Shown piece by piece: positions 1-64,000 of a stretch of DNA of 64,000 nucleotides; the stretch's first letter is position 1; each line of letters begins with the position of its first letter. Under the pieces are notes generated by a model. It did not search any database and had not been told where the DNA came from. It saw nothing but the letters and a program-made list of their open reading frames with translations. The position numbers were made by a program, and so were the translations under genes. Source of the DNA: Calothrix sp. PCC 7103 (GTDB taxonomy: Bacteria; Cyanobacteriota; Cyanobacteriia; Cyanobacteriales; Nostocaceae); contig NZ_KB217478.1 of NCBI RefSeq assembly GCF_000331305.1, positions 8,029,481 through 8,093,480 of the forward strand, read 5' to 3'.

Positions 1-1
1 A

Positions 2-295
2 CTCAACGCCGAAAAATTAATATTACTAACCGACACACGCGGAATACTCGAAAATTATAAAGACCCATCAACCCTAATTCCCAAACTTGATATTCAAGAA
101 GCGCGCGACTTAATTGGAACAGGAGTAGTAGCGGGTGGAATGATACCTAAAGTTAATTGTTGTGTTCGTTCACTTGCCCAAGGAGTAAAAGCAGCGCACA
201 TTTTAGACGGTCGCATACCCCATTCCCTACTTCTCGAAATTTTTACCGACGTTGGTATTGGCACAATGCTCGTAGGGTCACATTTTACACCTTAA
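2..295 (+). CDS. argB: Acetylglutamate kinase, C-terminal part
   Basis: The window opens inside this gene, so only about the last 97 residues are present. The reading frame gives the typical ArgB C-terminus: LTDTRGIL, then a [13 protein letters not shown] segment, then the [14 protein letters not shown] block and a TDVGIGTML end, stopping at TAA 293-295. ArgB phosphorylates N-acetylglutamate in arginine synthesis in the cytoplasm. In cyanobacteria it is inhibited by arginine and bound by PII (family knowledge, not visible here). The N-terminus lies outside the window. Confidence 0.93.
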
Positions 296-302
296 TCTTG
301 TG

Positions 303-323
303 GCACAGGCATTCTGCCTGTGC
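303..323. repeat. Short dispersed hairpin (GCACAGGC / GCCTGTGC)
   Basis: A perfect 8-bp inverted repeat with a 5-nt loop lies 8 bp after the argB stop. The same arms recur at 8984-9006, so this is a dispersed element. It may also act as the argB terminator, although no strong T-run follows. Confidence 0.6.
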
Positions 324-328
324 ATTAC

Positions 329-657
329 CTACGGGAAACTATACATAAACACAGAACCTTTTCTTGGTTGGCGCCGATAATAAGGATTATTGATTATAGT
401 TGGGTTGATAATAGTCGAGTTCCGAATATTAGGATTTACCAACACTGGGTTCACCAAGGTAGAGTCATTGACATACTGCCTGATATGTGGGCGCCTGTAT
501 ACCCTAACTTTCGGAAAATAAATGTTATTACTAGGATTGTTAGGGAATAAACTATTTGTGGAATTTTGATCAAATAAATTGGTCTTGGGTGGAAATAAAC
601 TGCGTCCTCCAAGTGGGGTTACGGGGTAAGAAGTAACATGGGGGTAAGCGTAGTTAC
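329..657 (-). pseudogene. C-terminal remnant of an Asn/Pro-rich protein, truncated by IS fragment
   Basis: The minus strand carries about 109 open codons ending in TAG at 329-331, with no start codon of its own near the 5' side. The translation looks like real protein. It has a Pro/Thr/Tyr-rich start (TPSNYAYPHVTSYPVTPLGG), an Asn-rich middle (SLFPNNPSNN), and a repeated Asn-Pro pattern (VNPVLVNPNIRNS, IINPTIINNPYY), then a basic tail ending KGSVFMYSFP. The frame runs straight into the IS-derived sequence that begins at about 656, so the gene was probably cut by that element. I did not find the missing N-terminus in this window. Function unknown; the composition suggests a secreted or surface protein. 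Confidence 0.5.
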
Positions 658-850
658 TGGGCGTTCGCTTATTTTTAGAGTCGAAGAGGAATTAATACCT
701 TGAGGGGAAAGGGATAAGAGCAATCAGCAAGCTTGGCGCCAGAATCCTGTAATCTGTAAGACATGTTCGGGTTCAGGTATGCGTATGGTAGTAAGCAAAC
801 AGGTAAAAATTAATTCTTATACTCGCAGTATAATCAGTGAGAGAATTAAG
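656..850 (+). mobile_element. IS fragment: 5' leader and first transposase codons
   Basis: This stretch matches, in inverted orientation, the sequence just upstream of and including the start of the transposase pseudogene (about 3120-3302). Shared landmarks are ACTGGGCGTTCGC at the outer edge, the GAGGGGAAAGGG block, AAGCTTGGCGCC, and a start ATGGTAGTAAGC. The match carries several substitutions. After about 11 codons a 21-bp insertion precedes GAGAGAATT, and the similarity then ends. It is the 5' end of a second copy of the element, without its body. Confidence 0.7.
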
Positions 851-1001
851 TTTTGGTAGAAATACCCAAATTCTGGGATACCAAGAGATAAAAATGTGAA
901 TTATAAATATAGTTAAGTTACAGCCTTTAGTACAAGTACCATAGTATAAGCATAATAATTATCTAAAATTCATCATATTAATTGATTATTATCAATTAAC
1001 T

Positions 1002-1352
1002 CTAAAATGCATTAAAAATTAATACAAACAAAAATTATAAACTATACTTCAACACAAGCGTCCGTTGTAGCTAAAGGCTGCAACGACGCGGCTGGCGCCT
1101 ATGCTTAAATTAATGAACACGATGCTATAAAAATATATATGCACCACATCGTCCAGATAAAAGACAAAGCTTTAAAGAAAGAAATATGCTTTGGTGCCCA
1201 GTTAGCACAGACAAATAAATCTAATTATTATCATACAGTCTATACTAAGGAGTACGCTTATAATTATGTTTTGTATTGCAACGAATCTAACTGATAAATA
1301 GATTCAGGCATTTTCATGGCGGAAAGAATTTGTTTTTGAAGCTCGTTGATTG
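1002..1352. repeat. Left arm of perfect 351-bp inverted repeat
   Basis: Read base by base, this segment is the exact reverse complement of 5342-5692 (351 of 351). It holds the last 28 codons and stop of the transposase pseudogene plus about 262 bp downstream. The match stops abruptly at both ends. Confidence 0.92.
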
Positions 1353-2317
1353 GAGTAATAAAGATGGTAGAATCAGGAAGGAAGTAGAGAGTTAAATTAC
1401 ACAAAGCCTTAAGCATTTGCTCGGCAGACGGGCGACTGGTTTTTCGCTTTGGATTACCGTCATAAAGCCCAGCTAACGATTGCTGAGTTTCCATAAGCGC
1501 CTCCCGCATTACAAACTCCATCAAGGTGAATACTCGTAAAGCTATGTTTAAAATAAACATTAATCCCGTAATTCGGTTTTGGTTTTTAAAATAAATGGGT
1601 AGGGCTGGCAAAGAACCTCTTTTAAAACGATGAAAACCTCTTTCTAAAAGCCATTCATCCCGGTAATACATTACAGCTTGTGGTAACGTTAGTTGAATGA
1701 TAGGCGCATTAGTAACATATAATCGCCCCAAGCGCTAATTTTTCTGCCTCTTTAATTGCAGTATCAATCTTCTTAACATGAAGTTGAAGAGATATTTGAG
1801 TTGCTTCCTCGGTTAAAGAGTTTTTTGATGGTCGTCCCCGTCCAACATGGCGAGAATATTTAGTTATTTCTTCTGTAATTATGGTTGAGAAGAAATCGCG
1901 CTCCACGATAGCGCTTGAGAATATTTTCGACTTTACAACTGAGTTGCTCTTGGTTGTCTCCAGGTTTTGCCACTAATTTATTCAAAGCAGTTTGAGCTTG
2001 ATTAATACGTTGCTGTTGACCACGTATGGCAGATTCTGCAAGACTTTGGGAATACACCACCAAGTAGCGTTCATGCCAACGCACCCATTTGTTGGTTTCT
2101 GGATTTAACCAAAACTTACCTAACTCCATTTCAAAGCCCTTTCCTACGGCTCTTTCTAGTTCATCCTGCTGCGGTAAACGAATCTCTATAGCTTCTGCTG
2201 GTGGGTCAAGTACCCATTGTTTGAGATATTGGGGATGTTGACCAGTCATGGGTACAGGAACACAGTAAATACCCCCGTTTGATGCAATGGTGGCGCGAGT
2301 TTCAATCGACCCAGCTT

Positions 2318-2386
2318 TACCCTTCGGGTTCGGCAGTCCACTCGGCGGCAAAGCCGCACGTGTGGCTGCACTCACAATCAGCTATG
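2318..2386. repeat. GC-rich hairpin insertion inside the transposase
   Basis: The conserved transposase text should run from FIADC directly into a segment like SIETRATIASNGGIYC. Instead about 65 bp of unusually GC-rich DNA intervenes, with a GGCGGCAAAGCCGC palindrome. It breaks the frame and looks like a small inserted palindromic element. Confidence 0.5.
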
Positions 2387-2674
2387 AAAACAAACTTTTT
2401 GTGTCCAATGACTTTCACTATTTTTTCCCAGGTCGGAAAATATAATGGATCATCGGCTCCATTGCCTTCAAGTGTGGCACTAACTAATGGCATTCCCATT
2501 GGATCGAGAGTTGCTAATAGTTGACGATATTGCAATAAATCTGGGCGCTTATCTTTAGAATGCCCATAATGGAGTAAATTTTCTTCTGTTGGTTCTCCCC
2601 GTTGATGATTGACACTAAAACTACTTGTATCAGAAGAGTGCAATTTTCGTAGGTAATTCATACGCGCTTTCTTA

Positions 2675-2797
2675 GGGACTTCCAAAAATTAAATTCTCCA
2701 TATTGTGGAACGCGCAAGGATGCCCGTTTCAAACGTGGGCAGGCAAGGATGCCCACCCCACAAGAAAATTTTGGGTATTTATTTAATTGGAAGTCCC
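2675..2797. mobile_element. MITE inserted in the transposase gene
   Basis: A 123-bp element is bounded by inverted repeats GGGACTTCCAA and TTGGAAGTCCC and flanked on both sides by TTA, a likely target duplication. Its core contains two copies of the GCAAGGATGCCC palindrome that is dispersed elsewhere in the window. It encodes nothing. It interrupts the transposase after the DUF4277-like part. Confidence 0.75.
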
Positions 2798-3551
2798 TTA
2801 TATGTCTTCCTAATTTTATTTCTATCTCCTGTCTTGCTTCTGGTTGTTTACCTAACTTTTCAACTACCTTACCTAATCGGTCATCGGTAGCATCTTTTTT
2901 TCTTATTAACCAACCTGTACATCGCTCTAAAATCTGTCGATGTGCTTCTACCCATGCCTCTACAGCGCACAATCGATGGTCTGATTGGGTAATTATATAT
3001 GTCAATAACAATACGCTTAATTGTCCGTAGCTCAAACCTTCGTGGTTTCCATGTGGTGGACTCAGCTTTTGGTCAACACATTTAGCAATTTCCATCTGTT
3101 TCAACCATTCTACTATTACGGGAATATCATCAATTCTCTCAGAATCAATTTTTACCTGTTCGCTTACCACCATACTTACACCTGAACCAGAACATGTTTT
3201 ACAGATTACAGGGTTTAGGCGCCAAGCTTGCTGATTGCTCTTATCCCTTTCCCCTCAAGGCATTAATTCCTCTTCGACTCTAAAAATAAGCGAACGCCCA
3301 GTGATTAAAAATAATTTGTTAAATAATTTATCTCCTAACGCGGCATAAAGTACTTCAAATCGTTACAGTATTTTTGTACATATTAAAAAAATATAAAAAT
3401 TAAACAACTGTGATGTAGAAAAAATAAAAAAAAATTAAATAACTGTGACAAATTGTAAAAAACTATCATCAATACAAATATTTGTAAAAACTTTAAGTCA
3501 CACAGTGCCACTAATTATAAAATTTTTCTACAAAAGCTGTCGTGTCAAGTT

Positions 3552-3788
3552 ATGAACAATTTAATATACCCGCAATATTTCTATCAGGACAACCATGTTT
3601 GGCTTGATGACGGTTTGCATCAATGGCAAACACACTTCAAAATTCATCACATGCGTAATCTTCAACAAAGGCGCCGAGCTTGGTTTGAAACGGTGATCAA
3701 AATGAACCGAGACGCGGACTACGTGATGATCAGTGAAATTATTATTCGTGACAAGCTTTACCATCCTGATCCTGACATCGCCTCTTGA
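3552..3788 (+). CDS. Small conserved protein, copy 1 of a local pair
   Basis: A 78-aa protein I do not recognise. It is clearly paralogous to the product of 4652-4888. Shared blocks are WLDDG near residue 18, WQTHFK near 26, HHM, an RR-x2-WFE segment, and the almost invariant MNRDADYVMISEIIIRDKLY ending in a short Asp/Pro tail. There is no signal peptide or membrane segment, and aromatic and His residues are frequent. Both copies are followed by the same kind of hairpin, and a response regulator gene lies between them. The last 35 residues are the most conserved, so that part is probably the functional core. Function unknown. Confidence 0.75.
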   Translation: MNNLIYPQYFYQDNHVWLDDGLHQWQTHFKIHHMRNLQQRRRAWFETVIKMNRDADYVMISEIIIRDKLYHPDPDIAS

Positions 3789-3790
3789 GT

Positions 3791-3818
3791 GTTGTGCAAA
3801 AACTGTACAACTTGTTTT
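3791..3818 (+). terminator. Hairpin and T-rich tail after copy 1
   Basis: GTTGTGCA and TGTACAAC pair (one G-T) around a short AAAAC loop and are followed by TTGTTTT. The equivalent site after copy 2 has the same stem with compensated bases, which supports a real terminator. Confidence 0.65.
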
Positions 3819-4078
3819 GACAAGGCGCCATCAACTACACCGAAGTAATGTTAATTTCAAGTAACCATCTAGATACTACGTATTTTGCACTTACACCATT
3901 GTTTCTGGATGTTCCGCTTGATCAAAAGCAACAGTGAGAGTGTTGCGGTTATCGGTAATTAGAAGCCTAAAATCATATAATCTTTGTAAAAAGATTTATG
4001 CCCACTAGATGATAGTGCCACCTATCATCTAGCAGGACTTTCACCTTATTGATTATGCAATTAGGAGACGGAAATATT

Positions 4079-4504
4079 ATGTCAACAGACAATAATAAAT
4101 GTCATCATCAAAATGACATAAACAATTTTCAGTCTTTAGGAGGATTACAGGTAATTGTTGTAGATGATAACGCTGACAGTAGAGATTTAATCATCTGTAT
4201 CCTTAAAGACTACGGTGCCCAAGTTATGGCAGCAGCATCAGCCTTAGAAACTTTATCTCTTTTGGAACAATTTAAACCAAATATTCTAATAATAGATATT
4301 GCGATGCCAGAAATTGACGGCTATTCATTAATTCGCATGATCAGATCGCTTAACCATCCTTTAAACGCAATTCCAGCTATAGCTATAACAGCATACGATA
4401 CTTTAGAAATAAGTACGTTAGTTTTAAAATTTGGCTTTCAATCTTACTTAATAAAGCCATTTACGCCAGAAGATTTAGTTCAAGAGATATTAAAACTTGT
4501 TTAA
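4079..4504 (+). CDS. Stand-alone response regulator (REC domain)
   Basis: A 141-aa single-domain receiver protein. The start at 4079 is chosen because AGGAG lies 11 bases upstream; an in-frame ATG at 4049 would add 10 residues without a ribosome site. A roughly 20-residue polar leader is followed by the receiver fold: acidic pair D29/D30 in VVDDN, the phosphoacceptor D73 in IIDIAMPEIDGY, Thr in AITAYD, and Lys in LIKPF. No output domain or partner kinase is nearby. It lies between the two paralogous 78-aa genes, which may be its targets or regulators (inference). The receiver assignment is firm; the partner kinase is unknown. Confidence 0.9.
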   Translation: MSTDNNKCHHQNDINNFQSLGGLQVIVVDDNADSRDLIICILKDYGAQVMAAASALETLSLLEQFKPNILIIDIAMPEIDGYSLIRMIRSLNHPLNAIPAIAITAYDTLEISTLVLKFGFQSYLIKPFTPEDLVQEILKLV

Positions 4505-4651
4505 CTATAATAGTTGGGGCAATACACGTATCAGGTATTGAGCCAGGATACGTGTAAAAAAGCTATTTGCTCAAGGGCTTCAAGCCGATTGAGACTTTGA
4601 GGCGCCGCATGTTGATATTCTTGTAAAAAGTATAGATTTTACAGTGGAGTC

Positions 4652-4888
4652 ATGGCAGAAATAAAATATCCCTATTATTTCTTTAAAAACGGCTATATCT
4701 GGTTAGATGATGGAACTTGCACATGGCAAACACACTTCAAACAGCACCATATGATAAGTTTTCAATCACGGCGCCTTTGTTGGTTCGAGTCAGTAATAGA
4801 AATGAATCGTGATGCTGATTACGTGATGATTAGTGAAATTATAATTCGAGACAAGCTTTATTGCGCTGATCCATCTGCCGCCCCCTAG
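4652..4888 (+). CDS. Small conserved protein, copy 2 of a local pair
   Basis: A 78-aa paralogue of the 3552-3788 product, the same length and colinear. It differs mainly in the first 15 residues and in the variable segment between HHM and the RR motif. The end (MNRDADYVMISEIII, then RDKLY) is identical except at the tail. The nucleotide sequences differ at many third positions while the protein is kept, so both copies have been under selection and the duplication is not recent. ATG start; function unknown. Confidence 0.75.
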   Translation: MAEIKYPYYFFKNGYIWLDDGTCTWQTHFKQHHMISFQSRRLCWFESVIEMNRDADYVMISEIIIRDKLYCADPSAAP

Positions 4889-4890
4889 CT

Positions 4891-4918
4891 GTTGTACAAG
4901 TTTTGTACAACTTGTTTT
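4891..4918 (+). terminator. Hairpin and T-rich tail after copy 2
   Basis: A perfect 9-bp stem, GTTGTACAA with TTGTACAAC, is separated by GTT and followed by TTGTTTT. It matches the site after copy 1 in position and structure. Confidence 0.75.
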
Positions 4919-5341
4919 GACAAGTACCATCAAAAGGAACCCGACAAGGCGCCGGATCAAAGTGGTTTTATAAAACTTCAGATCTGTCCAGCGATGAAAT
5001 AAGCTCAAATACACCCCTCAGATTAAGCTACATTACTCCTTTTTCTAACTGGCATTGCAGTAGTTCATTTCAAACTCATTTCTCAAACATTCAATTAGCG
5101 GGGTCTAGAAGGCTTATTCTCAATAGCATAAGGTTATTGACAGTAGCCATCTATGCTTGCTACGAGTTTTGCAGCAACTATATATATTAGTATCTACCTT
5201 GACTACTAACTGTCGAGCTATCAGGTTACGATACGCTTTGTGTCAAATAGTTAGAGGCGGCGAACCCAAACTTTTATAATTAGAAACCTAATATTCTTTA
5301 TGCTGATTTCGCATTTCTCATACTAAAATACAGAATATTTT
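4919..5341. other. Non-coding stretch
   Basis: About 420 bp with no convincing frame on either strand and no clear repeat except one GGCGCC site. It ends where the right arm of the 351-bp inverted repeat begins. Confidence 0.5.
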
Positions 5342-5430
5342 CAATCAACGAGCTTCAAAAACAAATTCTTTCCGCCATGAAAATGCCTGAATCTATTTAT
5401 CAGTTAGATTCGTTGCAATACAAAACATAA
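5342..5430 (+). pseudogene. Transposase C-terminal fragment
   Basis: The last 28 codons of the transposase (INELQKQILSAMKMPES, then QLDSLQYKT and TAA) lie here on the plus strand, identical to the minus-strand copy ending at 1264. No other transposase sequence precedes it. It is the 3' counterpart of the 5' fragment at 656-850. Confidence 0.85.
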
Positions 5431-5692
5431 TTATAAGCGTACTCCTTAGTATAGACTGTATGATAATAATTAGATTTATTTGTCTGTGCTAACTGGGCAC
5501 CAAAGCATATTTCTTTCTTTAAAGCTTTGTCTTTTATCTGGACGATGTGGTGCATATATATTTTTATAGCATCGTGTTCATTAATTTAAGCATAGGCGCC
5601 AGCCGCGTCGTTGCAGCCTTTAGCTACAACGGACGCTTGTGTTGAAGTATAGTTTATAATTTTTGTTTGTATTAATTTTTAATGCATTTTAG
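5342..5692. repeat. Right arm of perfect 351-bp inverted repeat
   Basis: Exact reverse complement of 1002-1352. The perfect identity points to a recent duplication or gene conversion, in contrast to the diverged 5' fragments. Confidence 0.92.
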
Positions 5693-5722
5693 GTTTTAAG
5701 AATGAGCGAAACTCAGGTTTCT

Positions 5723-7933
5723 TTACTTCAAATAAATTAATAAATTTAGTCCTGGAATTGTGCGTGATAGTGTCCATAAGAGTAAGGTTATATAAAGTAC
5801 TCCTAAACTCCATTGGAACCATGCCAAGCTTGATATAATTCCTGGGAGACATTCATCGCGTAAACGAATATCATTAAAGCCTAATCGCATTAAATTATTT
5901 AGACTAAAGTCGTAGTAATTTAACCAATTCCAGCGTTTGTCCCATAATATGGGCATGTATCTTTCGCGAAATGATGGGTTTCTTGGTATTACGGGCAGGC
6001 GCCCAATTAACAAGCGTAACTGACGTAATGTGCCATCTTCGGTAAAATAGGATACGTCCATTTTGTTATGAAAACGCCCTATTTGGTAAAGTCGAGCTAG
6101 TAGTATTAAGGGTATAGGTAAAATTATTAATACTAAACATCCTAGTGTAAACCAAGGCTGTTCGGCGTTGCGAAATATAGCAAGTAATCCAATAGATGTA
6201 AATATACAATAGGATGTTAATATCCAGCTTGTTTCATAACAAGTTGGAACTATTGGAACTGGACGCAGGCGCCTATATTTATCGATAAGCCAATATAATA
6301 ATCCGAAGTATGCTATTGCAATGGCGCCAACACCAAACACTAACCAAACTTGTGTACCGTAACCAGAAAGTAATAATAATACAGCAATAAATAGCCAGTT
6401 CCATGCTGTTAATATCCATCCACCAATTAATAAAGGTTCGTCAACAATAATTTGGTCACGTATTTTAATATATGTCTCAAAATCTATTTCAGGTAGTTCT
6501 AGCAATTCGCTTTGGTTCCGAAATTGTTCTTTTTTACGATGATTAATAATTCCTTTGATTTGTGTTTGTGTTAAACCTAGACTTTTTAATTTTTCTGTAG
6601 AGGCTTTATTTATATTTGTACCAAATAATCGCCGACTCAATTCTATAAATCTTAATTGCTGCTTAGTATATTCAAGCTGGTTAATGTCGCTAATTTGCTG
6701 CAACGAGCGAAAATTTTGCATTAAATTTCTTAAAACGTTTTGATTTCCTTGTAAAGAAGACACATAAAGCATTTTGCCTATTTCACCAGGATTTCCTAAA
6801 ATTTTAGCGCTATTTGAGTTAAACGCTAACCCAGACACGTTTAAATAAGCATTTCTGGCAAAAATAGCATCACTGAAGTCAGCTATATTAAGAATGCTGG
6901 CGCCTCTTAGTGTCACAGGTTGGTTAAATCTAGCTTCGCGAAACGTTACAGCTTGCTCGAATGCTGCTTCGCTTAGTAAAAGGAATTCATTAAAATGTGC
7001 TGCGGTAAATTGTACCTGACCGAGGAACCGAACCTGAGATAAATCAGCATTCCCTCCAAAGCGTGCGCGGTTAAACCTTACTAAAGAACCAAAAATCGCA
7101 TCTTTAAAGTTAACGCTAAGAGAAAAACTACTATCTTGAAAATAAACAGCTTCCTGAAATTGCGCTTGCTTTAAGTCTACTTTGTTAAAAAATATACTAT
7201 TTGTTAGCTGAATATCTTTACGAAAACTAGCATTAGAAAAGCTGACGGTACTACCAAACCGAGCTTCTGTAAAATTTACAGATTGGTTAAAAACGGCGCC
7301 TTGAGCATCAACTGGTTGAAGAAAAAATGTATTCGTAAACTGAACGGTGCCATTAAACCGCGTTTGCTGCATAATGAGTGCTGATCGAAAAACGCTCTCT
7401 ACAGTAGATATATTTGGTTCTTGACGTAATAACGAACGACAATCTTTTGCACTTGGGAATCCTATACTCAGTGATTTTAAACATATCTCGCGTAGCTGTT
7501 GCAGTTGTTCTTGCTCACTGGGGGTAAAAGTTGGAGAAATTGCTTGGGGGTAAATTGTGGTTCGCAGTCCCAAGTCGCTACCAATAAAATCACCTTGAAT
7601 TAATGAGTTGCTTAAATCTAAACCGAATGGTTTGGCGCCTGTCTTCTGTATTTCCTTTCGTAGCGTTTGATAAAATTCATCGCGAAAAGCTGCATTATCT
7701 GGCCGTAAATCAATCGTCATCTGCCGTAAATCTACGGTGGGATTACCTTCGCGTAAAATTGGGTTATGAACTCGCTGTTGCAGTATTTCTGAAGTTAGTG
7801 GAGTGCGTTCTAATTGGGATTGAGCTTGAGAAGCAGGTATATAAAATAACCCAATAAACCAGAAACTAGCGGTAAGTGCGCTGGTTAATAATATTGTTAT
7901 TATTGGATGCTGGACTTTTGTGTAGTTACTCAA
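5723..7933 (-). CDS. Pentapeptide-repeat membrane protein
   Basis: A 736-aa protein. Residues about 10-37 form a signal-anchor ending in ASQAQS. Roughly residues 85-345 carry degenerate pentapeptide repeats (A/S-x-F pattern, for example FNQSVNFTEARF and FKDAIFGSLVRF), which fold as a right-handed beta-helix in this family. About residues 440-500 read as a helix-hairpin-helix segment (LKSLGLTQTQIKGIINHRK, then LLELPEID). The C-terminal 230 residues contain four or five hydrophobic helices. The layout suggests an outward-facing or periplasmic helix domain anchored in a membrane. It stands alone, 16 bp from the next gene on the same strand, so co-transcription with the oxidoreductase is possible. 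Exact role unknown. Confidence 0.85.
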   Translation of the reverse strand: MSNYTKVQHPIITILLTSALTASFWFIGLFYIPASQAQSQLERTPLTSEILQQRVHNPILREGNPTVDLRQMTIDLRPDNAAFRDEFYQTLRKEIQKTGAKPFGLDLSNSLIQGDFIGSDLGLRTTIYPQAISPTFTPSEQEQLQQLREICLKSLSIGFPSAKDCRSLLRQEPNISTVESVFRSALIMQQTRFNGTVQFTNTFFLQPVDAQGAVFNQSVNFTEARFGSTVSFSNASFRKDIQLTNSIFFNKVDLKQAQFQEAVYFQDSSFSLSVNFKDAIFGSLVRFNRARFGGNADLSQVRFLGQVQFTAAHFNEFLLLSEAAFEQAVTFREARFNQPVTLRGASILNIADFSDAIFARNAYLNVSGLAFNSNSAKILGNPGEIGKMLYVSSLQGNQNVLRNLMQNFRSLQQISDINQLEYTKQQLRFIELSRRLFGTNINKASTEKLKSLGLTQTQIKGIINHRKKEQFRNQSELLELPEIDFETYIKIRDQIIVDEPLLIGGWILTAWNWLFIAVLLLLSGYGTQVWLVFGVGAIAIAYFGLLYWLIDKYRRLRPVPIVPTCYETSWILTSYCIFTSIGLLAIFRNAEQPWFTLGCLVLIILPIPLILLARLYQIGRFHNKMDVSYFTEDGTLRQLRLLIGRLPVIPRNPSFRERYMPILWDKRWNWLNYYDFSLNNLMRLGFNDIRLRDECLPGIISSLAWFQWSLGVLYITLLLWTLSRTIPGLNLLIYLK

Positions 7934-7949
7934 ATGCGATGCTAATCTT

Positions 7950-8948
7950 CTATGATTCGGTCAGTACGATAATTTTACCTGTGATTGAACCTGTTTCGAG
8001 TAACTCATGAGCTTTTGCTGCTTCAGATAATTTAAATTGATGACGCGCGTCAATTTTAAGCTTACCTTCATCTATCCAAATTGCACATTGTTCTAATATT
8101 TCGGCTTGATGCTGCTGCGTTTCTATCATTCCTTGTAACATGGGTGTGAGCATTAACTCTAAACTAATACGCAGGTTCCGGTTACGTGCGACTTTCCATA
8201 CAGTATTTTTATCTGGTTCCAAAATTGTGACTACATCACCATATACTCGTACTGCTGGAAAAGATTTTTGTAGAGTTTCTCCACCAACAGTGTCAAATGC
8301 TACGTCAACTCCTTCACCGTTAGTCCAGTCTAATACTGCTTTAACAAAATCGTTTTGCTTGTAGTTTATTGCTAAATCGGCGCCGAGTTCTTGAGTAAAG
8401 CGTACTTTTTCTGGTGAACTTATTGTAGTGCAAACGTTGGCGCCTTTAAGTTTGGCAAGCTGTATTGCCACATGTCCAACACCTCCAGCACCAGCATGAA
8501 TTAATACTCGTTCATTTGGCGAGAGTCTTCCTCGTTCATATAAAGCTTCCCAAGCTGTAATTAATACTAAAGGTGCCGCAGCAGCCTCTGCAAAACTAGC
8601 TTGTTTAGGCTTACGCGCAGCAAAGCGTTCGTCTACTGTTGTATATTCGGCATAATTACCTTGATGCCCACCTAATCCACCATTACAAAAATATACCTCA
8701 TCTCCGACGCGAAACTTAGTTACGTTGGCGCCTACTTCTTCCACAACACCCGCACCATCACAACCAAGAACCGCAGGCATTTTATTAGGAAAAAAAGTAC
8801 CGCGACCCCTAAGCTTAGTATCAATAGGGTTAACACCAGCAGCTTTTAGCTTAACTAATAGTTCGCTACTACCAAGAGAAGGCAATGGTAAATCTCGTAA
8901 TTGCAGCACATCAGGATTACCAGGTGCAGTCATCACAACAGCTTTCAT
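7950..8948 (-). CDS. Zinc-type alcohol dehydrogenase-like / quinone oxidoreductase
   Basis: A medium-chain dehydrogenase/reductase of 332 aa. The start at 8948 is preferred over an upstream in-frame one because GGAGG lies 5 bases before it. The GroES-like half runs from MKAVVMTAPGNPDVL through GVNPIDTKLRGRG and LGCDGAGVVEEVG. The Rossmann half has HAGAGGVGHVAIQLAK near residue 150 and NGEGVDVAFDTVGGETL after it. It lacks the structural-zinc Cys cluster, as in quinone oxidoreductase (zeta-crystallin) members that use NADPH to reduce quinones or enals. The substrate cannot be set from sequence. It is followed 16 bp later by the pentapeptide-repeat gene. Confidence 0.88.
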   Translation of the reverse strand: MKAVVMTAPGNPDVLQLRDLPLPSLGSSELLVKLKAAGVNPIDTKLRGRGTFFPNKMPAVLGCDGAGVVEEVGANVTKFRVGDEVYFCNGGLGGHQGNYAEYTTVDERFAARKPKQASFAEAAAAPLVLITAWEALYERGRLSPNERVLIHAGAGGVGHVAIQLAKLKGANVCTTISSPEKVRFTQELGADLAINYKQNDFVKAVLDWTNGEGVDVAFDTVGGETLQKSFPAVRVYGDVVTILEPDKNTVWKVARNRNLRISLELMLTPMLQGMIETQQHQAEILEQCAIWIDEGKLKIDARHQFKLSEAAKAHELLETGSITGKIIVLTES

Positions 8949-8983
8949 AATTTCCTCCAAGATGCACACAACATGTAACTGTA

Positions 8984-9006
8984 GCACAGGCTCAAGGCGC
9001 CTGTGC
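8984..9006. repeat. Second copy of the GCACAGGC hairpin
   Basis: The arms GCACAGGC and GCCTGTGC match the element at 303-323. Here the right arm includes a GGCGCC site. It lies upstream of the oxidoreductase start. Confidence 0.6.
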
Positions 9007-9106
9007 AGTACTTAATTCAACGATAAAAAATATTTTGGTTCTTTTCCGAAACCAAGCCAAGAGCAATGGTAGTACTAATTAAGTTAAACAAAACTATACT
9101 GAACTT

Positions 9107-9166
9107 CTATATGTATCCTTGGGGACTTACCCCACAAAAGCCCAGTCTTTAAAAACTGGGCTTTTT
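9107..9166 (+). ncRNA. Candidate small RNA ending in a strong terminator
   Basis: A strong terminator (AAAGCCCAGT, loop, ACTGGGCTTTTT at 9136-9166) lies between two divergent genes, so neither gene's transcript should end there. About 40 bp upstream is TATACT (9095-9100), a good -10 box. A transcript from about 9107 would hold a small hairpin (GGGG-actta-CCCC) and then the terminator, a size and two-hairpin layout like cyanobacterial Yfr-class RNAs. The -35 box is not clear. Identity is inferred, not recognised. Confidence 0.4.
9136..9166 (+). terminator. Intrinsic terminator in a divergent intergenic region
   Basis: A 10-bp stem with a 7-8 nt A/T loop is followed by CTTTTTGT. A T-rich run is also present in the opposite direction, so it could work both ways. 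Confidence 0.8.
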
Positions 9167-9345
9167 GTATGGTATTTATCGCAATATTTCCCACCAGTTA
9201 GAAATATTGAAGCTTTGGCTCATCTGTATTTTTTTAACTAAGAAAGATATTTTTCTGTTAACAAAGAATAATATAATAGCTGCTGCTCGATAATAGATGT
9301 TTCGTTCCTCAGCATGACTAGCGAGTATTACGAAATGTAACAATA

Positions 9346-9501
9346 TTGGTTGAAGAAGGCATAATTAAGCTCGGCGCCAGCTTACTTAAGTACATTGTTT
9401 TATCTGGTGACGGTTCTACCTATGATTATCGAGTAAAAGAATGTCGATTTTCTAGCTGTAAGGATTTAGAATTCTTAATGAATTTTAAATTTTATATTTG
9501 A
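9346..9501 (+). other. Possible short ORF or gene remnant
   Basis: A 51-codon frame from TTG to TGA translates to protein-like text (EEGIIKLGASLLKYIVLSG, then YDYRVKECRF). There is no ATG and no clear ribosome site, and a stop lies a few codons upstream. It could be a remnant. Nothing else is seen between the terminator at 9166 and mltA. Confidence 0.2.
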
Positions 9502-9514
9502 AGTAGGGCGTTTC

Positions 9515-10849
9515 ATGAGCATCAAGAGCGAATCTAAAGCGAAGTTTCGAGAATTAGTCAGGCCAAAGTCAGCAAAAATACTTGCTGCTGTTGCTTTAAG
9601 CTTACCTGTTTTTGTACTAACTTATGTATTGCTTATACAACCTTTGGGACGTTTAGCGCTTAGTTCACAACAATGTCAGCTAAAAAAGTGGAATTTACCT
9701 CAAGCTGCAAAACAAGTTAAAAGTCCACCAAATATATTAAAACGGCGCCCTGTACTTGTAGCTAGACCACATGTTACTTGTTGCGAGGGTGATGCTTCGT
9801 GTTTAGATAATCAAATTTGGGGTGAAAACGAACCTATTAAAGACCAAAAAGGTTTAATAGCGTCGATAGACCAAAGTTTAAAGTACTTACAATCTCCGCA
9901 AGCTGAAGCAGCATATAAAGATTATCCAGTAGCTGGTATTACTCGCGCTCGTGTAATTGCTAGCTTACAAAGATTTCGGCAGTTGGTACAAACGAGTAAA
10001 TCAGCCAAACAACTTAATGCTGCAATAAGAAATGAGTTTGTGCTTTACCAATCAATAGGTCACGATAAAAAGGGAGGGGTACTGTTTACTTCGTATTATG
10101 AACCTATATATGAAGCTAGTCGTACACGTACCACTGAATTTCGTTACCCTATTTATCGTGAACCGCCCGACTTAGACTCTTGGCCTAGACCTCATCCTAA
10201 ACGTGTTGACTTAGAAGGTGCAGATGGTTTACAAGCTTCTAAAAGTAAATTACGGGGACTAGAAATATTTTGGTTCCGCGACCGTCTTGAACCTTACATG
10301 ATGCAAATTCAAGGTTCCGCGAGACTTCATCTTACCGATGGTACTGAGACTACAGTGGGTTATGCTGCCAGCATCGCTCAAAATTATAAAAGCATTGGTA
10401 AAGCACTTGCTGACGATGGAAAATTACCCTTGGAGGGTATGACGATGCCTAAGATTTTGGATTATTTTCATAAATATCCGCAGGAATTAAATATTTATAT
10501 TCCGCGTGACCCTAGTTTTGTATTCTTTAAGGAAAATCATGGTGTTACTGCAACTGGTTCCACTCAAGCGACTCTTACGACCGACCGTTCGATTGCTACT
10601 GATAAATCACTTATGCCACCAGGCGCCCTAGCATTAATTCGTGCATACCTTCCTTTTCCTAATACTCAAGGTCAAATGGAACACCGTGTTGTTACTCGCT
10701 ATGTACTTGACCAAGACGCAGGTGGTGCCATTAAAGGTGCTGGCAGAGTTGATTACTTTGTTGGTGCAGGAAAGGTTGCAGCCGAACGTGCGGGTGTTAC
10801 TGTTGGTCACGGGCAACTATTTTATTTAATGCTTAAACCAAAAAGTTAG
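9515..10849 (+). CDS. mltA: Membrane-bound lytic transglycosylase A
   Basis: A 444-aa protein with an N-terminal membrane anchor (about residues 24-46, LAAVALSLPVFVLTYVLLI). A MltA domain starts near residue 130 and contains LFTSYYEPIYEAS and GLEIFWFRDRLEPYMMQIQGSARL. A C-terminal 3D domain carries DQDAGGAIKG and GRVDYFVGAG, where the Asp of RVDY corresponds to the known catalytic Asp, ending GHGQLFYLML. MltA cleaves the glycan strands of peptidoglycan, forming 1,6-anhydro ends. Length suits cyanobacterial members. It has its own spacer on both sides, so it is probably a single-gene unit. Confidence 0.93.
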   Translation: MSIKSESKAKFRELVRPKSAKILAAVALSLPVFVLTYVLLIQPLGRLALSSQQCQLKKWNLPQAAKQVKSPPNILKRRPVLVARPHVTCCEGDASCLDNQIWGENEPIKDQKGLIASIDQSLKYLQSPQAEAAYKDYPVAGITRARVIASLQRFRQLVQTSKSAKQLNAAIRNEFVLYQSIGHDKKGGVLFTSYYEPIYEASRTRTTEFRYPIYREPPDLDSWPRPHPKRVDLEGADGLQASKSKLRGLEIFWFRDRLEPYMMQIQGSARLHLTDGTETTVGYAASIAQNYKSIGKALADDGKLPLEGMTMPKILDYFHKYPQELNIYIPRDPSFVFFKENHGVTATGSTQATLTTDRSIATDKSLMPPGALALIRAYLPFPNTQGQMEHRVVTRYVLDQDAGGAIKGAGRVDYFVGAGKVAAERAGVTVGHGQLFYLMLKPKS

Positions 10850-11227
10850 GTAAAAAATCAAACATTGTTAGTACTATAAAAAAAATATATGATATATTTC
10901 TTCACATTTTTGTTGATATTCAACTGCATCAAAACTTGAATTAAACGTAATTATTATTGCGAGCTTCGGAACTGATGGAAATATGCTTCGTCGTTTCAAT
11001 TAACAGCAGTAACGTGTGAAGTGATTACTGTGTATTAGATTGACAAAAGCCGATAAATATGTAGATGCTTGGATGTGAAATAGTCACCCTTTAGTGGGCG
11101 CCAATCTGAAATAAGTTATTTTGGATTTGTATATAACTTACATGTAGGAATGTAGGAAAGCATTGAGAAATATCAATGCTTCTATAGACATAATAAACGT
11201 ATTTGTTTTCAATCGGGGGATTTAACT
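10850..11227. other. Intergenic region with one hairpin
   Basis: No gene seen. At 11158-11181 an AAGCATTGA / TCAATGCTT stem (9 bp, 6-nt loop) lies 46 bp before the PIN gene, possibly an attenuator or the end of an upstream transcript. One GGCGCC site is present. Confidence 0.4.
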
Positions 11228-11701
11228 GTGATTGGGATATTGGTTGATGCTGATTTAATACTCGAATTACTAATGAACAGAAACCAGCTATTAGAAGATA
11301 TTAGTGAATTATTTGACCAAGCGCAACCCTTGATAAAAATGTATGTTACAGATTTTGGATGGGAGAAAATATGCGCTTATGCAAACAGATTCCAGAATTC
11401 ACACATAGCTCAACTTGTGATTGATTGGTTGAAAGAAAAAGTTGACGTTTGTACAGTTGATAAAAATGTTCTTCAGCAAGCACGTTTATCACCTATTCAA
11501 GATTTTGAGTCAGCAGTTGAATATGCGTGTGCCATGTATCAAGAATTCTACGCAGTTGTGACTCATCGCTATCAAGATTTTGTAACGGCGCCGGAGCAAT
11601 TTTTAATTTGGTCTGTGGCTGACCTGCAAACTCGTACATCGCTTGAAGCACAATTTCAAGCGACCGTTAATTTCAGTAAAACCGAGAGGTATTCTTGTTG
11701 A
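11228..11701 (+). CDS. PIN-domain protein
   Basis: A 157-aa protein with PIN nuclease features: D7 and D9 in ILVDADLILELL, the central D92/E94 in QDFESAVEYA, and D117 in VVTHRYQDF. These are the acidic residues that bind metal in this RNase family. The GTG start at 11228 is preceded by GGGGG. PIN proteins are often toxins with a small partner just upstream. No partner gene is seen here, so it is either an orphan toxin or a housekeeping member. The last 40 residues fall outside the usual PIN core. Confidence 0.75.
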   Translation: MIGILVDADLILELLMNRNQLLEDISELFDQAQPLIKMYVTDFGWEKICAYANRFQNSHIAQLVIDWLKEKVDVCTVDKNVLQQARLSPIQDFESAVEYACAMYQEFYAVVTHRYQDFVTAPEQFLIWSVADLQTRTSLEAQFQATVNFSKTERYSC

Positions 11702-11760
11702 TGGCAATGGAGGAGGTTGTGGGGTAAATGTGAACCGTGGTTCACAAAGTTATTTGAAAT

Positions 11761-11786
11761 TGGGACGGGCAGGGATGCCCATCCCA
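11761..11786. repeat. Dispersed palindrome, GGGCAGGGATGCCC type
   Basis: An inverted repeat TGGGACGGGCA / TGCCCATCCCA, of the same family as the MITE core and the copies at 12416, 38543, 56152 and 56473. It lies between convergent genes and may also serve as a terminator. Confidence 0.65.
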
Positions 11787-11839
11787 CAATATAATGTTAT
11801 TCAGCCTACAAGATAATGGTAAATTTAGATACTTAACTT

Positions 11840-12325
11840 TTATTGGATGTCCAAATCTAGAGTATAGTTTAATGTGCCGCTGCCGCTAGTTTGTTGCGAA
11901 ATATTATTGCCTGAACCTTGTACTTCTACGCTGACCGCAGCAGTTGATGGTGAATATTGGGCTGAAATTTCAATTTTTTGCTGACCGACAGATAAATAAG
12001 GAGATAAATCTAGCTTACTACTGCTGTCGTTCAAACGCTGTATAACTTTACCATTAATGGATATTTCACCTTGCAACTGTGCGCTAGGGGCATTAATTTT
12101 TAGAATTTGAGGTTGTTTTAAATTTGCAGCACTTAGACTTAAACTATTCCTTTGGACAGATGCAGAATTTGATTGTTCAGTTCTGGTGGATGTGAATGTT
12201 TGTGTGGCGCCACTATCGCTTGATGCTTCAGAATTTATTTGACTATAAGATAAGTTGTTAGTTAATCCAGCAGTAAGACTGATAATAGACCCAACGCAAA
12301 GCGCGTAAAGAATTAGGTTTTGCAT
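11840..12325 (-). CDS. Small secreted protein, Ser-rich
   Basis: A 161-aa protein. Residues 1-27 form a signal peptide (LYALCVGSIISLTAGL). A Ser/Thr/Gln-rich stretch follows, then a beta-rich C-terminal part (LKINAPSAQLQGEISING, KLDLSPYLSVGQQKIEISAQY), ending in an SGSGTLNYTLDLDIQ tail. The C-terminal part reads like a small carbohydrate-binding or bacterial Ig-like sandwich, but I do not recognise a family. It is the last of three small exported proteins on this strand. Confidence 0.65.
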   Translation of the reverse strand: MQNLILYALCVGSIISLTAGLTNNLSYSQINSEASSDSGATQTFTSTRTEQSNSASVQRNSLSLSAANLKQPQILKINAPSAQLQGEISINGKVIQRLNDSSSKLDLSPYLSVGQQKIEISAQYSPSTAAVSVEVQGSGNNISQQTSGSGTLNYTLDLDIQ

Positions 12326-12415
12326 ATTTTTATACCAATTGTTACAAGTAAGTTATAAATATATAAACAAAATAGAAAACTTATTTTACGGGCTAAATAT
12401 TTAATTTATTGTGAA

Positions 12416-12496
12416 GCGGGCATCCCTGCCCGCCCCTAGTATAAAACGTTGAAATGTGTGATAACAATGACGCTTTTGTATAGAAACCCGGTTTCT
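12416..12496. repeat. Two dispersed palindromes
   Basis: GCGGGCAtccCTGCCCGC at 12416-12433 belongs to the GGGCATGCCC-like family. AGAAACCCGGTTTCT at 12482-12496 belongs to the second dispersed family of this window and sits directly after the stop of the next minus-strand gene. Confidence 0.65.
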
Positions 12497-12500
12497 AGAA

Positions 12501-12827
12501 TTAGTTACAGACGGTTGTAGTATTACTCGTATAAATTTGATTGCCACCTCTTGTAGAGTTCTTGCGCTGTGTAACATTACGGCATTTCATTTGATTATTG
12601 CCTCTGAAAACACGCATCCGACGATTTCTATTAATATTTTGATTTGCAGCAGGATTGACAATTACTCGTGGTACTGGCGCCGTTCTAATAAAAATGCCTC
12701 CATTTTCATCAAGCACCATCTGAACGTTACTTGTTTGAATATCTAGGTCACCAGCAGTTGCGATTCCGGCAGGCAATGCAACCATTGCAGTCAAGAACAG
12801 CGAAAACATTAATTTTTGGACAGGCAT
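12501..12827 (-). CDS. Small secreted Asn/Arg-rich protein
   Basis: A 108-aa protein from the ATG at 12827, chosen because GAGG lies 10 bases upstream; closer alternative starts overlap that site. A signal peptide (LFLTAMVALPAGIATA) is followed by an acidic beta segment (DIQTSNVQMVLDENGGIFI). Then comes an Asn/Arg/Gln-rich tail with two Cys, the last at the penultimate position (TTTVCN). It shares its size, export signal and Asn/Gln richness with the next gene upstream, so the two may work together. Function unknown. Confidence 0.7.
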   Translation of the reverse strand: MPVQKLMFSLFLTAMVALPAGIATAGDLDIQTSNVQMVLDENGGIFIRTAPVPRVIVNPAANQNINRNRRMRVFRGNNQMKCRNVTQRKNSTRGGNQIYTSNTTTVCN

Positions 12828-13020
12828 GGCGTTCATCCTCAACTTAGTAATTAGTTTTGAGTGCTATAATTTGACCAGCAGCTAGAAAATCGAAGGTATA
12901 AACTTTATTCTTCATCATTTTTCTAGACCTAATTAGTTGTGTGTTACTGGTTTCGAGTTGTTGAACAACTCGATTAACCAGATTTTTAAAAGATTATTAA
13001 ATTTATTTCTAATTTTTGAC

Positions 13021-13362
13021 TTAACGGAAATAAGGCAAAGAACAGTTAGCGTTTTGAGTCTGCCTGGTTCCTGTTGAATTAGAAACACCGCTAATATTGC
13101 CGAAGCCGACATTTCCATTACTAATACCTGTGTTTGCAGCGTTACCTTGGATTTGATTACCTCTAGCACAGAATGGATTGCTGTTTTTACCTTGGTACTG
13201 GTCTGTGTAAGTGCTGCTATCGATACCAGTAACGTTTCTTGAACCGACGTTGCCAGTTGTAATTTGAATGTTAGAAGTATTACCTTGAATTTGGTCTGCA
13301 AATGCCGCAGGCGCCATTGCAAGAGCAGCTAATAACCCTAAAGCAAATGATTTTTTTAACAT
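13021..13362 (-). CDS. Small secreted protein with two curlin-like repeats
   Basis: A 113-aa protein with a signal peptide ending AFA near residue 22 and GGAG before the ATG. The mature part has two imperfect repeats of about 43 residues. Each begins [D/N]QIQGN, continues through an N-x2-I and GNVG-x2-N-[V/I]-x-G pattern, and ends near a single Cys. Regular Gln, Asn and Gly spacing resembles curlin-type amyloid repeats, though the match is not strong enough to assign that family. It could be a surface fibre subunit or a small structural protein (inference). Confidence 0.65.
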   Translation of the reverse strand: MLKKSFALGLLAALAMAPAAFADQIQGNTSNIQITTGNVGSRNVTGIDSSTYTDQYQGKNSNPFCARGNQIQGNAANTGISNGNVGFGNISGVSNSTGTRQTQNANCSLPYFR

Positions 13363-13590
13363 GATTCATCACTCCGTTTACTGTCTTTGATTAAATATAA
13401 GCTCTTTAACTTAATATATTGGGTGCTAAAGGCTAAAAAAAGATGACTCGCCTGATTGCATAAGTTGTATCTCTATACCTAGATATTTTAACTAAAGATT
13501 TTAAGTGTGTCAAGTCTTGGTTAAAAAATCTGGGCGTAATTTTTTTTTGGTGTTACGATAAACGACTATAAGTTAGACCGTCGGAGTGCT

Positions 13591-13938
13591 GTGACTGTGA
13601 AACGGAAAGCAAAACCAAGAATAGCAATATTACGTGAAAGAGCTGGTTTGACCCAGTTAGAGTTATCACGTCTTGTCGGTGTCACCGAAAGTACCATTCA
13701 AAATTGGGAAAGCGGAAGAACTGGCTCTGATCATATTGAACGTATAGTAAAGTTTTGTAAGGCTCTTGGCTGCCAGGTAGAGGATTTAATTGAGTATGTA
13801 AGCGACTCCGAAGAAGAGAAACTGGGCAAACCTAGTTCTTTGAGTGACATCCGCACTCTTTTAGGAACAGAACAGCCTATAGGCGCCGATACTTCTAAGC
13901 AAAAAAATGCTGCTGAGGAAATAGGGGCAAGGGAATAA
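13591..13938 (+). CDS. XRE-family transcriptional regulator
   Basis: A 115-aa protein with one Cro/C1-type helix-turn-helix at residues about 9-62 (ILRERAGLTQLELSRLVG, then VTESTIQNWESGR) and an acidic, Ser-rich tail. The GTG at 13591 follows CGGAG; an in-frame GTG at 13597 is also possible. It probably binds DNA as a dimer. The target is unknown. It is divergent from the small secreted protein genes, so it may regulate them (inference). It shares a long terminator hairpin with the convergent deacetylase gene. Confidence 0.85.
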   Translation: MTVKRKAKPRIAILRERAGLTQLELSRLVGVTESTIQNWESGRTGSDHIERIVKFCKALGCQVEDLIEYVSDSEEEKLGKPSSLSDIRTLLGTEQPIGADTSKQKNAAEEIGARE

Positions 13939-13940
13939 GG

Positions 13941-14015
13941 CAACGGATGATAAACGGATGTAACGGATAGTTGATTTTAAATAACTTATCCGTTACATCT
14001 GTTGTATCCGTTGCT
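13941..14015. terminator. Long bidirectional terminator hairpin
   Basis: Arms built of repeated CAACGGATG / AACGGATGTAACGGATA pair with TATCCGTTACATCTG and TGTATCCGTTG across about 15 nt. The right arm lies inside the last codons of the convergent gene, whose C-terminus is therefore made from hairpin sequence. Confidence 0.75.
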
Positions 14016-14672
14016 AAGATTATCGATAGTGACGAACTCGTAACCCTGTTCTAGTAACTTGGGTATTAAAGCTGCTGTCGTTTCGGCGACATCTTCACCG
14101 CCGAAGTAGCCATCGTGCAAAACGATGATGGAACCATTTTGAACTTGATTTAATACTCGTTGAGTTACTGTGTTAACACCCGGTCGTACCCAGTCTTCTG
14201 GTACAACGCTCCACATAACCGGACGGTAGTCCCACTTTTTCAAAAGTTTTAAAGTATTGGGGGTAAAGAACCCATTTGGGGGTCTGACATCGCGGATAAG
14301 TTGTCCGGGTATATTACAGGCACTTTCGATAGCTGCTTGAGTTTTTTCTAAGCTGTCTTTAAGTTCTTGCGGCGAGAGCATAGGAAAGTTTCGGTGGTCG
14401 TAACCGTGTAAACCTATCCAGTGGTTACGAGCATGTACCATTTTGGCAATTTGTGGTGCCTGTTGTACACATAAACCTAACCAAAAGAAACTAGCCGGAA
14501 TTTTGTAATGGTCTAATACTTCAAGTAACTGGGGTGTGTGATCATGGTGGGGACCATCATCAAAGGTTAGAGCGATTTTTTTACAGTTTGTGTTTCCTGT
14601 CCATAGACAGTTTGGAAAACTAGGTTGGAGAACACGGTAAATTAAGGGAAATAAAGGTGCAAATTGCAACAT
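13986..14672 (-). CDS. Polysaccharide deacetylase (NodB-like)
   Basis: About 228 aa from the ATG at 14672; a TTG at 14693 is also possible. NodB-domain motifs are present: TFDDGPHHDHTP with the metal and catalytic Asp pair, LHGYDHRNF with the His ligands, RDVRPPNGFFTPN, and LHDG near the end. Enzymes of this family remove acetyl groups from chitin-like, peptidoglycan or exopolysaccharide sugars. The N-terminal 20 residues are hydrophobic, suggesting export or membrane attachment. The substrate cannot be told from sequence. The C-terminal six residues (GYNRCNG) come from the terminator hairpin. Confidence 0.88.
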   Translation of the reverse strand: MLQFAPLFPLIYRVLQPSFPNCLWTGNTNCKKIALTFDDGPHHDHTPQLLEVLDHYKIPASFFWLGLCVQQAPQIAKMVHARNHWIGLHGYDHRNFPMLSPQELKDSLEKTQAAIESACNIPGQLIRDVRPPNGFFTPNTLKLLKKWDYRPVMWSVVPEDWVRPGVNTVTQRVLNQVQNGSIIVLHDGYFGGEDVAETTAALIPKLLEQGYEFVTIDNLSNGYNRCNG

Positions 14673-14903
14673 TGAGTCCAAATTAAAAAGCAAGCCTATT
14701 AAAACTCTAGCAAAATTTTATGTCATCGGTATAGTTCGTATTTCAGTATATTTAGGGTAAGATTTCCAACCTTGTATGATTTATTAGGTATTTGGGGTTT
14801 AATAAGTTATTTAAAGATAATCCTGACGAAGTAGAAAATGTTTAATTTTATGCAGTACGATAAGAGACTCTGAGTAAGTTAGTATTTTTCACAACTGCAT
14901 GAA

Positions 14904-17900
14904 ATGAATAAAAGCTGTAACATCTCCCGGCACCGTCAAATTCCTATCGTTAAGGAAGTACATACGGCGGTGAGCGGGAGGGCTAGGTATAAAGTAAATG
15001 GTCTTCAGGGTTCGGATACTCTTAAGAAATACCTAGAGTTGAGATTGGCAGAAAACAACGATATATGTTGTGTTTCTGCCAACCCGGTAACAGGAAATAT
15101 GCTGGTAGTTTATAAACCAGCACGCAGTTCGTCGGGTCTTGCATCGCTGATTGAAAGTCTGGTTTTTGATTACCAAAAGCAAAACAAAAATTCTGTAAAT
15201 TTGGTAACAAAAAACAAGCACCAAGCTAAGAGAAAAGCAAAAAAAACACGCGAGATTGTCGGAACAAAAGCGCAATCCGTTGCACCTTGGCATTTACGTT
15301 CTGTAGAGACCGTAATTAATGAGTTGCAAACGTCAAATGTATTAGGACTATCAAGTGATTCTGCTGCTAGCAAACTGAAGAAATACGGCTTAAACACCCT
15401 ACCCCAAGCAAAACCGCGTTCTGGGTTAAGTATGTTTGTTGACCAGTTTAAATCACTACCAGTAGGACTTTTAGCAGTAGCGGCAGGAGTGTCAGTTGCT
15501 ACAGGTGGTTTGCTTGATGCTGCTGTGATTATGGGGGTTGTAGTAATCAATGCGGGGATTGGATATGCCACTGAGAGTAATTCTGAAAAAATAATTCGTT
15601 CGCTTCAAAATGTAGTTAAGCCAAGGGCAGTAGTTATTCGCGACGGTAATAGTGTTGAAATCAGCGCTACTGAAATTGTCCTCGGCGATATTATAGTTCT
15701 CAAACCTGGTAGCTATGTACCATCGGACGCACGTTTAATTGAAGCAGAGCGTTTGAGTATTGATGAGTCGGCGTTAACGGGTGAAAGTATGCCTGTTAGT
15801 AAGTCTACTGTAGCGCTTGAAGATGAGAATGTAGCTTTGGGCGACCGGGTAAACATGGTTTACATGGGTACTTTGGTGACGGGGGGACAAGGAAAAGCGG
15901 TAGTTGTCGCCACAGGTAAATATAGCGAGATGGGTAAAATTCAGGCGATGCTTGGTGAAGCTTCGACACCTGAAACCCCGATGGAAAAACAACTCGACCA
16001 AGCAGGAAGTCAGCTTGTTGTAATTAGCGGCGCCATTTGTGCTGTTGTATTTGGTATTGGTTTATTGCGTGGTAACAGTGTGCTGCAAATGCTCAAGTCA
16101 ACAATTTCGTTGGCTGTAGCAGCGGTACCAGAAGGACTGCCAACGGTCGCAACTACTACGTTAGCGCTTGGTATTGCTAACATGCGGAAGCACAACGTAT
16201 TAATCCGGCGCCTTGATGCAGTGGAAACACTGGGTTCGGTACAGACTATCTGTATGGATAAGACTGGTACTATTACAGCTAACCGCATGACGGTTGTTGA
16301 GTTGTGTGCTGATGGACGATGTATTGATGTTGCAGACGACAAGTTACGCGATGGGGATGAGTCTATTAATCCTTATAGCAACGAGCAAGTGCTGAAGTTA
16401 ATGCATGTCTTGGTACTTTGCAACGAAAGCATTATTGAAGAAAAGGAAAAGGTTAAAGAGAAAAAGGAAAACAAAGAACACAATTACACTGTAAAAGGTT
16501 CTTCAACAGAGAACGCGCTTATCGACTTAGCAATAAATGCTGGGGTGAATGTAAATAGTCTGCGCGAAAATTATCCGTTGCAGAAAATCAGTCACCGTTC
16601 GCAAGCGCGTAACTACATGGTGACGCTACATAATACTCCTGACAACAATCAAAAACTCGTTGCAGTTAAAGGTAGTCCATCTGAAGTATTAGCGCTATGT
16701 AGTCATCAACTCAAAAACGGTCAGCAAATACCTTTAACCAATGCTGATAGACAGTTAATAGAGAACGATAACGAGGACATGGCAGGTAAAGCACTGCGTG
16801 TTCTTGGAATTGCTTATTTAATTCAAGATTCGGATGAAATTAACACTGAAAGTGAATTAATTTGGTTGGGACTTGTGGGAATGGCAGACCCCATCCGCAA
16901 AGGTGTCAAGGAATTGATGGGAGATTTCCACTCAGCAGGTATCAACACCGTAATGATTACTGGGGATCAAAGTCCAACAGCTTATGCTATTGGTAAAGAA
17001 TTAAATCTTAGCCAAGGCAAACAGCTAGAAATTCTTGACTCAACCCATCTCGAACAAGTTGACCCAGAAGTTGTCAAAGGACTGTGCGACCGAGTAAATG
17101 TTTTTGCACGTATTAGTCCTGCGAACAAGTTGCAAATTGTCCAAGCACAGCAAAGCACAGGTAAAATAGTAGCAATGACCGGGGATGGAATAAACGATGC
17201 TCCCGCGCTCAAAGCTGCTAATGTCGGTATTGCAATGGGGCATAGTGGCACCGATGTTGCCCGTGAAGTTGCGGATATTATCCTCGAAGACGACAACCTT
17301 GAAACCATGATTATAGCCGTTAGTCATGGACGTACAATTTACAACAACATTCGTAAATCTGTTCACTTTTTACTATCAACCAACACCAGTGAAATCATGG
17401 TGATGCTTGCCGCTACTGCTGCTGGTATTGGTGAACCAATGACAGCTATGCAGTTACTGTGGTTGAACTTAGTAACAGATATCTTCCCAGCACTTGGACT
17501 TGCGATGGAAGCTCCAGAACCAGATGTATTACTGGCACCACCTCGTGACCCATCTGAACCAATTATCAAAAATTCCGACTTCCGACGCATTGTCGGAGAG
17601 TCAGCGATAATGTCAGCAAGTGCTTTGGGCGCCTATGGTTATGCTATTAACCGTTATGGTATAGGAGCAACTGCGAGTACCATCGGCTTTATGAGTTTAA
17701 CAATGGCACAGTTAATGTACGCGCTCAGTTGCCGTTCGCAAACCCACAGCATATTTAGCGGTAAGAGACTACCACAAAACAAATATCTAAATATTGCCTT
17801 GGGTGGTTCGTTCGCGCTACAAATCGCCGCTGCAACTGTACCTGGACTCAAAGGATTGTTGCAAATCGCACCAATTAACCTATTAGATATGGTGGTTATT

Positions 17901-18089
17901 GGCGCCAGTGCTGTGCTTCCGTTCTTGGTTAATGAGGGTCGTAAAGAATTGGCATCACATAATCGCAACTTAGACGGCAAATATATTACAATTCTGCCCG
18001 ACAGCGAAGACAAATCCAATTACACATACACACCCATCGAAGAACACGAGCTTGTTATTACACGTAGCATAGGCGTCTTGCCTGTGTAG
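14904..18089 (+). CDS. Cation-transporting P-type ATPase
   Basis: A 1061-aa P-type ATPase. Residues 1-80 look like a heavy-metal-associated-like fold without the CxxC pair. A basic linker and a cation ATPase N-terminal domain (about 130-190) follow. Key motifs are TGES at 292-295, PEGLP in the membrane segment before the phosphorylation site, DKTGT with phosphorylated D452, and GDGINDAPAL at 760. PEGLP is typical of Ca2+/P2-type rather than heavy-metal CPx pumps. About ten membrane segments are visible. The ion is uncertain: Ca2+ or Mn2+ is most likely from the PEGL motif, while the N-terminal extension is unusual for that class. It ends in a shared terminator with the SDR gene. Confidence 0.9.
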   Translation: MNKSCNISRHRQIPIVKEVHTAVSGRARYKVNGLQGSDTLKKYLELRLAENNDICCVSANPVTGNMLVVYKPARSSSGLASLIESLVFDYQKQNKNSVNLVTKNKHQAKRKAKKTREIVGTKAQSVAPWHLRSVETVINELQTSNVLGLSSDSAASKLKKYGLNTLPQAKPRSGLSMFVDQFKSLPVGLLAVAAGVSVATGGLLDAAVIMGVVVINAGIGYATESNSEKIIRSLQNVVKPRAVVIRDGNSVEISATEIVLGDIIVLKPGSYVPSDARLIEAERLSIDESALTGESMPVSKSTVALEDENVALGDRVNMVYMGTLVTGGQGKAVVVATGKYSEMGKIQAMLGEASTPETPMEKQLDQAGSQLVVISGAICAVVFGIGLLRGNSVLQMLKSTISLAVAAVPEGLPTVATTTLALGIANMRKHNVLIRRLDAVETLGSVQTICMDKTGTITANRMTVVELCADGRCIDVADDKLRDGDESINPYSNEQVLKLMHVLVLCNESIIEEKEKVKEKKENKEHNYTVKGSSTENALIDLAINAGVNVNSLRENYPLQKISHRSQARNYMVTLHNTPDNNQKLVAVKGSPSEVLALCSHQLKNGQQIPLTNADRQLIENDNEDMAGKALRVLGIAYLIQDSDEINTESELIWLGLVGMADPIRKGVKELMGDFHSAGINTVMITGDQSPTAYAIGKELNLSQGKQLEILDSTHLEQVDPEVVKGLCDRVNVFARISPANKLQIVQAQQSTGKIVAMTGDGINDAPALKAANVGIAMGHSGTDVAREVADIILEDDNLETMIIAVSHGRTIYNNIRKSVHFLLSTNTSEIMVMLAATAAGIGEPMTAMQLLWLNLVTDIFPALGLAMEAPEPDVLLAPPRDPSEPIIKNSDFRRIVGESAIMSASALGAYGYAINRYGIGATASTIGFMSLTMAQLMYALSCRSQTHSIFSGKRLPQNKYLNIALGGSFALQIAAATVPGLKGLLQIAPINLLDMVVIGASAVLPFLVNEGRKELASHNRNLDGKYITILPDSEDKSNYTYTPIEEHELVITRSIGVLPV

Positions 18090-18092
18090 TAT

Positions 18093-18123
18093 ATAGTAAG
18101 GCCGTCAGTGACGGCCTTACTAT
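18093..18123. terminator. Bidirectional terminator hairpin
   Basis: A perfect 15-bp stem (ATAGTAAGGCCGTCA and its complement) with a single-base centre lies between two convergent genes and touches the stop codon of the minus-strand one. Confidence 0.85.
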
Positions 18124-18809
18124 CAACCAGGATTAAGTTGTACAAGATTTATTTCTGATATACACGACGCGCACGAAAGCTTCAAACAACAATCAATAAC
18201 ACATATTAAATCGCTTAGTGGTATAGGAACTTGAGGAGAAAAGGTACTACTAGCAATATCGTTTAATACTTCAGGTGTCGCAACATTACCAGGATTAATT
18301 ACTGTAAAACCAATACCCGTATTACTGAGTTCAATCTGCAACGCTTGCGCGGCGCCACGTAATCCAAATTTAGAAGCTGTATTTGCTACTTCTCTTGATG
18401 CTTGATTATCTAATCCAGACAACGAACCGATAAAAATTACCTTTGGCACCTGAGATTTTTTCAAAGACGATATTAATCCTTTTGTAAGTTTAACAGGTGC
18501 TATAAGATTTACAGCTATTACATAGTCAATTTCTTCATAATCACTATTAATAAAATTATAATTACTTGTAAAGGCGCCTTTTTCCCAAGTTCCTCCAAGA
18601 AACAACAGCGCATCTAAAGGACTACTCTCAAAAGCTGCAACAACTTTTTCAATTCCTTCCTGCTTTGCAATATCTGCTTCAATCCACTTTCCATATTTTG
18701 ATGGACTTCTCGAAACACACACCAGGTTCTCTACTTTGTCGTGGTAATATTCTGCAACTGCAAGACCTATTCCTCGACTACCACCAACAATTAGTATATT
18801 TTCAGCCAT
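18123..18809 (-). CDS. Short-chain dehydrogenase-like protein lacking the catalytic Tyr
   Basis: A 228-aa Rossmann-fold SDR. The cofactor motif GGSRGIG sits at residues 9-15, the N of VNLIAPV at about 101, and the active-site Ser in FIGSLSG near 129. The expected Y-x3-K reads N143-T-A-S-K147, so the catalytic Tyr is replaced by Asn (AAT; Tyr TAT is one base away). It then probably cannot work as a normal SDR oxidoreductase, and may be a binding protein or use another mechanism. The C-terminus carries a Cys-rich stretch (CVIDCCLKLSCASC). No operon partner. Confidence 0.85.
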   Translation of the reverse strand: MAENILIVGGSRGIGLAVAEYYHDKVENLVCVSRSPSKYGKWIEADIAKQEGIEKVVAAFESSPLDALLFLGGTWEKGAFTSNYNFINSDYEEIDYVIAVNLIAPVKLTKGLISSLKKSQVPKVIFIGSLSGLDNQASREVANTASKFGLRGAAQALQIELSNTGIGFTVINPGNVATPEVLNDIASSTFSPQVPIPLSDLICVIDCCLKLSCASCISEINLVQLNPG

Positions 18810-18918
18810 GTAGTAATTTTATCTTTTTTCAAAATTTTACAATATTCTAGCTTTTGCATTAGCTAACCAGTTTAGTGGGTATTGTATTATAGATATAAAG
18901 TTATAATGTTGAAATTAC

Positions 18919-19212
18919 ATGATGAAACGAGACGAAGTGTTAAGTATACTTAGAAGTGAGCAAATAAAACTAAAAGATTTTAGTGTAAAATCTTTAGCCT
19001 TGTTTGGTTCTGTAGCGCGAGATGAAGCAACCTCTGAAAGCGATGTTGATTTGCTGGTAGAATTTGAAAAGCCTGTAGGCTTATTTACTTTTATACGCTT
19101 ACAAAGATATTTAGAAACACTTTTTGGTTGTTCCGTCGATTTAGGTACACCCGACTCTCTTAAATCTTATTTACGTGAAACAGTAATGGGAGAAGCTGTG
19201 CGTGCCTTCTAG
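18919..19212 (+). CDS. mntA: MntA-type nucleotidyltransferase antitoxin
   Basis: A 97-aa minimal nucleotidyltransferase. It has the GS motif at residues 30-31 (LFGSVARDEATSESDVDLLVEF) and catalytic D42 and D44. In the MntA-HepT toxin-antitoxin family this enzyme adds AMP to a Tyr of HepT and so blocks it (family knowledge). It overlaps the next gene by 11 bp, as usual for this pair. The ATG at 18919 is immediately followed by a second ATG. Confidence 0.9.
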   Translation: MMKRDEVLSILRSEQIKLKDFSVKSLALFGSVARDEATSESDVDLLVEFEKPVGLFTFIRLQRYLETLFGCSVDLGTPDSLKSYLRETVMGEAVRAF

Positions 19213-19549
19213 AAAACTGAAGCCAAGAATTCAAGACATTTTAGATATTGGCGCCGAGATTGAAGTGTTTACTCAAGGCATGAGTTTTAGTGATTTTCAA
19301 GAGGATATAAAAACAGTAAGGGCAGTTCTCTATAATGTTGCTATTATTGGTGAGGCAGCGGCAAGTCTGATGCCAGAAGTTGAAGTTGCTTATCCCGAAA
19401 TACCTTGGGTTGACATTCGAGGACTCCGAAACATAGTCATTCACGAGTATTTTAGGGTGAATTTAGAAATCATTTGGGAGACGATTCAAAGAGATTTACC
19501 ACCATTATTAGAACAATTAGAAGAATTACAATCAAGACTAAACAGCTAA
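19202..19549 (+). CDS. hepT: HepT-type ribonuclease toxin
   Basis: A 115-aa all-helical HEPN protein. The signature R-x4-H-x-Y is R76, H81, Y83 in RNIVIHEY. H81 and R76 form the RNase site, and Y83 is the residue modified by MntA in characterised pairs. The GTG start overlaps the end of mntA, implying coupled translation. This HepT is unrelated to the heterocyst hep genes further along despite the similar name. It acts in the cytoplasm as a dimer that cuts RNA. Confidence 0.9.
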   Translation: MPSRKLKPRIQDILDIGAEIEVFTQGMSFSDFQEDIKTVRAVLYNVAIIGEAAASLMPEVEVAYPEIPWVDIRGLRNIVIHEYFRVNLEIIWETIQRDLPPLLEQLEELQSRLNS

Positions 19550-19593
19550 TCTTTAGACTTTACAAATAATATAAGATTTCAGCTTGAAAACTT

Positions 19594-19669
19594 TGTCATG
19601 CTGAACGTAGTGAAGCATCTCGTTATTCATTGAAATTTTTAAGATTCTTCGCTTCGCTCAGAATGACAA
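19594..19669. repeat. Imperfect dispersed hairpin
   Basis: TTGTCATGCTGAACG near the left edge pairs imperfectly with CGCTCAGAATGACAA at the right edge, with further pairing inside. This is the common TGTCATTCTGAGCGAAG-type intergenic palindrome. It lies between convergent hepT and the TolC-like gene and may act as a terminator. Confidence 0.6.
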
Positions 19670-19678
19670 ATATGAATG

Positions 19679-21271
19679 TTAGGTTTTAGCAGAAACGGAA
19701 CGTTGTAGATTTGCGAACGCGCGGTTGTAGTCTAAGATAGCAGTGATTCGATTACCTTGCGCGCGTGTGAGGTCGTTTTCTGCTGCGATAACGTCGGTTT
19801 GAGTACCAACACCAGCTTGAAAGCGTAAACGTGCGAGTCGTAGTGCTTCAACAGCTTGGTCTACTGCTCCTGTTGCAGTTTGCACGTTGTCTAAATTTGA
19901 TTGTAATTGAGCATAGTATTGTTCGACTTCAAAGCGTATTTGGTTACGTTGGTTTGCAAAGTTGCTTTCTGCTATGGCAATATTTGCTTTTGCTTGTGCT
20001 GCTTGCGCTCTTGCTGCTCCTCCATCGAATAAGTTCCAATTTGCACGTACTCCTACTGAGTATCCATCTGTGGCGCCAACATTATCGTTGTACTGGTCTA
20101 ATACGTCGTAACTAGCAACTAAGGCAACTTGTGGGCCAAGTTGTCCTAAAGCAAATTTACGTCGTTGCTCACCTATATTACGTTCTGCTAAACGCTGCTG
20201 TAGCTCAGGTCTGTTTTGAAACGCTTGGATTATTGTTTGTTCTAGTTTTTGGTTCCATAACCCCGCTATTTCTACTCGGTCGGCAGTGGTTATATTGAGC
20301 GTTTGCGGTATGTTTAGTAGTGCAACTAATTGCCGCTGTGATATTTGCTGTCTAGCACGCGCGTTTGCTAAATCTTGTTGAGCATTGGCAAAGTTTACCT
20401 GCGAACGCAGTACGTCAAACCTTGTGCCAACACCCGCACGTTCAAGTGCTTGAGCATCACGTAAACTCGCGCTCGCGTTTTCTGTCGCTGCACTGCTAAT
20501 ACGAACTTGTTCATCGGCAGCTTGTAAATCATAGTAACGACTAGTTACTTGCAGCTTAATTTCTTGATACCGCGTTTCTACACTCAACTCGTCAATTCTT
20601 AGCTGTTCTTCTGCTTGACGAATGCTTGCTGCTCTGCGACCTGAAGTATAAATGTTGTAATTAACTTCGGCTCTGCCGTTAAAAGCAGTTCTCGCTTTAT
20701 CGCTACCTGGAGGCGCCACACCTGAGTCTACAGAAAGTTTGTCACTAGCAGATTTACTGTTTGTAATGCTCCCGTTAATACCAATGGTTGGATACAGTGC
20801 AGCTTGCGACTCTCGTAGTGATGCTCGACTGCGCTCAAGTTCGAGCAGTGAGGTTTGCAGTTGGGGATTGTTTCGACGTGCAATTTCTAGTGCTTGAGTC
20901 AGGGTTATTGCTTGGTTTTGTCGAATTTGAACTTCTTCTGCTTTGCTTGGAAACAGTAGTTCTGGAGGTGAAGCAGGAAGAGGAGGAGTAGAGGGAACAG
21001 GGAGGATATCAGGAGAAGAGGGAGCAGGGAGGATATCAGGAGAAGAGGGAGCAGGAGACAGAGAAACGATTCCTCCTAGTTTTGCTGCTTCTTGTGCGAT
21101 AGGTTTGATTTCTTCTTTTTTGAGTTTTATATTATCCCTATCTATTTCCCCAACTTTACTTTTTTGTGCTGTTACAGTTTTTGCTTCAGCATTTTTAATT
21201 GATGTGGGGAACAAAAAAGCTAAGGCAATAGCAACCCAAGAAGAATGCAGCAGAAATCGGTATAGATTCAT
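19679..21271 (-). CDS. TolC-family outer membrane protein
   Basis: A 530-aa outer membrane efflux protein. A signal peptide (residues about 10-31) precedes a Pro/Ser-rich linker with a repeated SSPDILPAP unit. Two OEP repeats follow from about residue 115 (ITLTQALEIARRNNPQLQ; then SLRESQAALYPTIGING and GVGTRFDVLRSQVNFANAQ; then GVGTQTDVIAAENDLTRAQ). These form the trimeric barrel and periplasmic tunnel used by type I secretion and RND or ABC export. No pump gene is adjacent, so it probably serves several systems. Start ATG at 21271. Confidence 0.92.
   Translation of the reverse strand: MNLYRFLLHSSWVAIALAFLFPTSIKNAEAKTVTAQKSKVGEIDRDNIKLKKEEIKPIAQEAAKLGGIVSLSPAPSSPDILPAPSSPDILPVPSTPPLPASPPELLFPSKAEEVQIRQNQAITLTQALEIARRNNPQLQTSLLELERSRASLRESQAALYPTIGINGSITNSKSASDKLSVDSGVAPPGSDKARTAFNGRAEVNYNIYTSGRRAASIRQAEEQLRIDELSVETRYQEIKLQVTSRYYDLQAADEQVRISSAATENASASLRDAQALERAGVGTRFDVLRSQVNFANAQQDLANARARQQISQRQLVALLNIPQTLNITTADRVEIAGLWNQKLEQTIIQAFQNRPELQQRLAERNIGEQRRKFALGQLGPQVALVASYDVLDQYNDNVGATDGYSVGVRANWNLFDGGAARAQAAQAKANIAIAESNFANQRNQIRFEVEQYYAQLQSNLDNVQTATGAVDQAVEALRLARLRFQAGVGTQTDVIAAENDLTRAQGNRITAILDYNRAFANLQRSVSAKT
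20991..21056. repeat. 27-bp tandem repeat coding for the linker
   Basis: About 2.4 copies of a 27-bp unit (GAGGGARCAGGGAGGATATC plus AGGAGAA on the plus strand) code for repeated SPDILPAPS in the TolC-like protein, between its signal peptide and first OEP domain. Confidence 0.8.
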
Positions 21272-21811
21272 AGATGGTGCGTGTTGGGTGTATCAGCAAT
21301 ATGTGGAGAACTTATGGAAACTAACTTCAAGGTGTAGCGACATTTGAAGTCAATCTAGTTGCTGGTTTATAATGATGCACATTTATAAGCTAAATAAACT
21401 ATAAGCTAATCTCAAAATGGCTTTGTTAACTGTTAGCTACTAACTATTAGGCATCGCATCTCAATATCAACTATTAGCTATTTATAAATATTCTATTAAT
21501 AAATTTAATTTAAAGACTAGGTGTTATATATATAAATTTTTTGTAAAACCAAAGTAAAAATCCCAGCTTTTTGTTAAGTTACGTACAAACGTCTCGTTCA
21601 TCAAATCAATTTATTAATGTCAAAATAACATTTTGTATTTTTTTATACCCAGGAAACGATATTATACACAAGATTGTCGTTTTGATTACGATATTTCAAC
21701 TAAGAAACCCGGTTTCTAGATGCAAATAAATCATTTAGTTATAAGTATAAAAAGCTGCCTAGTAATTGAGATTTATTAAATATTTAACTACATAGTAAAT
21801 CAATTGAGATA
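21272..21811. other. AT-rich divergent intergenic region
   Basis: About 540 bp between two divergent genes, with no coding frame seen. It contains one AGAAACCCGGTTTCT palindrome at 21703-21717 and short CTATTAGCTA-like near-repeats around 21440-21480. Promoters for both genes should lie here but no box stands out. Confidence 0.4.
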
Positions 21812-24016
21812 ATGATTAGAATTCAAAGCTATCGAAATTTAAGAGTAATCAGATGGTTGTTCGGTTTTCTTGGCGCCTTAATTGCTACAGTGTTAATAGC
21901 AGTTTATTGGGTGGCTGATGGAGTTCAAGCTAATTTCTATACAACATCTTGGATAGGCAATACTTTTGGTGGTGGCGAAAAGTGGGTGCAAAACCAAGTT
22001 ATTGACATGTACGTAGCTCCAGATGGTACAGTTTTTACCAATAGTCCTTGGGATGAAGGAGGTAGGGAAGCTGGAGTTTATAAAAATGGTGATGCCATAG
22101 CAAGAGCAGCAGATTTACATGGGTGGGAACGATTTGGTGGAATTGCTGTCACCGCAGATCAAAAGTATATGTACGTGTCGATGCTACAAGGACATGTTGA
22201 TGGCAAAGGAAATGATTACCCTCCTGCTAAAACAAGCTGGTTTTGTGTGCGACGTTTCGATTTATCTGGAAAACCTGCACCTTTTGCAGGGGGCAATGGT
22301 TGGGATAAAAGCATGTTGATAGTCAGCGATAAAAACGAAGTCTCTGGATTAGCAACTATTGGTTCGGAATTGTATGTAGCAGTACGCGATGAAAATATAG
22401 TACGCGTTTATAATAAAAAAACGCTCAAAGAGATTCGTAATTTCTCAGTTCCAAATCCTACAAAAATTGCAGTTGATAAACGGAACACACTATGGATTAT
22501 TCAAAATCAAAAGGATGGTGATTCTGCTCAGATATCACATTATACAAAGGCTGGAAATCGCTTACCGCAAGTAATAAATAATGTACCCGGCGCCAATGCG
22601 ATTGCAGTAGACGATCAAAATAGGTTATTAGTCGCTGACAACGGTAAAAATCAGCAAATTCTAATCTATAACATTAAAAATCAACCAACCCAAGTTGGTA
22701 CATTTGGTTTAAAAGGTGGTGTTTATGCTGAAAGACCTGGTGAAGTTGGCAATTTAAAGTTTTATGGAATTACTGGAATTGGTGTAGATGCAAAGGGTAA
22801 TATCTATGTCAATAGCAGTGGTTTTAATCAAGGTGACAATACACAAGCAATCAAAACAGGTACTGATATCAGAAAATTTTCCCCATCCGGTAAAATGCAG
22901 TGGCAGGTAGTCGGTTTACCATTTGTAGATAACGCTGATGCTGACCCCAAATTCAATGGTACGCATGTATATACAATCCACGACCATTACATAATGGATT
23001 ATAGTAAACCTGCTGGCAAACAATGGATTTACTTTGCTTATAGTTTGAATCCTTTCAAATACCCTCAAGATATACGCTTGCGTGTTGCTCACGGCTCAGT
23101 ATTCTTTCGCCGTATACAGGGTAAACCTTTCATGTACTTCACTGATATGTTTGGCGGGTTTCTCCATGCATATCGCTTCAACCCTGCTACTGATGGTGAA
23201 GTTGCTATTCCATCAGTCATGTTTCAAGGAACTTCTGCAAATGAAGAACAAGTAAAGCCAGATAGTTGGCCCCCTAACCAACCACAAATTGGAGATTGGA
23301 TATGGCAAGATAAAAACGGAAATGGCGCCTTTGATAAAGGTGAGTTTGATAAAAGTTCGCGTGACTATCCTTATCAAGGTGGATGGTGGGTAGATAGCAA
23401 AGGTGATGTTTGGAAAACTTTACGAATACAGTCAGGAATTCGGCATTTTCCTTTACAGGGTATTGATAGTAAAGGGAATCCTATCTACAGCTACAGTTCG
23501 ATGAAAAAATTTACCACTCCAGAACAAATTAAAGATATTCGTCGAATTGAGTATTTTCCAAAAACTGATACAATGTATTTATCTGGCTTTACACAAAGAT
23601 ATCCAGCTGCTTACGATGACGGTAAAGCATTCGGAAGTGAAATTTTCCGCTACGATAATTGGAACAAAGGTAATCGCAAAGAACGCTGGCGAATTGCTGT
23701 TCCTTATGACGGTCAAGCAAATCCTCAAGTTCTCACAGCTTCGATGAGCATAGCGGGTGATTACGTATTTATTGTGACAGTCAGAACTGCAGAAGTTTAC
23801 ATTTATAATAAATTGACAGGAGCTTTTGTCACAAAATTAAAACCAGGCCCAGAAGTTGCTAATGAAAGTGGTTGGATTGATATTCCTTATGGTATTAGAG
23901 CATTCCAACGTGCAAATGGTGAATACTTGGTATTTGTAGAAGAAGATGCTAAAGCTAAGGTAATTATGTATTCATTACCACGTAGAATTCCGGTACAAAA
24001 AACATCTTCAACTTGA
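21812..24016 (+). CDS. Membrane-anchored beta-propeller (NHL-like) protein
   Basis: A 734-aa protein with one N-terminal membrane helix (residues about 14-34, WLFGFLGALIATVLIAVYW), so most of it lies outside the cytoplasm. It carries propeller-like blades typical of NHL/six-bladed folds (IDMYVAPDGTVF, ISGL-like segments, TKIAVDKRNTLWI, NAIAVDDQNRLLVADNG, GIGVDAKGNIYV). Near residue 503 DKNGNGAFDKGEFD is a good EF-hand calcium loop. A Cys-poor C-terminal half continues the blade pattern. It is convergent to the polysaccharide cluster. It might bind or modify exported glycan, but no catalytic motif is evident. Confidence 0.75.
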   Translation: MIRIQSYRNLRVIRWLFGFLGALIATVLIAVYWVADGVQANFYTTSWIGNTFGGGEKWVQNQVIDMYVAPDGTVFTNSPWDEGGREAGVYKNGDAIARAADLHGWERFGGIAVTADQKYMYVSMLQGHVDGKGNDYPPAKTSWFCVRRFDLSGKPAPFAGGNGWDKSMLIVSDKNEVSGLATIGSELYVAVRDENIVRVYNKKTLKEIRNFSVPNPTKIAVDKRNTLWIIQNQKDGDSAQISHYTKAGNRLPQVINNVPGANAIAVDDQNRLLVADNGKNQQILIYNIKNQPTQVGTFGLKGGVYAERPGEVGNLKFYGITGIGVDAKGNIYVNSSGFNQGDNTQAIKTGTDIRKFSPSGKMQWQVVGLPFVDNADADPKFNGTHVYTIHDHYIMDYSKPAGKQWIYFAYSLNPFKYPQDIRLRVAHGSVFFRRIQGKPFMYFTDMFGGFLHAYRFNPATDGEVAIPSVMFQGTSANEEQVKPDSWPPNQPQIGDWIWQDKNGNGAFDKGEFDKSSRDYPYQGGWWVDSKGDVWKTLRIQSGIRHFPLQGIDSKGNPIYSYSSMKKFTTPEQIKDIRRIEYFPKTDTMYLSGFTQRYPAAYDDGKAFGSEIFRYDNWNKGNRKERWRIAVPYDGQANPQVLTASMSIAGDYVFIVTVRTAEVYIYNKLTGAFVTKLKPGPEVANESGWIDIPYGIRAFQRANGEYLVFVEEDAKAKVIMYSLPRRIPVQKTSST

Positions 24017-24065
24017 GTCAACAATTCTTTCATTTAAATACTTGAATTTTAGATAAATTTTGTGT

Positions 24066-24085
24066 GACGGGCATAACTGCCCGTC
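24066..24085. terminator. Hairpin between convergent genes
   Basis: GACGGGCA and TGCCCGTC form a perfect 8-bp stem with a TAAC loop, placed between the propeller gene and the end of the polysaccharide cluster. The sequence resembles the dispersed GGGC palindrome family. Confidence 0.6.
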
Positions 24086-24113
24086 GATATAAAAATTTTG
24101 TGGTTGATAAATC

Positions 24114-25553
24114 TTATTTTTGATATGGGTAATTACTTGCTATTTGTGAAGAGTGATATTTTTTAGCTGCCATTGCAAAACCCATAAATCCCCACAATGT
24201 CACACCTGAAAGCCCGAGCATCATACTACTAAAAACCATTTGGAAAAATACTGCTAAAGCAACGGAACGTGAGGCACAAGCAAACGGGTCATGACGGGTT
24301 TGAGAACCCTGAAACGTATTGCATATAATTAATATCATGGAGCCAAGGTAAGGAATAGCACCAAACCAGCCAAGTGCAAAAAATGTATCTAAAATACCGC
24401 TATCAAGAACAACGTTTACTAACTTACCGTCTTTATCAAGTATCCATGTACCACCAATACCTTTTCCAAGTGGAGAAGACAGCGCAATACCTAATTTCTC
24501 GTCGTAACTGCTCGAACGGTCGTTAAAACTTTGATCTTTTTCAAGATTCATTATAGATTCTAAACGGGTATTAATTACTTTTCCAAATGGTTCGACTGTT
24601 GCTAATGGAGCAACGCAAATTACAAGTATAATTGCAGTTATAACTAGTCGCATTTGCAACTTAGGTTTTAAATTTGTTACTAGAGTAATTACTCCAACTA
24701 ACCAACCACCCCATGCCGAGCGTACTACAGTAAGTAAGAATGATATGTAGCCTACGATTGATGCAGCAAAACCAATTGGGCGAACGTTATTTAGTATTAT
24801 CAGTAATCCTACCATCATTATATTCGCAAATGGACCAGAAGAGTGCATTGTACTCCAGACGCGAATTCCTAATGGTTTTGGGTCTCCCATTGTTGTAAGT
24901 TTTGTTTGAATTAACCAAAACTTATCCCATTCAGGCGCCACTAAATATTGATATATCCCGTAACTACCGGTAATTAGTACACACCAAAGAAATACGTTCT
25001 GAATATTTTGGCGATAACTGGGATAATCACGCCACTTTACAAATATATGAAAACCGTAAAGAACCGGAGTTAACCAATCGAGCGCAGTACGAGCAACTAC
25101 TACTTTATCATAGCTAACTAACCCGATAGAAATTCCGTAGAATACTGATAAAATTGCTATTACAAACGGAAAGCCACCTGTGCGTAGTGACCTGGGCAAT
25201 TCCTTAATAAGTGTGATAAAAGTAATTAGTGTAACTAAAAATGGAGCAATTAAAATAAAGCCGTTGGTGTCCCAACCGCTTTTATAATCAATCAGGCGCC
25301 TAATTATAGGAGTAAGAAACCATATCCACCAAGTAAAGCCAATGTAAAGTACTGGATAGCGAAGGTAAAGAAAAAGACCTACAGCTAAAGAAAACACAGG
25401 GAAAGCTTGTCTTAATAAGCTAGCGGCGCCAAAATAGCAAGCTATTGTAAAAAGTATTAGTGCCCCAATCGCAACCCATGCGAAGAATGGTGAATGTGCT
25501 TGTGTACCACTCTGTTGATATGGATAAGGTGACAACGATTGATTACTGGTCAT
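24114..25553 (-). CDS. Wzy/O-antigen-ligase-like membrane protein
   Basis: A 479-aa polytopic protein with about 11-12 hydrophobic helices. A large loop after the middle (RSSSYDEKLGIALSSPLGKGIGG) is the typical place for the Wzy_C/ligase catalytic loop. It most likely polymerises or ligates the glycan made by this cluster. Its ATG overlaps the stop of the upstream glycosyltransferase (ATGA), so the two are translationally coupled. It is the last gene of the cluster, the place of alr2841 in the Anabaena island (inference from order). Confidence 0.8.
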   Translation of the reverse strand: MTSNQSLSPYPYQQSGTQAHSPFFAWVAIGALILFTIACYFGAASLLRQAFPVFSLAVGLFLYLRYPVLYIGFTWWIWFLTPIIRRLIDYKSGWDTNGFILIAPFLVTLITFITLIKELPRSLRTGGFPFVIAILSVFYGISIGLVSYDKVVVARTALDWLTPVLYGFHIFVKWRDYPSYRQNIQNVFLWCVLITGSYGIYQYLVAPEWDKFWLIQTKLTTMGDPKPLGIRVWSTMHSSGPFANIMMVGLLIILNNVRPIGFAASIVGYISFLLTVVRSAWGGWLVGVITLVTNLKPKLQMRLVITAIILVICVAPLATVEPFGKVINTRLESIMNLEKDQSFNDRSSSYDEKLGIALSSPLGKGIGGTWILDKDGKLVNVVLDSGILDTFFALGWFGAIPYLGSMILIICNTFQGSQTRHDPFACASRSVALAVFFQMVFSSMMLGLSGVTLWGFMGFAMAAKKYHSSQIASNYPYQK

Positions 25554-26536
25554 TCATAGTCTCCCACGCTCAAAGTTTTAGAATGAGAAATTTGTTTTGT
25601 ATTGTTGATAAGATTGCTTTTAAGCCAAGTTTGCCAACCCTGCCACCGTCCTTGCATCGACGCGACAAACTTTTGCAACGCTAAAGTGTTTTCGCTTTGC
25701 AAGAATCGTAAAACCTGTACAACCCCATATGCTTCCTGCGTTCCTATTAGTACTGACCAAACAAGATATATCAATCTTCTTAAAGGTGGTAAGTATTGAA
25801 GTAAAGTTAGAGTTTCGTTGTACGCAGTATTAACACAAGCTATTTTATTGAATTGATCGCGCTTATCTTCATCAAAGCGCTGTGCTGGGTAGTGATTGAC
25901 TGCTACTTTTGGGTCGTAAATCAGCTTCCATCCTGCCTTTCGTACTGCTAAACTAAACGCTAAGTCATTATGTACTTGCGCTCCGCTTCCTCTTAGTCGC
26001 GTATCGAAGCGAATATTCTCAAGTGCGCTAGTACGATAGCTCATATTGGCACCCTTAAGAATTTCTACTTCGCGTGCTTCCCCAAAACCTAGGTGATGCT
26101 CGCCAATCATACGTCCAAACCATTGAACTTTGCCAACTATTGGTTTGCCGCCTTCAACAAGTTTGTCACCTTTGTAAGTCCAGTCACGTCCACCTACACC
26201 TCCTACATTACTATCGTTTAAAAACCAAGCTTCAACACGTTCTAACCAATCTGGATGTGGCATTGCATCATCATCGGTAATTGCAATTACATCACAAGAA
26301 GCTGCATCTAAAGCAGCATTCAAAGCTGCAACTTGACCAGGAACGCTGACTTTACAGGTTTTTAGTTGTAACGATTTCAAATCAAATGTTTTTAATAACT
26401 CCCAAGTGTCTACATCAATGTCCCGGACTACTACTATAACTTCATCTGCACGGCGTTTTTGCTGTTGCAATGCTGATAAACAGCGTGCTAAATCTTTTGG
26501 ACGACGATAAGTAGGAACAATAACAGTTAAGAGCAT
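25550..26536 (-). CDS. Family 2 glycosyltransferase
   Basis: A 328-aa GT-A-fold transferase. It starts LLTVIVPTYRRPKDLARCL. The nucleotide-sugar-binding DDDA follows AASCDVIAI near residue 90, and a GRDWTY segment and GANMSYR follow. The last 90 residues have weak hydrophobic stretches. It adds one sugar during repeat-unit assembly at the cytoplasmic membrane face. The donor and acceptor cannot be told. It overlaps the Wzy-like gene by 4 bp and lies 46 bp after the GT4 gene. Confidence 0.88.
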   Translation of the reverse strand: MLLTVIVPTYRRPKDLARCLSALQQQKRRADEVIVVVRDIDVDTWELLKTFDLKSLQLKTCKVSVPGQVAALNAALDAASCDVIAITDDDAMPHPDWLERVEAWFLNDSNVGGVGGRDWTYKGDKLVEGGKPIVGKVQWFGRMIGEHHLGFGEAREVEILKGANMSYRTSALENIRFDTRLRGSGAQVHNDLAFSLAVRKAGWKLIYDPKVAVNHYPAQRFDEDKRDQFNKIACVNTAYNETLTLLQYLPPLRRLIYLVWSVLIGTQEAYGVVQVLRFLQSENTLALQKFVASMQGRWQGWQTWLKSNLINNTKQISHSKTLSVGDYE

Positions 26537-26582
26537 TTTTACTTTGATATTTTAAATGATAAGTGTAAGTATAAGTTTTTAC

Positions 26583-27638
26583 CTATACACGTAATTTACT
26601 AGGCTTTTTGATCAGACTTGAATAGATTTGTAAATACTGCTGTGCGATTTTATCCCAACTAAGGTTTTGGGCTGTTACTAATGCGTTTTCTGAATATTTG
26701 TTTAGAACTGATGCATCCCTGAGAAGATATAATGCGGCTTTACGCATTTGCTCTGTATTATCTGTAACAATACCACATTGGGAGTTTTCGATTAAACTTT
26801 TACAGCCGATGTTACTAAATGTAACGGGAACAGTGCCAGCAGCCATCCATTCGGTATAGTATATTCCAAATCCTTCATACAGTGTTGTTGATACGCCAAT
26901 CCAAGATTCTCTAACTAACTTGGCTAATTGTGTTTTGGAAATACCTATCCAGTTTTGTACGGATGGATGGTTGTATGGCTTATCGACAACTGCGTGAATA
27001 ACTAAATCTGGTATTTCACTTAAAAGCGATATTAGAATTTCAATTGCTAGCTTAGATTGCTTACGTCCCTCTAATGTGCCAATTACAATTGCTGTTGGTC
27101 GAGAAGATTTTTCTTCGTAGTAAAATAAATTTTGATCATATCCGTTTGGGATAACGCATTTTGCTTTCAAGAGCTTAACTGTGTCATCACCGACACCAAC
27201 AGAAAAGCTTGCCAACTTTCCAGCAAAAAGTTCTAATGGATGATACGATGTATGAACTAGCTTCGCTTTTAAATTATCTGCAAACTTGGCTTCATTGATT
27301 GCACAACCGTGAAACGTTCTAACTGTTGGAACTTGACGATTAAAAAATGCCCAATCATCTCCATGTAAATGCAACAGATCGAACTCACGAAGGTTTAAAA
27401 AGTTGATTTGCAGGGGTAAAACTATTCTCCTAGATAATCGCTTAGAATTTACAATTCTTGGTAAGGCAATGACATTATAAACTGCATCTTTCGGTTTGGT
27501 AGTGTGCGAAAACATAGTCACATCATTCCCTGCTCGCACTAAAGCATTTGCAAGCTCATGAACAACAACAAATACACCACCTGGTTTTTTACCTTCTTCT
27601 GGCAAGTCGGAGTGAATGACCCCTATTTTTAACGACAT
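26583..27638 (-). CDS. Family 4 (GT-B) glycosyltransferase
   Basis: A 351-aa GT-B enzyme. The N-half has GGVFVVVHELANALVRAG and HLHGDDW; the C-half has CVIPNGYDQNLF and the E-x7-E-like block (STTLYEGFGIYYTEWMAAG) that binds the nucleotide sugar. GGAG precedes the ATG. It works with the neighbouring family 2 enzymes on the same glycan; specificity unknown. Confidence 0.87.
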   Translation of the reverse strand: MSLKIGVIHSDLPEEGKKPGGVFVVVHELANALVRAGNDVTMFSHTTKPKDAVYNVIALPRIVNSKRLSRRIVLPLQINFLNLREFDLLHLHGDDWAFFNRQVPTVRTFHGCAINEAKFADNLKAKLVHTSYHPLELFAGKLASFSVGVGDDTVKLLKAKCVIPNGYDQNLFYYEEKSSRPTAIVIGTLEGRKQSKLAIEILISLLSEIPDLVIHAVVDKPYNHPSVQNWIGISKTQLAKLVRESWIGVSTTLYEGFGIYYTEWMAAGTVPVTFSNIGCKSLIENSQCGIVTDNTEQMRKAALYLLRDASVLNKYSENALVTAQNLSWDKIAQQYLQIYSSLIKKPSKLRV

Positions 27639-27782
27639 TTTTAAAACTCCAAGGCAACCTCATCATGCATATTTTATCTTCTTTAACAAATAATGTCTCT
27701 AATGTGACTTGAATAATTTGAATAATTTACATAAACACAAAATTATTGATTACTATAGCAGCCCTAAAAATGATTTACATTT

Positions 27783-28736
27783 TTATTGCGGTATATAGCT
27801 TAATAATAGTGCTGATACAGTTCGCAAATTAAATTTTTGCTGACTCAGCGCGCGTTTAAAATAAGAACGGGCTTGGTGAACTTGTTGACTTCGCATCAAA
27901 GCAATTCCTAAAGTTGTATGGGCATGGAGCCATTTTTGTTTAAAATACGCATGAAACTCAGCCAGATTTTGGTCTTGAAGAAATTTCCCGTAGCAAAAAA
28001 TCTCTGACTTGGCTTTACGGATTTTAGCTTCCACGTTGCGATTTCCACTTTGCATTGTGTCAGTTTGTTCGTGTTCGCGGTAACGGGTTAGACGTTCGGG
28101 GTAATAGTATGCTCCCTTACCAGTACGACAACATATATAAGATAAATATACATCCCACATTCCTGCAATGTCGTTCGTAAACTCATCCCAGTCTACAATT
28201 TCTCTTCTAATTACTGCGGCAATTGCTGGTGATACTGATTGATTTACAAGTGCATGTAAAGCAAATGGTTGATAAATTCCTTGCTTGAGGTCATGACGTT
28301 GATAAGCTCGTGTACATTCTTCTGTTTTCTCCATATCGAGAGTACCAGAAGCATTCATCATATAGTGGTCGCAGAAAGCTAGCGCTAAATTAGAATTTTC
28401 TTCGAGCAGAGGAACTAGTTTTGCTAAATAATCTGGTTCCCACATATCGTCATCAAGTAAACTCGCGACGTATTTACCACGTGCGTACTTGAAAGTCTGA
28501 ATTGTATTTACCAGCATTCCCAAATTACTGGAGTTACGATAATAACGAATTCTAGGGTCGTTGAATGACTCGACGATTGCTTGAGGGTCTTGTGGACTAC
28601 AATTGTCTGAGACGATTATTTCAATATTGCAATATGTTTGATTTACGGCACTTGTTAGCGCTTGCTTTAGATATTCTGGTCGGTTGTAGGTAGGAGTAAT
28701 TACGCTAACTAAAGGTTGTTGATATGATTCCAGCAT
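27783..28736 (-). CDS. Family 2 glycosyltransferase
   Basis: A 317-aa transferase starting PLVSVITPTYNRPEYLKQAL, with IEIIVSDNCS and a LLDDDMW metal-binding motif near residue 97, followed by a MWDVYLSYIC acceptor region. The C-terminal 60 residues look like a TPR-type helix pair (LGIALMRSQQVHQARSYFKRAL). By position it matches one of the glycosyltransferase genes of the Anabaena island needed for the envelope layer (alr2837 or alr2839; not resolved). Confidence 0.88.
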   Translation of the reverse strand: MLESYQQPLVSVITPTYNRPEYLKQALTSAVNQTYCNIEIIVSDNCSPQDPQAIVESFNDPRIRYYRNSSNLGMLVNTIQTFKYARGKYVASLLDDDMWEPDYLAKLVPLLEENSNLALAFCDHYMMNASGTLDMEKTEECTRAYQRHDLKQGIYQPFALHALVNQSVSPAIAAVIRREIVDWDEFTNDIAGMWDVYLSYICCRTGKGAYYYPERLTRYREHEQTDTMQSGNRNVEAKIRKAKSEIFCYGKFLQDQNLAEFHAYFKQKWLHAHTTLGIALMRSQQVHQARSYFKRALSQQKFNLRTVSALLLSYIPQ

Positions 28737-28754
28737 TGTAATTTTAATCCAAAA

Positions 28755-29912
28755 TTATTCATATTTATGAACAGCAAGGTTATGTTCAGTATAATTATTT
28801 GCATAAGGATGACCAATACTTTTTAGAAAACGTTTAGCAGTTGCAACTGGGCTGTAATGTTCTAGTGCCCAAAGTTTTCCTTGTATCGATACTTTTTCTA
28901 GTATTTCTGGTTCATCTCGAATTCGAGATATGCTTTCGTTTATATTATCTAAGTCAATGCCTATGTAATGGCGCCAGTTTTCTGGCATTACAGGTAATTG
29001 ACATCCATATTTTTCAAAATCAACATGAAATGTAGCACAACCACTAGCGAGTGATTCCCATAATCGCCAGCTATCCCACTGAATAATGCGATTTGACTGC
29101 AAGCCAAATTTACTAGAAATAGCTTTGAATATGCGAGAAATTTTGCTGCCTGGTTCTTTAGGAAATGCAGGTACGAAAAAACCACCAAAGGCGGCACATG
29201 CAGCAGAATTTTGCAACCTTTGATAATAAGATGAAGAATGTCGTCCTCCTGTGCGGTGCCACTGCCAATAGTCGTAGGCATTTGTAGGAGGATTGTTATC
29301 AATAAATTTATCTAAAGATATAAATTCCTCGATTTGACCCAGCACTTTTTTATCAACTGTTTTTCTGACTGAGTGAGCAAATTTTTTGTGTCTGTAGTTT
29401 ACTAATAATGTATTTTGTCTTTCAGAAAAGTTGAGATTATTGCTAGTAGCCTCTATGATTCTGTTTGATAGCCCAAAAGCCCAAGGAGATACATTCGATG
29501 GAAATTTGAGTTTACTGTTGAAATGAGCTTTGAAGATAAAATCAGCTTTTCGATATTCGGGTTTTAATGAGAAAGTAACACACCCATCACAATCTTCAAG
29601 TTGTACTGTAGTGTATTGACGATTTGGATGAAATAGTTTTTCTGGTGTAGTTGCTTTGTCATAAAACACATCACCAAATATGACTATTGAACAATCATCT
29701 GGTCCAATATCAGGATTGTTACAAAATAAATACTCCTCTGAGTCTGGAGCTAGGCGCCAATACGAATTATTTGCATAAACTTCTAAACCAAGTGCTTTTA
29801 GTCCTTCTGCCAAAGCTATTAATAAGTGTGGATAACCCACAGACTCACGAAGAATAGATGAATTTTGGTTAGAACCAATGTAAAAATAAACTTTTTGGTG
29901 ACGATTTGACAT
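28755..29912 (-). CDS. Glycosyltransferase-like protein, GT-B type suspected
   Basis: A 385-aa protein I cannot place exactly. The N-half starts KVYFYIGSNQNSS and includes GYPHLLIALAEGLKALGLEV, like the first Rossmann domain of a GT-B enzyme. The C-half has WDSWRLWESLASGCATFHVD and YIGIDLDNINESISRI, then LEHYSPVATAKRFL, as in GT1/CgeB-like proteins. No membrane segment. It lies directly downstream of hepA with 21 bp spacing, so it is probably in the same transcript. Confidence 0.65.
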   Translation of the reverse strand: MSNRHQKVYFYIGSNQNSSILRESVGYPHLLIALAEGLKALGLEVYANNSYWRLAPDSEEYLFCNNPDIGPDDCSIVIFGDVFYDKATTPEKLFHPNRQYTTVQLEDCDGCVTFSLKPEYRKADFIFKAHFNSKLKFPSNVSPWAFGLSNRIIEATSNNLNFSERQNTLLVNYRHKKFAHSVRKTVDKKVLGQIEEFISLDKFIDNNPPTNAYDYWQWHRTGGRHSSSYYQRLQNSAACAAFGGFFVPAFPKEPGSKISRIFKAISSKFGLQSNRIIQWDSWRLWESLASGCATFHVDFEKYGCQLPVMPENWRHYIGIDLDNINESISRIRDEPEILEKVSIQGKLWALEHYSPVATAKRFLKSIGHPYANNYTEHNLAVHKYE

Positions 29913-29933
29913 ATATTACTAAAAATTATCAAA

Positions 29934-31793
29934 TTAACTGGTCGTACCTATCTCATGCTGCATTTTGTGATATTTCCATAAGGCGCCTTGCTGTTCAAGC
30001 AATTCTTGATATCGTCCTTGCTCCACAATACGCCCTTTTTCCATAACCACAACTTTATCTGAAGAAGCAATTGTTGAAAGTCGATGTGCAATGGCAATTA
30101 CAGTTCGACCCACAGAAAGCTGTTCTAAAGATTCTTGAATAAGTCGTTCGGAAACAGCATCTAATGCACTGGTGGCTTCATCTAATATCAAAATTTCTGG
30201 GTCACGTAACAATGCGCGTGCAATTGCAAGACGTTGCCGTTGTCCTCCAGATATATTTACGCCTCGGTCTCCTAATTGAGTGTCAAAACCTTGAGGCATT
30301 TTCTCAATGAATTCTAGTGCATTTGCCTGTCGAGCAGCTTCTTTAATTTGTGTTTCAGTTGCGTTTAGTGTTCCATATGCAATATTGTCCCAAACAGTCG
30401 CGTTAAAAATAAACGTATCTTGACTAACTACAGCAATTTTACTACGCAGTGAGTTAATTTCAAACAATCGGATGTCAATTCCATCAATAAAAAGCTGACC
30501 CTCGGTTGGGTCATAGAAGCGCGGGATCAAATCGGCTAATGTGGTTTTACCTGCACCCGAACCTCCAACTAATGCCGTTGTTTTTCCTCGTTCGATGGAT
30601 AATTTAATATTATGCAATACTCGATTTTCGGAATCGTAACCAAAATCTACAGAAACAAAATCAATCGAATGCTTTAATCCTTGGAACTCAATCGAACCAT
30701 TTTGAAAATAAACTTTATCATCTGTTCTAATTAAGTTCTTCACAGTTTCTGTTGTACCGTGTAAAGTACTTAAATATGCTAGGGTTCCATTGATATCTTG
30801 AACGTTAGGAACTAGACGTGCTAATACAAATAAAAATCCAAGTAAAGCAGAAACTGGAATAATTCCTGGTACAACAAATTGTGTGTAACCTAAAATAATT
30901 AGCCCAACTAAAACAGTACTAGCAACTCCATCGGCAACAGGCTTGACCATCGACCAAGCAAGGCTAATTTTTTTGCCAGCATCAACTACATCATCACTGG
31001 TTTTATAAAAGCGTTTTCGCTCGATATTGTAAGTAGCAAATGCGTGAACAGTCCGAATTCCATTTATAAATTCTACTGCTCTTGATGTAAACCTACCACT
31101 AGCGGCAGATGTTTCAAAGCTTAACTCTCTGACGCGGCGATTCATTGTTGATAAGCCAACCGCAATTAAGCTAAATAAAAGTATTGAAGTAATTGTCATT
31201 TGCCATGATATCAACAATATTGACATTGCGTATATTGCTAATGTCATGGCTCTAGTCATTAGAAATGAAGCGCTGCTAAAGCCATTTCTAATTTTTTCAA
31301 TTTCTGTGGTAATTATATTAATTAGTTCCCCAGAACGGGTTTTACTAAAATAGCCTAGTGGAAATGATTGCAACTGCTCAAAAATTTGTTTACGTAAGCG
31401 GTCAGCAAGCATTAATTGTGAGAATTCAGTATATATTGCTGTTAAGTAGTTAAATCCTGCTCGCATCCAAGTACTCAATGCAATTAGTATACATATTCTA
31501 ATTAATCTATTAGTTGGCGATTCGTGAAGTCCTAAAATTAAATCGTCAAACCATCCTAGTTTAGTTTGTAAGGGTTGAGAGTTTGGCAATAATGTTTGTA
31601 AAAAAGATATAAGTAATCCAATTCCTAACCCTTCCATTAATGCCGCAAAAAAAGAACAAACTACGGCTAAAGTTGCTATTTTGCGAAAGTGTTTAAACTC
31701 ACGCAATATTAAATAGTTATTTTGCCAAAATTTACTAGCCTTAAACCAAATCTTTAACTTAGCTTGCTTCGATTTATATGCTTGATTATTCAT
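29934..31793 (-). CDS. hepA: Heterocyst polysaccharide ABC exporter
   Basis: A 619-aa half-transporter from the ATG at 31793; a longer TTG-started frame is less likely. Six membrane helices span residues about 40-330, and the ATPase follows with Walker A GGSGAGKTT near 410, signature NISGGQRQR near 512, Walker B ILILDEATSALD near 530, and the switch His in AIAHRLST. The membrane part (REFKHFRKIATLAVV, EGLGIGLLISFLQ) and its place right after the HepC-like gene match HepA of Anabaena, needed to lay down the heterocyst envelope polysaccharide. In Anabaena it is induced in proheterocysts; the regulatory sites cannot be recognised here. Confidence 0.82.
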   Translation of the reverse strand: MNNQAYKSKQAKLKIWFKASKFWQNNYLILREFKHFRKIATLAVVCSFFAALMEGLGIGLLISFLQTLLPNSQPLQTKLGWFDDLILGLHESPTNRLIRICILIALSTWMRAGFNYLTAIYTEFSQLMLADRLRKQIFEQLQSFPLGYFSKTRSGELINIITTEIEKIRNGFSSASFLMTRAMTLAIYAMSILLISWQMTITSILLFSLIAVGLSTMNRRVRELSFETSAASGRFTSRAVEFINGIRTVHAFATYNIERKRFYKTSDDVVDAGKKISLAWSMVKPVADGVASTVLVGLIILGYTQFVVPGIIPVSALLGFLFVLARLVPNVQDINGTLAYLSTLHGTTETVKNLIRTDDKVYFQNGSIEFQGLKHSIDFVSVDFGYDSENRVLHNIKLSIERGKTTALVGGSGAGKTTLADLIPRFYDPTEGQLFIDGIDIRLFEINSLRSKIAVVSQDTFIFNATVWDNIAYGTLNATETQIKEAARQANALEFIEKMPQGFDTQLGDRGVNISGGQRQRLAIARALLRDPEILILDEATSALDAVSERLIQESLEQLSVGRTVIAIAHRLSTIASSDKVVVMEKGRIVEQGRYQELLEQQGALWKYHKMQHEIGTTS

Positions 31794-31897
31794 AAATTTA
31801 ATAATTATTCCCAAAATTAGATGCACTATCCTATTCGGATGCAAGATTTTTATAACTATATCAAGGCAATAGTTTACACTAAATACCTTGATTTCAG

Positions 31898-32710
31898 CTA
31901 TAGAGGTTGGCTATCTAAATGTAATACTTTTGATTCTGATGCGGTTTGCCACAAGCCTGCAACTCCTGGAGTTTTGTTAAGTTGCCTTAATTTTTCTGGA
32001 TTGAATTTAACGGCATCTTCTAACTTAATACACTGGCGCCCAAACAGATTAATTTCACCACGCAAGACGTTTAATAATAACGGTGTGTTATCTAATCCGT
32101 ATTTACGCATTAGCTTACCAATTAATGTATGATTTGTGTCTAATTGATTCAGTAAATTATTTTGGCCACTGAAATCATTGATTAAACTTTTATTGATAGC
32201 AGTTGTGCGGAACCTAACGACTTGAAATAATTTGCCTCGCTTCCCAACATACCACTCACGTGTAAATAAGGAACCAGGTGAATAAACACGCATTAATATA
32301 GTTAGTCCTAATACAACCGGACTCAAGACCATTAAAATAACGAACGCGATAATCCAGTTGAGAATAACTTGACACCATTCCCAAGCATTTTGCTTTGGTG
32401 TTTCAAGTGATGGGATACTTAAGTATATAGACTTGCCTACAGCACTCGTTGCATCAGCCCAGAATTTTACCTTTGAAAAACCCAGTTCTGGGTCTATCAA
32501 TACTAAATGTATAGGGGAGTGTTTAAGGCACTCAACTAAAGATTCTTTGTTATCTGTTGCTGGCAAGTAAGGCTGTTTTTGCTGTCCAACAGGTCTAACT
32601 AGTAATTTACCACGGCGCCAAGTAAGTGTGCAGTAAGGTGAGTTCTTCTGTTGCCCAAGACTAGCTTCGGTAAAATTATTTTCTAAATTCCGAATAGTAG
32701 ATATTGTCAT
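31898..32710 (-). CDS. hepC: HepC-like sugar transferase
   Basis: About 270 aa from the ATG at 32710; longer in-frame starts exist. The N-terminal 120 residues are a variable domain. A membrane hairpin (WIIAFVILMVLSPVVLGLTIL) leads into a bacterial sugar transferase domain with GKRGKLFQVVRFRT and PGVAGLWQTAS. The usual LDELPQ reads LDNTPL, and SLVGPRP reads NLFGRQC. The D-E pair expected after the FRT motif is not visible. The enzyme is thus diverged from standard phosphoglycosyl transferases. Gene order (kinase, this gene, ABC exporter) matches hepC of Anabaena. Confidence 0.78.
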   Translation of the reverse strand: MTISTIRNLENNFTEASLGQQKNSPYCTLTWRRGKLLVRPVGQQKQPYLPATDNKESLVECLKHSPIHLVLIDPELGFSKVKFWADATSAVGKSIYLSIPSLETPKQNAWEWCQVILNWIIAFVILMVLSPVVLGLTILMRVYSPGSLFTREWYVGKRGKLFQVVRFRTTAINKSLINDFSGQNNLLNQLDTNHTLIGKLMRKYGLDNTPLLLNVLRGEINLFGRQCIKLEDAVKFNPEKLRQLNKTPGVAGLWQTASESKVLHLDSQPL

Positions 32711-33319
32711 AAGGATTTTTCTTTTAATAGTGGTAGGTTGTTGTGATAAGGCAAGTGGTGCCAACGAGGCACCAGTTGCAGAAGAGTGCAAACTGAGAAA
32801 CTACCAAAAACCACAGGTGCTAAAGTGAGAGATGATTAAAACAACCTCTTAGAACCACATTATTAAAGCATTTTATAAATAGGTATATATCGAATAAATA
32901 TGTATAAAATGCGAATACAAAAATTTCAGATAATTACAGTCAGTCCGCTCTTATTTTTTCTTGAGTTGATTTAATCTCTAGCATATAATAATCCGTAAAG
33001 ATAACTAGATCACAAATCAATTCTTCATTTATTCTTTAAATATACAGCAGCCTTTCGCCTTATTTATTAAGCTATGATGAACTGCGTTTTAGCTTCATCA
33101 TATTTTTTTAAGTAATTATATTATTTTAGCACAGCAAAATAATATTAACATTCAAATCTTAGTTGCCTATATAGCAATTGAAGCAGGTATTTACAATTCT
33201 ATATCAAATATGTCTTTTCTGGTTATTTTTTAATATTCAGAAACCGGGTTTCTCTACAATAAAAGAGACTAAACATGTTTAGTCCCTACATTTGTACAAA
33301 ATATTTTGTTTGCTTTTGT
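32711..33319. other. Long intergenic region upstream of hepC
   Basis: About 610 bp, AT-rich, without a gene. Near the wzc-like stop lie AGAAACCGGGTTTCT (33239-33253) and a palindrome around ACTAAACATGTTTAGT (33264-33287), likely ending the upstream transcript. The rest probably holds the hepC-hepA promoter, but I cannot point to it. Confidence 0.5.
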
Positions 33320-35566
33320 TTAATTGTCTTCGCCTGGTTTTAAAGCTAGATGCTGCTGTTGTTGAGTGGCATATGGAATGTATGTAGCTGCGGTACTCGA
33401 TACGCCATTTGCGACAACCCCAATCAAGTTCAATCTGTTCAACATTCCTGTTGCTTGGGTAAGTTGAGTACGAGTGACTCGACCGATACTTGCTACCATA
33501 ACGGTGCTGCGACAGGCTGAACCAGCTAGTAAAGCATCGACTAACCCCAATACTGGTGGTGCGTCAACAAGTACTAAGTCGTAGTTTGCCTCAAATGCTG
33601 CCATTAATTGTTTCATTCGAGGTGAACTTAAAAGGTGAGCTGGGTCTGCTGGCGCCGGACCTGCGGTTAAAATATCAATGTACGATGAACCTGATGATTG
33701 GATGCTGATTTGCGATGGTAAGTCTACGTCGCTTGCAAGTAAACTTGAAAGTCCTTGCTCGTTGGGTAAATTAAGCTGTTTGTGTAATGTCGGCTCACGT
33801 AAATTCGCATCTATTAATAATACTCGTTTGTGCAAACGTGCGGCGCTCATTGCCAAGCCTAATGACAGTGCTGACTTTCCATCATCGGGTAACGCAGAAG
33901 TTACCATCAATGATTTGAGTGCTGCAACAGTGTTCAACAGTTCGATATTCTTGAATATTAAATCTAACGATTCCCAACGTGGAGGTGATTGTAATACTTG
34001 AATTGTCCAAGGTGACAAAACTTCTGGTTTACCAAAGGGCAACTTAATAACAGACTCTCTGTTCTTGGCTGGTGGAAGCTTGGGTGTTGTGCCCAATAAA
34101 GGTAATGCAATTTGTTTTTCTAATTCGGCTGTTGTATGTACCGAATCATCAGAAGCTTCACGAACTGCTGCCGCAATTCCTCCTAAAATTAATCCGACAA
34201 CTCCACCCAACAATAAATTTTGTTGCATGAATGGACCCATAAAGGCGCCTAGTTGTGGTTTTTCTACTACTTTCCAGTCAAATTGACCTTTATCAAGCTC
34301 TTGCCGCACTTGCTGTTCGGCTTTTAATAGTTGGTTGTAACGTTCACGGTTAAGTTGTACCAGGGGTTGCAAACGGTTGTATTCAGCTAAAAGTGCTGGG
34401 AACCGCTTTAAATCGTTACGTAATTGCTGTTCTTTTTCACCAAGGCTTTGATAACGCGCTTGTAAACCTAGTATATCCGTTTGAGATTCAACTAATTTAG
34501 ATGCTAAGTTTAGGTCTATTTGACTGTCGTTACCTTGAGAGCGAAGATTTTGTGGGTCAAGGTTAACTGCGCTTGCGTTTCCTCCTAAAGTTGAGCCAAC
34601 CTCTTGCTGTAAAAGCTGCTGTTGTTGCTGCCTTTGCTCAATTAGTTTTCTAACGTTTGGAGCTTCGTCTGTATATACTAGTCGTTCTTTTGCAAGTGCT
34701 AAATCGGTTTTTTGTATTTCGTTTAGCATTGCTTGATAACGAGTAGACTGACTTAACCGCGCAGAAACAAGGGCGTTTTGAGGTGTCCGCTTGAGTTGTT
34801 GTTGCAAAGACTCGTAACGCGCAACAGCTTCTTGATACTGCGCGCGAATGTTACGTCCATCTTGTTGAATACTTGTTAGAGATTGTTCTAGGGTTTTAAC
34901 TTCAGATTCTGGGTCAGTCAAATTTTGAGTTTTGCGGAACCTTAAAAGCCTGGTTTCCGAATCAGCTAGTTCTTTACGGACTTTTTCTAACTGTTCGTTG
35001 ATTACTTTTAAACCTCTCTTCAAACGGTCTTTTTGCTGCTCTTGATTATAATCAAGATAAACTTTTTGCAGCACTTCTAACACGCGCTGTGTTTTAACTT
35101 TATCTTTATCACTGTATTCTATTTGAAAAATTTTCGTGGCAAGGTTATCATCTTTTTCCTTGACTTGAGAAAGCACTAAAGCTTTTCTAATATCACCAAT
35201 AGTAATACCTGGATATTCACGGTCTAATGCTTTCACAGCTTTTTCAATATGCTCGGAATTTCGCATCAAATTAAGCTGTGTTGCAGTATCTACCTGAACA
35301 CTGGGGTCTGTAAATTGGTTTTCTTGTGTTTGTGCGCCACCACCTTGTGGCGTTTTTCCTTGATAGTTTGGTTCCACCAAAAATTGCATCGAACTTTTAT
35401 AAGTAGGTGATGCGTTTTTGGTGATATAAGCAGTAATGGCTAGCGATGATAAAAACACCGCTAAAAACCAAGGAAGTCTGCGAATTAAAACCGCCAACAA
35501 TTGCCCATATCCTGGGTCATTGTCAGGAGGTGAGTTGAAAATTGGATTAACTGTGGTCTGTATCAC
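33320..35566 (-). CDS. Wzc-like polysaccharide copolymerase with BY-kinase domain
   Basis: A 748-aa fusion. Residues about 20-50 and 455-475 are membrane helices bounding a Wzz domain and long coiled coils (residues 150-440). The C-terminal ATPase has Walker A ALPDDGKS near 560, Walker A' LLIDANLREP (usual DAD changed to DAN) and Walker B LVLVDAPP. The tail has only two Tyr close together (TYIPYATQ) instead of the larger cluster of proteobacterial Wzc. It would control glycan chain length at the membrane. GTG start with AGGGGA before it. In Anabaena the gene at this place (alr2833) is needed for the envelope polysaccharide. Confidence 0.9.
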   Translation of the reverse strand: MIQTTVNPIFNSPPDNDPGYGQLLAVLIRRLPWFLAVFLSSLAITAYITKNASPTYKSSMQFLVEPNYQGKTPQGGGAQTQENQFTDPSVQVDTATQLNLMRNSEHIEKAVKALDREYPGITIGDIRKALVLSQVKEKDDNLATKIFQIEYSDKDKVKTQRVLEVLQKVYLDYNQEQQKDRLKRGLKVINEQLEKVRKELADSETRLLRFRKTQNLTDPESEVKTLEQSLTSIQQDGRNIRAQYQEAVARYESLQQQLKRTPQNALVSARLSQSTRYQAMLNEIQKTDLALAKERLVYTDEAPNVRKLIEQRQQQQQLLQQEVGSTLGGNASAVNLDPQNLRSQGNDSQIDLNLASKLVESQTDILGLQARYQSLGEKEQQLRNDLKRFPALLAEYNRLQPLVQLNRERYNQLLKAEQQVRQELDKGQFDWKVVEKPQLGAFMGPFMQQNLLLGGVVGLILGGIAAAVREASDDSVHTTAELEKQIALPLLGTTPKLPPAKNRESVIKLPFGKPEVLSPWTIQVLQSPPRWESLDLIFKNIELLNTVAALKSLMVTSALPDDGKSALSLGLAMSAARLHKRVLLIDANLREPTLHKQLNLPNEQGLSSLLASDVDLPSQISIQSSGSSYIDILTAGPAPADPAHLLSSPRMKQLMAAFEANYDLVLVDAPPVLGLVDALLAGSACRSTVMVASIGRVTRTQLTQATGMLNRLNLIGVVANGVSSTAATYIPYATQQQQHLALKPGEDN

Positions 35567-35594
35567 GTTTGCTTCCCCTCAGCGAACAAATCAA

Positions 35595-36698
35595 TTAAAT
35601 ACAATTAGATAATTGATACGAACATGCTTGGTCGATAACTTTTTCGACCTTGCTAAAAAACGCTTGTTCTGAAAAATTAGACACCGCGTGTTCACGGATA
35701 TCTTCGTAGTCCCAATAGATTTCCCTGGATTCTAAAAGCGCTGTTTGTAAGGACTCTGGCGTTTGCCGTTTAAAGAATACACCCGTTTTACCTGGTACTT
35801 GAGTATCTAATACTCCACCAGCACCAAAAGCAATTACAGGAGTTCCGCTAGCATTCGCTTCGACTGGAACTAATCCATAATCCTCTAATGCTGCAACGAT
35901 AACCGATTTTGCGTTGGCAAACAACTGAGTGCGTTGTAAATCGGTAACGTGTCCAACAAACTCAATATTCGAGAGCGCTTTCGATTTTAACCTCTCCCGC
36001 TCTGGCCCGTTGCCTGATATCAATAGGCGCCATCCTAACCAGTTAAAAGCTTCGACTATTATATCAAGTCGCTTGTAGCTAATCATCCTAGCTGAAGCAA
36101 GATAGTAATCATCTTTACTATTCGAGAAAAGAAACTTGCCTGTGTCGATTGGATAATTGATGACTATTGCTCTTTTTCCGTAGATGCTTTGAATTCGACG
36201 AGCTACTACACTCGAATTAGCGATATAAAGGTCTGGTTCTTGTGCGTATGTCAAGTCAACACGACGCATCATGTCAAAAATTAGTTCGATTATTCGGGCA
36301 AAATACCGATAATCACCATACTCACGTAAGTAAGTTTCGGTATCCCACAAAAATCTGGTGACGTTATGGCAGAAGCAAACATGACGCGCTCCTGGCCTTT
36401 TACGAACTGCTTTTGCAAAACTTGTACTACTACTGATAATTAAGTCGTATGCTTCTAAATCTAAAGAACGAAATGCTGGGAAATATAAAGGCGCCATAAG
36501 TCGAAAGTATTGAGTGGCGCCGGGAATATTTTGTAAAAAAGTCGTGTTAACAACTCTAGAACCCAGGTCTATCGTTTGCTCGCGGTCGTATACAGAAGTA
36601 AAAATATCGGCTTCTGGATAGCGTTTACACAGTAACTCAAACACACGCTCTGCCCCACCGCACTGGGTTAAGTAGTCATGGACAAGGGCAATTTTCAT
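35595..36698 (-). CDS. Family 4 (GT-B) glycosyltransferase
   Basis: A 367-aa GT-B enzyme beginning KIALVHDYLTQCGGAERVFELL. It has RHVCFCHNVTRFLWD in the middle, NYPIDTGKF at the hinge, and EDYGLVPVEANASGTPVIAFGAGG, with the conserved E-x7-E-like donor site, near residue 275. AGGGAA precedes the ATG. It is 28 bp upstream of the copolymerase gene and probably co-transcribed. Position corresponds to alr2832 of the Anabaena island. Confidence 0.9.
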   Translation of the reverse strand: MKIALVHDYLTQCGGAERVFELLCKRYPEADIFTSVYDREQTIDLGSRVVNTTFLQNIPGATQYFRLMAPLYFPAFRSLDLEAYDLIISSSTSFAKAVRKRPGARHVCFCHNVTRFLWDTETYLREYGDYRYFARIIELIFDMMRRVDLTYAQEPDLYIANSSVVARRIQSIYGKRAIVINYPIDTGKFLFSNSKDDYYLASARMISYKRLDIIVEAFNWLGWRLLISGNGPERERLKSKALSNIEFVGHVTDLQRTQLFANAKSVIVAALEDYGLVPVEANASGTPVIAFGAGGVLDTQVPGKTGVFFKRQTPESLQTALLESREIYWDYEDIREHAVSNFSEQAFFSKVEKVIDQACSYQLSNCI

Positions 36699-37158
36699 AA
36701 TGTTTCCCTGATATTTGTATAATTTGTGCTTTATTTAATATCACAAAGTCTGAAATAATATATTTGATACCGCTTTTATACATTTAATTGATTAGCAACA
36801 TTACTAAAGTATTTTTTGTATACAATATTTAATACAATATTTAATAAAGGCTTTGTAAAGATTTAATAAATTTATCACTTATAATTTTACATGTTTTAGT
36901 AGAAGCATCTACTTTCCTTGTTTCATAAAAGTTTTAATAAAGATAGGGTTATAGGTTTGTGTTGGGTTAGGCGCTTCGCATAACCCAACCAAAGTTATCC
37001 CAAAAGACATTCAGTAAGTAGCGGTTTAATTATCATATGAGTACTTCAAGTATTTGAGGCTGCTCTTTGCAATATTTTTACAGAGATTTCAAACTTGGAC
37101 TACCAAATGTAAAAATTTGCTATTACTGCATAAAATCAACGCGAATTACATGATGCTA
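36699..37158. other. Intergenic region with a hairpin
   Basis: About 460 bp without a gene. GTTGGGTTA / TAACCCAAC (36961-36989) flanks GGCGCTTCGCA and is a dispersed-type hairpin that could end the upstream transcript. A break in the cluster's transcription here is likely. Confidence 0.5.
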
Positions 37159-38472
37159 CTATCCAACTGCTGCCATTGCTTTCATTGGAGCAAAATATGC
37201 ATCTTGTTCCGCACGCAATTTGTCACAAAGTCTACCACTGGGTAATTCTACGTCATCGTAAGTCAGCACTTGGTCTTTCGATATATCACGCTTGAGACGA
37301 CATCCTTCTGCTAAACCCATTGGTAATAGTTTCTGCTGTTGGGCAATGTCCGAATTTTCGCACTGACCGTATGTCATGTAATAACCGATACCGTCTAGTG
37401 TTTCACCAGCTTTAAGGTCAATTTTCGCTGTGGTAACAACATCTACGAGTGGTTTTCCTTGTGGTGCCAATATATAGTCACCGAAAAGAACAACACGTGC
37501 AACAGAGAGCGGAACTTCAAAGTGACAAAGGTGATAAGGTGTGTAGAAACTATAAAGTGGTCCTTCACCCAATTTATAAAGGTTTAAGTAATGTTGCTGT
37601 TTTGGATCATCATGGGAACCAAACACAAATACACCTGGCCCAGGTTTGGCGCCAACAACATAGTCAACGATGCCTCCCAATTCTTTGAGTTGTTCAACAT
37701 CATACATATTCGTCATTTCATCGACGTGACCAGTGAAGTCATATCCAAACATTCCTCGCTTGGCAACTTTCATTCCTGTGGCATTCGCAACAATAGCTTG
37801 CTCGAATGAAATTTTGGTTCCATCAGCAAAGCTTGTCACCATGCTGGGTTTTTGACCCCAACGTTTCGCAAAACTTTCTTGAGTGGTTGGGTTACGATAT
37901 GGGTCTTGCAAACCTTTGATGTTGCCACACAATAAAGGAGTTAAGCCGATACTTTTAACAAAACGGTATAAATTTAGTTGTACTCCCGGTTGATCCCCGT
38001 CGCAAGCTGTTAGAATCACACCAGCTTTATCAGCGTAAACTTTTAAAATGGCGCCAATAGTTCCATCAAGTTCCGCATTCATCATCACCACATGCTTGTG
38101 ATTCGCTATTGCTTCCATAACTATATGGGCGCCAAATTCAACGGCACCAGTTACTTCAATAAGCGCATCAATTCCTTCAGCACGACATAATAGCATCGCG
38201 TCTTCGGTAACTGCATATCCACCACGTGCAATAGTGTCTTCTAATTCGGTTACAGTTGTTACTGTTTGGAAATTTTCAATTCCCGCTTCTGAATACGCGC
38301 GCTTGGCTGCATCAATATTACGGTTAGAAATTGCCACTAATTCCATACCTGGAACTGAGTTAGCAATTTGATTTGCTATTCCGCGTCCCATAAATCCGGC
38401 GCCAATCATTGCGACTTTGACCGGATTACCAGCTTCTTGACGTGCTTTTAATGCGGTATCAATAATTATCAT
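37159..38472 (-). CDS. NAD(P)-dependent oxidoreductase with SAF domain
   Basis: 437 aa from the ATG at 38472, which has GGAG 13 bases upstream. The N-terminal Rossmann domain (VAMIGAGFMGRGIANQIA near residue 22) is of the homoserine-dehydrogenase NAD-binding kind. The central part has HKHVVMMNAELDGTIGA and ACDGDQPGVQLNLYRF. The C-terminal part (RDISKDQVLTYDDVEL) is SAF-like. Members of this group are found in sugar clusters, but the reaction is not fixed. Here it lies among nucleotide-sugar genes, where it may oxidise or reduce a sugar intermediate. It occupies the place of alr2831, which Anabaena needs for the envelope polysaccharide. Confidence 0.8.
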   Translation of the reverse strand: MIIIDTALKARQEAGNPVKVAMIGAGFMGRGIANQIANSVPGMELVAISNRNIDAAKRAYSEAGIENFQTVTTVTELEDTIARGGYAVTEDAMLLCRAEGIDALIEVTGAVEFGAHIVMEAIANHKHVVMMNAELDGTIGAILKVYADKAGVILTACDGDQPGVQLNLYRFVKSIGLTPLLCGNIKGLQDPYRNPTTQESFAKRWGQKPSMVTSFADGTKISFEQAIVANATGMKVAKRGMFGYDFTGHVDEMTNMYDVEQLKELGGIVDYVVGAKPGPGVFVFGSHDDPKQQHYLNLYKLGEGPLYSFYTPYHLCHFEVPLSVARVVLFGDYILAPQGKPLVDVVTTAKIDLKAGETLDGIGYYMTYGQCENSDIAQQQKLLPMGLAEGCRLKRDISKDQVLTYDDVELPSGRLCDKLRAEQDAYFAPMKAMAAVG

Positions 38473-38542
38473 GTTCAATTACTCCGTTTATTGTGAAATT
38501 AATATTGTGTTTATTGCATGAACTCTAGTAATTAACTGTTAA

Positions 38543-38569
38543 GGGTGGCGGGCAAGGATGCCCACCCCA
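38543..38569. repeat. Dispersed palindrome, GGGCAAGGATGCCC type
   Basis: GGGTGGCGGGCA and TGCCCACCCC form a palindrome followed by ACAAG, like the copies at 56152 and in the MITE. It lies between the RfbC-like and SAF-oxidoreductase genes. Confidence 0.65.
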
Positions 38570-38591
38570 CAAGACCACACCAAAAAAATTA

Positions 38592-39143
38592 CTAAACTGC
38601 GCCACCTACAACAGTGGCGCGTAGAAGAGGCCAATTCATATCTTTCTCAGAAATTTCAGTGACTTCGAGGGGCCATTGAATATTGAAGAAGGGGTCATTG
38701 TAACGTAAACCGCGCTCGTACCCAGGAGTATAAAATTCTCCAACTTGGTAAACAACTTCTGCATCATCAGTAAGTGCTTGATAACCATGAGCAAACATTT
38801 CTGGAACATATAATGCACGTCGGTTATCTGCGCTTAGTTCCACGCCAAAATGCTGTAAAAACGTTGGTGACTCTGGACGCATGTCAATAATGACATCGTA
38901 GATAGAACCTTTTGTACACCTTATTAACTTGGTTTCTGCTGCTGGCGCGATTTGATAATGCATTCCCCGTAACGTTCCTTTTTTATAGTTGTAGGATAAG
39001 TTACACTGAGCAACAACAGGCTTCAAACCATGCTGTTCAAATTCTTTTCCACAGAATGTGCGAGCAAAAAAGCCACGATGGTCGTGCTTTTCTTCTAGGT
39101 CAACAACGAAGGCGCCTTGTAGCTCGGTTTCTTTCAAAATCAT
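38592..39143 (-). CDS. rfbC: dTDP-4-dehydrorhamnose 3,5-epimerase-like
   Basis: A 183-aa cupin-fold epimerase. Typical motifs are DHRGFFARTFC near residue 21, NLSYNYKKGTLRGMHYQ with the catalytic His, KGSIYDVIIDMR, and MFAHGYQALTDDAEVVYQV with the active-site Tyr further on (EFYTPGYERGLRYNDP). The family inverts C3 and C5 of a 4-keto-6-deoxy sugar bound to dTDP or, in related members, CDP. The cluster has a CDP-sugar synthase and no dTDP pathway genes, so the substrate may be a CDP-sugar (inference). Confidence 0.88.
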   Translation of the reverse strand: MILKETELQGAFVVDLEEKHDHRGFFARTFCGKEFEQHGLKPVVAQCNLSYNYKKGTLRGMHYQIAPAAETKLIRCTKGSIYDVIIDMRPESPTFLQHFGVELSADNRRALYVPEMFAHGYQALTDDAEVVYQVGEFYTPGYERGLRYNDPFFNIQWPLEVTEISEKDMNWPLLRATVVGGAV

Positions 39144-39187
39144 AAAAAAATATTACCTCAAAGTGATATGTTATTCAGTACTATTAC

Positions 39188-40027
39188 TTATTTATTAGAA
39201 ACCAGGTTTCTCGGTTTAGGTTTCGCAAAAGTATCGTCCCAATATTGGGTACAATCTTGGGGATTTTTGGGCGAATTGGCGGTATAAACGTAAAAGAGCG
39301 CCGAGCGTTCTTTTATACGTGTCGTACCGTGATGAAGAATTGCTTTTGTATCTGCTAGTAAAACCGTACCTGCTTTACCAGGACAAGATTTCCACGCTGA
39401 CTTAGGAATAATCGATAAAAGTGTTTTATCATCAATACCCAAGTAGCCTGACTGCCATAGTTGATAATAAATCTTGTAGTAGTCTAAGCTATATAGGCTA
39501 GTCAAATTTAAAGGGACATATTCAAATGGCCCATGTTCTGGTTCTACGTCCTGTAAATATACAAAAGCTTTAATAATACGACGGTCTTCAGAGTCTTTAT
39601 GCCACAACGCGGTTCCAAACTGGTTTTCGTTAGGAAAATCTTTGCGTAAGTGTACACCCTGAAATGCTACTGGTAGACCAATATAGTTTTCTATAATATC
39701 AACTAACAAGCGTTCGTTACCCCAACGCGAAAACTCTGGAATATCTGTAACAGTGTAGATTTGTGGTAATTTATGACCCTTGCTAGTTAATTTCGGCTGA
39801 GTCATCGTAGCTAAATATTGCTCTGATGCGCGAAGCAAGTCATCGGATGATGCTAGCCCTAATTCAGACAGTGAAGTTAAACATGCTCCTTCAGTTTTTA
39901 ATGTTTTAACAATACGGGCATATTTTTCTTCTAAAGTAGGTAAATTAGGTGCATGATTTGAGAGGGCAACTCTATAAGCTAATTCCGATTTTAATTCTGT
40001 CAATTTATGTGTTATCGCCTTTAGCAT
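39188..40027 (-). CDS. PhyH-like 2-oxoglutarate/Fe(II) dioxygenase
   Basis: A 279-aa protein with a phytanoyl-CoA-dioxygenase-like core. The iron facial triad is visible as HKD in ALWHKDSEDRR (near residue 137) and the distal His in AILHHGTTR, with an Arg nearby for 2-oxoglutarate. GPFEYVPLN sits between them. Such enzymes hydroxylate small molecules, sometimes nucleotide sugars. It lies inside the polysaccharide cluster, so it may modify a sugar or a lipid carrier. AGGA precedes the ATG. Confidence 0.75.
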   Translation of the reverse strand: MLKAITHKLTELKSELAYRVALSNHAPNLPTLEEKYARIVKTLKTEGACLTSLSELGLASSDDLLRASEQYLATMTQPKLTSKGHKLPQIYTVTDIPEFSRWGNERLLVDIIENYIGLPVAFQGVHLRKDFPNENQFGTALWHKDSEDRRIIKAFVYLQDVEPEHGPFEYVPLNLTSLYSLDYYKIYYQLWQSGYLGIDDKTLLSIIPKSAWKSCPGKAGTVLLADTKAILHHGTTRIKERSALFYVYTANSPKNPQDCTQYWDDTFAKPKPRNLVSNK

Positions 40028-40041
40028 AATATTCCTGTAAC

Positions 40042-41037
40042 TTAAAGAAACCCGGTTTCTATTGAATGTAAAGTTTTATCAACTTGTGTGTTAAGCTTCA
40101 TTAAATAAAGTGCTGATACTGCAACTAAACGCCAAAAAGGAATCACTGTCTGAAGCGTGTAGAGAGGCCATCTACGTAAGGCACCTAACAGTACTTTTAA
40201 ATTTGCCTCTCTAAACGAGTGCAAAATCATTCTTCGACAGAACTGTTTGGAATATCCCGTTTCCTCTAACTTGATAATTACTTCTGGTGTATGCTTGTAC
40301 TGCATTAATAGTGCTGATTTTGCATCTTTTTGCCAATAGCTTACACCAACAACGCATTCCATAAAGTTGTCTGTAGTAACGATAATTCTGCCACGTGCAG
40401 CACAGTAACCAGCGAAATAAGCTAAAAATATCCAGTTATTTTCTGCTTCTGGCCAATAATTAAGCGCTTTTTTGATAAGCTCTGTTTTATAAATTGTTGC
40501 TGTTAGAAAAATTACAGCGCCGATGCTTTTCTCGAAGCAATGTTGATAAATTGCTTTACTATCACCGTTACCATCATCTGCGTTAGCATCAAACCAGCGA
40601 TTTCCAACAATCGTGGGTGGATGAACATCTTCACCAGTAATTTGATTGCGTCCAGAGAAATTTAAAAATATAAGCGAAATATCTTCTTTGTCTTTGACTT
40701 TGTTCAAAACGTAGCTAACAGCGCGAGTTTGAATTGGGTCATCATCACCAATTGCCCAAACGTATTTAGTCGTAGCCGTTTTTAAACAATAGTTAATATT
40801 TTTTATTACTCCTAAATTCTCTGTATTTCTATTATATCGAAAGGTGGTATTACTAACTTGACTTTGCCATTTATTTACAATTTCCGGAGTATTATCTGTA
40901 GAGCAGTTATCAGAAACTAAAATTTCGCAATCTGTTTCAAATCCTTTAATAGCTTCAATCAGCCAAGCAATTTGTCTATCTAGCAATTGCGCGCGGTTGT
41001 AAGTTGGAATAGCGATAGTCAGTAATTTTTGATTCAT
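40042..41037 (-). CDS. Family 2 glycosyltransferase
   Basis: A 331-aa GT-A transferase beginning KLLTIAIPTYNRAQLLDRQI, with CEILVSDNCSTDNTPEIV and the VWAIGDDDPI metal-binding motif near residue 96. The C-terminus is amphipathic. It stands between the dioxygenase and the epimerase genes; both gaps are short (14 and 62 bp), so the genes are probably one transcript. The ATG sits in a weak ribosome-site context. Confidence 0.88.
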   Translation of the reverse strand: MNQKLLTIAIPTYNRAQLLDRQIAWLIEAIKGFETDCEILVSDNCSTDNTPEIVNKWQSQVSNTTFRYNRNTENLGVIKNINYCLKTATTKYVWAIGDDDPIQTRAVSYVLNKVKDKEDISLIFLNFSGRNQITGEDVHPPTIVGNRWFDANADDGNGDSKAIYQHCFEKSIGAVIFLTATIYKTELIKKALNYWPEAENNWIFLAYFAGYCAARGRIIVTTDNFMECVVGVSYWQKDAKSALLMQYKHTPEVIIKLEETGYSKQFCRRMILHSFREANLKVLLGALRRWPLYTLQTVIPFWRLVAVSALYLMKLNTQVDKTLHSIETGFL

Positions 41038-41099
41038 AGGGTTTAGATTACATATATATAGTAAGGTGTAAGTAGGGCATAGCCCTACCTACAAACTTA

Positions 41100-42131
41100 T
41101 TAGCTGTTTTTAGCCCAGAAAAAGTCTTTGTCAATTTGAGCCGTCCGAATTAAATACTCTAGTTGTTTTAATCTAGTAAAACCTCTGGAAGTAAAAGTTT
41201 CTTCGGTCATGTCGATACGTTGAAACAAATCGTATAATTGCTCGGCGCCACGTTGAGCATTCCAATCGCATTTGAAACCAGGTAAAACAGTATTAATTTT
41301 CTCGAACGACACACGGTAACTACGATTATCGGCACCATTATCACCAAAGCTCAATTTGCAACCTTTAAAGACATCAGCGATGATTTCAGCAATTTCTTTA
41401 ACGCGGTAATTGTTAGAGGTATCACCAACATTAAATATTTGGTTGTGAACAATATCGCGAGGTGCTTCAAGCGCGCAAACAATCGCTTTACATATATCAA
41501 GAGCATGAACAAGTGGGCGCCAAGGAGTACCATCACTGGTCATTTTAATTTCTTTTGTTGTCCATGCCAGTCCTGACAAGTTATTCAATACAATGTCAAA
41601 CCGCATCCGAGGTGAGGCACCGAAAGCTGTTGCATTCCGCATGAATGTTGGCGAAAAGTCATCTGATGCCATAGGCGCCAAATCACGCTCAACTAAAGTT
41701 TTGCACTCAGCATAAGCAGTTTGAGGATTAATCGGAGACTCTTCGGTTACATCTCCTGCTGTCGCTACTCCGTAAACACTACATGAAGACATGTAAACAA
41801 AACGGCGAATGCCAGCATCTTTCGCCAACTTGGCAAGACGTACCGAGCCTTTATGATTAATATCGTAAGTTATGTTAGGTGCAAGTTGACCTGCTGGGTC
41901 ATTTGATAGTTCCGCCATGTGAACGATTGCTTCAACCCCTTCTAAATCTTCGGCAGTAATATGGCGAATATCTTTGTTAAGAGTTTTAGCGGTAATTTCT
42001 GTACCGTTATATAACCAGCCAACTTTGTAGTAGCCAGTATCCACTCCAAGAACTTCGTGTCCACGTTCATGAAGCAAAGCAGGAAGTAAAGACCCTAAAT
42101 AACCTTCGGTGCCTGTAACAAGTACTTTCAT
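41100..42131 (-). CDS. NAD-dependent nucleotide-sugar epimerase/dehydratase
   Basis: A 343-aa extended SDR. GTEGYLGSLLPAL is the cofactor loop (residues 7-19), then VHMAELSNDPAG, VYMSSCSVYG with the active Ser, and the catalytic Tyr and Lys in TAYAECK near residue 146. Family members epimerise or dehydrate nucleotide-linked hexoses. Its place next to the CDP-glucose gene and RfbC suggests work on a CDP-sugar. The same position in Anabaena is alr2827, required for the heterocyst envelope glycan. Confidence 0.9.
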   Translation of the reverse strand: MKVLVTGTEGYLGSLLPALLHERGHEVLGVDTGYYKVGWLYNGTEITAKTLNKDIRHITAEDLEGVEAIVHMAELSNDPAGQLAPNITYDINHKGSVRLAKLAKDAGIRRFVYMSSCSVYGVATAGDVTEESPINPQTAYAECKTLVERDLAPMASDDFSPTFMRNATAFGASPRMRFDIVLNNLSGLAWTTKEIKMTSDGTPWRPLVHALDICKAIVCALEAPRDIVHNQIFNVGDTSNNYRVKEIAEIIADVFKGCKLSFGDNGADNRSYRVSFEKINTVLPGFKCDWNAQRGAEQLYDLFQRIDMTEETFTSRGFTRLKQLEYLIRTAQIDKDFFWAKNS

Positions 42132-42171
42132 GTTCGGTTGATTCCTTATTAGTAGTAAAAGTAATAAATCT

Positions 42172-43386
42172 TTATGCTGTGACTGCTGCGGTTAAATGAG
42201 ACTGTTCGGGAATTTCAGCAACAATTGCTTTTCCAATTTCGAGTGAAGATGTAGCAGCAGGTGAAGGAGCGTTACACACATTGATACTGTTTTGACCGTG
42301 AATAATCAAAAAGTCATCCACAAGTTTGCCGTCATCCATTAATGCTTGTGCGCGTACACCTGCATGAGTTGGAATTACATCAGCAGCCTGAACTTCTGGG
42401 ATAAGTTGCTGTAAGCTTTTTACAAACGCTGCTTTGCTAAAAGAACGAATGATTTCTTTAATACCCTCATCGGCATGTTTTGCTGCAAGTTTCCAGAAAC
42501 CTGGATAAGTCATAACCTCAGCAAAATCTCTTAAATCAAAGTCAGTTTTGGTGTAGCCTTCGCGCTTGAAACTAAGAACTGCGTTCGGTCCTGCGTGAAC
42601 ACTATTGTCAATCATACGTGTAAAGTGTACACCTAAAAACGGAAAATCTGGATTTGGAACGGGATAAATTAAAGTCTTGACTAAATACCGCTTTTCTGGA
42701 ACAAGTTCATAATATTCACCACGGAAAGGTACTATTTTTGCTTTCGGGTCAATATTATTGAGTTTGGCAATACGGTCACTATGTAATCCCGCACAGTTAA
42801 TTACAAACTTTGTCTCAAAGTTTCCGTTGTTAGTTTCAAGTACCTGATCTTGACTACTTGGTACAATCCGTAACACCTTTGTATTCAGTCGCAAATCTCC
42901 ACCTTGCTTTTGGATGATTTCTGCGTACTTTAAACAAACTTGTTTGTAGTTTACAATACCAGTAGAGTAAACACGAATGCCGCCGACACTCTTAACGTGA
43001 GGCTCAACTTCTTTAACTTCTTCTGGGGTAATTCGCTTTACCTTAATACCATTTTCTAAACCACGGTTGTAAAGGTTTTCGAGACGAGGCAGTTCTTGTT
43101 CATTTGTAGCAACTATGACTTTACCGCAAACCTCGTGGTCGATATTATGTTCTTGGCAGAATTGCACCATCGAAGTGGCGCCATCGCGACAAAACTTAGC
43201 TTTGAAACTTCCTGGTTTGTAGTAGACACCAGAGTGAATAACACCGCTATTGTTCCCTGTTTGGTGGAATGCCCAGGTGCCTTCTTTCTCAAGAACCAAA
43301 ATTTGAGCATCGGGATAACGTTTCCCTAAAGTCATTGCGGTAGAAAGACCGACAATGCCTCCACCGATAATGGCAAAATCGTACAT
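42172..43386 (-). CDS. FAD-dependent oxidase, L-2-hydroxyglutarate oxidase-like
   Basis: A 404-aa DAO-family flavoenzyme. It has the FAD motif FAIIGGGIVGLSTAM at residues 4-18, NNSGVIHSGVYYKPGSFKAKFC, and the C-terminal NVCNAPSPAATSSLEIGK, all typical of LhgO. LhgO oxidises L-2-hydroxyglutarate with electrons to quinones. Here the gene sits within the glycan cluster, directly after the cytidylyltransferase, so its true substrate may be a sugar acid or another alpha-hydroxy acid (inference). AGGG precedes the ATG. Confidence 0.85.
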   Translation of the reverse strand: MYDFAIIGGGIVGLSTAMTLGKRYPDAQILVLEKEGTWAFHQTGNNSGVIHSGVYYKPGSFKAKFCRDGATSMVQFCQEHNIDHEVCGKVIVATNEQELPRLENLYNRGLENGIKVKRITPEEVKEVEPHVKSVGGIRVYSTGIVNYKQVCLKYAEIIQKQGGDLRLNTKVLRIVPSSQDQVLETNNGNFETKFVINCAGLHSDRIAKLNNIDPKAKIVPFRGEYYELVPEKRYLVKTLIYPVPNPDFPFLGVHFTRMIDNSVHAGPNAVLSFKREGYTKTDFDLRDFAEVMTYPGFWKLAAKHADEGIKEIIRSFSKAAFVKSLQQLIPEVQAADVIPTHAGVRAQALMDDGKLVDDFLIIHGQNSINVCNAPSPAATSSLEIGKAIVAEIPEQSHLTAAVTA

Positions 43387-43448
43387 TGATATAACCCTGT
43401 AACTATTTTAGATTTGTCTTTGACAATGAATAGATTTTAGATTTTGGA

Positions 43449-44222
43449 TTACCAGGCTTTCCAAGGCGCCTTGTTTTTATTCCATAAATCTTCAAGGTAG
43501 TTGCGGTCGCGTAAAGTATCCATAGGTTGCCAGAAACCATTATGCTTGAAAGCAGAAAGTTGTTCTTTCTCGGCTAACTTTTCTAAAGGTTCTTGCTCCC
43601 AAACTGTTTTGTCGTCTGCAATTAAGTCAATAACCTCTGGTTCTAATACAAAATATCCACCATTAATCCAAGCTCCATCACCTTCAGGTTTCTCACGGAA
43701 GCTCGAAATTTTTGTTTGTTCTTGCCCAAGTACAATTGCACCAAAACGTCCTGGTGGTTGAACCGCAGTTAGTGTACCTAAAGTTTTTTGCTCTTTATGG
43801 AATTTAACCAATTCTGTAATATTTACATCGCTAACACCGTCACCATAGGTAAAGCAAAAAGTTTCGTTACCAACATGTTCGCGAACTCGTTTTAATCTTC
43901 CACCTGTCATAGTATTGTCGCCAGTATTAACCAAGGTGACACGCCAAGGTTCTGCATTTCCTGCATGTACGTTCATTTGGTTAAAACGCATATCAAATGT
44001 TACATCTGACATGTGCAAGAAATAATTAGCAAAATACTCTTTAATAACATATCCTTTATAACCACAGCAAATTATAAAATCATTAATGCCGTGGGCAGAA
44101 TAGATTTTCATAATGTGCCATAAAACTGGCTTGCCCCCGATTTCTACCATTGGCTTCGGTTTTATACTTGTTTCTTCACTTAAACGTGTCCCAAGTCCCC
44201 CAGCCAAAATCACTGCTTTCAT
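43449..44222 (-). CDS. rfbF: Glucose-1-phosphate cytidylyltransferase
   Basis: A 257-aa nucleotidyltransferase with the signature LAGGLGTRLSEETSIKPKPM, then VEIGGKPVLWHIMKIYSAHG and FIICCGYKGYVIKEYF, TYGDGVSDVN and GFWQPMDTLRDRNYLE. It makes CDP-glucose from CTP and glucose-1-phosphate and so starts a CDP-sugar branch. AGAGG lies before the ATG. It is the first gene of the cluster, as alr2825 is in the Anabaena island, where it is required for the envelope glycan. Confidence 0.93.
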   Translation of the reverse strand: MKAVILAGGLGTRLSEETSIKPKPMVEIGGKPVLWHIMKIYSAHGINDFIICCGYKGYVIKEYFANYFLHMSDVTFDMRFNQMNVHAGNAEPWRVTLVNTGDNTMTGGRLKRVREHVGNETFCFTYGDGVSDVNITELVKFHKEQKTLGTLTAVQPPGRFGAIVLGQEQTKISSFREKPEGDGAWINGGYFVLEPEVIDLIADDKTVWEQEPLEKLAEKEQLSAFKHNGFWQPMDTLRDRNYLEDLWNKNKAPWKAW

Positions 44223-44794
44223 GAAATACCTCTAAAATTTCAGGTAAATTGATAGATACTGTAAAGTAAACTGCACTTTTATGAAGCGCTTACCACATCG
44301 ACAACAGGCAATTGTTTGAATTTCTAAGTATATAATCTAACCGTATTTCTACCCTTGCATGTAAAGCCAAGATAAATTAACCAGTTTTATCTATGAAAAA
44401 ATGGAAAAGTTTTTTATGGCAAAATTTTTATGGCTATTACTTCATCGTTAATAAACAATTTATTTAAACTATATGAATCCTTGTTCATACTGGCGCCACT
44501 AATAATCTTAGATAATTACGATTATTTTATTACTAATATATTCAGTATTTATCTGGTGATAACATGAGAAAGCTCTATGCTTGTAAATAATATTTTTTGT
44601 TACTCTATATTGTAAAGTAACAGAAATTACTTACAACTCAAAAGTTTACCTTGACGTAGTTAGTTAGTTTATAAAGATATTATTAAGACTTTAACGATAT
44701 ATTTAAAATATATAAAATAAATGTAAAGACGCGAAGTAGAGACGTGATAAATCACGTCTCTACGTGTAATGTTGTAAAAATGTAAATCTATTTA
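44223..44794. other. Intergenic region upstream of the polysaccharide cluster
   Basis: About 570 bp without a gene. It must carry the promoter for the cluster's first gene but none is recognised. A perfect palindrome GTAGAGACGTGAT / ATCACGTCTCTAC with an AA centre lies at 44736-44763, 31 bp after the kinase gene stop, and is probably its terminator and a dispersed repeat. Confidence 0.5.
44736..44763 (-). terminator. Perfect 13-bp palindrome after the kinase gene
   Basis: A 13-bp stem with a 2-base centre. It is of the GAGACGTGAT type common in cyanobacterial spacers and placed to end the minus-strand operon. Confidence 0.6.
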
Positions 44795-46978
44795 CTAATT
44801 TGTTTTGTGTATGATGTTTGAGTGTTGGAAGAATGCATCACATTTATTTTCGATGACTACACAAATACTGCTTAAAGCTTGCTGGTAGTTATCCATGTCT
44901 TCTTGCTTTAGAGAGATTTTGGCGGCACGCTGTAAATCTTCTACTGCCTGTATTCGGTATCGACTAGATTCTTTACCTCCGTATTGCGAAAGTTCATAGC
45001 GTACAATTCCACGCTTGAGGTAAACTTTTGCCATTTGCGGGTCGATACTTAAAGCTTGATTAAAATCTAAAATGGCGCCTCGATATTCTTTCTCGAAATC
45101 GCTACTGTACTGTGCTATTTGATACTTAACTAAGCCACGCTGGTAGTAAGCTTCTGCTCGCGATGGGTTAAGATTGAGTGCTTGGTCGAAGTCTTGGATT
45201 GCTTTCCGGTAGTCGTCTTGCGATTCACCGCTGTACTTAGCGACTTGTGCGCGGACAATGCCACGTCGAATCAAAGCTTCAATTTCACTCGGATTCAGGC
45301 GAATGGCATCGTTAAAGTCAGAAATGGCGCCTCTATAATCTTTATCAGGGTCGCTGCTGTATTCAGCAAGAAGTAAACGAGTGTTACCGCGACTTACATA
45401 AGCTTTAGTTTCTGAAGGGTTGATTTTAATGGCTTGATTATAGTCAGACAAAGCTGCTTCGTACTGTTTCAGGTTAAAGTGAGCATTGCCTCGGTTGACG
45501 TAAGCTTTTGCGTAGGAAGGTAATTTTTGAATAGCTTTGGTAAATTTCCGAATCGCTTCCTCGTAGTTTTTGATGGTGTAAGAGGCATGACCTTGTTTAT
45601 AGTAATCATCAAAACTGAGGTTGTCTCTAGCTACTTGCTGTGGAGTAACAAGTGTTTGGGTGTAAGAGTTTTCGGCATCAAAAGGACGACTTGTAAATTT
45701 TATCATCACATCTAGATAGCCTAGCAAGCCAAACGCTAGCAAACAAAACACTACTGGATAATACCTTTGTTTTTTTGAAGACTTATAATAAGGATAATTA
45801 TAAGCAGTATTTGGTTGGCGATAGTTAAGAGAGTTAAGTGGAAGAGGCGTTTTTGCAACACGAGGTACGGCAGTCGGACGAGGTTTCTTACGAGGAATAT
45901 GAGCAGCTAAATGTTCTTTCGCTGCTATTGCTCGCTGCGATGGAAATGGGTCTCGGCCTCCCAGACGTAAAGTGCGCTCGCACCAAGGACAACTATGTAG
46001 GTGACTGCTATAGCGGTGCTGAGGATTAACGGTACAGGTAATTAAAGATTCTTCTACTTCTATAAGAGTTAAAAGCCAAGTTGCAGCGCTTGGACGCACT
46101 AAAGGATTGTGATGTCCTTCCTCAAAGCAGCGACGAAATAATTCTTGTAACGCTGGATGTAACATCTCCCACGGTGGAGCAATGGGAGTAGGGATGTATG
46201 GTACACGAGTTCTTTGACTATAGGTAAAATGTCCACTTGCAATTCGTGATTCATACGTTGGTGGTTCGCCAATACCTTGAAAGATACCTGAAAATGGATG
46301 TGTACCTTCCATTAACAGTTGGAAAATCAAAACTCCTAACCCAAATAAGTCATGAGCAGCGATGCGGTCGCATTCGGCAAATGTTTTATTTTGTAATTCT
46401 GGGGGAGTAAATTCTGGTTTACCAACTGGGCAACGATACACTATGTTACTGTTTGGGTCACGAACTTGGAACGAGTCGGTGTCAACGAGTGTTACCAGTG
46501 CTGTATCACTAACCAAAATATTCGATTCATTTACATCTCCAACACAGTAACCTCGTGCATGGAGTGCTGAAAAAGCTGCTGCTAAATTGCGTGCAGTACG
46601 GATTAAATATTGATAGCTAAATAAGGGGCAATGCTGACGACGGGTTCTAGGATTATAAAAATCTATAATGGGTCGCATTCCTCGAATGCGTGGCATTAAA
46701 AACCCAGTGATGCGGTTACTACCGTCTGTTGAGTGTAGTAGTTCAGTTGGCCAAGCGATAGATATATGACCTAAACAAGCTGTGGGGTTTTCTGGAGGAT
46801 GAGCAAGCATTACAGATAGCTTGTTATCGTGAGCGTCTTTAGGCTTGTGATAAATCTTAGCCACTAAATTCGCATCGGTTGGTACCGTGTAGATACATGC
46901 TTCACCGCCACGCCCCAAACTTACGGTGAGGTTAATAGTAAGATTTTGTTGGTTGGGAAGACAACGTATTACCTGCAT
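44795..46978 (-). CDS. Protein kinase with zinc ribbon, membrane helix and TPR domain
   Basis: A 727-aa protein. The kinase domain is at about 10-310: GRGGEACIY loop, AKIY Lys, catalytic-loop Asp in CVGDVNESNIL near 147 (HRD changed to VGD), and DTD in place of DFG. A short Cys/His segment (CTVNPQHRYSSHLHSCPWC, near 313-335) looks like a zinc ribbon. A membrane helix (about 404-425) then leads to about six TPR units, several with a YSSDxxKxYR insertion. This layout matches the kinase of the TerY-P type triad, with phosphatase and VWA genes upstream in the same operon. The VGD and DTD changes suggest unusual catalysis, or a weakly active kinase. Confidence 0.85.
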   Translation of the reverse strand: MQVIRCLPNQQNLTINLTVSLGRGGEACIYTVPTDANLVAKIYHKPKDAHDNKLSVMLAHPPENPTACLGHISIAWPTELLHSTDGSNRITGFLMPRIRGMRPIIDFYNPRTRRQHCPLFSYQYLIRTARNLAAAFSALHARGYCVGDVNESNILVSDTALVTLVDTDSFQVRDPNSNIVYRCPVGKPEFTPPELQNKTFAECDRIAAHDLFGLGVLIFQLLMEGTHPFSGIFQGIGEPPTYESRIASGHFTYSQRTRVPYIPTPIAPPWEMLHPALQELFRRCFEEGHHNPLVRPSAATWLLTLIEVEESLITCTVNPQHRYSSHLHSCPWCERTLRLGGRDPFPSQRAIAAKEHLAAHIPRKKPRPTAVPRVAKTPLPLNSLNYRQPNTAYNYPYYKSSKKQRYYPVVFCLLAFGLLGYLDVMIKFTSRPFDAENSYTQTLVTPQQVARDNLSFDDYYKQGHASYTIKNYEEAIRKFTKAIQKLPSYAKAYVNRGNAHFNLKQYEAALSDYNQAIKINPSETKAYVSRGNTRLLLAEYSSDPDKDYRGAISDFNDAIRLNPSEIEALIRRGIVRAQVAKYSGESQDDYRKAIQDFDQALNLNPSRAEAYYQRGLVKYQIAQYSSDFEKEYRGAILDFNQALSIDPQMAKVYLKRGIVRYELSQYGGKESSRYRIQAVEDLQRAAKISLKQEDMDNYQQALSSICVVIENKCDAFFQHSNIIHKTN

Positions 46979-47044
46979 TTCGAGGATTACAATAGGGGAA
47001 TAATTTTAATATGGTGCTGGAACGTGTTACTTAGAGCAATATTA

Positions 47045-47845
47045 TTACTCATGCAACGCCGCTAAAACCAGCGTCAAATCGTCGTCAGTACGTTGCGTGA
47101 TTCGCTCCGAACGCAAAAACTTGACTAGCTGTTCTTTCGCAACTGATTTGTCGTCGATATTCGCGACAAATTCAAATAGTGGAAAAAAGAATGGTTTATG
47201 CGGGGCGCCTACTGCCATGTTAATAGCTAACATTTGTAGTCCATCAGTTAGTACACCAACATTAACAATTGGCTGGCGCCATAAACGGAGTTGTGCGTTA
47301 TCAATAGAATCAAACGACGTTAAAAAAGTGGTTTCATTAATATATTCACCACTATCGGGCATGGTAAGTGCGAGTAAGTTTCCCTGGTAATCACGAGCGA
47401 CGGCAACACCATCACCTATTTGAGCTACAGCCACTCCTTCGGGTGTTGCGACCATTACTATCAAAGTTGTCGCTAGGTCATCATATGATGATGAGGTTGC
47501 TTCTGCTTCTTCCTCGACTGCTTTTTTAGCTGCCACCATCGCATTCGTTAGAAGCGAACGAACAAAATCATCACTACTAAGAGCGCGTCGGCTAATTTCA
47601 TGCTCTTGAATACTCTCAACCGCAGCGGTAGTAGCGACCATCGATCCTACTTTACCTAATTTGGCAGAGCCGGCGCCATCTGCAACAGCGGCTACTAAAA
47701 TGTTATCAGGTAAAACTTGCCAATTATGTGCATCTTGACACAGCTGCTCATTCTTTACATGACTCGTGCCACATACAGAAGCGGCAACAACCCGCCAGTG
47801 AACCATTTGCTTTAAAGTACTACTCATATTGTTATTCACGCGCAT
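47045..47845 (-). CDS. PP2C-like protein phosphatase
   Basis: A 266-aa PPM-family protein. Core motifs are CQDAHNW (the first metal Asp), VAAVADGAGSAKLG, TTLIVMVATPEG, VAQIGDGVAVA, LTDGLQ and RTDDDLTLVLA. These carry the metal-binding Asp residues of PP2C-type Ser/Thr phosphatases. It lies between the VWA and kinase genes (31 and 66 bp gaps), so it most likely reverses the kinase's phosphorylation. A second Met six codons in (47827) is another possible start. Confidence 0.88.
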   Translation of the reverse strand: MRVNNNMSSTLKQMVHWRVVAASVCGTSHVKNEQLCQDAHNWQVLPDNILVAAVADGAGSAKLGKVGSMVATTAAVESIQEHEISRRALSSDDFVRSLLTNAMVAAKKAVEEEAEATSSSYDDLATTLIVMVATPEGVAVAQIGDGVAVARDYQGNLLALTMPDSGEYINETTFLTSFDSIDNAQLRLWRQPIVNVGVLTDGLQMLAINMAVGAPHKPFFFPLFEFVANIDDKSVAKEQLVKFLRSERITQRTDDDLTLVLAALHE

Positions 47846-47876
47846 ACAGCTGTGTAAGTTTAGCTAATAAATATAA

Positions 47877-48551
47877 CTAAACAGTACCCCAGCCAATAGG
47901 TGGTAGTGCAACCTGATCATCCACTTTCGACTGTGATACCGCTGACATACTCGCCGACAGCCACACAAACATCTCCACAAAATTTAAGCCTTGCAGTTTT
48001 AAAGGACTTCGGACTCCGATTTGACCCAACCGCATCATATTAGCATTTTCCACGCCGACGGTAAAAAAAGCAACACGCTTTGAGGCTTCATCTGCTTGTA
48101 AACGTAACGATGCTTGTTCTACAACGTCTTCAAATTCTCCTTGTGGTTCGCCATCGGTAATCATGAATATCCAAGGACGGTAGTATGCAACTCCATTGGT
48201 ACGGTATAAATTCTTACGCTCTGTTATTAAGTCTAAGGCTTTGTGAATTCCGGCACCCATAGTTGTAAGACCCTGTGCAGACAGCGTTGGTGGACTGAAT
48301 AAATCAGCCGTCACAAAATCTTGTACGATATTTACGCTGCTATCAAATGTTACTATTGCAACTTCAACTCTTCGGGCAGCAAGGCTATTCTTTACTAACT
48401 CTTCTTTAAAAGTTTGTAATCCTTCGTTGAGAGCATTAATCGCTGTGCCTTGCATAGAGCCAGAAGTATCGAGTAACAGTACACACGGACACCTTGGTTC
48501 TGGGTTTTCAGCGAATTCCACAACTTCATCAAGTCTTAATGTATCAGACAT
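47877..48551 (-). CDS. VWA-domain (TerY-like) protein
   Basis: About 224 aa from the ATG at 48551; a TTG nine codons upstream is possible. A complete MIDAS site is present: DTSGSMQG near residue 25, a Thr in GLTTMGAG, and the Asp in FMITDGEPQGE. There is no signal peptide, so it acts in the cytoplasm. It is the first gene of the VWA-phosphatase-kinase operon; in the TerY-P triads the VWA protein is thought to be a substrate or scaffold of the other two (family knowledge). No tellurium-resistance TerB/C/D gene is in the window. Confidence 0.88.
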   Translation of the reverse strand: MSDTLRLDEVVEFAENPEPRCPCVLLLDTSGSMQGTAINALNEGLQTFKEELVKNSLAARRVEVAIVTFDSSVNIVQDFVTADLFSPPTLSAQGLTTMGAGIHKALDLITERKNLYRTNGVAYYRPWIFMITDGEPQGEFEDVVEQASLRLQADEASKRVAFFTVGVENANMMRLGQIGVRSPLKLQGLNFVEMFVWLSASMSAVSQSKVDDQVALPPIGWGTV

Positions 48552-49160
48552 AACTTTTCGTGTTATAATAGAGTCCAAAATTGTGTTCTACCAAGTTTAA
48601 TAGTCAGATTTAAGCAAGTTTTCCTAAACTGCAAATTTACGGTTGTGTTATGGTTTGTCCCGGATGCTTTATACTAAGTAACTAGCTAAACGCATTTTTC
48701 ATTAATACAAATACACTAAATAACTTCGGAATTAGCATAAATAGTTTGAGTAAAAAGAATTTAACTCTTGTCAAGGTTGTCTGTTGTAACGTATTTGGCA
48801 ATTAGACTAGATAAACATCTACAATACAATAATTTTCTAGTTTCTCCCTTTGAACTTTTTAAATTTTTCATATAGAAGGTTTGTGTATTTGATGAAATGT
48901 GTAATGTAGGCTGGCAAGATACCATTATTATATCGATGTTGGAGTAGGTAAAATTGCAATTTAACAAACTGCCAAAAAAAAGGTAGTTATGTAAAATGTA
49001 ACAAAACAATAGTCACGATAATTTTTGCTGCTTGTAACATATATGCATATCAACCTTTGATATTTCATTCTAGGAAGATATAAAAATTACAAGAACTGTA
49101 TCGAGCAACATATCAATATTGCTGTTATAGTGGCTAATCTACTGGAAAAACTCCAAGCAG
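48552..49160. other. Divergent intergenic region
   Basis: About 610 bp. A minus-strand frame at 48761-49009 has odd composition and no ribosome site, so I do not call it a gene. Promoters for both neighbours should be here; none is recognised. Confidence 0.4.
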
Positions 49161-50567
49161 ATGAACATTTTAGGCACATTCACCAGATTACGTTCCCTTA
49201 GTCTATTACGTCACTTATCGAACTGTCATGACACTACTTGCTTACATGTATTAAGTAATTCAGTTACCTGGCTAATATACTTAGAACAGGGGAAAATTAT
49301 TTATGCGACCCACTCAGTCGAACCGTTTGACCGTCTAGAAAGGCATTTACGCCGTTTAGACCATCAATTGAGTGCTTTAAGCACAGAAATTCGTGTTCAA
49401 GTGCGTTTGATGTTTGAAGCTGACTCACCAAACCTAAGTGGGGACTCTAACTCAGACAAATTACCCGAACAACCACCCGAATACCAAGCTATTTGCTGGT
49501 TGGTTAGCCAACGTCACATCAATCCAACTCAAGCTGCTATTTTGATTCAGGAAATGGTCAAAGAAGTTCTTGAATCTTTCTCACTAATTAATACAGGAAA
49601 TTACAAATTAATAAGTATTGTAAATAAATTACCAGTTATTTGCAAAATTGATACAGAAAAAATACTTGAAATGTGTGAGCAACAATTACGCGGTTGGCAG
49701 ACGCTAACTCCCCACATTTCATCACCATATCAACGTCCTTACCTACGGGTACCAACAGAGGTACTCAAACATCAACTCTCAGCCATACATCAAAATTTGG
49801 CAACTTGGATGAAGGGTTTCAGCCTACGGCATTTAGCTGTGATTGTCAACCAAGACGAAGTAGAAATGGCGCGGCAACTGTATCAATATATAAGTAGTGG
49901 GGAGATTGTTCTTCATGAACCAGACCCACCATTCGATAAATTACCCCTAATTACTCCAGACGAAAATCAAACTGCAAATTCTGTTACTGAGATAGTTAAT
50001 AATCAGTTAGGAAGTTCGGCGCCTTCTTTAAATAGCACTACCAACGGGACAGTTACACAAAGACTAACTGGAAGTAGCAACGTCATAATTCCAAATACAA
50101 GACAGTTATATCCAGACCAGCAAACAGTTAGCCAACCCGTTTCTGAGACACGCGCTATCGCCAAACCGCCTAGTAATATATCTGCTCCAGCGACTAATCG
50201 TAAAGTCTATAAAATTGTTTCAGTTGATGATAGTCCAACAGTTCTGAGAGAGATTAGCCGTTTTCTAGAACATGAGAACTTCTCAGTCGTGACAATTAAC
50301 GACCCAGTGAAGGCAGTGATGTCGATAATTCGTAACAAGCCAGACTTGATTTTACTCGACTTGAACATGGATGGTATAGACGGGTACGAACTGTGCAAGA
50401 TTATTCGCAATAACTCAATGTTTAAGAAAACGCCAATTGTTATGGTGACAGGTAACAAAGGACTGGTAGATAAAGTCAAAGCGCGGTTAGTTGGTGCATC
50501 AGGGTATTTGACAAAACCATTTACTCAGGCTGATTTACTCAAAATGGTATTCATGCACTTGACTTGA
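49161..50567 (+). CDS. PatA-type response regulator
   Basis: A 468-aa protein with a PatA-like DUF4388 N-terminal domain (residues about 1-130, WLIYLEQGKIIYATHS), a helical middle part, and a low-complexity Ser/Thr/Pro linker (about 270-345). The C-terminal receiver has D400 as phosphoacceptor in LLDLNMDGIDGYE and Lys in LTKPFTQ. Relatives include PatA (heterocyst pattern) and PixG/PilG-type regulators of pilus chemotaxis. It is followed by a CheY-like gene after 61 bp, as in pix/pil loci, but the expected CheW, MCP and CheA genes are absent. Confidence 0.9.
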   Translation: MNILGTFTRLRSLSLLRHLSNCHDTTCLHVLSNSVTWLIYLEQGKIIYATHSVEPFDRLERHLRRLDHQLSALSTEIRVQVRLMFEADSPNLSGDSNSDKLPEQPPEYQAICWLVSQRHINPTQAAILIQEMVKEVLESFSLINTGNYKLISIVNKLPVICKIDTEKILEMCEQQLRGWQTLTPHISSPYQRPYLRVPTEVLKHQLSAIHQNLATWMKGFSLRHLAVIVNQDEVEMARQLYQYISSGEIVLHEPDPPFDKLPLITPDENQTANSVTEIVNNQLGSSAPSLNSTTNGTVTQRLTGSSNVIIPNTRQLYPDQQTVSQPVSETRAIAKPPSNISAPATNRKVYKIVSVDDSPTVLREISRFLEHENFSVVTINDPVKAVMSIIRNKPDLILLDLNMDGIDGYELCKIIRNNSMFKKTPIVMVTGNKGLVDKVKARLVGASGYLTKPFTQADLLKMVFMHLT

Positions 50568-50628
50568 TTTATAATTTGATTCCCACCCTGTCGTCATCAA
50601 TATTGTAAAATCAAAGGAATAAGTAAAT

Positions 50629-50988
50629 ATGACAACACTTCTAGTTGTTGACGATACGCCTTCTCAGCTAGAGTTAATCAACTGTTATTTAGAAGACGGT
50701 GGTTACAACGTTATTAAAGCTTACGATGCCAAAGAAGGTTTTAAGAAAGCTTTAAACGATTTACCTGATATCGTAATTACCGATATTGTGATGCCTGGAA
50801 TGAGTGGTTTTGAGTTATGTCGCCTTCTTAAGCGAAACACAGCTACTCAAAACATTAGAATTATCATTTGTAGCTCCAAAAACGGTGACATCGATAAAAT
50901 TTGGGGTATGCGTCAAGGCGCCGATTTTTACTTAACAAAACCTTTTGGTAAGCAAGAATTATTACATGCAATTCAGTCTTTAATTTGA
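50629..50988 (+). CDS. CheY/PilH-like response regulator
   Basis: A 119-aa single receiver domain: D8/D9 in LLVVDDT, phosphoacceptor D52 in TDIVMPGMSGFE, and Lys in LTKPFGK. AAAGGAA before the ATG is a good ribosome site. In pixH/pilH-type operons this small regulator follows the PatA-like one and tunes motor or pilus output. Here the partners of the system lie elsewhere. Confidence 0.9.
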   Translation: MTTLLVVDDTPSQLELINCYLEDGGYNVIKAYDAKEGFKKALNDLPDIVITDIVMPGMSGFELCRLLKRNTATQNIRIIICSSKNGDIDKIWGMRQGADFYLTKPFGKQELLHAIQSLI

Positions 50989-51003
50989 TAAAAACTTACG
51001 TTA

Positions 51004-51070
51004 AGAAACCGGGTTTCTACGCACAATAGTTATTCTTATTACAAGATTTCAATGAAGAAACCCGGTTTTT
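51004..51070. repeat. Two AGAAACCSGGTTTCT palindromes in tandem
   Basis: AGAAACCGGGTTTCT (51004-51018) and AGAAACCCGGTTTTT (51056-51070) lie between convergent genes and could form a combined terminator. They are members of the dispersed family. Confidence 0.65.
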
Positions 51071-51077
51071 TACCTTA

Positions 51078-51722
51078 TTAATCTATGTAATCAGATATAA
51101 TACGTTGGTCATTAATTTGACTTGCTCCTACCGGACGTTCGCCATCTATATTCAGAGAGCCTGCCACTTCTAAATTACTTGGGTCAACTGGGCGCCGACC
51201 ATCTATATCTATTGTTTCATCATATACGAGATTACTAGAAACTATTGGACGCTCACCATCTACATCAAAAGTATTTAGTACTTTAGAATTATTCGAGGTA
51301 ATTGGACGTTCACCATCTACATCAAAAGTATCTAGTACCTCGAAAGAACTAGGGTCAACAGGGCGCCGACCATCTATATCTATAGTATTTTTGTATTCTA
51401 AAACACTATCAGCAGTTTTTTGACTTTTTTTAGTTTTATTCGCTTTGCTAGTTTTACTATTTTTGGTATTGGATGTTGTAATCGCTGAACGTTCTTCGAC
51501 GTTAAAAGTACCTACAACCTCAAAAGAACTAGCAGCAACTGGACGCTTACCATCTATATCAAGCGTTTTTGTAATTTCAAGGTCACTCGATTCTACAGGA
51601 CGTTGATTGTCTATATCAGTAGTTGTTTGCTCTTGAGTAGCTAATGATGCAGAAGAATCAACAGTAGAATGTTGATTATCTTTAGCTTTGGTGCGTGGTT
51701 TAGTTGTTTTTTTATTAGCCAT
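51078..51722 (-). CDS. DIDGxRPV-repeat protein of unknown function
   Basis: 214 aa from the ATG at 51722, preceded by GGGA. After a short Lys/Thr-rich start come about eight repeats of some 20-22 residues. The core is x-D-[IV]-D-G-x-RP-[IV]-x2-S-x2-x-V, for example TIDIDGRRPVDPSSFEV and TFDVDGERPITS. A Lys/Ser/Thr-rich spacer interrupts them. No signal peptide, membrane segment or known catalytic motif is present. Acidic Asp-rich turns might bind metal. I do not recognise the family. Related RP-repeat proteins may exist in cyanobacteria, but this is only an impression. Confidence 0.7.
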   Translation of the reverse strand: MANKKTTKPRTKAKDNQHSTVDSSASLATQEQTTTDIDNQRPVESSDLEITKTLDIDGKRPVAASSFEVVGTFNVEERSAITTSNTKNSKTSKANKTKKSQKTADSVLEYKNTIDIDGRRPVDPSSFEVLDTFDVDGERPITSNNSKVLNTFDVDGERPIVSSNLVYDETIDIDGRRPVDPSNLEVAGSLNIDGERPVGASQINDQRIISDYID

Positions 51723-51976
51723 TTTTATTTCCCTGTAGCTTTTTGGCATTCAGGCGCTGTATTTGATATATATTTAATTTTGTGATAAAGGACACCCGAA
51801 GTGAAATACGTCTCATGTGGTAAATAAGGGTGAAATTTTTTACCTTAACGAGTGGCGCGAAATAATCCTTTTGAAGCGTGCGAAAAATGCAAACATATGA
51901 AGCTCGTTCGCCCAATCGTTTTAGAATAGACAGTGCCTTACTATTAAAGCTACCCCAATCGCACAAGCAAAATCAA

Positions 51977-54418
51977 ATGCGTATTTCGTTGAATTGGCTA
52001 CGGGAACTAGTCGAGATCAAACAAACTCCTGAAGAATTAGCTCAAACCCTCACTATGGCAGGGTTTGAAGTTGAAGATATTGAAGACCGTCGCACGTGGG
52101 CATCGGGTGTGGTAGTTGGACGTGTGTTAGCACGTGAACAGCACCCTGATGCCGATAGATTAAGCGTTTGCCAAGTTGATATTGGTACGGGTGAAACCTT
52201 AAATATTGTTTGCGGCGCCTCAAATGTCCGTGCCGATATACTTGTACCAGTAGCTGTAGTTGGTACGTTTCTGCCAAATATAAATTTAAAAATAAAGCCT
52301 GCAAAGTTACGGGGAGTGCCTTCTAACGGCATGATTTGTTCGTTAAAGGAATTGGGATTACCTACAGATGTAGATGGAATCCACATTTTCCAAAACGAAG
52401 CTTTACAGTTAGGCAGCGATGTACGTCCTTTATTGGGACTTGATGATGTCGTGTTAGACGTGACGGCAACAGCTAACCGTGCAGATGCACTTTGTATGGT
52501 TGGAATTGCACGCGAAGTTGCTGCCCTTACAAATGCAAAACTATCAATACCGCAACCACCTGAGATAACAGCTTCAGCATCGCCAGGTTTAAATTTAAAG
52601 GTAGAAGAATCTAAGGCTTGCCCTAGTTATATTGGAACGGTAATAGAAAACATTACAATTGCACCGTCACCTGATTGGTTACAGCAAAAACTGCGTGCTG
52701 CAGGTACACGCCCAATTAATAATGTTGTAGATATTACTAACTACGTATTACTAGAATGGGGACAACCGCTACACGCATTTGACCGCGAACGCTTAAAAAC
52801 AATTGGGGGTAATGACAACATAAAGATTGGAGTTAGATTTGCGAATGCGGGTGAAACTCTCAAGACCCTCGACGGACAAACCCGCACTCTTAGCACGCAA
52901 AATTTGTTAATTACTGCTGGTGATAAACCTGTTGCCCTTGCTGGTGTAATGGGTGGTGAGGAAAGCGAAGTTTATGAAGGTACGCAAAACCTCGTTTTAG
53001 AAGCAGCATTGTTCGATAACGTTGCAATTCGTCGGTCTTCGCGAAGTGTAGGGTTAAGAAGCGAAGCGTCATCACGTTATGAACGCGGTATAAATTTTGC
53101 AGGTTTAGAAACAGCTACTCGTCGTGCATTGACGATGATTACTGAGCTTGCTGGCGGTACAATTGTTGCTCAAAAAACAGTAGATACTCGCCCAGACCCT
53201 TCAACATGGAGTCACACAATTAGTTTACGTTTAGACCGTGTAAATGAGTTACTTGGACCAACACGTGCGGATGACGATGCTGATATAGGTGGCGAACTAC
53301 AAGCAAGTGATGTAGAAAGAATTTTAACAGCGTTAGGGTGTCAGTTGACTGTTTCAGGAGATAAAACTTGGAATGTCGTCGTTCCACCATATCGTTACCG
53401 CGACTTAGAACGAGAAATCGATTTAATTGAAGAAATTGCTCGCCTTTACGGTTACGATAATTTTTGTGATACTTTGCCAGAAACAGCCGAAGGTGGTTAT
53501 TTGCCGTTCGAGCAGGAAATGCTACGCAAATTACGTTATGCAATGCGTGGCGCCGGTTTAACCGAGTTAATTCATTATTCACTTGTCAAACCAGGAGAAG
53601 AACGTCAAATAGTAATAAGCAATCCTTTACTTGTTGAGTATTCAGCACTGCGAACCGATTTAATAAATGGTTTAATTAATGCGTTTCAATTTAATCTCGA
53701 ACAAGGAAACGGCGCCCTTAATGGGTTTGAAATTGGAGAAATTTTCTGGCAAGAAGAAAACGGGTTGCAAGAAGCCGAAGCAATAGGTGGAATTCTGGGC
53801 GGTGATACTAGCGTTGGTAGATGGGCGCGTGGAGGTTCTGAGGCGCCGATGACTTGGTACGAAGCCAAAGGAGTATTAGAAAATATCTTCCAACAAATGA
53901 GCTTGCACGTCGAATACCAACCAGATAATCGCGACGCTCGCTTGCATCCCGGACGTACAGCTTCATTATGGGTTGGTAGCAATCGACTCGGTACATTCGG
54001 GCAACTACATCCTCAATTACGTAGAGAAGAGAACTTACCAGATGCAGTATACGTATTTCAACTGGATTTGAATGTATTACTAGATGCATTAGATAGTGAA
54101 GAAATATTAGTTCCAGGCTTTAAAACATACTCAACCTACCCAGCATCCGACCGTGATATAGCTTTCTTCGCTCCTATTGAACTTACCGTTGCAAAAATAG
54201 AACGTGCAATTAGAGCATCAAGTAAAGACTTATTAGAGTCAGTAGAATTATTCGACGAATACCGAGGAGAAAACGTCCCCGCAGGACAACGAAGTTTAGC
54301 ATTTCGTCTCGTATATCGGTCCAACGAACGGACACTCACCGACAAAGATATCGAACCTGTACACCAAAAAGTTCGTGACACCTTGGTTGAAAAATTTGGC
54401 GTTAACTTGAGAAGTTAG
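51977..54418 (+). CDS. pheT: Phenylalanyl-tRNA synthetase beta subunit
   Basis: 813 aa from the ATG at 51977, where the conserved [14 protein letters not shown] begins; upstream in-frame codons to 51878 are unlike the family. Domains in order: tRNA-binding OB-like domain (residues about 40-150, [17 protein letters not shown]), B3/B4 editing domain (about 210-390, [25 protein letters not shown]), B5 (about 400-490) and the catalytic-like core, with the C-terminal anticodon-binding FDX-ACB domain (from about 720). It pairs with PheS, encoded elsewhere, to charge tRNA-Phe. Followed 12 bp later by a YciI-like gene. Confidence 0.97.
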
Positions 54419-54430
54419 GAGTTAGGAATC

Positions 54431-54700
54431 ATGACTAAATATATTATGTGGGGAAGCTACTGCGAAGACGTTTTAGAAAAACGGGCGCCACATCGTCAAG
54501 CACATCTTGATGGACTAGCACAACAAAAAGAATCGGGTGTACTAATTACAATTGGGCCTACGAAAGATGTCACAAAAGTTTTTGGTATTTACGAAGCCGA
54601 AAGCGAAGACATTGTGCGTCAATTAGTCGAAAATGACCCATACTGGAAAAATGGCATTTGGACTGAGTACACAATTAAAGAGTGGATTCAAGCTTTTTAA
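54431..54700 (+). CDS. YciI-like protein
   Basis: An 89-aa ferredoxin-like alpha/beta protein of the YciI family (KYIMWGSYCEDVLEKRAPHR, then GLAQQKESGVLITIGPTKD, and a VENDPYWKNGIW end). Some members bind small molecules or act as hydrolase-like enzymes; the function here is unknown. AGGA lies before the ATG. It lies 12 bp after pheT, so the two are co-transcribed, and it ends in a strong terminator. A second YciI-like gene lies at 59859-60125. Confidence 0.85.
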   Translation: MTKYIMWGSYCEDVLEKRAPHRQAHLDGLAQQKESGVLITIGPTKDVTKVFGIYEAESEDIVRQLVENDPYWKNGIWTEYTIKEWIQAF

Positions 54701-54722
54701 TATTAATTACATTTGGTAAATA

Positions 54723-54766
54723 AAAAGAGGCGCCATTCTATTTAAATAAGAGTGGTGCCTCTTTTA
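54723..54766 (+). terminator. Strong intrinsic terminator
   Basis: AAAAGAGGCGCCA pairs with TGGTGCCTCTTTT (one mismatch) around a loop of about 17 nt, followed by a T-rich run. It ends the pheT-yciI transcript. The stem includes a GGCGCC site. Confidence 0.85.
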
Positions 54767-54786
54767 TACTCTACCTTCTCAATTAC

Positions 54787-55061
54787 TTATTTCTCAGTAA
54801 AAGTATACGTATCAGTCTCACAGAGGTTTACTTTGTACCCTTTTGCTACCTCACCATCATCAAATTCGGCTCGACGAATATCGAAGTGACACTCACCATC
54901 CGAATATCCATTAAAACTTACCTCTGTAGATTTTTATTCACAACTGTAAAATTGCGTCTATTCGCTTTAGCTGCCTGCATTGATATTGCAATTAACGACG
55001 AAGACAAAACCACAGGCACTAAAAACTTTGAAGCTGACTTTGCAAAAATATTTGTAATCAT
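54787..55061 (-). pseudogene. Small secreted protein gene with a one-base frameshift
   Basis: The minus strand from ATG 55061 encodes a signal peptide (FLVPVVLSSSLIAISMQAAKA) and then VVNK before the frame is lost at an A5 run. One added A would restore a continuous 91-aa protein ending in GECHFDIRRAEFDDGEV, KVNLCETDTYTFTEK and a stop at 54787. The coherent sequence on both sides of the A-run shows this was, or is, a gene. Either a one-base deletion made it a pseudogene or the base is a sequencing error. Two Cys could form a disulphide. Function unknown. Confidence 0.65.
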
Positions 55062-55288
55062 TGTTTTCAAACTTATTCCCTAATTTCTGTTTATACAATC
55101 TTTTTATATAAAATAAAATGTCATTAATATAAATACGTAATTTAAAATCAAGTTTGAATAAAGAAAGAGTATTCATAATAGCTATATATAAATTTCTAAA
55201 TAGTAATATATTGTAAAGATTGGAACAATTAAATATTTTTTTAGTGAGATAATATTTATATAAATTAGTTTCTACCAATTCCCTAACA

Positions 55289-56128
55289 GTGAAAACAGAC
55301 AGTATCTTTTACGAGATTTTTCAAACATTTCCTGAATTTTTCTTTGAATTGATAGGCAATACTTCACCAAGAACCTCAACCTATAGTTTCTTATCTCAGG
55401 AAGTAAAACAAACGCGCTTTCAAATAGACGGTATCTTCATACCTCCAATTTATGCTTCTAACTTACCCATTTATTTTGCTGAGTTTCAAGGATACAAAGA
55501 CCAGAAAAAGAATATTTATCAAGGCTTTTTTGCGGAAATCTTCCTTTATTTAGATGATTACACCCCAGTAAACGACTGGCGAGGAATTTTAATCTTTACC
55601 GAAAAGCGACTTGACCCAGGTTTACCCATACAATACGAAGACTTTAAAAATAGCCCTCGCTTCACAAAGATTTATCTCGATCAACTTGACCCGCAAGTTA
55701 CCGATAAGTCTTTAAGCCTCTCAGTACTTCGACTGGTTGGAGTTAAAGACAACATTGCAGGGCAACAAGCTAGAATTTTAATCGATAGAGCCAAGCGAGA
55801 GGCGCCTAATCTAGACTTTCAAAGAGCGATAATAGAGTTAATCGAAACCGTAATTGTTTACAAATTCCCTGATATAGGCAGAAAGGAGATAGAAGATATG
55901 CTAGGACTCAATGACCTCAAAAACACCAAGGTATATCAAGAAGCGCTGAAAGAAGGAGAAGACATTGGCGAAAAACGAGGCGAACAACGAGGCGAACAAC
56001 GAGGCGAGCATAAGAATAAATTAGCAACGGCAGCTAAATTGCTCAATCGTGGAATGACTGTTGAGGAGGTTGCAGAAATTACTGAGCTAGAGATTGATCA
56101 AATCCGTCAAATCGCCAACCAGAACTAA
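55289..56128 (+). CDS. DUF2887 / Rpn-like putative nuclease
   Basis: A 279-aa protein that starts KTDSIFYEIFQTFPEFFFELIG, the DUF2887 N-terminus. A PD-(D/E)xK-like core follows (QIDGIFIPP, then YFAEFQGYKDQKKN). The C-terminal 80 residues have a charged GE[KQ]RGEQ tandem repeat and a helical end (LLNRGMTVEEVAEITELEID). Members are linked to mobile elements and Rpn nucleases (family knowledge). GTG start. The following DNA repeats its tail, so the locus has undergone a tandem duplication. Activity is not provable here, because the key acidic residues are only partly evident. Confidence 0.75.
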   Translation: MKTDSIFYEIFQTFPEFFFELIGNTSPRTSTYSFLSQEVKQTRFQIDGIFIPPIYASNLPIYFAEFQGYKDQKKNIYQGFFAEIFLYLDDYTPVNDWRGILIFTEKRLDPGLPIQYEDFKNSPRFTKIYLDQLDPQVTDKSLSLSVLRLVGVKDNIAGQQARILIDRAKREAPNLDFQRAIIELIETVIVYKFPDIGRKEIEDMLGLNDLKNTKVYQEALKEGEDIGEKRGEQRGEQRGEHKNKLATAAKLLNRGMTVEEVAEITELEIDQIRQIANQN

Positions 56129-56151
56129 TAATTGCAAACTATACATCTTGT

Positions 56152-56174
56152 GGGGTGGGCATCCTTGCCTGCCC
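56152..56174. repeat. Dispersed palindrome, GGGCATCCTTGCC type
   Basis: GGGGTGGGCATCCTTGCC is another copy of the family seen in the MITE, here at the junction between the DUF2887 gene and its duplicated tail. Confidence 0.65.
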
Positions 56175-56178
56175 TAAA

Positions 56179-56425
56179 CTTGGGCAGAAAGGAGATTGAA
56201 AATATGTCTAGGCTAAGTTACCTAAAACACACTAAGGTTTATCAAGAAGCACTAAGGGAAGGAGAAGAGCTTGGTGAGCAGAAAGGCGAACAGAAAGGCG
56301 AACAGAAAGCTAAACTAGCAATGGCGCCTAAGTTACTTGATTATGGAATGACAGTTGAAGATGTTGCAGAAATTACAGAGTTAGAAATTGAGCAAGTTCG
56401 TCAAATTGCTAGCCAGAAGCAATAA
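56179..56425 (+). pseudogene. Duplicated C-terminal tail of the DUF2887 gene
   Basis: About 240 bp here repeat the last 250 bp of the preceding gene at the protein level: GRKEIENMS, KVYQEALREGEELGEQ, a GEQKGEQKGEQ run, then LLDYGMTVEDVAEITELEIEQ. The two differ at many bases, so the duplication is old. The N-terminal two thirds are missing; a GGGC palindrome lies just before. A ribosome site (AAAGGAG) before ATG 56203 would allow a short protein, but a function is doubtful. Confidence 0.7.
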
Positions 56426-56472
56426 TTGTGAATACTATATTCTTTAGGATGAGCTTCCTTATGCTGATTATT

Positions 56473-56494
56473 GAACGGGCAAGGATGCCCATTC
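56473..56494. repeat. Dispersed palindrome, GGGCAAGGATGCCC type
   Basis: GAACGGGCA and TGCCCATTC flank AGGA, with CCACAAG following as in other copies. It lies in the 260-bp spacer between the DUF2887 tail and rca; I see nothing else there except the likely rca leader. Confidence 0.65.
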
Positions 56495-56686
56495 CACAAG
56501 ACTGTATATTCCATAAGGCATAATATATTTATTTGAATGTCTCTAACCAGTAGTAGTTGTTAGAAATTTTAATTTGGGTAGGTGCCCTTGAGACACATAA
56601 CTTAACTCCGCGCCAAAAAATAAAGTGAGCGGTAGCTGCCGATACAACTTAACATTGTTTTAAGACTGCTATTTTTTGGTTAGGTC

Positions 56687-58468
56687 ATGGGTTATTACAT
56701 CGCTCCGAAATTTCTAGATAAACTTGCTGTACACATTACTAAAAATTTCTTAAATTTACCTGCTGTGCGCGTTCCGTTGATTTTGGGTATTCACGGACGT
56801 AAGGGTGAAGGAAAATCGTTCCAATGCGAATTAGTTTTTGAGAGAATGGGTATTGAATTCACTCTGATATCTGGGGGTGAGTTAGAAAGTCCTGATGCTG
56901 GCGACCCTGCGCGCTTGATTCGTTTACGCTATCGGGAAACTGCTGAGTTAACTAAAGTACGCGGTAAGATGTGCGTACTAATGATTAATGATTTGGATGC
57001 AGGCGCCGGACGTTTTGATGAAGGGACGCAGTACACGGTTAATACGCAGTTGGTAAACGCGACATTAATGAATATTGCAGATAATCCAACAGATGTACAA
57101 CTTCCGGGTAGTTACGACTCAACACCATTACCTAGAATACCAATTATTGTTACGGGTAATGATTTCTCTACTCTGTATGCGCCTTTAATACGCGATGGAC
57201 GCATGGAGAAGTTCTATTGGGAACCTGACCGTGATGACAAAGTTGGCATTGTCGGGGGAATTTATGAGCCTGATGGATTATCGCGTCGTGAAATTGAACA
57301 GTTTGTTGATACCTTTATTAATCAGTCTGTTGACTTTTTCAGCGCGTTGCGTTCTCGCATTTACGACGAACAGATCCGCCACTTTATTCATGAAATTGGT
57401 ATAGAAAAGGTATCGCAGCGGGTAGTTAACAGTGTTGAAGGTCCGCCACAATTTAAAAAACCAAACTTTAAATTACCGTACCTTATTGAAATGGGTAATC
57501 TGATGGTCGGAGAACAACAGCGCGTACAAAATTCTAAATTAGTAGAAGAATATAATCGTGGATTGTTTTCGCGTAAAGCTGTATCTAGGGTAGAAACATT
57601 ACCAGCGCCAATTTACAGTAATGATGTGGGTGTTACAGAAGTTGTAACAACAGTTAAAACACCATCTGTAGCACCAGATAGGTCGGCGCCGATTATGGCG
57701 CCAGTTGTAGCTGGTGTTGGAATGCTAGCTAATTCGGCACCGAGTTTGCCATCTGGTACACCATACAAACAACCTGCTGCAACGCCTCTTGGCACACCAT
57801 ATACACAACATGTTATAGAGGTAGTTGAAGAACCAACTCATCACGCGCCGATTATGGCGCCAGTTGTAGCTGGTGTTGGAATGCTAACTAAGTCGTCGCC
57901 TGCACTACCCGCTGGCACACCATTTCAGGCACCTGCTGCAACGCCTCTTGGAACACCATACAAACAACATGTTATAGAGGTAGTTGAGGAACCAACTAAT
58001 CACGCGCCGATTATGGCGCCAGTTGTAGCTGGTGTTGGAATGTTAAGTAAGTCGGCGCCTAAACTACCAATTGGCACACCATATCATTCACCTTCAAATG
58101 CACCATCTTTAAACCCAGTTACAACACCCCTTATAAATAATGGAGAATACTACAAGCAATATACAGAAAATGCACAGCTAGCACCCAGTACTCATCTCAC
58201 CTTAGAGACTCAAGAACTAGTTCGCGAAATCTTGTCTAAGGGTTACAAAATAGGTATTGAACACGTTGACGAACGCCGTTTTAAAATGGGTTCATGGCAA
58301 AGCTGTACAGTAGGAGAAATTAGCGCTGCGTCCGACCTAGTTTCTGCTATCGAGTCATCTTTAGGTGACTTTAGCAATGAATATATTAGATTAGTTGCTA
58401 TCGACCCAAAAAATAGGCGCCGAGTGATGGAGACAATTATTCAACGTCCAAACGGAGCCAAGCCGTAA
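56687..58468 (+). CDS. rca: Rubisco activase with SSU-like domain and triplicated linker
   Basis: A 593-aa AAA+ protein. The ATPase part (residues about 20-290) has Walker A GRKGEGKS at 37-44, MINDLDAGAGR (Walker B), IIVTGNDFSTLYAPLIRDGR, and the activase C-domain near FINQSVDFFSALRSRIYD. A linker (about 300-500) contains three copies of a 53-residue repeat (APIMAPVVAGVGML, then PAATPLGTPY). The end (about 505-590) is a Rubisco small-subunit-like domain with GYKIGIEHVDERRF and MGSWQSC. Rca frees inhibited Rubisco using ATP, and its SSU-like domain lets it enter carboxysomal condensates (family knowledge). Anabaena Rca is about 414 aa; the long linker explains most of the extra length. Confidence 0.93.
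   Translation: MGYYIAPKFLDKLAVHITKNFLNLPAVRVPLILGIHGRKGEGKSFQCELVFERMGIEFTLISGGELESPDAGDPARLIRLRYRETAELTKVRGKMCVLMINDLDAGAGRFDEGTQYTVNTQLVNATLMNIADNPTDVQLPGSYDSTPLPRIPIIVTGNDFSTLYAPLIRDGRMEKFYWEPDRDDKVGIVGGIYEPDGLSRREIEQFVDTFINQSVDFFSALRSRIYDEQIRHFIHEIGIEKVSQRVVNSVEGPPQFKKPNFKLPYLIEMGNLMVGEQQRVQNSKLVEEYNRGLFSRKAVSRVETLPAPIYSNDVGVTEVVTTVKTPSVAPDRSAPIMAPVVAGVGMLANSAPSLPSGTPYKQPAATPLGTPYTQHVIEVVEEPTHHAPIMAPVVAGVGMLTKSSPALPAGTPFQAPAATPLGTPYKQHVIEVVEEPTNHAPIMAPVVAGVGMLSKSAPKLPIGTPYHSPSNAPSLNPVTTPLINNGEYYKQYTENAQLAPSTHLTLETQELVREILSKGYKIGIEHVDERRFKMGSWQSCTVGEISAASDLVSAIESSLGDFSNEYIRLVAIDPKNRRRVMETIIQRPNGAKP
57686..58162 (+). repeat. Three 159-bp in-frame tandem repeats in rca
   Basis: The APIMAPVVAGVGML-coding block starts at 57686, 57845 and 58004, exactly 159 bp (53 codons) apart. 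The first two units are complete and the third is truncated and diverged after the GTPY block. Nucleotide identity between units is high, so the expansion is fairly recent. Confidence 0.9.
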
Positions 58469-58482
58469 TTAGGACTTTAGTG

Positions 58483-58749
58483 CTATCTATTACTCCCACC
58501 ACTAATGTTATAGTCTTTAGAGACAATACCAAGTGCAGCTAGTCCTCCCATATGTATATATTTTGAGAGTTCTACAATTATTGCTTGGTCTCCACCAAAA
58601 TTCTTGGGTGAGAATGCGATAAAGCCAGTTATTGCAAGCACTATACCAACAGAGGTTGTTTTCCAGTTTTTGACTACTGCATTCTTTGCAACATTTGTTG
58701 AAGTCTGATTAGAATTTTCTGACACTGTTGGCTTAGTTGGGTCTGACAT
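58483..58749 (-). CDS. Small membrane protein, holin-like, copy 1
   Basis: 88 aa from the ATG at 58749. A Ser/Asn-rich cytoplasmic start is followed by KNWKTTSVGIVLAITGFIAF, a membrane helix, then FGGDQAIIVELSKYI and a second weak helix with GGLAALGIVSKDYN and GG. The N-W-K-T-T-x2-G and GGLAxLG-x2-KD-x-N pattern resembles small holin-like or phage tail-locus proteins (impression). It is paralogous to the 58908-59165 product. Confidence 0.6.
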   Translation of the reverse strand: MSDPTKPTVSENSNQTSTNVAKNAVVKNWKTTSVGIVLAITGFIAFSPKNFGGDQAIIVELSKYIHMGGLAALGIVSKDYNISGGSNR

Positions 58750-58785
58750 AATTGTTGCTCCCAATACTGTTTTAAATTGCTACAA

Positions 58786-58820
58786 AGAAACCGGTTTTTT
58801 TAACAAAAAATCCGGTTTCT
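58786..58820. repeat. Paired AGAAACCGG-type half palindromes
   Basis: AGAAACCGG (from 58786) and CCGGTTTCT (to 58820) form a hairpin with a T/A-rich centre between the two small membrane protein genes. It may be a terminator for the upstream copy. Confidence 0.6.
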
Positions 58821-58907
58821 AAGATTAATAATATATCTACTTACGATATAAAATAGGTTTTAATACAATGCCTTAAAATTCTTTATAGATATAAGTTTTA
58901 GGTTTAA

Positions 58908-59165
58908 TTACTCTTGATTTTTACCAGTAACATTAAAATCTTTCGCACTTATACCTAGAACTGCTAATCCTCCTGAAGTAATATATTTACATACTTGAAC
59001 TAAAGGCGCCTGTTCTCCACCGAAAGTGCTTGGTGAAAATGCCACAAAACCACTACAACATAATACACAACCGATAGCTGTTGTTTTCCAATTTTTAATA
59101 GCAACCTTTTTTGTATTAGAATTGATCGCAGATTCTTGCATTGATGGTCTTACTGAATCTAACAT
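58908..59165 (-). CDS. Small membrane protein, holin-like, copy 2
   Basis: 85 aa, sharing the KNWKTTxxG helix start, an AFSPxxFGG middle and the GGLAVLGISAKDFNVTG end with copy 1. Two Cys in the first helix (VLCCSGF) are specific to this copy. The two genes lie on the same strand, 158 bp apart. No lysin or other phage gene is nearby, so a phage origin is only a possibility. Confidence 0.6.
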   Translation of the reverse strand: MLDSVRPSMQESAINSNTKKVAIKNWKTTAIGCVLCCSGFVAFSPSTFGGEQAPLVQVCKYITSGGLAVLGISAKDFNVTGKNQE

Positions 59166-59301
59166 GATATTTTTACAATAATTATAATAGTGTGAACAAA
59201 TAAATTCTTACTTCAGATAGAAGTTTTTATTAATCAACTTCCTGTTGTATGAATTTTGATATCAATCACTACAACCTATATGTATATATTTACGGATAAA
59301 T

Positions 59302-59838
59302 TTAACTAAATTGAAATTTTGATAAAACGTTCCAACGCTTACCATCGTGCAGTAGTAAACAAATATTATCGGCGCCAAATTCAAAATTTACCTGACGATG
59401 CTCAAATTCTTGCCAAGCTACCTTAAAGTTTTGTTTCGTCAAGTCCCGATATGCCACCGTCATGTGTGGTGTAAAAGTTCGAGTTTTGGTGTTTGGGTCA
59501 TAAATACCTATCGATTCCATATAAGTGATTAAATCTAATTGCAGCGCTATCAACTCTGGAGTGTTAATGACATCTATATATATAACGCGCGGTGGAAAGG
59601 CGCCGTATTGGTTTAATGTGACAAGTACACCAGTTCGACTAGATGCAAAATTCTTCAAATACTCTTCTAACTGCGTAACATTGCCTTCATCCCATTCAAA
59701 CGGAGGCTGTAAAGTAATATGAGGTGGAGATTTTAATGCACTGCGACTGTTGTAATTGTCTGCAAAATACTGCTTGACTTGGTTTACATAGTCCAGAATG
59801 TGCTGCGGTGGTATCAGGGCAATTAAAAAACGACTCAT
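59302..59838 (-). CDS. 2'-5' RNA ligase-like (2H phosphoesterase) protein
   Basis: 178 aa from the ATG at 59838; an upstream in-frame start is less plausible. The two H-x-T motifs of 2H phosphoesterases are present: H40-I-T in PPHITLQPP and a second in FTPHMTVAY. The family cleaves cyclic phosphates or joins RNA ends; the substrate here is unknown. It is divergent from the YciI-like gene, with a 20-bp gap holding both promoters or none. Confidence 0.85.
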   Translation of the reverse strand: MSRFLIALIPPQHILDYVNQVKQYFADNYNSRSALKSPPHITLQPPFEWDEGNVTQLEEYLKNFASSRTGVLVTLNQYGAFPPRVIYIDVINTPELIALQLDLITYMESIGIYDPNTKTRTFTPHMTVAYRDLTKQNFKVAWQEFEHRQVNFEFGADNICLLLHDGKRWNVLSKFQFS

Positions 59839-59858
59839 AGTAATAGATAAGAAATAGT

Positions 59859-60125
59859 ATGCCGATTTTTGTGAAGATAGAGGAAGGTAAGGTTGATAAG
59901 TCAACTTTTGACCAATATGTACCTGCTCACCATACATATGTTCGTGAACTTATTGCACGTGGGCACAAAGCAAAAAGTGGATATTGGGCTGTCCGAGGTG
60001 GAGGAATGATGATTTTTGAGGCAGAGTCGATGGAGCAAGCGCAAGCTATTGTTGCCGAAGACCCCCTAATTAAAAACGGCTGTGTTGATTATCAGCTATA
60101 TGAATGGCGCCTGGTTGTGGAATAA
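59859..60125 (+). CDS. YciI-like protein, second copy
   Basis: An 88-aa YciI-family protein (KIEEGKVDKSTFDQYVPAHH, VRELIARGHKAKSGYW, MIFEAESMEQAQAIVAEDP), not closely similar to the 54431-54700 product. The ATG follows AAATAGT without a strong ribosome site. It stands just upstream of the SRP RNA promoter. Confidence 0.85.
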   Translation: MPIFVKIEEGKVDKSTFDQYVPAHHTYVRELIARGHKAKSGYWAVRGGGMMIFEAESMEQAQAIVAEDPLIKNGCVDYQLYEWRLVVE

Positions 60126-60141
60126 ATAATTTTTGTACAAG

Positions 60142-60183
60142 TTATTTGAAATTATTTGAAATTATTTGAAATTATTTGAAATT
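60142..60183 (+). repeat. Four 10-bp tandem repeats (TTATTTGAAA)
   Basis: Four exact copies of TTATTTGAAA in a row, ending 7 bp before the -10 box of the SRP RNA. Copies supply a TTGAAA hexamer every 10 bp, one of which is at promoter spacing. Confidence 0.85.
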
Positions 60184-60195
60184 TAATGCTATAGT
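60166..60195 (+). promoter_or_regulatory. Putative SRP RNA promoter
   Basis: TTGAAA (60166-60171, inside the tandem repeat) and TATAGT (60190-60195) are 18 bp apart, a near-consensus sigma-70 spacing. Predicted start about 60202-60208, at the beginning of the RNA. Confidence 0.6.
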
Positions 60196-60207
60196 TATGG
60201 GAAGACT

Positions 60208-60298
60208 GGGACTATGCAACCGCAACGCCTAAATTTTGTCAGGATCGGAAGATAGCAGCAATACGGGATGCTTGTAGTAGGCGTAGACCCCGGTCCCC
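60208..60298 (+). ncRNA. ffs: Signal recognition particle RNA (small, 4.5S type)
   Basis: The conserved SRP RNA hairpin core is present: GTCAGGATCGGAAGATAG, the GCAGCA asymmetric loop, and ATACGGGATGCTTG. The ends pair (GGGAC with GTCCC, CGCCT with AGGCG). Length about 91 nt, as in bacteria with a small SRP RNA. It forms the ribosome-bound targeting particle with Ffh. An A-run follows but no clear terminator hairpin. Confidence 0.9.
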
Positions 60299-60338
60299 AA
60301 AAAAAATTTTATATTAAATACAAAAATAAAAGTCAGTA

Positions 60339-60734
60339 ATGGCTGGTTTTGGAGACTTAGTACAAAAAGCTTTTTATCTGGGTGTAGGACTAGCTTCTTA
60401 CGCAGGTGAAAAAGCAGGTGGAAAACTTTCAGAATTGCGCTCGCAAGTTCAAAAGCTGGCAGATGAAATGGTAGCACGCGGCGAAATGACTACCGAAGAA
60501 GGTCGTCGCTTTGTCGAAGATATGATGAAGCAAGCCCAGCAAGAACAGTCTTCTACAAAAGATTCGGGTACCTCGACGAATGAACCCCGGCGCATAGAAA
60601 TTTTAGAAGAAGATGAAGAAGTGCCTCAAACTCAATCTTCTGCGAAAGAGGCGCCTGTGGAAGAAGTCGATAATCTACGCGACCAAGTTAAGCAAATGCA
60701 AGAGGAATTACGGCGTTTACAGCGTGAACAGTAA
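60339..60734 (+). CDS. Phasin-like coiled-coil protein
   Basis: A 131-aa protein beginning GFGDLVQKAFYLGVGLASYAG. A helical segment (LSELRSQVQKLADEMVARG) follows, then EEGRRFVEDMMKQAQ, an acidic linker, and a C-terminal coiled coil (LRDQVKQMQEELRRLQRE). This is the layout of the phasin-like/PHA-granule superfamily proteins that are widespread in cyanobacteria, including ones without PHA genes. Function there is uncertain. It starts 41 bp after the SRP RNA. Confidence 0.7.
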   Translation: MAGFGDLVQKAFYLGVGLASYAGEKAGGKLSELRSQVQKLADEMVARGEMTTEEGRRFVEDMMKQAQQEQSSTKDSGTSTNEPRRIEILEEDEEVPQTQSSAKEAPVEEVDNLRDQVKQMQEELRRLQREQ

Positions 60735-60898
60735 ATTGTTCAAGATATTAAGTGTATTTTGATACAAATATTGGGTTGTAATCCTCATGCTCGAATTTAA
60801 AAGCAGTGTTGTATTGGTGTTGAAATAGTCTGTAGAATTACTATTTAGACAAACAACACTATTTTTCCGCTATTGAGTCGATGAGGACTTGAAATTCT

Positions 60899-61309
60899 AT
60901 GGAAAATTGGCAGAAAGACTTGTGGCAACTAATGGAAACACTGACTGACGAAGTAGAGCGTTTCTTTATAGGAATGACAGAAGTGGTAGATACATTTTTT
61001 GAATTTACTGAAGAGTTGAGTGAGCAGGTACACAACAGTATCGCTACAGAGGTTGACCAGTACTTGCAAGATATTGTTGAACCGCTTTCAGAAATTTATT
61101 GGGAATTGGATGATATACCAAGTGATAATTTTGACCCAGCCTTTCCATATTCAGTAGATGCAACAACAGAGAAAAATATAGCGTGTATAGGTTGTAAGCA
61201 TTATCATGGCTATGCGTATGGTGGTACTTTATTGGTTTGTGGGATGCATCCCAGTGGTGTAGAAGATTCAACCTGTCCTGATTGGGAACAAGAAGACGTT
61301 TATGAGTGA
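60899..61309 (+). CDS. Conserved cyanobacterial protein with Cys/His-rich end
   Basis: A 136-aa protein. An acidic helical N-half (about residues 1-80) is followed by a Cys/His-rich end: CIGCKHYHGYAYGG, then LLVCGMHPSGV and CPDWEQED. Four Cys and three His in 35 residues suggest a metal site, probably zinc. GAGGA lies before the ATG. I do not recognise a named family. It is 50 bp upstream of queF on the same strand, so the two may be co-transcribed. Confidence 0.75.
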   Translation: MENWQKDLWQLMETLTDEVERFFIGMTEVVDTFFEFTEELSEQVHNSIATEVDQYLQDIVEPLSEIYWELDDIPSDNFDPAFPYSVDATTEKNIACIGCKHYHGYAYGGTLLVCGMHPSGVEDSTCPDWEQEDVYE

Positions 61310-61358
61310 TGAGTTGTGTTTAGGTTATTATATTAAATTATGTTAAGCAGTATTTAGT

Positions 61359-61784
61359 ATGAGTAACTTATCACCTGAGATAACAACACAGTCTATTGAA
61401 GAGGCGCCAATTCAAGCAGTAAAATATGGTGAGCGTGAAATTGCTGAGGGTCAGTTAATTACGTTCCCGAATCCGCGTGTAGGTAGACGGTATAATATTA
61501 ATATTACTTTGCCAGAATTTACGTGTAAATGTCCGTTTTCTGGCTATCCTGATTTTGCCACTATTTATATTAGCTACATTCCTGATACTAAAGTGGTGGA
61601 GTTGAAAGCGCTGAAACTCTATATCAATAGTTATCGCGATAGGTATATTTCTCACGAGGAGTCGGCAAATTTAATTCTTGATGATTTTGTTGCTGCTTGT
61701 GACCCTTTGGAGGTAACTGTTAAAGCTGATTTTACTCCACGTGGTAATGTTCATACGGTTGTTGAAGTTAAGCATACAAAGTAA
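61359..61784 (+). CDS. queF: NADPH-dependent 7-cyano-7-deazaguanine reductase
   Basis: A 141-aa type I QueF. The catalytic Cys is C58 in TCKCPFSGYPDFA. The NADPH-binding QueF motif ELKALKLYINSYRD follows, with the conserved Glu and Lys, and HEESANLILDDF near residue 107. It reduces preQ0 to preQ1 in queuosine synthesis for tRNA. The fold is a tunnel-type T-fold. Its downstream terminator is shared with the LRV protein gene. Confidence 0.93.
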   Translation: MSNLSPEITTQSIEEAPIQAVKYGEREIAEGQLITFPNPRVGRRYNINITLPEFTCKCPFSGYPDFATIYISYIPDTKVVELKALKLYINSYRDRYISHEESANLILDDFVAACDPLEVTVKADFTPRGNVHTVVEVKHTK

Positions 61785-61795
61785 TGAGTGCGCTC

Positions 61796-61845
61796 GTGCG
61801 CTCGTGCTGAGTAAAGTAAAAATTTACTACTCAGCACGAGCGCAC
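61796..61845. terminator. 18-bp perfect stem between convergent genes
   Basis: GTGCGCTCGTGCTGAGTA and its exact complement at 61828-61845 enclose a 14-nt loop. The right arm ends one base before the stop codon of the minus-strand gene. A second partial CGCTCGTGC precedes the left arm. Confidence 0.85.
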
Positions 61846-63975
61846 TTAAAAAGCTTTTGCTGCTGCACGCACGATACGATTTGCGTCTTCTGTTAGGAGT
61901 TTGCGAATCTGTTGCGGTGTGTTGGGGTTTGTTGCTACTGCGTATCTTTCTAACCAGGATGATGAGCGATGGTGTTTTACCAGTAGGTCGCTTGGCGCCT
62001 GATGGTGTAGTAATATAAAAAAGTTTGATAGTGAAGGGTAAGAGGTAGTAGTAATAAATTTTTCTATATATGGTTGGCATTGCTCTGGGTAATGTTGAAT
62101 TAGAGATTTTACTGCTGCAAGATGTGTTAGATTATTTGATTTAGGGTTATTGGCAAGCATTTCTAGTACGTTTGGTGGAGTGTTGGAGTTTTTGGCAACT
62201 GCTAATTTTACAGAGATATGTTCGTCTGTTGCTAACTTTTCTAGCAAAGTGACGGGAGCGTTGCTTTTACTGCGATTTAATTTGTCTTGCTTTTCAGGAG
62301 TGTCAAAGACAATCATTGCTGAATTCGTGTTCAGTGCTACAGCTTCTTTGATTGTTACCCATTGACTTTGTGCTTGTTTTATGAGTAATTGACTTGATGC
62401 ATTCAGATTTTGCACTGCTTGCCATTGCTGTAAAAACTCGGTGTGTGGATGATTTTTTGTTTCGAGTAACCCAACGAGTGCTGAAGAACGCACATCTTGG
62501 TTTTTATCTTGCAAGAGTTTTTCTCGCACTTCTGGTGGTAGATTCGGATTTCGCGCTACTAACCGACGCAAACGTACTGATTGACTTAATGCAAATTTTG
62601 ATGCGATAGATTCGGGTATATTTGGATGTCGTGCTAAGGCAATTTGCATTTCAAGTGTGTTGATTGTGGCACATTTTTCTAGAAGATAGGCAGGGATATC
62701 TGAGTGTATCGTCATTTGCCGACATATATTTTGAATCGATAGTAAATACACTTGGTAGCTATCGCTCGGCGCCAGTTCAAGTAAAATTTCGATAGGGGTA
62801 TTAGGATTTGCGACAATTGAAATATTGTCTTGGCAAGTTGAAGAATTGGAGTATAGGGTGAGTGACTTTGTTTGACGGAATATTATTGCCCTAGCTTTTA
62901 CCCAATCGACTTGATCTGTTTCTAACTGCGTTAACACATCATCAGGGGTGTTAGGATTTTCGGCAACTGCACACCGAACGTTATTATCTTCATCGGTTGC
63001 CAATTTTCTCAAAATCTCAATTGGGGTTTTAAGATTGTACGCTACATGTTGACGCACCATATATTCGCCATCGTTAGCTAACTGTGCTAGTAAGGTTTCT
63101 GATACTCTAGAGCTTGCTGCAACATTATTACGAACGTAAAAATCTTTATCGTTTGCCAAATACGTTAATAGTTCAATTGAGGTGTTGGGATTTTTAATTA
63201 CTTCTACACGTACATAACAATCTGCATCCCGTGCGAGTAGTTCTAAAATTGCTGGTGTCGCATTGGGGTGCTTGGCAATATCTTGACGCTGGTAGCATTT
63301 GTAGTTGTTCAGCATTCTTACTAATAGCCATGCTGGAGTTATGGGGTTACGAACTACTGCATTGCAAACTCCTAAGCGTTTATCTTCTATAAGTATTTCC
63401 AACACTTCTGTAGGAACGCTTTTGTTACTGGCAACTGCCGCACGCACTTTCCACGATTTGTTATAGGCAAGTTTTACTAATATTTCGCGAGGTGTGTTTG
63501 GGTGAGATGCTACACCCGTTCGCGTATACTCCCAGTCACGTTTTACAATTTCGCTTAAAGCGGCGCCATTCGTATCAGGATTTTGAATTGCGGCTTCGTA
63601 CTCGTAAAATAATTTGTAGATAGCATTTGGAGTACTGGGATTTTGGAAAACAGTTTGACGTACCCACGCATCATCATCACCCGCAAGCTGTTCTAAAAGA
63701 TGAACGGGAGTATTTAAATTATTGGCAATTGCTACACGCATTTTTTTTGTTGCTGTTTTTGGTTTTAACAGCGCTTCGAGAATCTCTGGAGGAGTATCAG
63801 GGTTACGGGCTATTTGTATTAACGTATTACGATGTAATCCCATCAAGAAAGCTTGGGGAATAATGCCGAGTTGCCACAATCTATACTCAGAAGTTTCATC
63901 GTGCAATATATTATCTTTGACTAACTGGTGTTTTTGAACCACCGCAAAAGCTGCTTCTTGCCATCCAGCTTTCAT
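61846..63975 (-). CDS. Large LRV/HEAT-like repeat protein
   Basis: At least 709 aa, almost all made of about 24-residue repeats in the pattern x-N-P-N-T-P-x2-L-x2-L-A-x-D-x3-V-R-x-A-V-A (for example VAENPNTPDDVLTQLETD). These resemble the leucine-rich-repeat-variant/HEAT family, which builds curved scaffolds for protein binding. There is no catalytic domain, signal peptide or membrane segment. The ATG at 63975 follows AGGGGA, a good ribosome site, but the frame stays open to the window edge, so an earlier start outside is possible. Partners unknown. Confidence 0.82.
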   Translation of the reverse strand: MKAGWQEAAFAVVQKHQLVKDNILHDETSEYRLWQLGIIPQAFLMGLHRNTLIQIARNPDTPPEILEALLKPKTATKKMRVAIANNLNTPVHLLEQLAGDDDAWVRQTVFQNPSTPNAIYKLFYEYEAAIQNPDTNGAALSEIVKRDWEYTRTGVASHPNTPREILVKLAYNKSWKVRAAVASNKSVPTEVLEILIEDKRLGVCNAVVRNPITPAWLLVRMLNNYKCYQRQDIAKHPNATPAILELLARDADCYVRVEVIKNPNTSIELLTYLANDKDFYVRNNVAASSRVSETLLAQLANDGEYMVRQHVAYNLKTPIEILRKLATDEDNNVRCAVAENPNTPDDVLTQLETDQVDWVKARAIIFRQTKSLTLYSNSSTCQDNISIVANPNTPIEILLELAPSDSYQVYLLSIQNICRQMTIHSDIPAYLLEKCATINTLEMQIALARHPNIPESIASKFALSQSVRLRRLVARNPNLPPEVREKLLQDKNQDVRSSALVGLLETKNHPHTEFLQQWQAVQNLNASSQLLIKQAQSQWVTIKEAVALNTNSAMIVFDTPEKQDKLNRSKSNAPVTLLEKLATDEHISVKLAVAKNSNTPPNVLEMLANNPKSNNLTHLAAVKSLIQHYPEQCQPYIEKFITTTSYPSLSNFFILLHHQAPSDLLVKHHRSSSWLERYAVATNPNTPQQIRKLLTEDANRIVRAAAKAF

Positions 63976-64000
63976 TTCCCCTATCCAGTTGACATGTAAC

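Follow-up and report, generated by a model that had tools for sequence, protein, structure and literature searches.

The window analysed here, a 64-kb stretch of a Calothrix genome (38.8% GC), carries 99 copies of GGCGCC, where base composition predicts 3.38 (a 29-fold excess). GGCGCC is palindromic, so these 99 occurrences are 99 sites. In the first 10 kb their first bases lie at positions 370, 490, 735, 1094, 3218, 3670, 3824, 4601, 4770, 4948, 5595, 5998, 6268, 6323, 6899, 7295, 7634, 8379, 8439, 8727, 8996, 9373 and 9744; between 10 and 20 kb at 10622, 11097, 11587, 12206, 12676, 13310, 13882, 16029, 16207, 17628, 17901, 18351, 18573 and 19250; between 20 and 30 kb at 20072, 20712, 21872, 22589, 23324, 24934, 25295, 25425, 28970, 29753 and 29982; between 30 and 40 kb at 32035, 32614, 33651, 34244, 36026, 36490, 36516, 37648, 38050, 38128, 38398 and 39111; between 40 and 50 kb at 41244, 41516, 41674, 43177, 43465, 44492, 45074, 45326, 47204, 47275 and 47672; and from 50 to 64 kb at 50018, 50917, 51191, 51362, 52214, 53549, 53711, 53842, 54484, 54729, 55801, 56323, 57002, 57685, 57697, 57856, 58015, 58054, 58416, 59005, 59371, 59599, 60106, 60650, 61403, 61994, 62768 and 63562. 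The mean spacing is 645 bp. The open reading frames (50.0 kb) hold 75 sites (1.50 per kb), most commonly in the Gly-Ala phase (40 of 75), and the remaining 14.0 kb hold 24 (1.71 per kb). The window contains neither CGATCG nor GCGATCGC, the palindrome known as HIP1.

The whole genome (11,584,393 bp, about 11.58 Mb) contains 17,704 GGCGCC sites, one per 654 bp or 1,528 per Mb, and 163 HIP1 sites (14 per Mb). The reversed word CCGCGG occurs eight times, but it is a poor control because it is itself avoided in this genome. We analyzed a 594-kb sample consisting of the window and 29 further stretches (the fetched stretches L030, L034, L036 and L048 were excluded). Its 1,031 sites, at a density somewhat above that of the genome (1,736 against 1,528 per Mb), exceed the base-composition expectation 34-fold, a dinucleotide Markov model 21-fold and a trinucleotide model 23-fold. 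No longer consensus surrounds these sites: the most informative of ten upstream positions, which cover the downstream flank too as both strands were read, holds 0.063 bits. That position reflects a slight avoidance of G at -1. An earlier note on this DNA had described the excess, its presence both within and between genes, and the hexamer itself as the unit, and all of this is confirmed. It had also named two outcomes that would speak against it, a count near the Markov expectation and a normal HIP1 density elsewhere in the genome, and neither was seen. GCGATCGC is not abundant, as it is where HIP1 prevails, while three marks of an alternate highly iterated palindrome (HIP) are present: a GC-rich palindrome hugely over-represented genome-wide, depressed HIP1, and a density near one per 1000 nt.

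Above 50 bp the spacing of sites is random (coefficient of variation 1.028 observed, 1.033 simulated), and even spacing through a local one-per-kb feedback was accordingly rejected. The one departure is a shortage of gaps shorter than 50 bp, which make up 4.5% where 9.1% would be expected at random. A Chi-like role was discarded as well, since such sites are strand-asymmetric and GGCGCC is its own reverse complement.

All seven genomes of the Calothrix/Dulcicalothrix genus are rich in GGCGCC (1,150-1,711 per Mb) and poor in HIP1 (3.6-22.6 per Mb), which bears out the suggestion that the one word replaces the other. In the 210 other genomes of the family the density of GGCGCC stays at or below about 111 per Mb. 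In a class-wide scan of 388 genomes, read with family f16 set aside as its control word is high too, more than 1,000 GGCGCC per Mb were found only in the present genome (G000) and in G435. The latter has 54% GC, and its pattern is led by AGCGCC. Checks of G561 and G448 (5 and 10 kb examined) found nothing. What is new here is the genus-wide spread of the trait and its link to an inherited methyltransferase gene; the genus is one clade, so gene changes that coincide with the trait may represent one event and not seven.

That gene encodes a GRCGYC-type m5C methyltransferase present in 7 of 7 genus genomes at 81-100% identity. In G000 it lies on the top strand at C7:8004469-8005407, outside the window and about 24 kb upstream of its start (C7:8029481), and its product has the catalytic motifs. 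The neighbourhood is fixed: in all seven genomes the methyltransferase gene lies between a GHL10/SLH-type gene and a RuBisCO-like gene; the Pfam names come from the G000 and G064 genes, and the remaining genomes were assigned by similar N-termini. The syntenic copy of G061 is split across two contig ends, and the SLH-type neighbour in G064 is a short reading frame. In a tree built with a looser motif filter (29 of 50 sequences retained; a stricter one had retained 21 of 51), six syntenic genus copies and a second, non-syntenic G061 copy form one clade with local support of 0.999. Homologues outside the genus reach 72% identity, and in other genomes a HindVP-type nuclease adjoins the homologous methyltransferase. 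HindVP recognises GRCGYC, and homology to the methyltransferases linked to it suggests the same target for the candidate enzyme. The nuclease was found in none of the seven genus genomes and in 43 of the 210 others.

The earlier note had proposed a methyltransferase or a repair process as the likely cause. A fitting methyltransferase is indeed present throughout the genus, and the mutation spectrum described below points to methylation; however, 58 other genomes of the family possess a homologue without GGCGCC enrichment, so that the methyltransferase is at most necessary and insufficient alone. Seventeen of the 58 have no HindVP match, with every match counted, including fragments and one under the curated cut-off (G185); in G055 the methyltransferase match is a distant one (32-36%). 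Among other enzymes, L001/L002 were rejected because a TdeIII-type nuclease lies beside one of the pair, and L011 because it adjoins an Eco29kI-type nuclease. The L010 group, which occurs in 7 of 7 genus genomes and in one of the five HIP1-rich relatives examined, may be a further candidate. In each of the seven genus genomes the PF01555 family has matches of similar size and score, and it may include an m4C enzyme acting on GGCGCC. These comparisons cover 74 genus loci, of which 60 proteins passed the motif filter and 14 loci had no protein of their own; some of the 14 duplicate a gene already represented, the enzymes dropped include L014, L055, L130 and L131, and a few short PF00145 genus matches were not fetched.

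A DmtC-type query, for the m5C methyltransferase associated with HIP1, matched none of the seven genus genomes and at least 204 of the 210 others (E up to 1e-60), and its best match among the fetched PF00145 loci of the genus is 33% identical. The label DmtC is a provisional one, based on the phyletic pattern and on Elhai's description. The family-wide searches scored 7 or 10 of the first-look candidates in each genome, a portion of the whole, which makes absences across the family soft: no DmtC-type match was recorded for G096, yet one of its enzymes is 41% identical to the query. Of the 17 genomes with a homologue and no HindVP match, 15 have a DmtC-type match. The other two, G079 (6,883 HIP1 and 144 GGCGCC) and G097 (4,817 and 6, with its methyltransferase homologue in two pieces), gave none although HIP1 is high and GGCGCC low in both, which would speak against the proposed switch, but these absences are not firm because the partial scoring had missed the G096 enzyme.

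The way in which sites are lost suggests that the third base of GGCGCC (C3) is methylated. C3 has changed to T in 54 of 302 cases, whereas GCG cytosines elsewhere show this change in 84 of 1,296 (about 2.7-fold, p = 5e-9); C3 has changed in any other way in 1 of 302, a spectrum resembling that of 5-methylcytosine. Of the one-base variants, GGTGCC alone has a higher observed/expected ratio (O/E) in each of the three sampled genus genomes (0.82-1.42) than in either control genome (0.32-0.53). Sites are nevertheless well kept. Between G000 and G062, 57 of 75 were retained against 39% for hexamers with five G or C, and between G000 and G063, 40 of 65 against 29%. At conserved Gly-Ala pairs GGCGCC was kept in 36 of 45 cases against 10 of 22, and in 24 of 30 against 6 of 17. 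GGCGCC thus outlasts other GC-rich hexamers and Gly-Ala codon pairs. It outlasts other all-GC hexamers less clearly, since those with three G and three C are also well kept (51 of 80 to G062; 45 of 71 to G063, there level with GGCGCC). Among five close genomes, 44 GGCGCC sites are held by four and 9 by one, compared with 127 and 367 for 60 random hexamers with four G or C; the sites may be strongly maintained, or they may at present be undergoing a net loss.

We consider it probable that GGCGCC is the alternate HIP of this genus, that it is methylated, and that it took over after the DmtC-type enzyme was lost. The genus ancestor would have lost this HIP1-associated m5C methyltransferase and retained a GRCGYC-type enzyme without its restriction partner, most likely methylating the first C (GG-m5C-GCC). 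Methylated GGCGCC would then have assumed the role, or by-product status, that HIP1 holds in relatives; sites would decay mainly by deamination of the methylated C to T, while selection or methylation-linked repair would hold them above the level of comparable sequence. The most likely reason for their upkeep would be a dense G-m5C mark serving mismatch repair, as in Elhai's model, in which the nickase recognising G-m5C in GmeC-dependent repair is a hypothetical enzyme (PMC4390886). Clade-wide presence, scarcity of HIP1, lack of a DmtC-type match, the fixed neighbourhood of the enzyme, the C3 decay signature and excess conservation are observed directly; the enzyme's specificity, methylation itself, the order of events and the role in repair are inferred.

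An explanation that we regard as rather unlikely, though it deserves serious attention, is that methylation-linked repair makes and restores GGCGCC without benefit to the cell, the word being a product of mutation and its apparent conservation the re-creation of lost sites. Random spacing, similar densities within and outside reading frames, and a resident prophage denser in GGCGCC than its host (4.2 per kb) would all agree with this. Five of the eight one-base variants other than GGTGCC (AGCGCC, CGCGCC, TGCGCC, GCCGCC and GTCGCC) have O/E below both controls, as if converted, but this argument is weak because the expectation is inflated by GGCGCC itself. Few gains were detected, however (two in one step against 1.1 expected), and singly held sites are far fewer than those held by four of five genomes. 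It is improbable that the word is a recognition mark for DNA uptake, self/non-self discrimination or phage interplay instead of repair. A probable acquired stretch of 8.6 kb with eight HIP1 and no GGCGCC, and the GGCGCC-rich prophage, from which GATC is absent, would suit such a mark; against it, the flanks lack the extended or asymmetric consensus of an uptake sequence, and no HindVP-type nuclease was found in the genus.

Overshoot of very-short-patch repair, in which a Vsr-like nuclease turns T:G in GGTGCC to C:G, seems more improbable still. E. coli Vsr carries out such repair for CCWGG, and its overshoot is expected to deplete the T form. GGCGCC does resemble the m5C target of a solitary methyltransferase, and enzymes of this sort can be coupled to a Vsr-like protein, as with ScmA and VsrA of Caulobacter (PMC12907096); yet GGTGCC is not depleted, and C3-to-T changes are the commonest losses. 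Composition, codon usage or repeats might be suggested by the prevalent Gly-Ala phase but can be dismissed with near certainty, given the Markov excess, similar density outside reading frames, flanks without consensus and the 210 unenriched genomes of the same family.

HIP1 was first described in 1995, and its purpose has been in question since. A whole genus with a swapped word, a visible change of methyltransferase and HIP1-bearing relatives is a natural experiment, which suggests that the precise word can be dispensed with and that the methylated context may be what matters. We tentatively put forward a broader proposal, to which we would give somewhat less than even chances: these cyanobacteria require, or cannot avoid building, a dense G-m5C mark across the genome whose carrier word is interchangeable; once the genus ancestor had lost its DmtC-type enzyme, it recruited a methyltransferase that had belonged to a restriction-modification system, and GCGATCGC gave way to GGCGCC throughout the genome, a change that has been stable for as long as the genus has existed. 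If true, this would undo the published argument that HIP1 alone persists and alternates are transient. The contrast between the two words also makes it possible to trace, at little cost, DNA that was acquired from cyanobacteria of the HIP1 type.

Among known systems, Caulobacter ScmA with VsrA (PMC12907096) likewise involves an m5C enzyme that appears to be solitary and has thousands of targets; the present case differs in that the T form is not depleted. The HindVP-type GRCGYC restriction-modification systems of the family share the homologous methyltransferase, whereas the genus gave no HindVP match and, of the four words that GRCGYC covers, one is enriched, not avoided. HIP1 with DmtC/DmtA is also a GC-rich palindrome near one per kb, genic and intergenic and linked to orphan methyltransferases (PMC4390886), but here both word and methyltransferase differ. 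The closest precedent is Elhai (2015), who described GGCGCC as an alternate HIP in Calothrix PCC 7103 with HIP1 at 14 per Mb (PMC4390886), so that the core finding was already known; the two genomes are almost certainly the same. Word, HIP1 density and GATC depletion agree, as does the loss of the CGATCG m5C methyltransferase. Both accounts also have a pair of GrCGyC-type methyltransferases that fall on separate branches; in our data these are probably L005 and L006. The top 8-mer, CAGGCGCC, was given at 159 per Mb and is found at about 200 per Mb in our dense sample. That study, based on one genome together with 19 kb from Calothrix D253, described alternate HIPs as sporadic and not forming clades (PMC4390886), a statement that the trait in 7 of 7 genus genomes corrects for GGCGCC. 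The present analysis goes further by naming a candidate enzyme whose gene neighbourhood is fixed, by describing the decay signature at C3 and by testing conservation.

In the window (contig C7, 8029481-8093480) GGCGCC occurs 99 times, where 3.38 sites would be expected, and HIP1, the usual cyanobacterial palindrome GCGATCGC, is absent from all 64 kb. Counting over the whole genome (11,584,393 bp in 12 contigs) gave 17,704 GGCGCC sites and 163 copies of HIP1, i.e. 14.1 per Mb. In a 594-kb sample of the genome GGCGCC exceeded the expectation from base composition 34-fold and that from Markov models 21-23-fold. This sample omits three HIP1-rich stretches (L030, L034 and L036) and one stretch of contig C10 (L048); these contain 19, 30, 15 and 52 GGCGCC sites, respectively, in 20 kb each, so their inclusion would leave the excess unchanged. 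The word is about equally dense inside and outside ORFs, and no wider consensus was found in its flanks. These data bear out what the earlier note had read from the window: strong over-representation of GGCGCC within and between genes, lack of HIP1, and a unit that is the hexamer itself.

The palindromes CCGCGG, CCATGG, CGTACG, GTCGAC, GTGCAC and TTCGAA did not occur in the 594-kb sample, CGCGCG was about 4-fold over a dinucleotide model, and GGCGCC pairs less than 50 bp apart occurred at half the frequency that random placement would give (4.5% vs 9.1%). One stretch of contig C7 (3700001-3720000) contained 72 GGCGCC per 20 kb, about twice the mean. A bacterial small SRP RNA (Rfam RF00169, 54.6 bits) at window positions 60203-60299 (+ strand) contains no GGCGCC.

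The enrichment is real and strong, and it has been known since 2015 for what is very likely this genome: in Elhai's paper (PMC4390886), GGCGCC of Calothrix PCC 7103 is the most over-represented 6-mer among 97 genomes. What merits follow-up is that the swap reaches genus level, is stable there and leaves a decay signature. The genus follows the genome collection (in NCBI, D. desertica is Dulcicalothrix and PCC 7103 Calothrix, both Calotrichaceae). A scan with the methyltransferase gave names for the relatives: Dulcicalothrix desertica PCC 7102 (G060), Calothrix PCC 7716 (G065), NIES-4105 (G062), HK-06 NIES-2101 (G061) and the MAGs C42_A2020_038 (G063) and FI2-JRJ7 (G064). All seven genomes are rich in GGCGCC (7,475-20,380 sites, 1,150-1,711/Mb) and have HIP1 at 3.6-22.6/Mb. 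In the other 210 family genomes (55 genera) the highest count is 1,053 GGCGCC sites, about 111/Mb, and 206 of them have HIP1 at about 200/Mb or more. The exceptions, G182, G184, G191 and G194, are poor in HIP1 and not enriched in GGCGCC; 80 kb of sequence from G194 showed no substitute word. Elhai argued for selection on HIP1 from exceptional HIPs being sporadic rather than in clades (PMC4390886). With more genomes included this statement fails for GGCGCC. We found no later paper on clade-wide GGCGCC among the open-access papers searched. G435 (L221-L225), a 54% GC genome from another family, has 9,489 GGCGCC in 3.8 Mb vs 304-343 in three congeners, and 75 kb of its sequence show an excess of AGCGCC and CGGCGCCG; it may carry an alternate HIP of independent origin, or the genome may be misplaced.

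The decay signature was read from about 90 kb of aligned columns over five close genomes with 93-94% identity to the window's genome. Among 155 inferred ancestral GGCGCC sites, 55 of the 79 single-genome losses were C3-to-T or its complement. Split by context, C3-to-T amounted to 54/302 vs 84/1,296 at other GCG cytosines. Changes to T at C6 numbered 11/291 and at C5 3/299, the rarest C-to-T loss. The C3-to-T excess is most simply read as m5C being deaminated at C3. Elhai's model required methylation at this position, and the paper described the methylated base as unknown for this specificity (PMC4390886).

At 13-18% divergence (34-38 kb of alignment), GGCGCC was also better conserved than 4- and 5-GC hexamers and, at positions with an unaltered protein, than other Gly-Ala codon pairs; outside ORFs the comparison involves small numbers (19/20, 14/20, 3/5, 1/3). 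Other G3C3 hexamers are likewise well conserved, so GC-rich context may account for part of the excess. Far more sites are shared by four of five genomes than are confined to one, the opposite of ordinary hexamers; this may reflect either strong maintenance or net loss under way.

The genome has 15 PF00145 matches, two of which are one gene. Clustering of 60 proteins from the seven genomes left two groups common to all of them, L005 and L010. Outside the genus, L005 homologues often adjoin a RE_HindVP nuclease gene. HindVP specificity is GRCGYC, and this neighbourhood ties the L005 group to GRCGYC. Homologues (E up to 1e-30, 217 genomes) were found in 7/7 genus and 58/210 other family genomes; HindVP matches occurred in 43 of the 210 and in none of the seven. 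The gene is flanked by the same pair, a GHL10/SLH-type and a RuBisCO-like gene, in 7/7 (Pfam names come from genes of the window's genome and G064, the other neighbours being assigned by similar N-termini; the G061 copy is split over two contig ends and the SLH-type ORF of G064 is short), and six syntenic copies plus a second G061 copy form one clade (support 0.999). In non-genus genomes with a homologue GGCGCC is scarce, with a median of 0.74/Mb where HindVP matched (n=41) and 6.1/Mb where it did not (n=17); the enzyme is therefore not sufficient for enrichment. The earlier note proposed a methyltransferase or a repair process as a likely cause. The former gains partial support from an m5C candidate in 7/7 genomes and from C3-to-T decay, but with 58 other genomes having a homologue and scarce GGCGCC, the enzyme would be at most necessary.

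As DmtC-type query, i.e. the m5C methyltransferase that goes with HIP1, we chose an enzyme because it was common to four of five HIP1-rich relatives in one cluster; the fifth, G096, has a divergent enzyme (41% identity). At least 204 of the 210 non-genus genomes matched, a lower bound because the search missed the G096 enzyme. None of the seven genus genomes did, and the closest enzyme on the fetched genus loci was 33% identical. Together with L005-type genes in 7/7 and HindVP in 0/7, this suggests that one methyltransferase disappeared from the lineage while a second was retained and its partner nuclease was not. G079 and G097, with an L005 homologue, high HIP1 and neither HindVP nor DmtC-type matches, are either counter-examples or search or assembly gaps.

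A prophage (L027, contig C7 2451000-2465000, and L307) with tail, helicase, Rha/anti-repressor and phage methyltransferase genes (PHROGs) carries 4.2-4.4 GGCGCC/kb, nearly 3x the genome mean; GATC does not occur in 21.8 kb of this sequence. Its helicase is identical to one on IMGVR_UViG_2507262048_000001. Residual HIP1 clusters lie at L030 3781-12421, L034 7894-12400 and L036 2829-18624 (C7 near 0.65, 2.10 and 2.95 Mb). The first has eight HIP1 and no GGCGCC over 8.6 kb, with GGCGCC at 1.67/kb outside; the third is mixed, with ten GGCGCC inside. The clusters look like recent acquisitions from HIP1-type cyanobacteria.

Overall, the data are consistent with an alternate HIP whose methylation we infer. 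The cell may benefit from GGCGCC, or repair may simply write the word. The density set point of Elhai's model (PMC4390886) is not supported, because spacing is random above 50 bp and the prophage reaches 4.2 sites/kb. The mismatch-repair part of that model would explain both C5 protection and the change of word after DmtC loss; C5-to-T would preserve a GRCGYC site yet cost one G-m5C.

Comparison with Elhai's account of Calothrix PCC 7103 (PMC4390886) gave an identical HIP1 density of 14/Mb. GATC stands there at 16% of expectation; our sample has 236 vs 2,081 expected, about 11%. CAGGCGCC occurs at about 200/Mb in our sample vs 159 in Elhai, no exact match, the sample being denser than the genome. 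According to that account the strain has two methyltransferases of GrCGyC specificity, and its gene for a CGATCG methyltransferase is partly deleted; GrCGyC nucleases are listed as well. The rarity of C5-to-T is as Elhai's model would have it.
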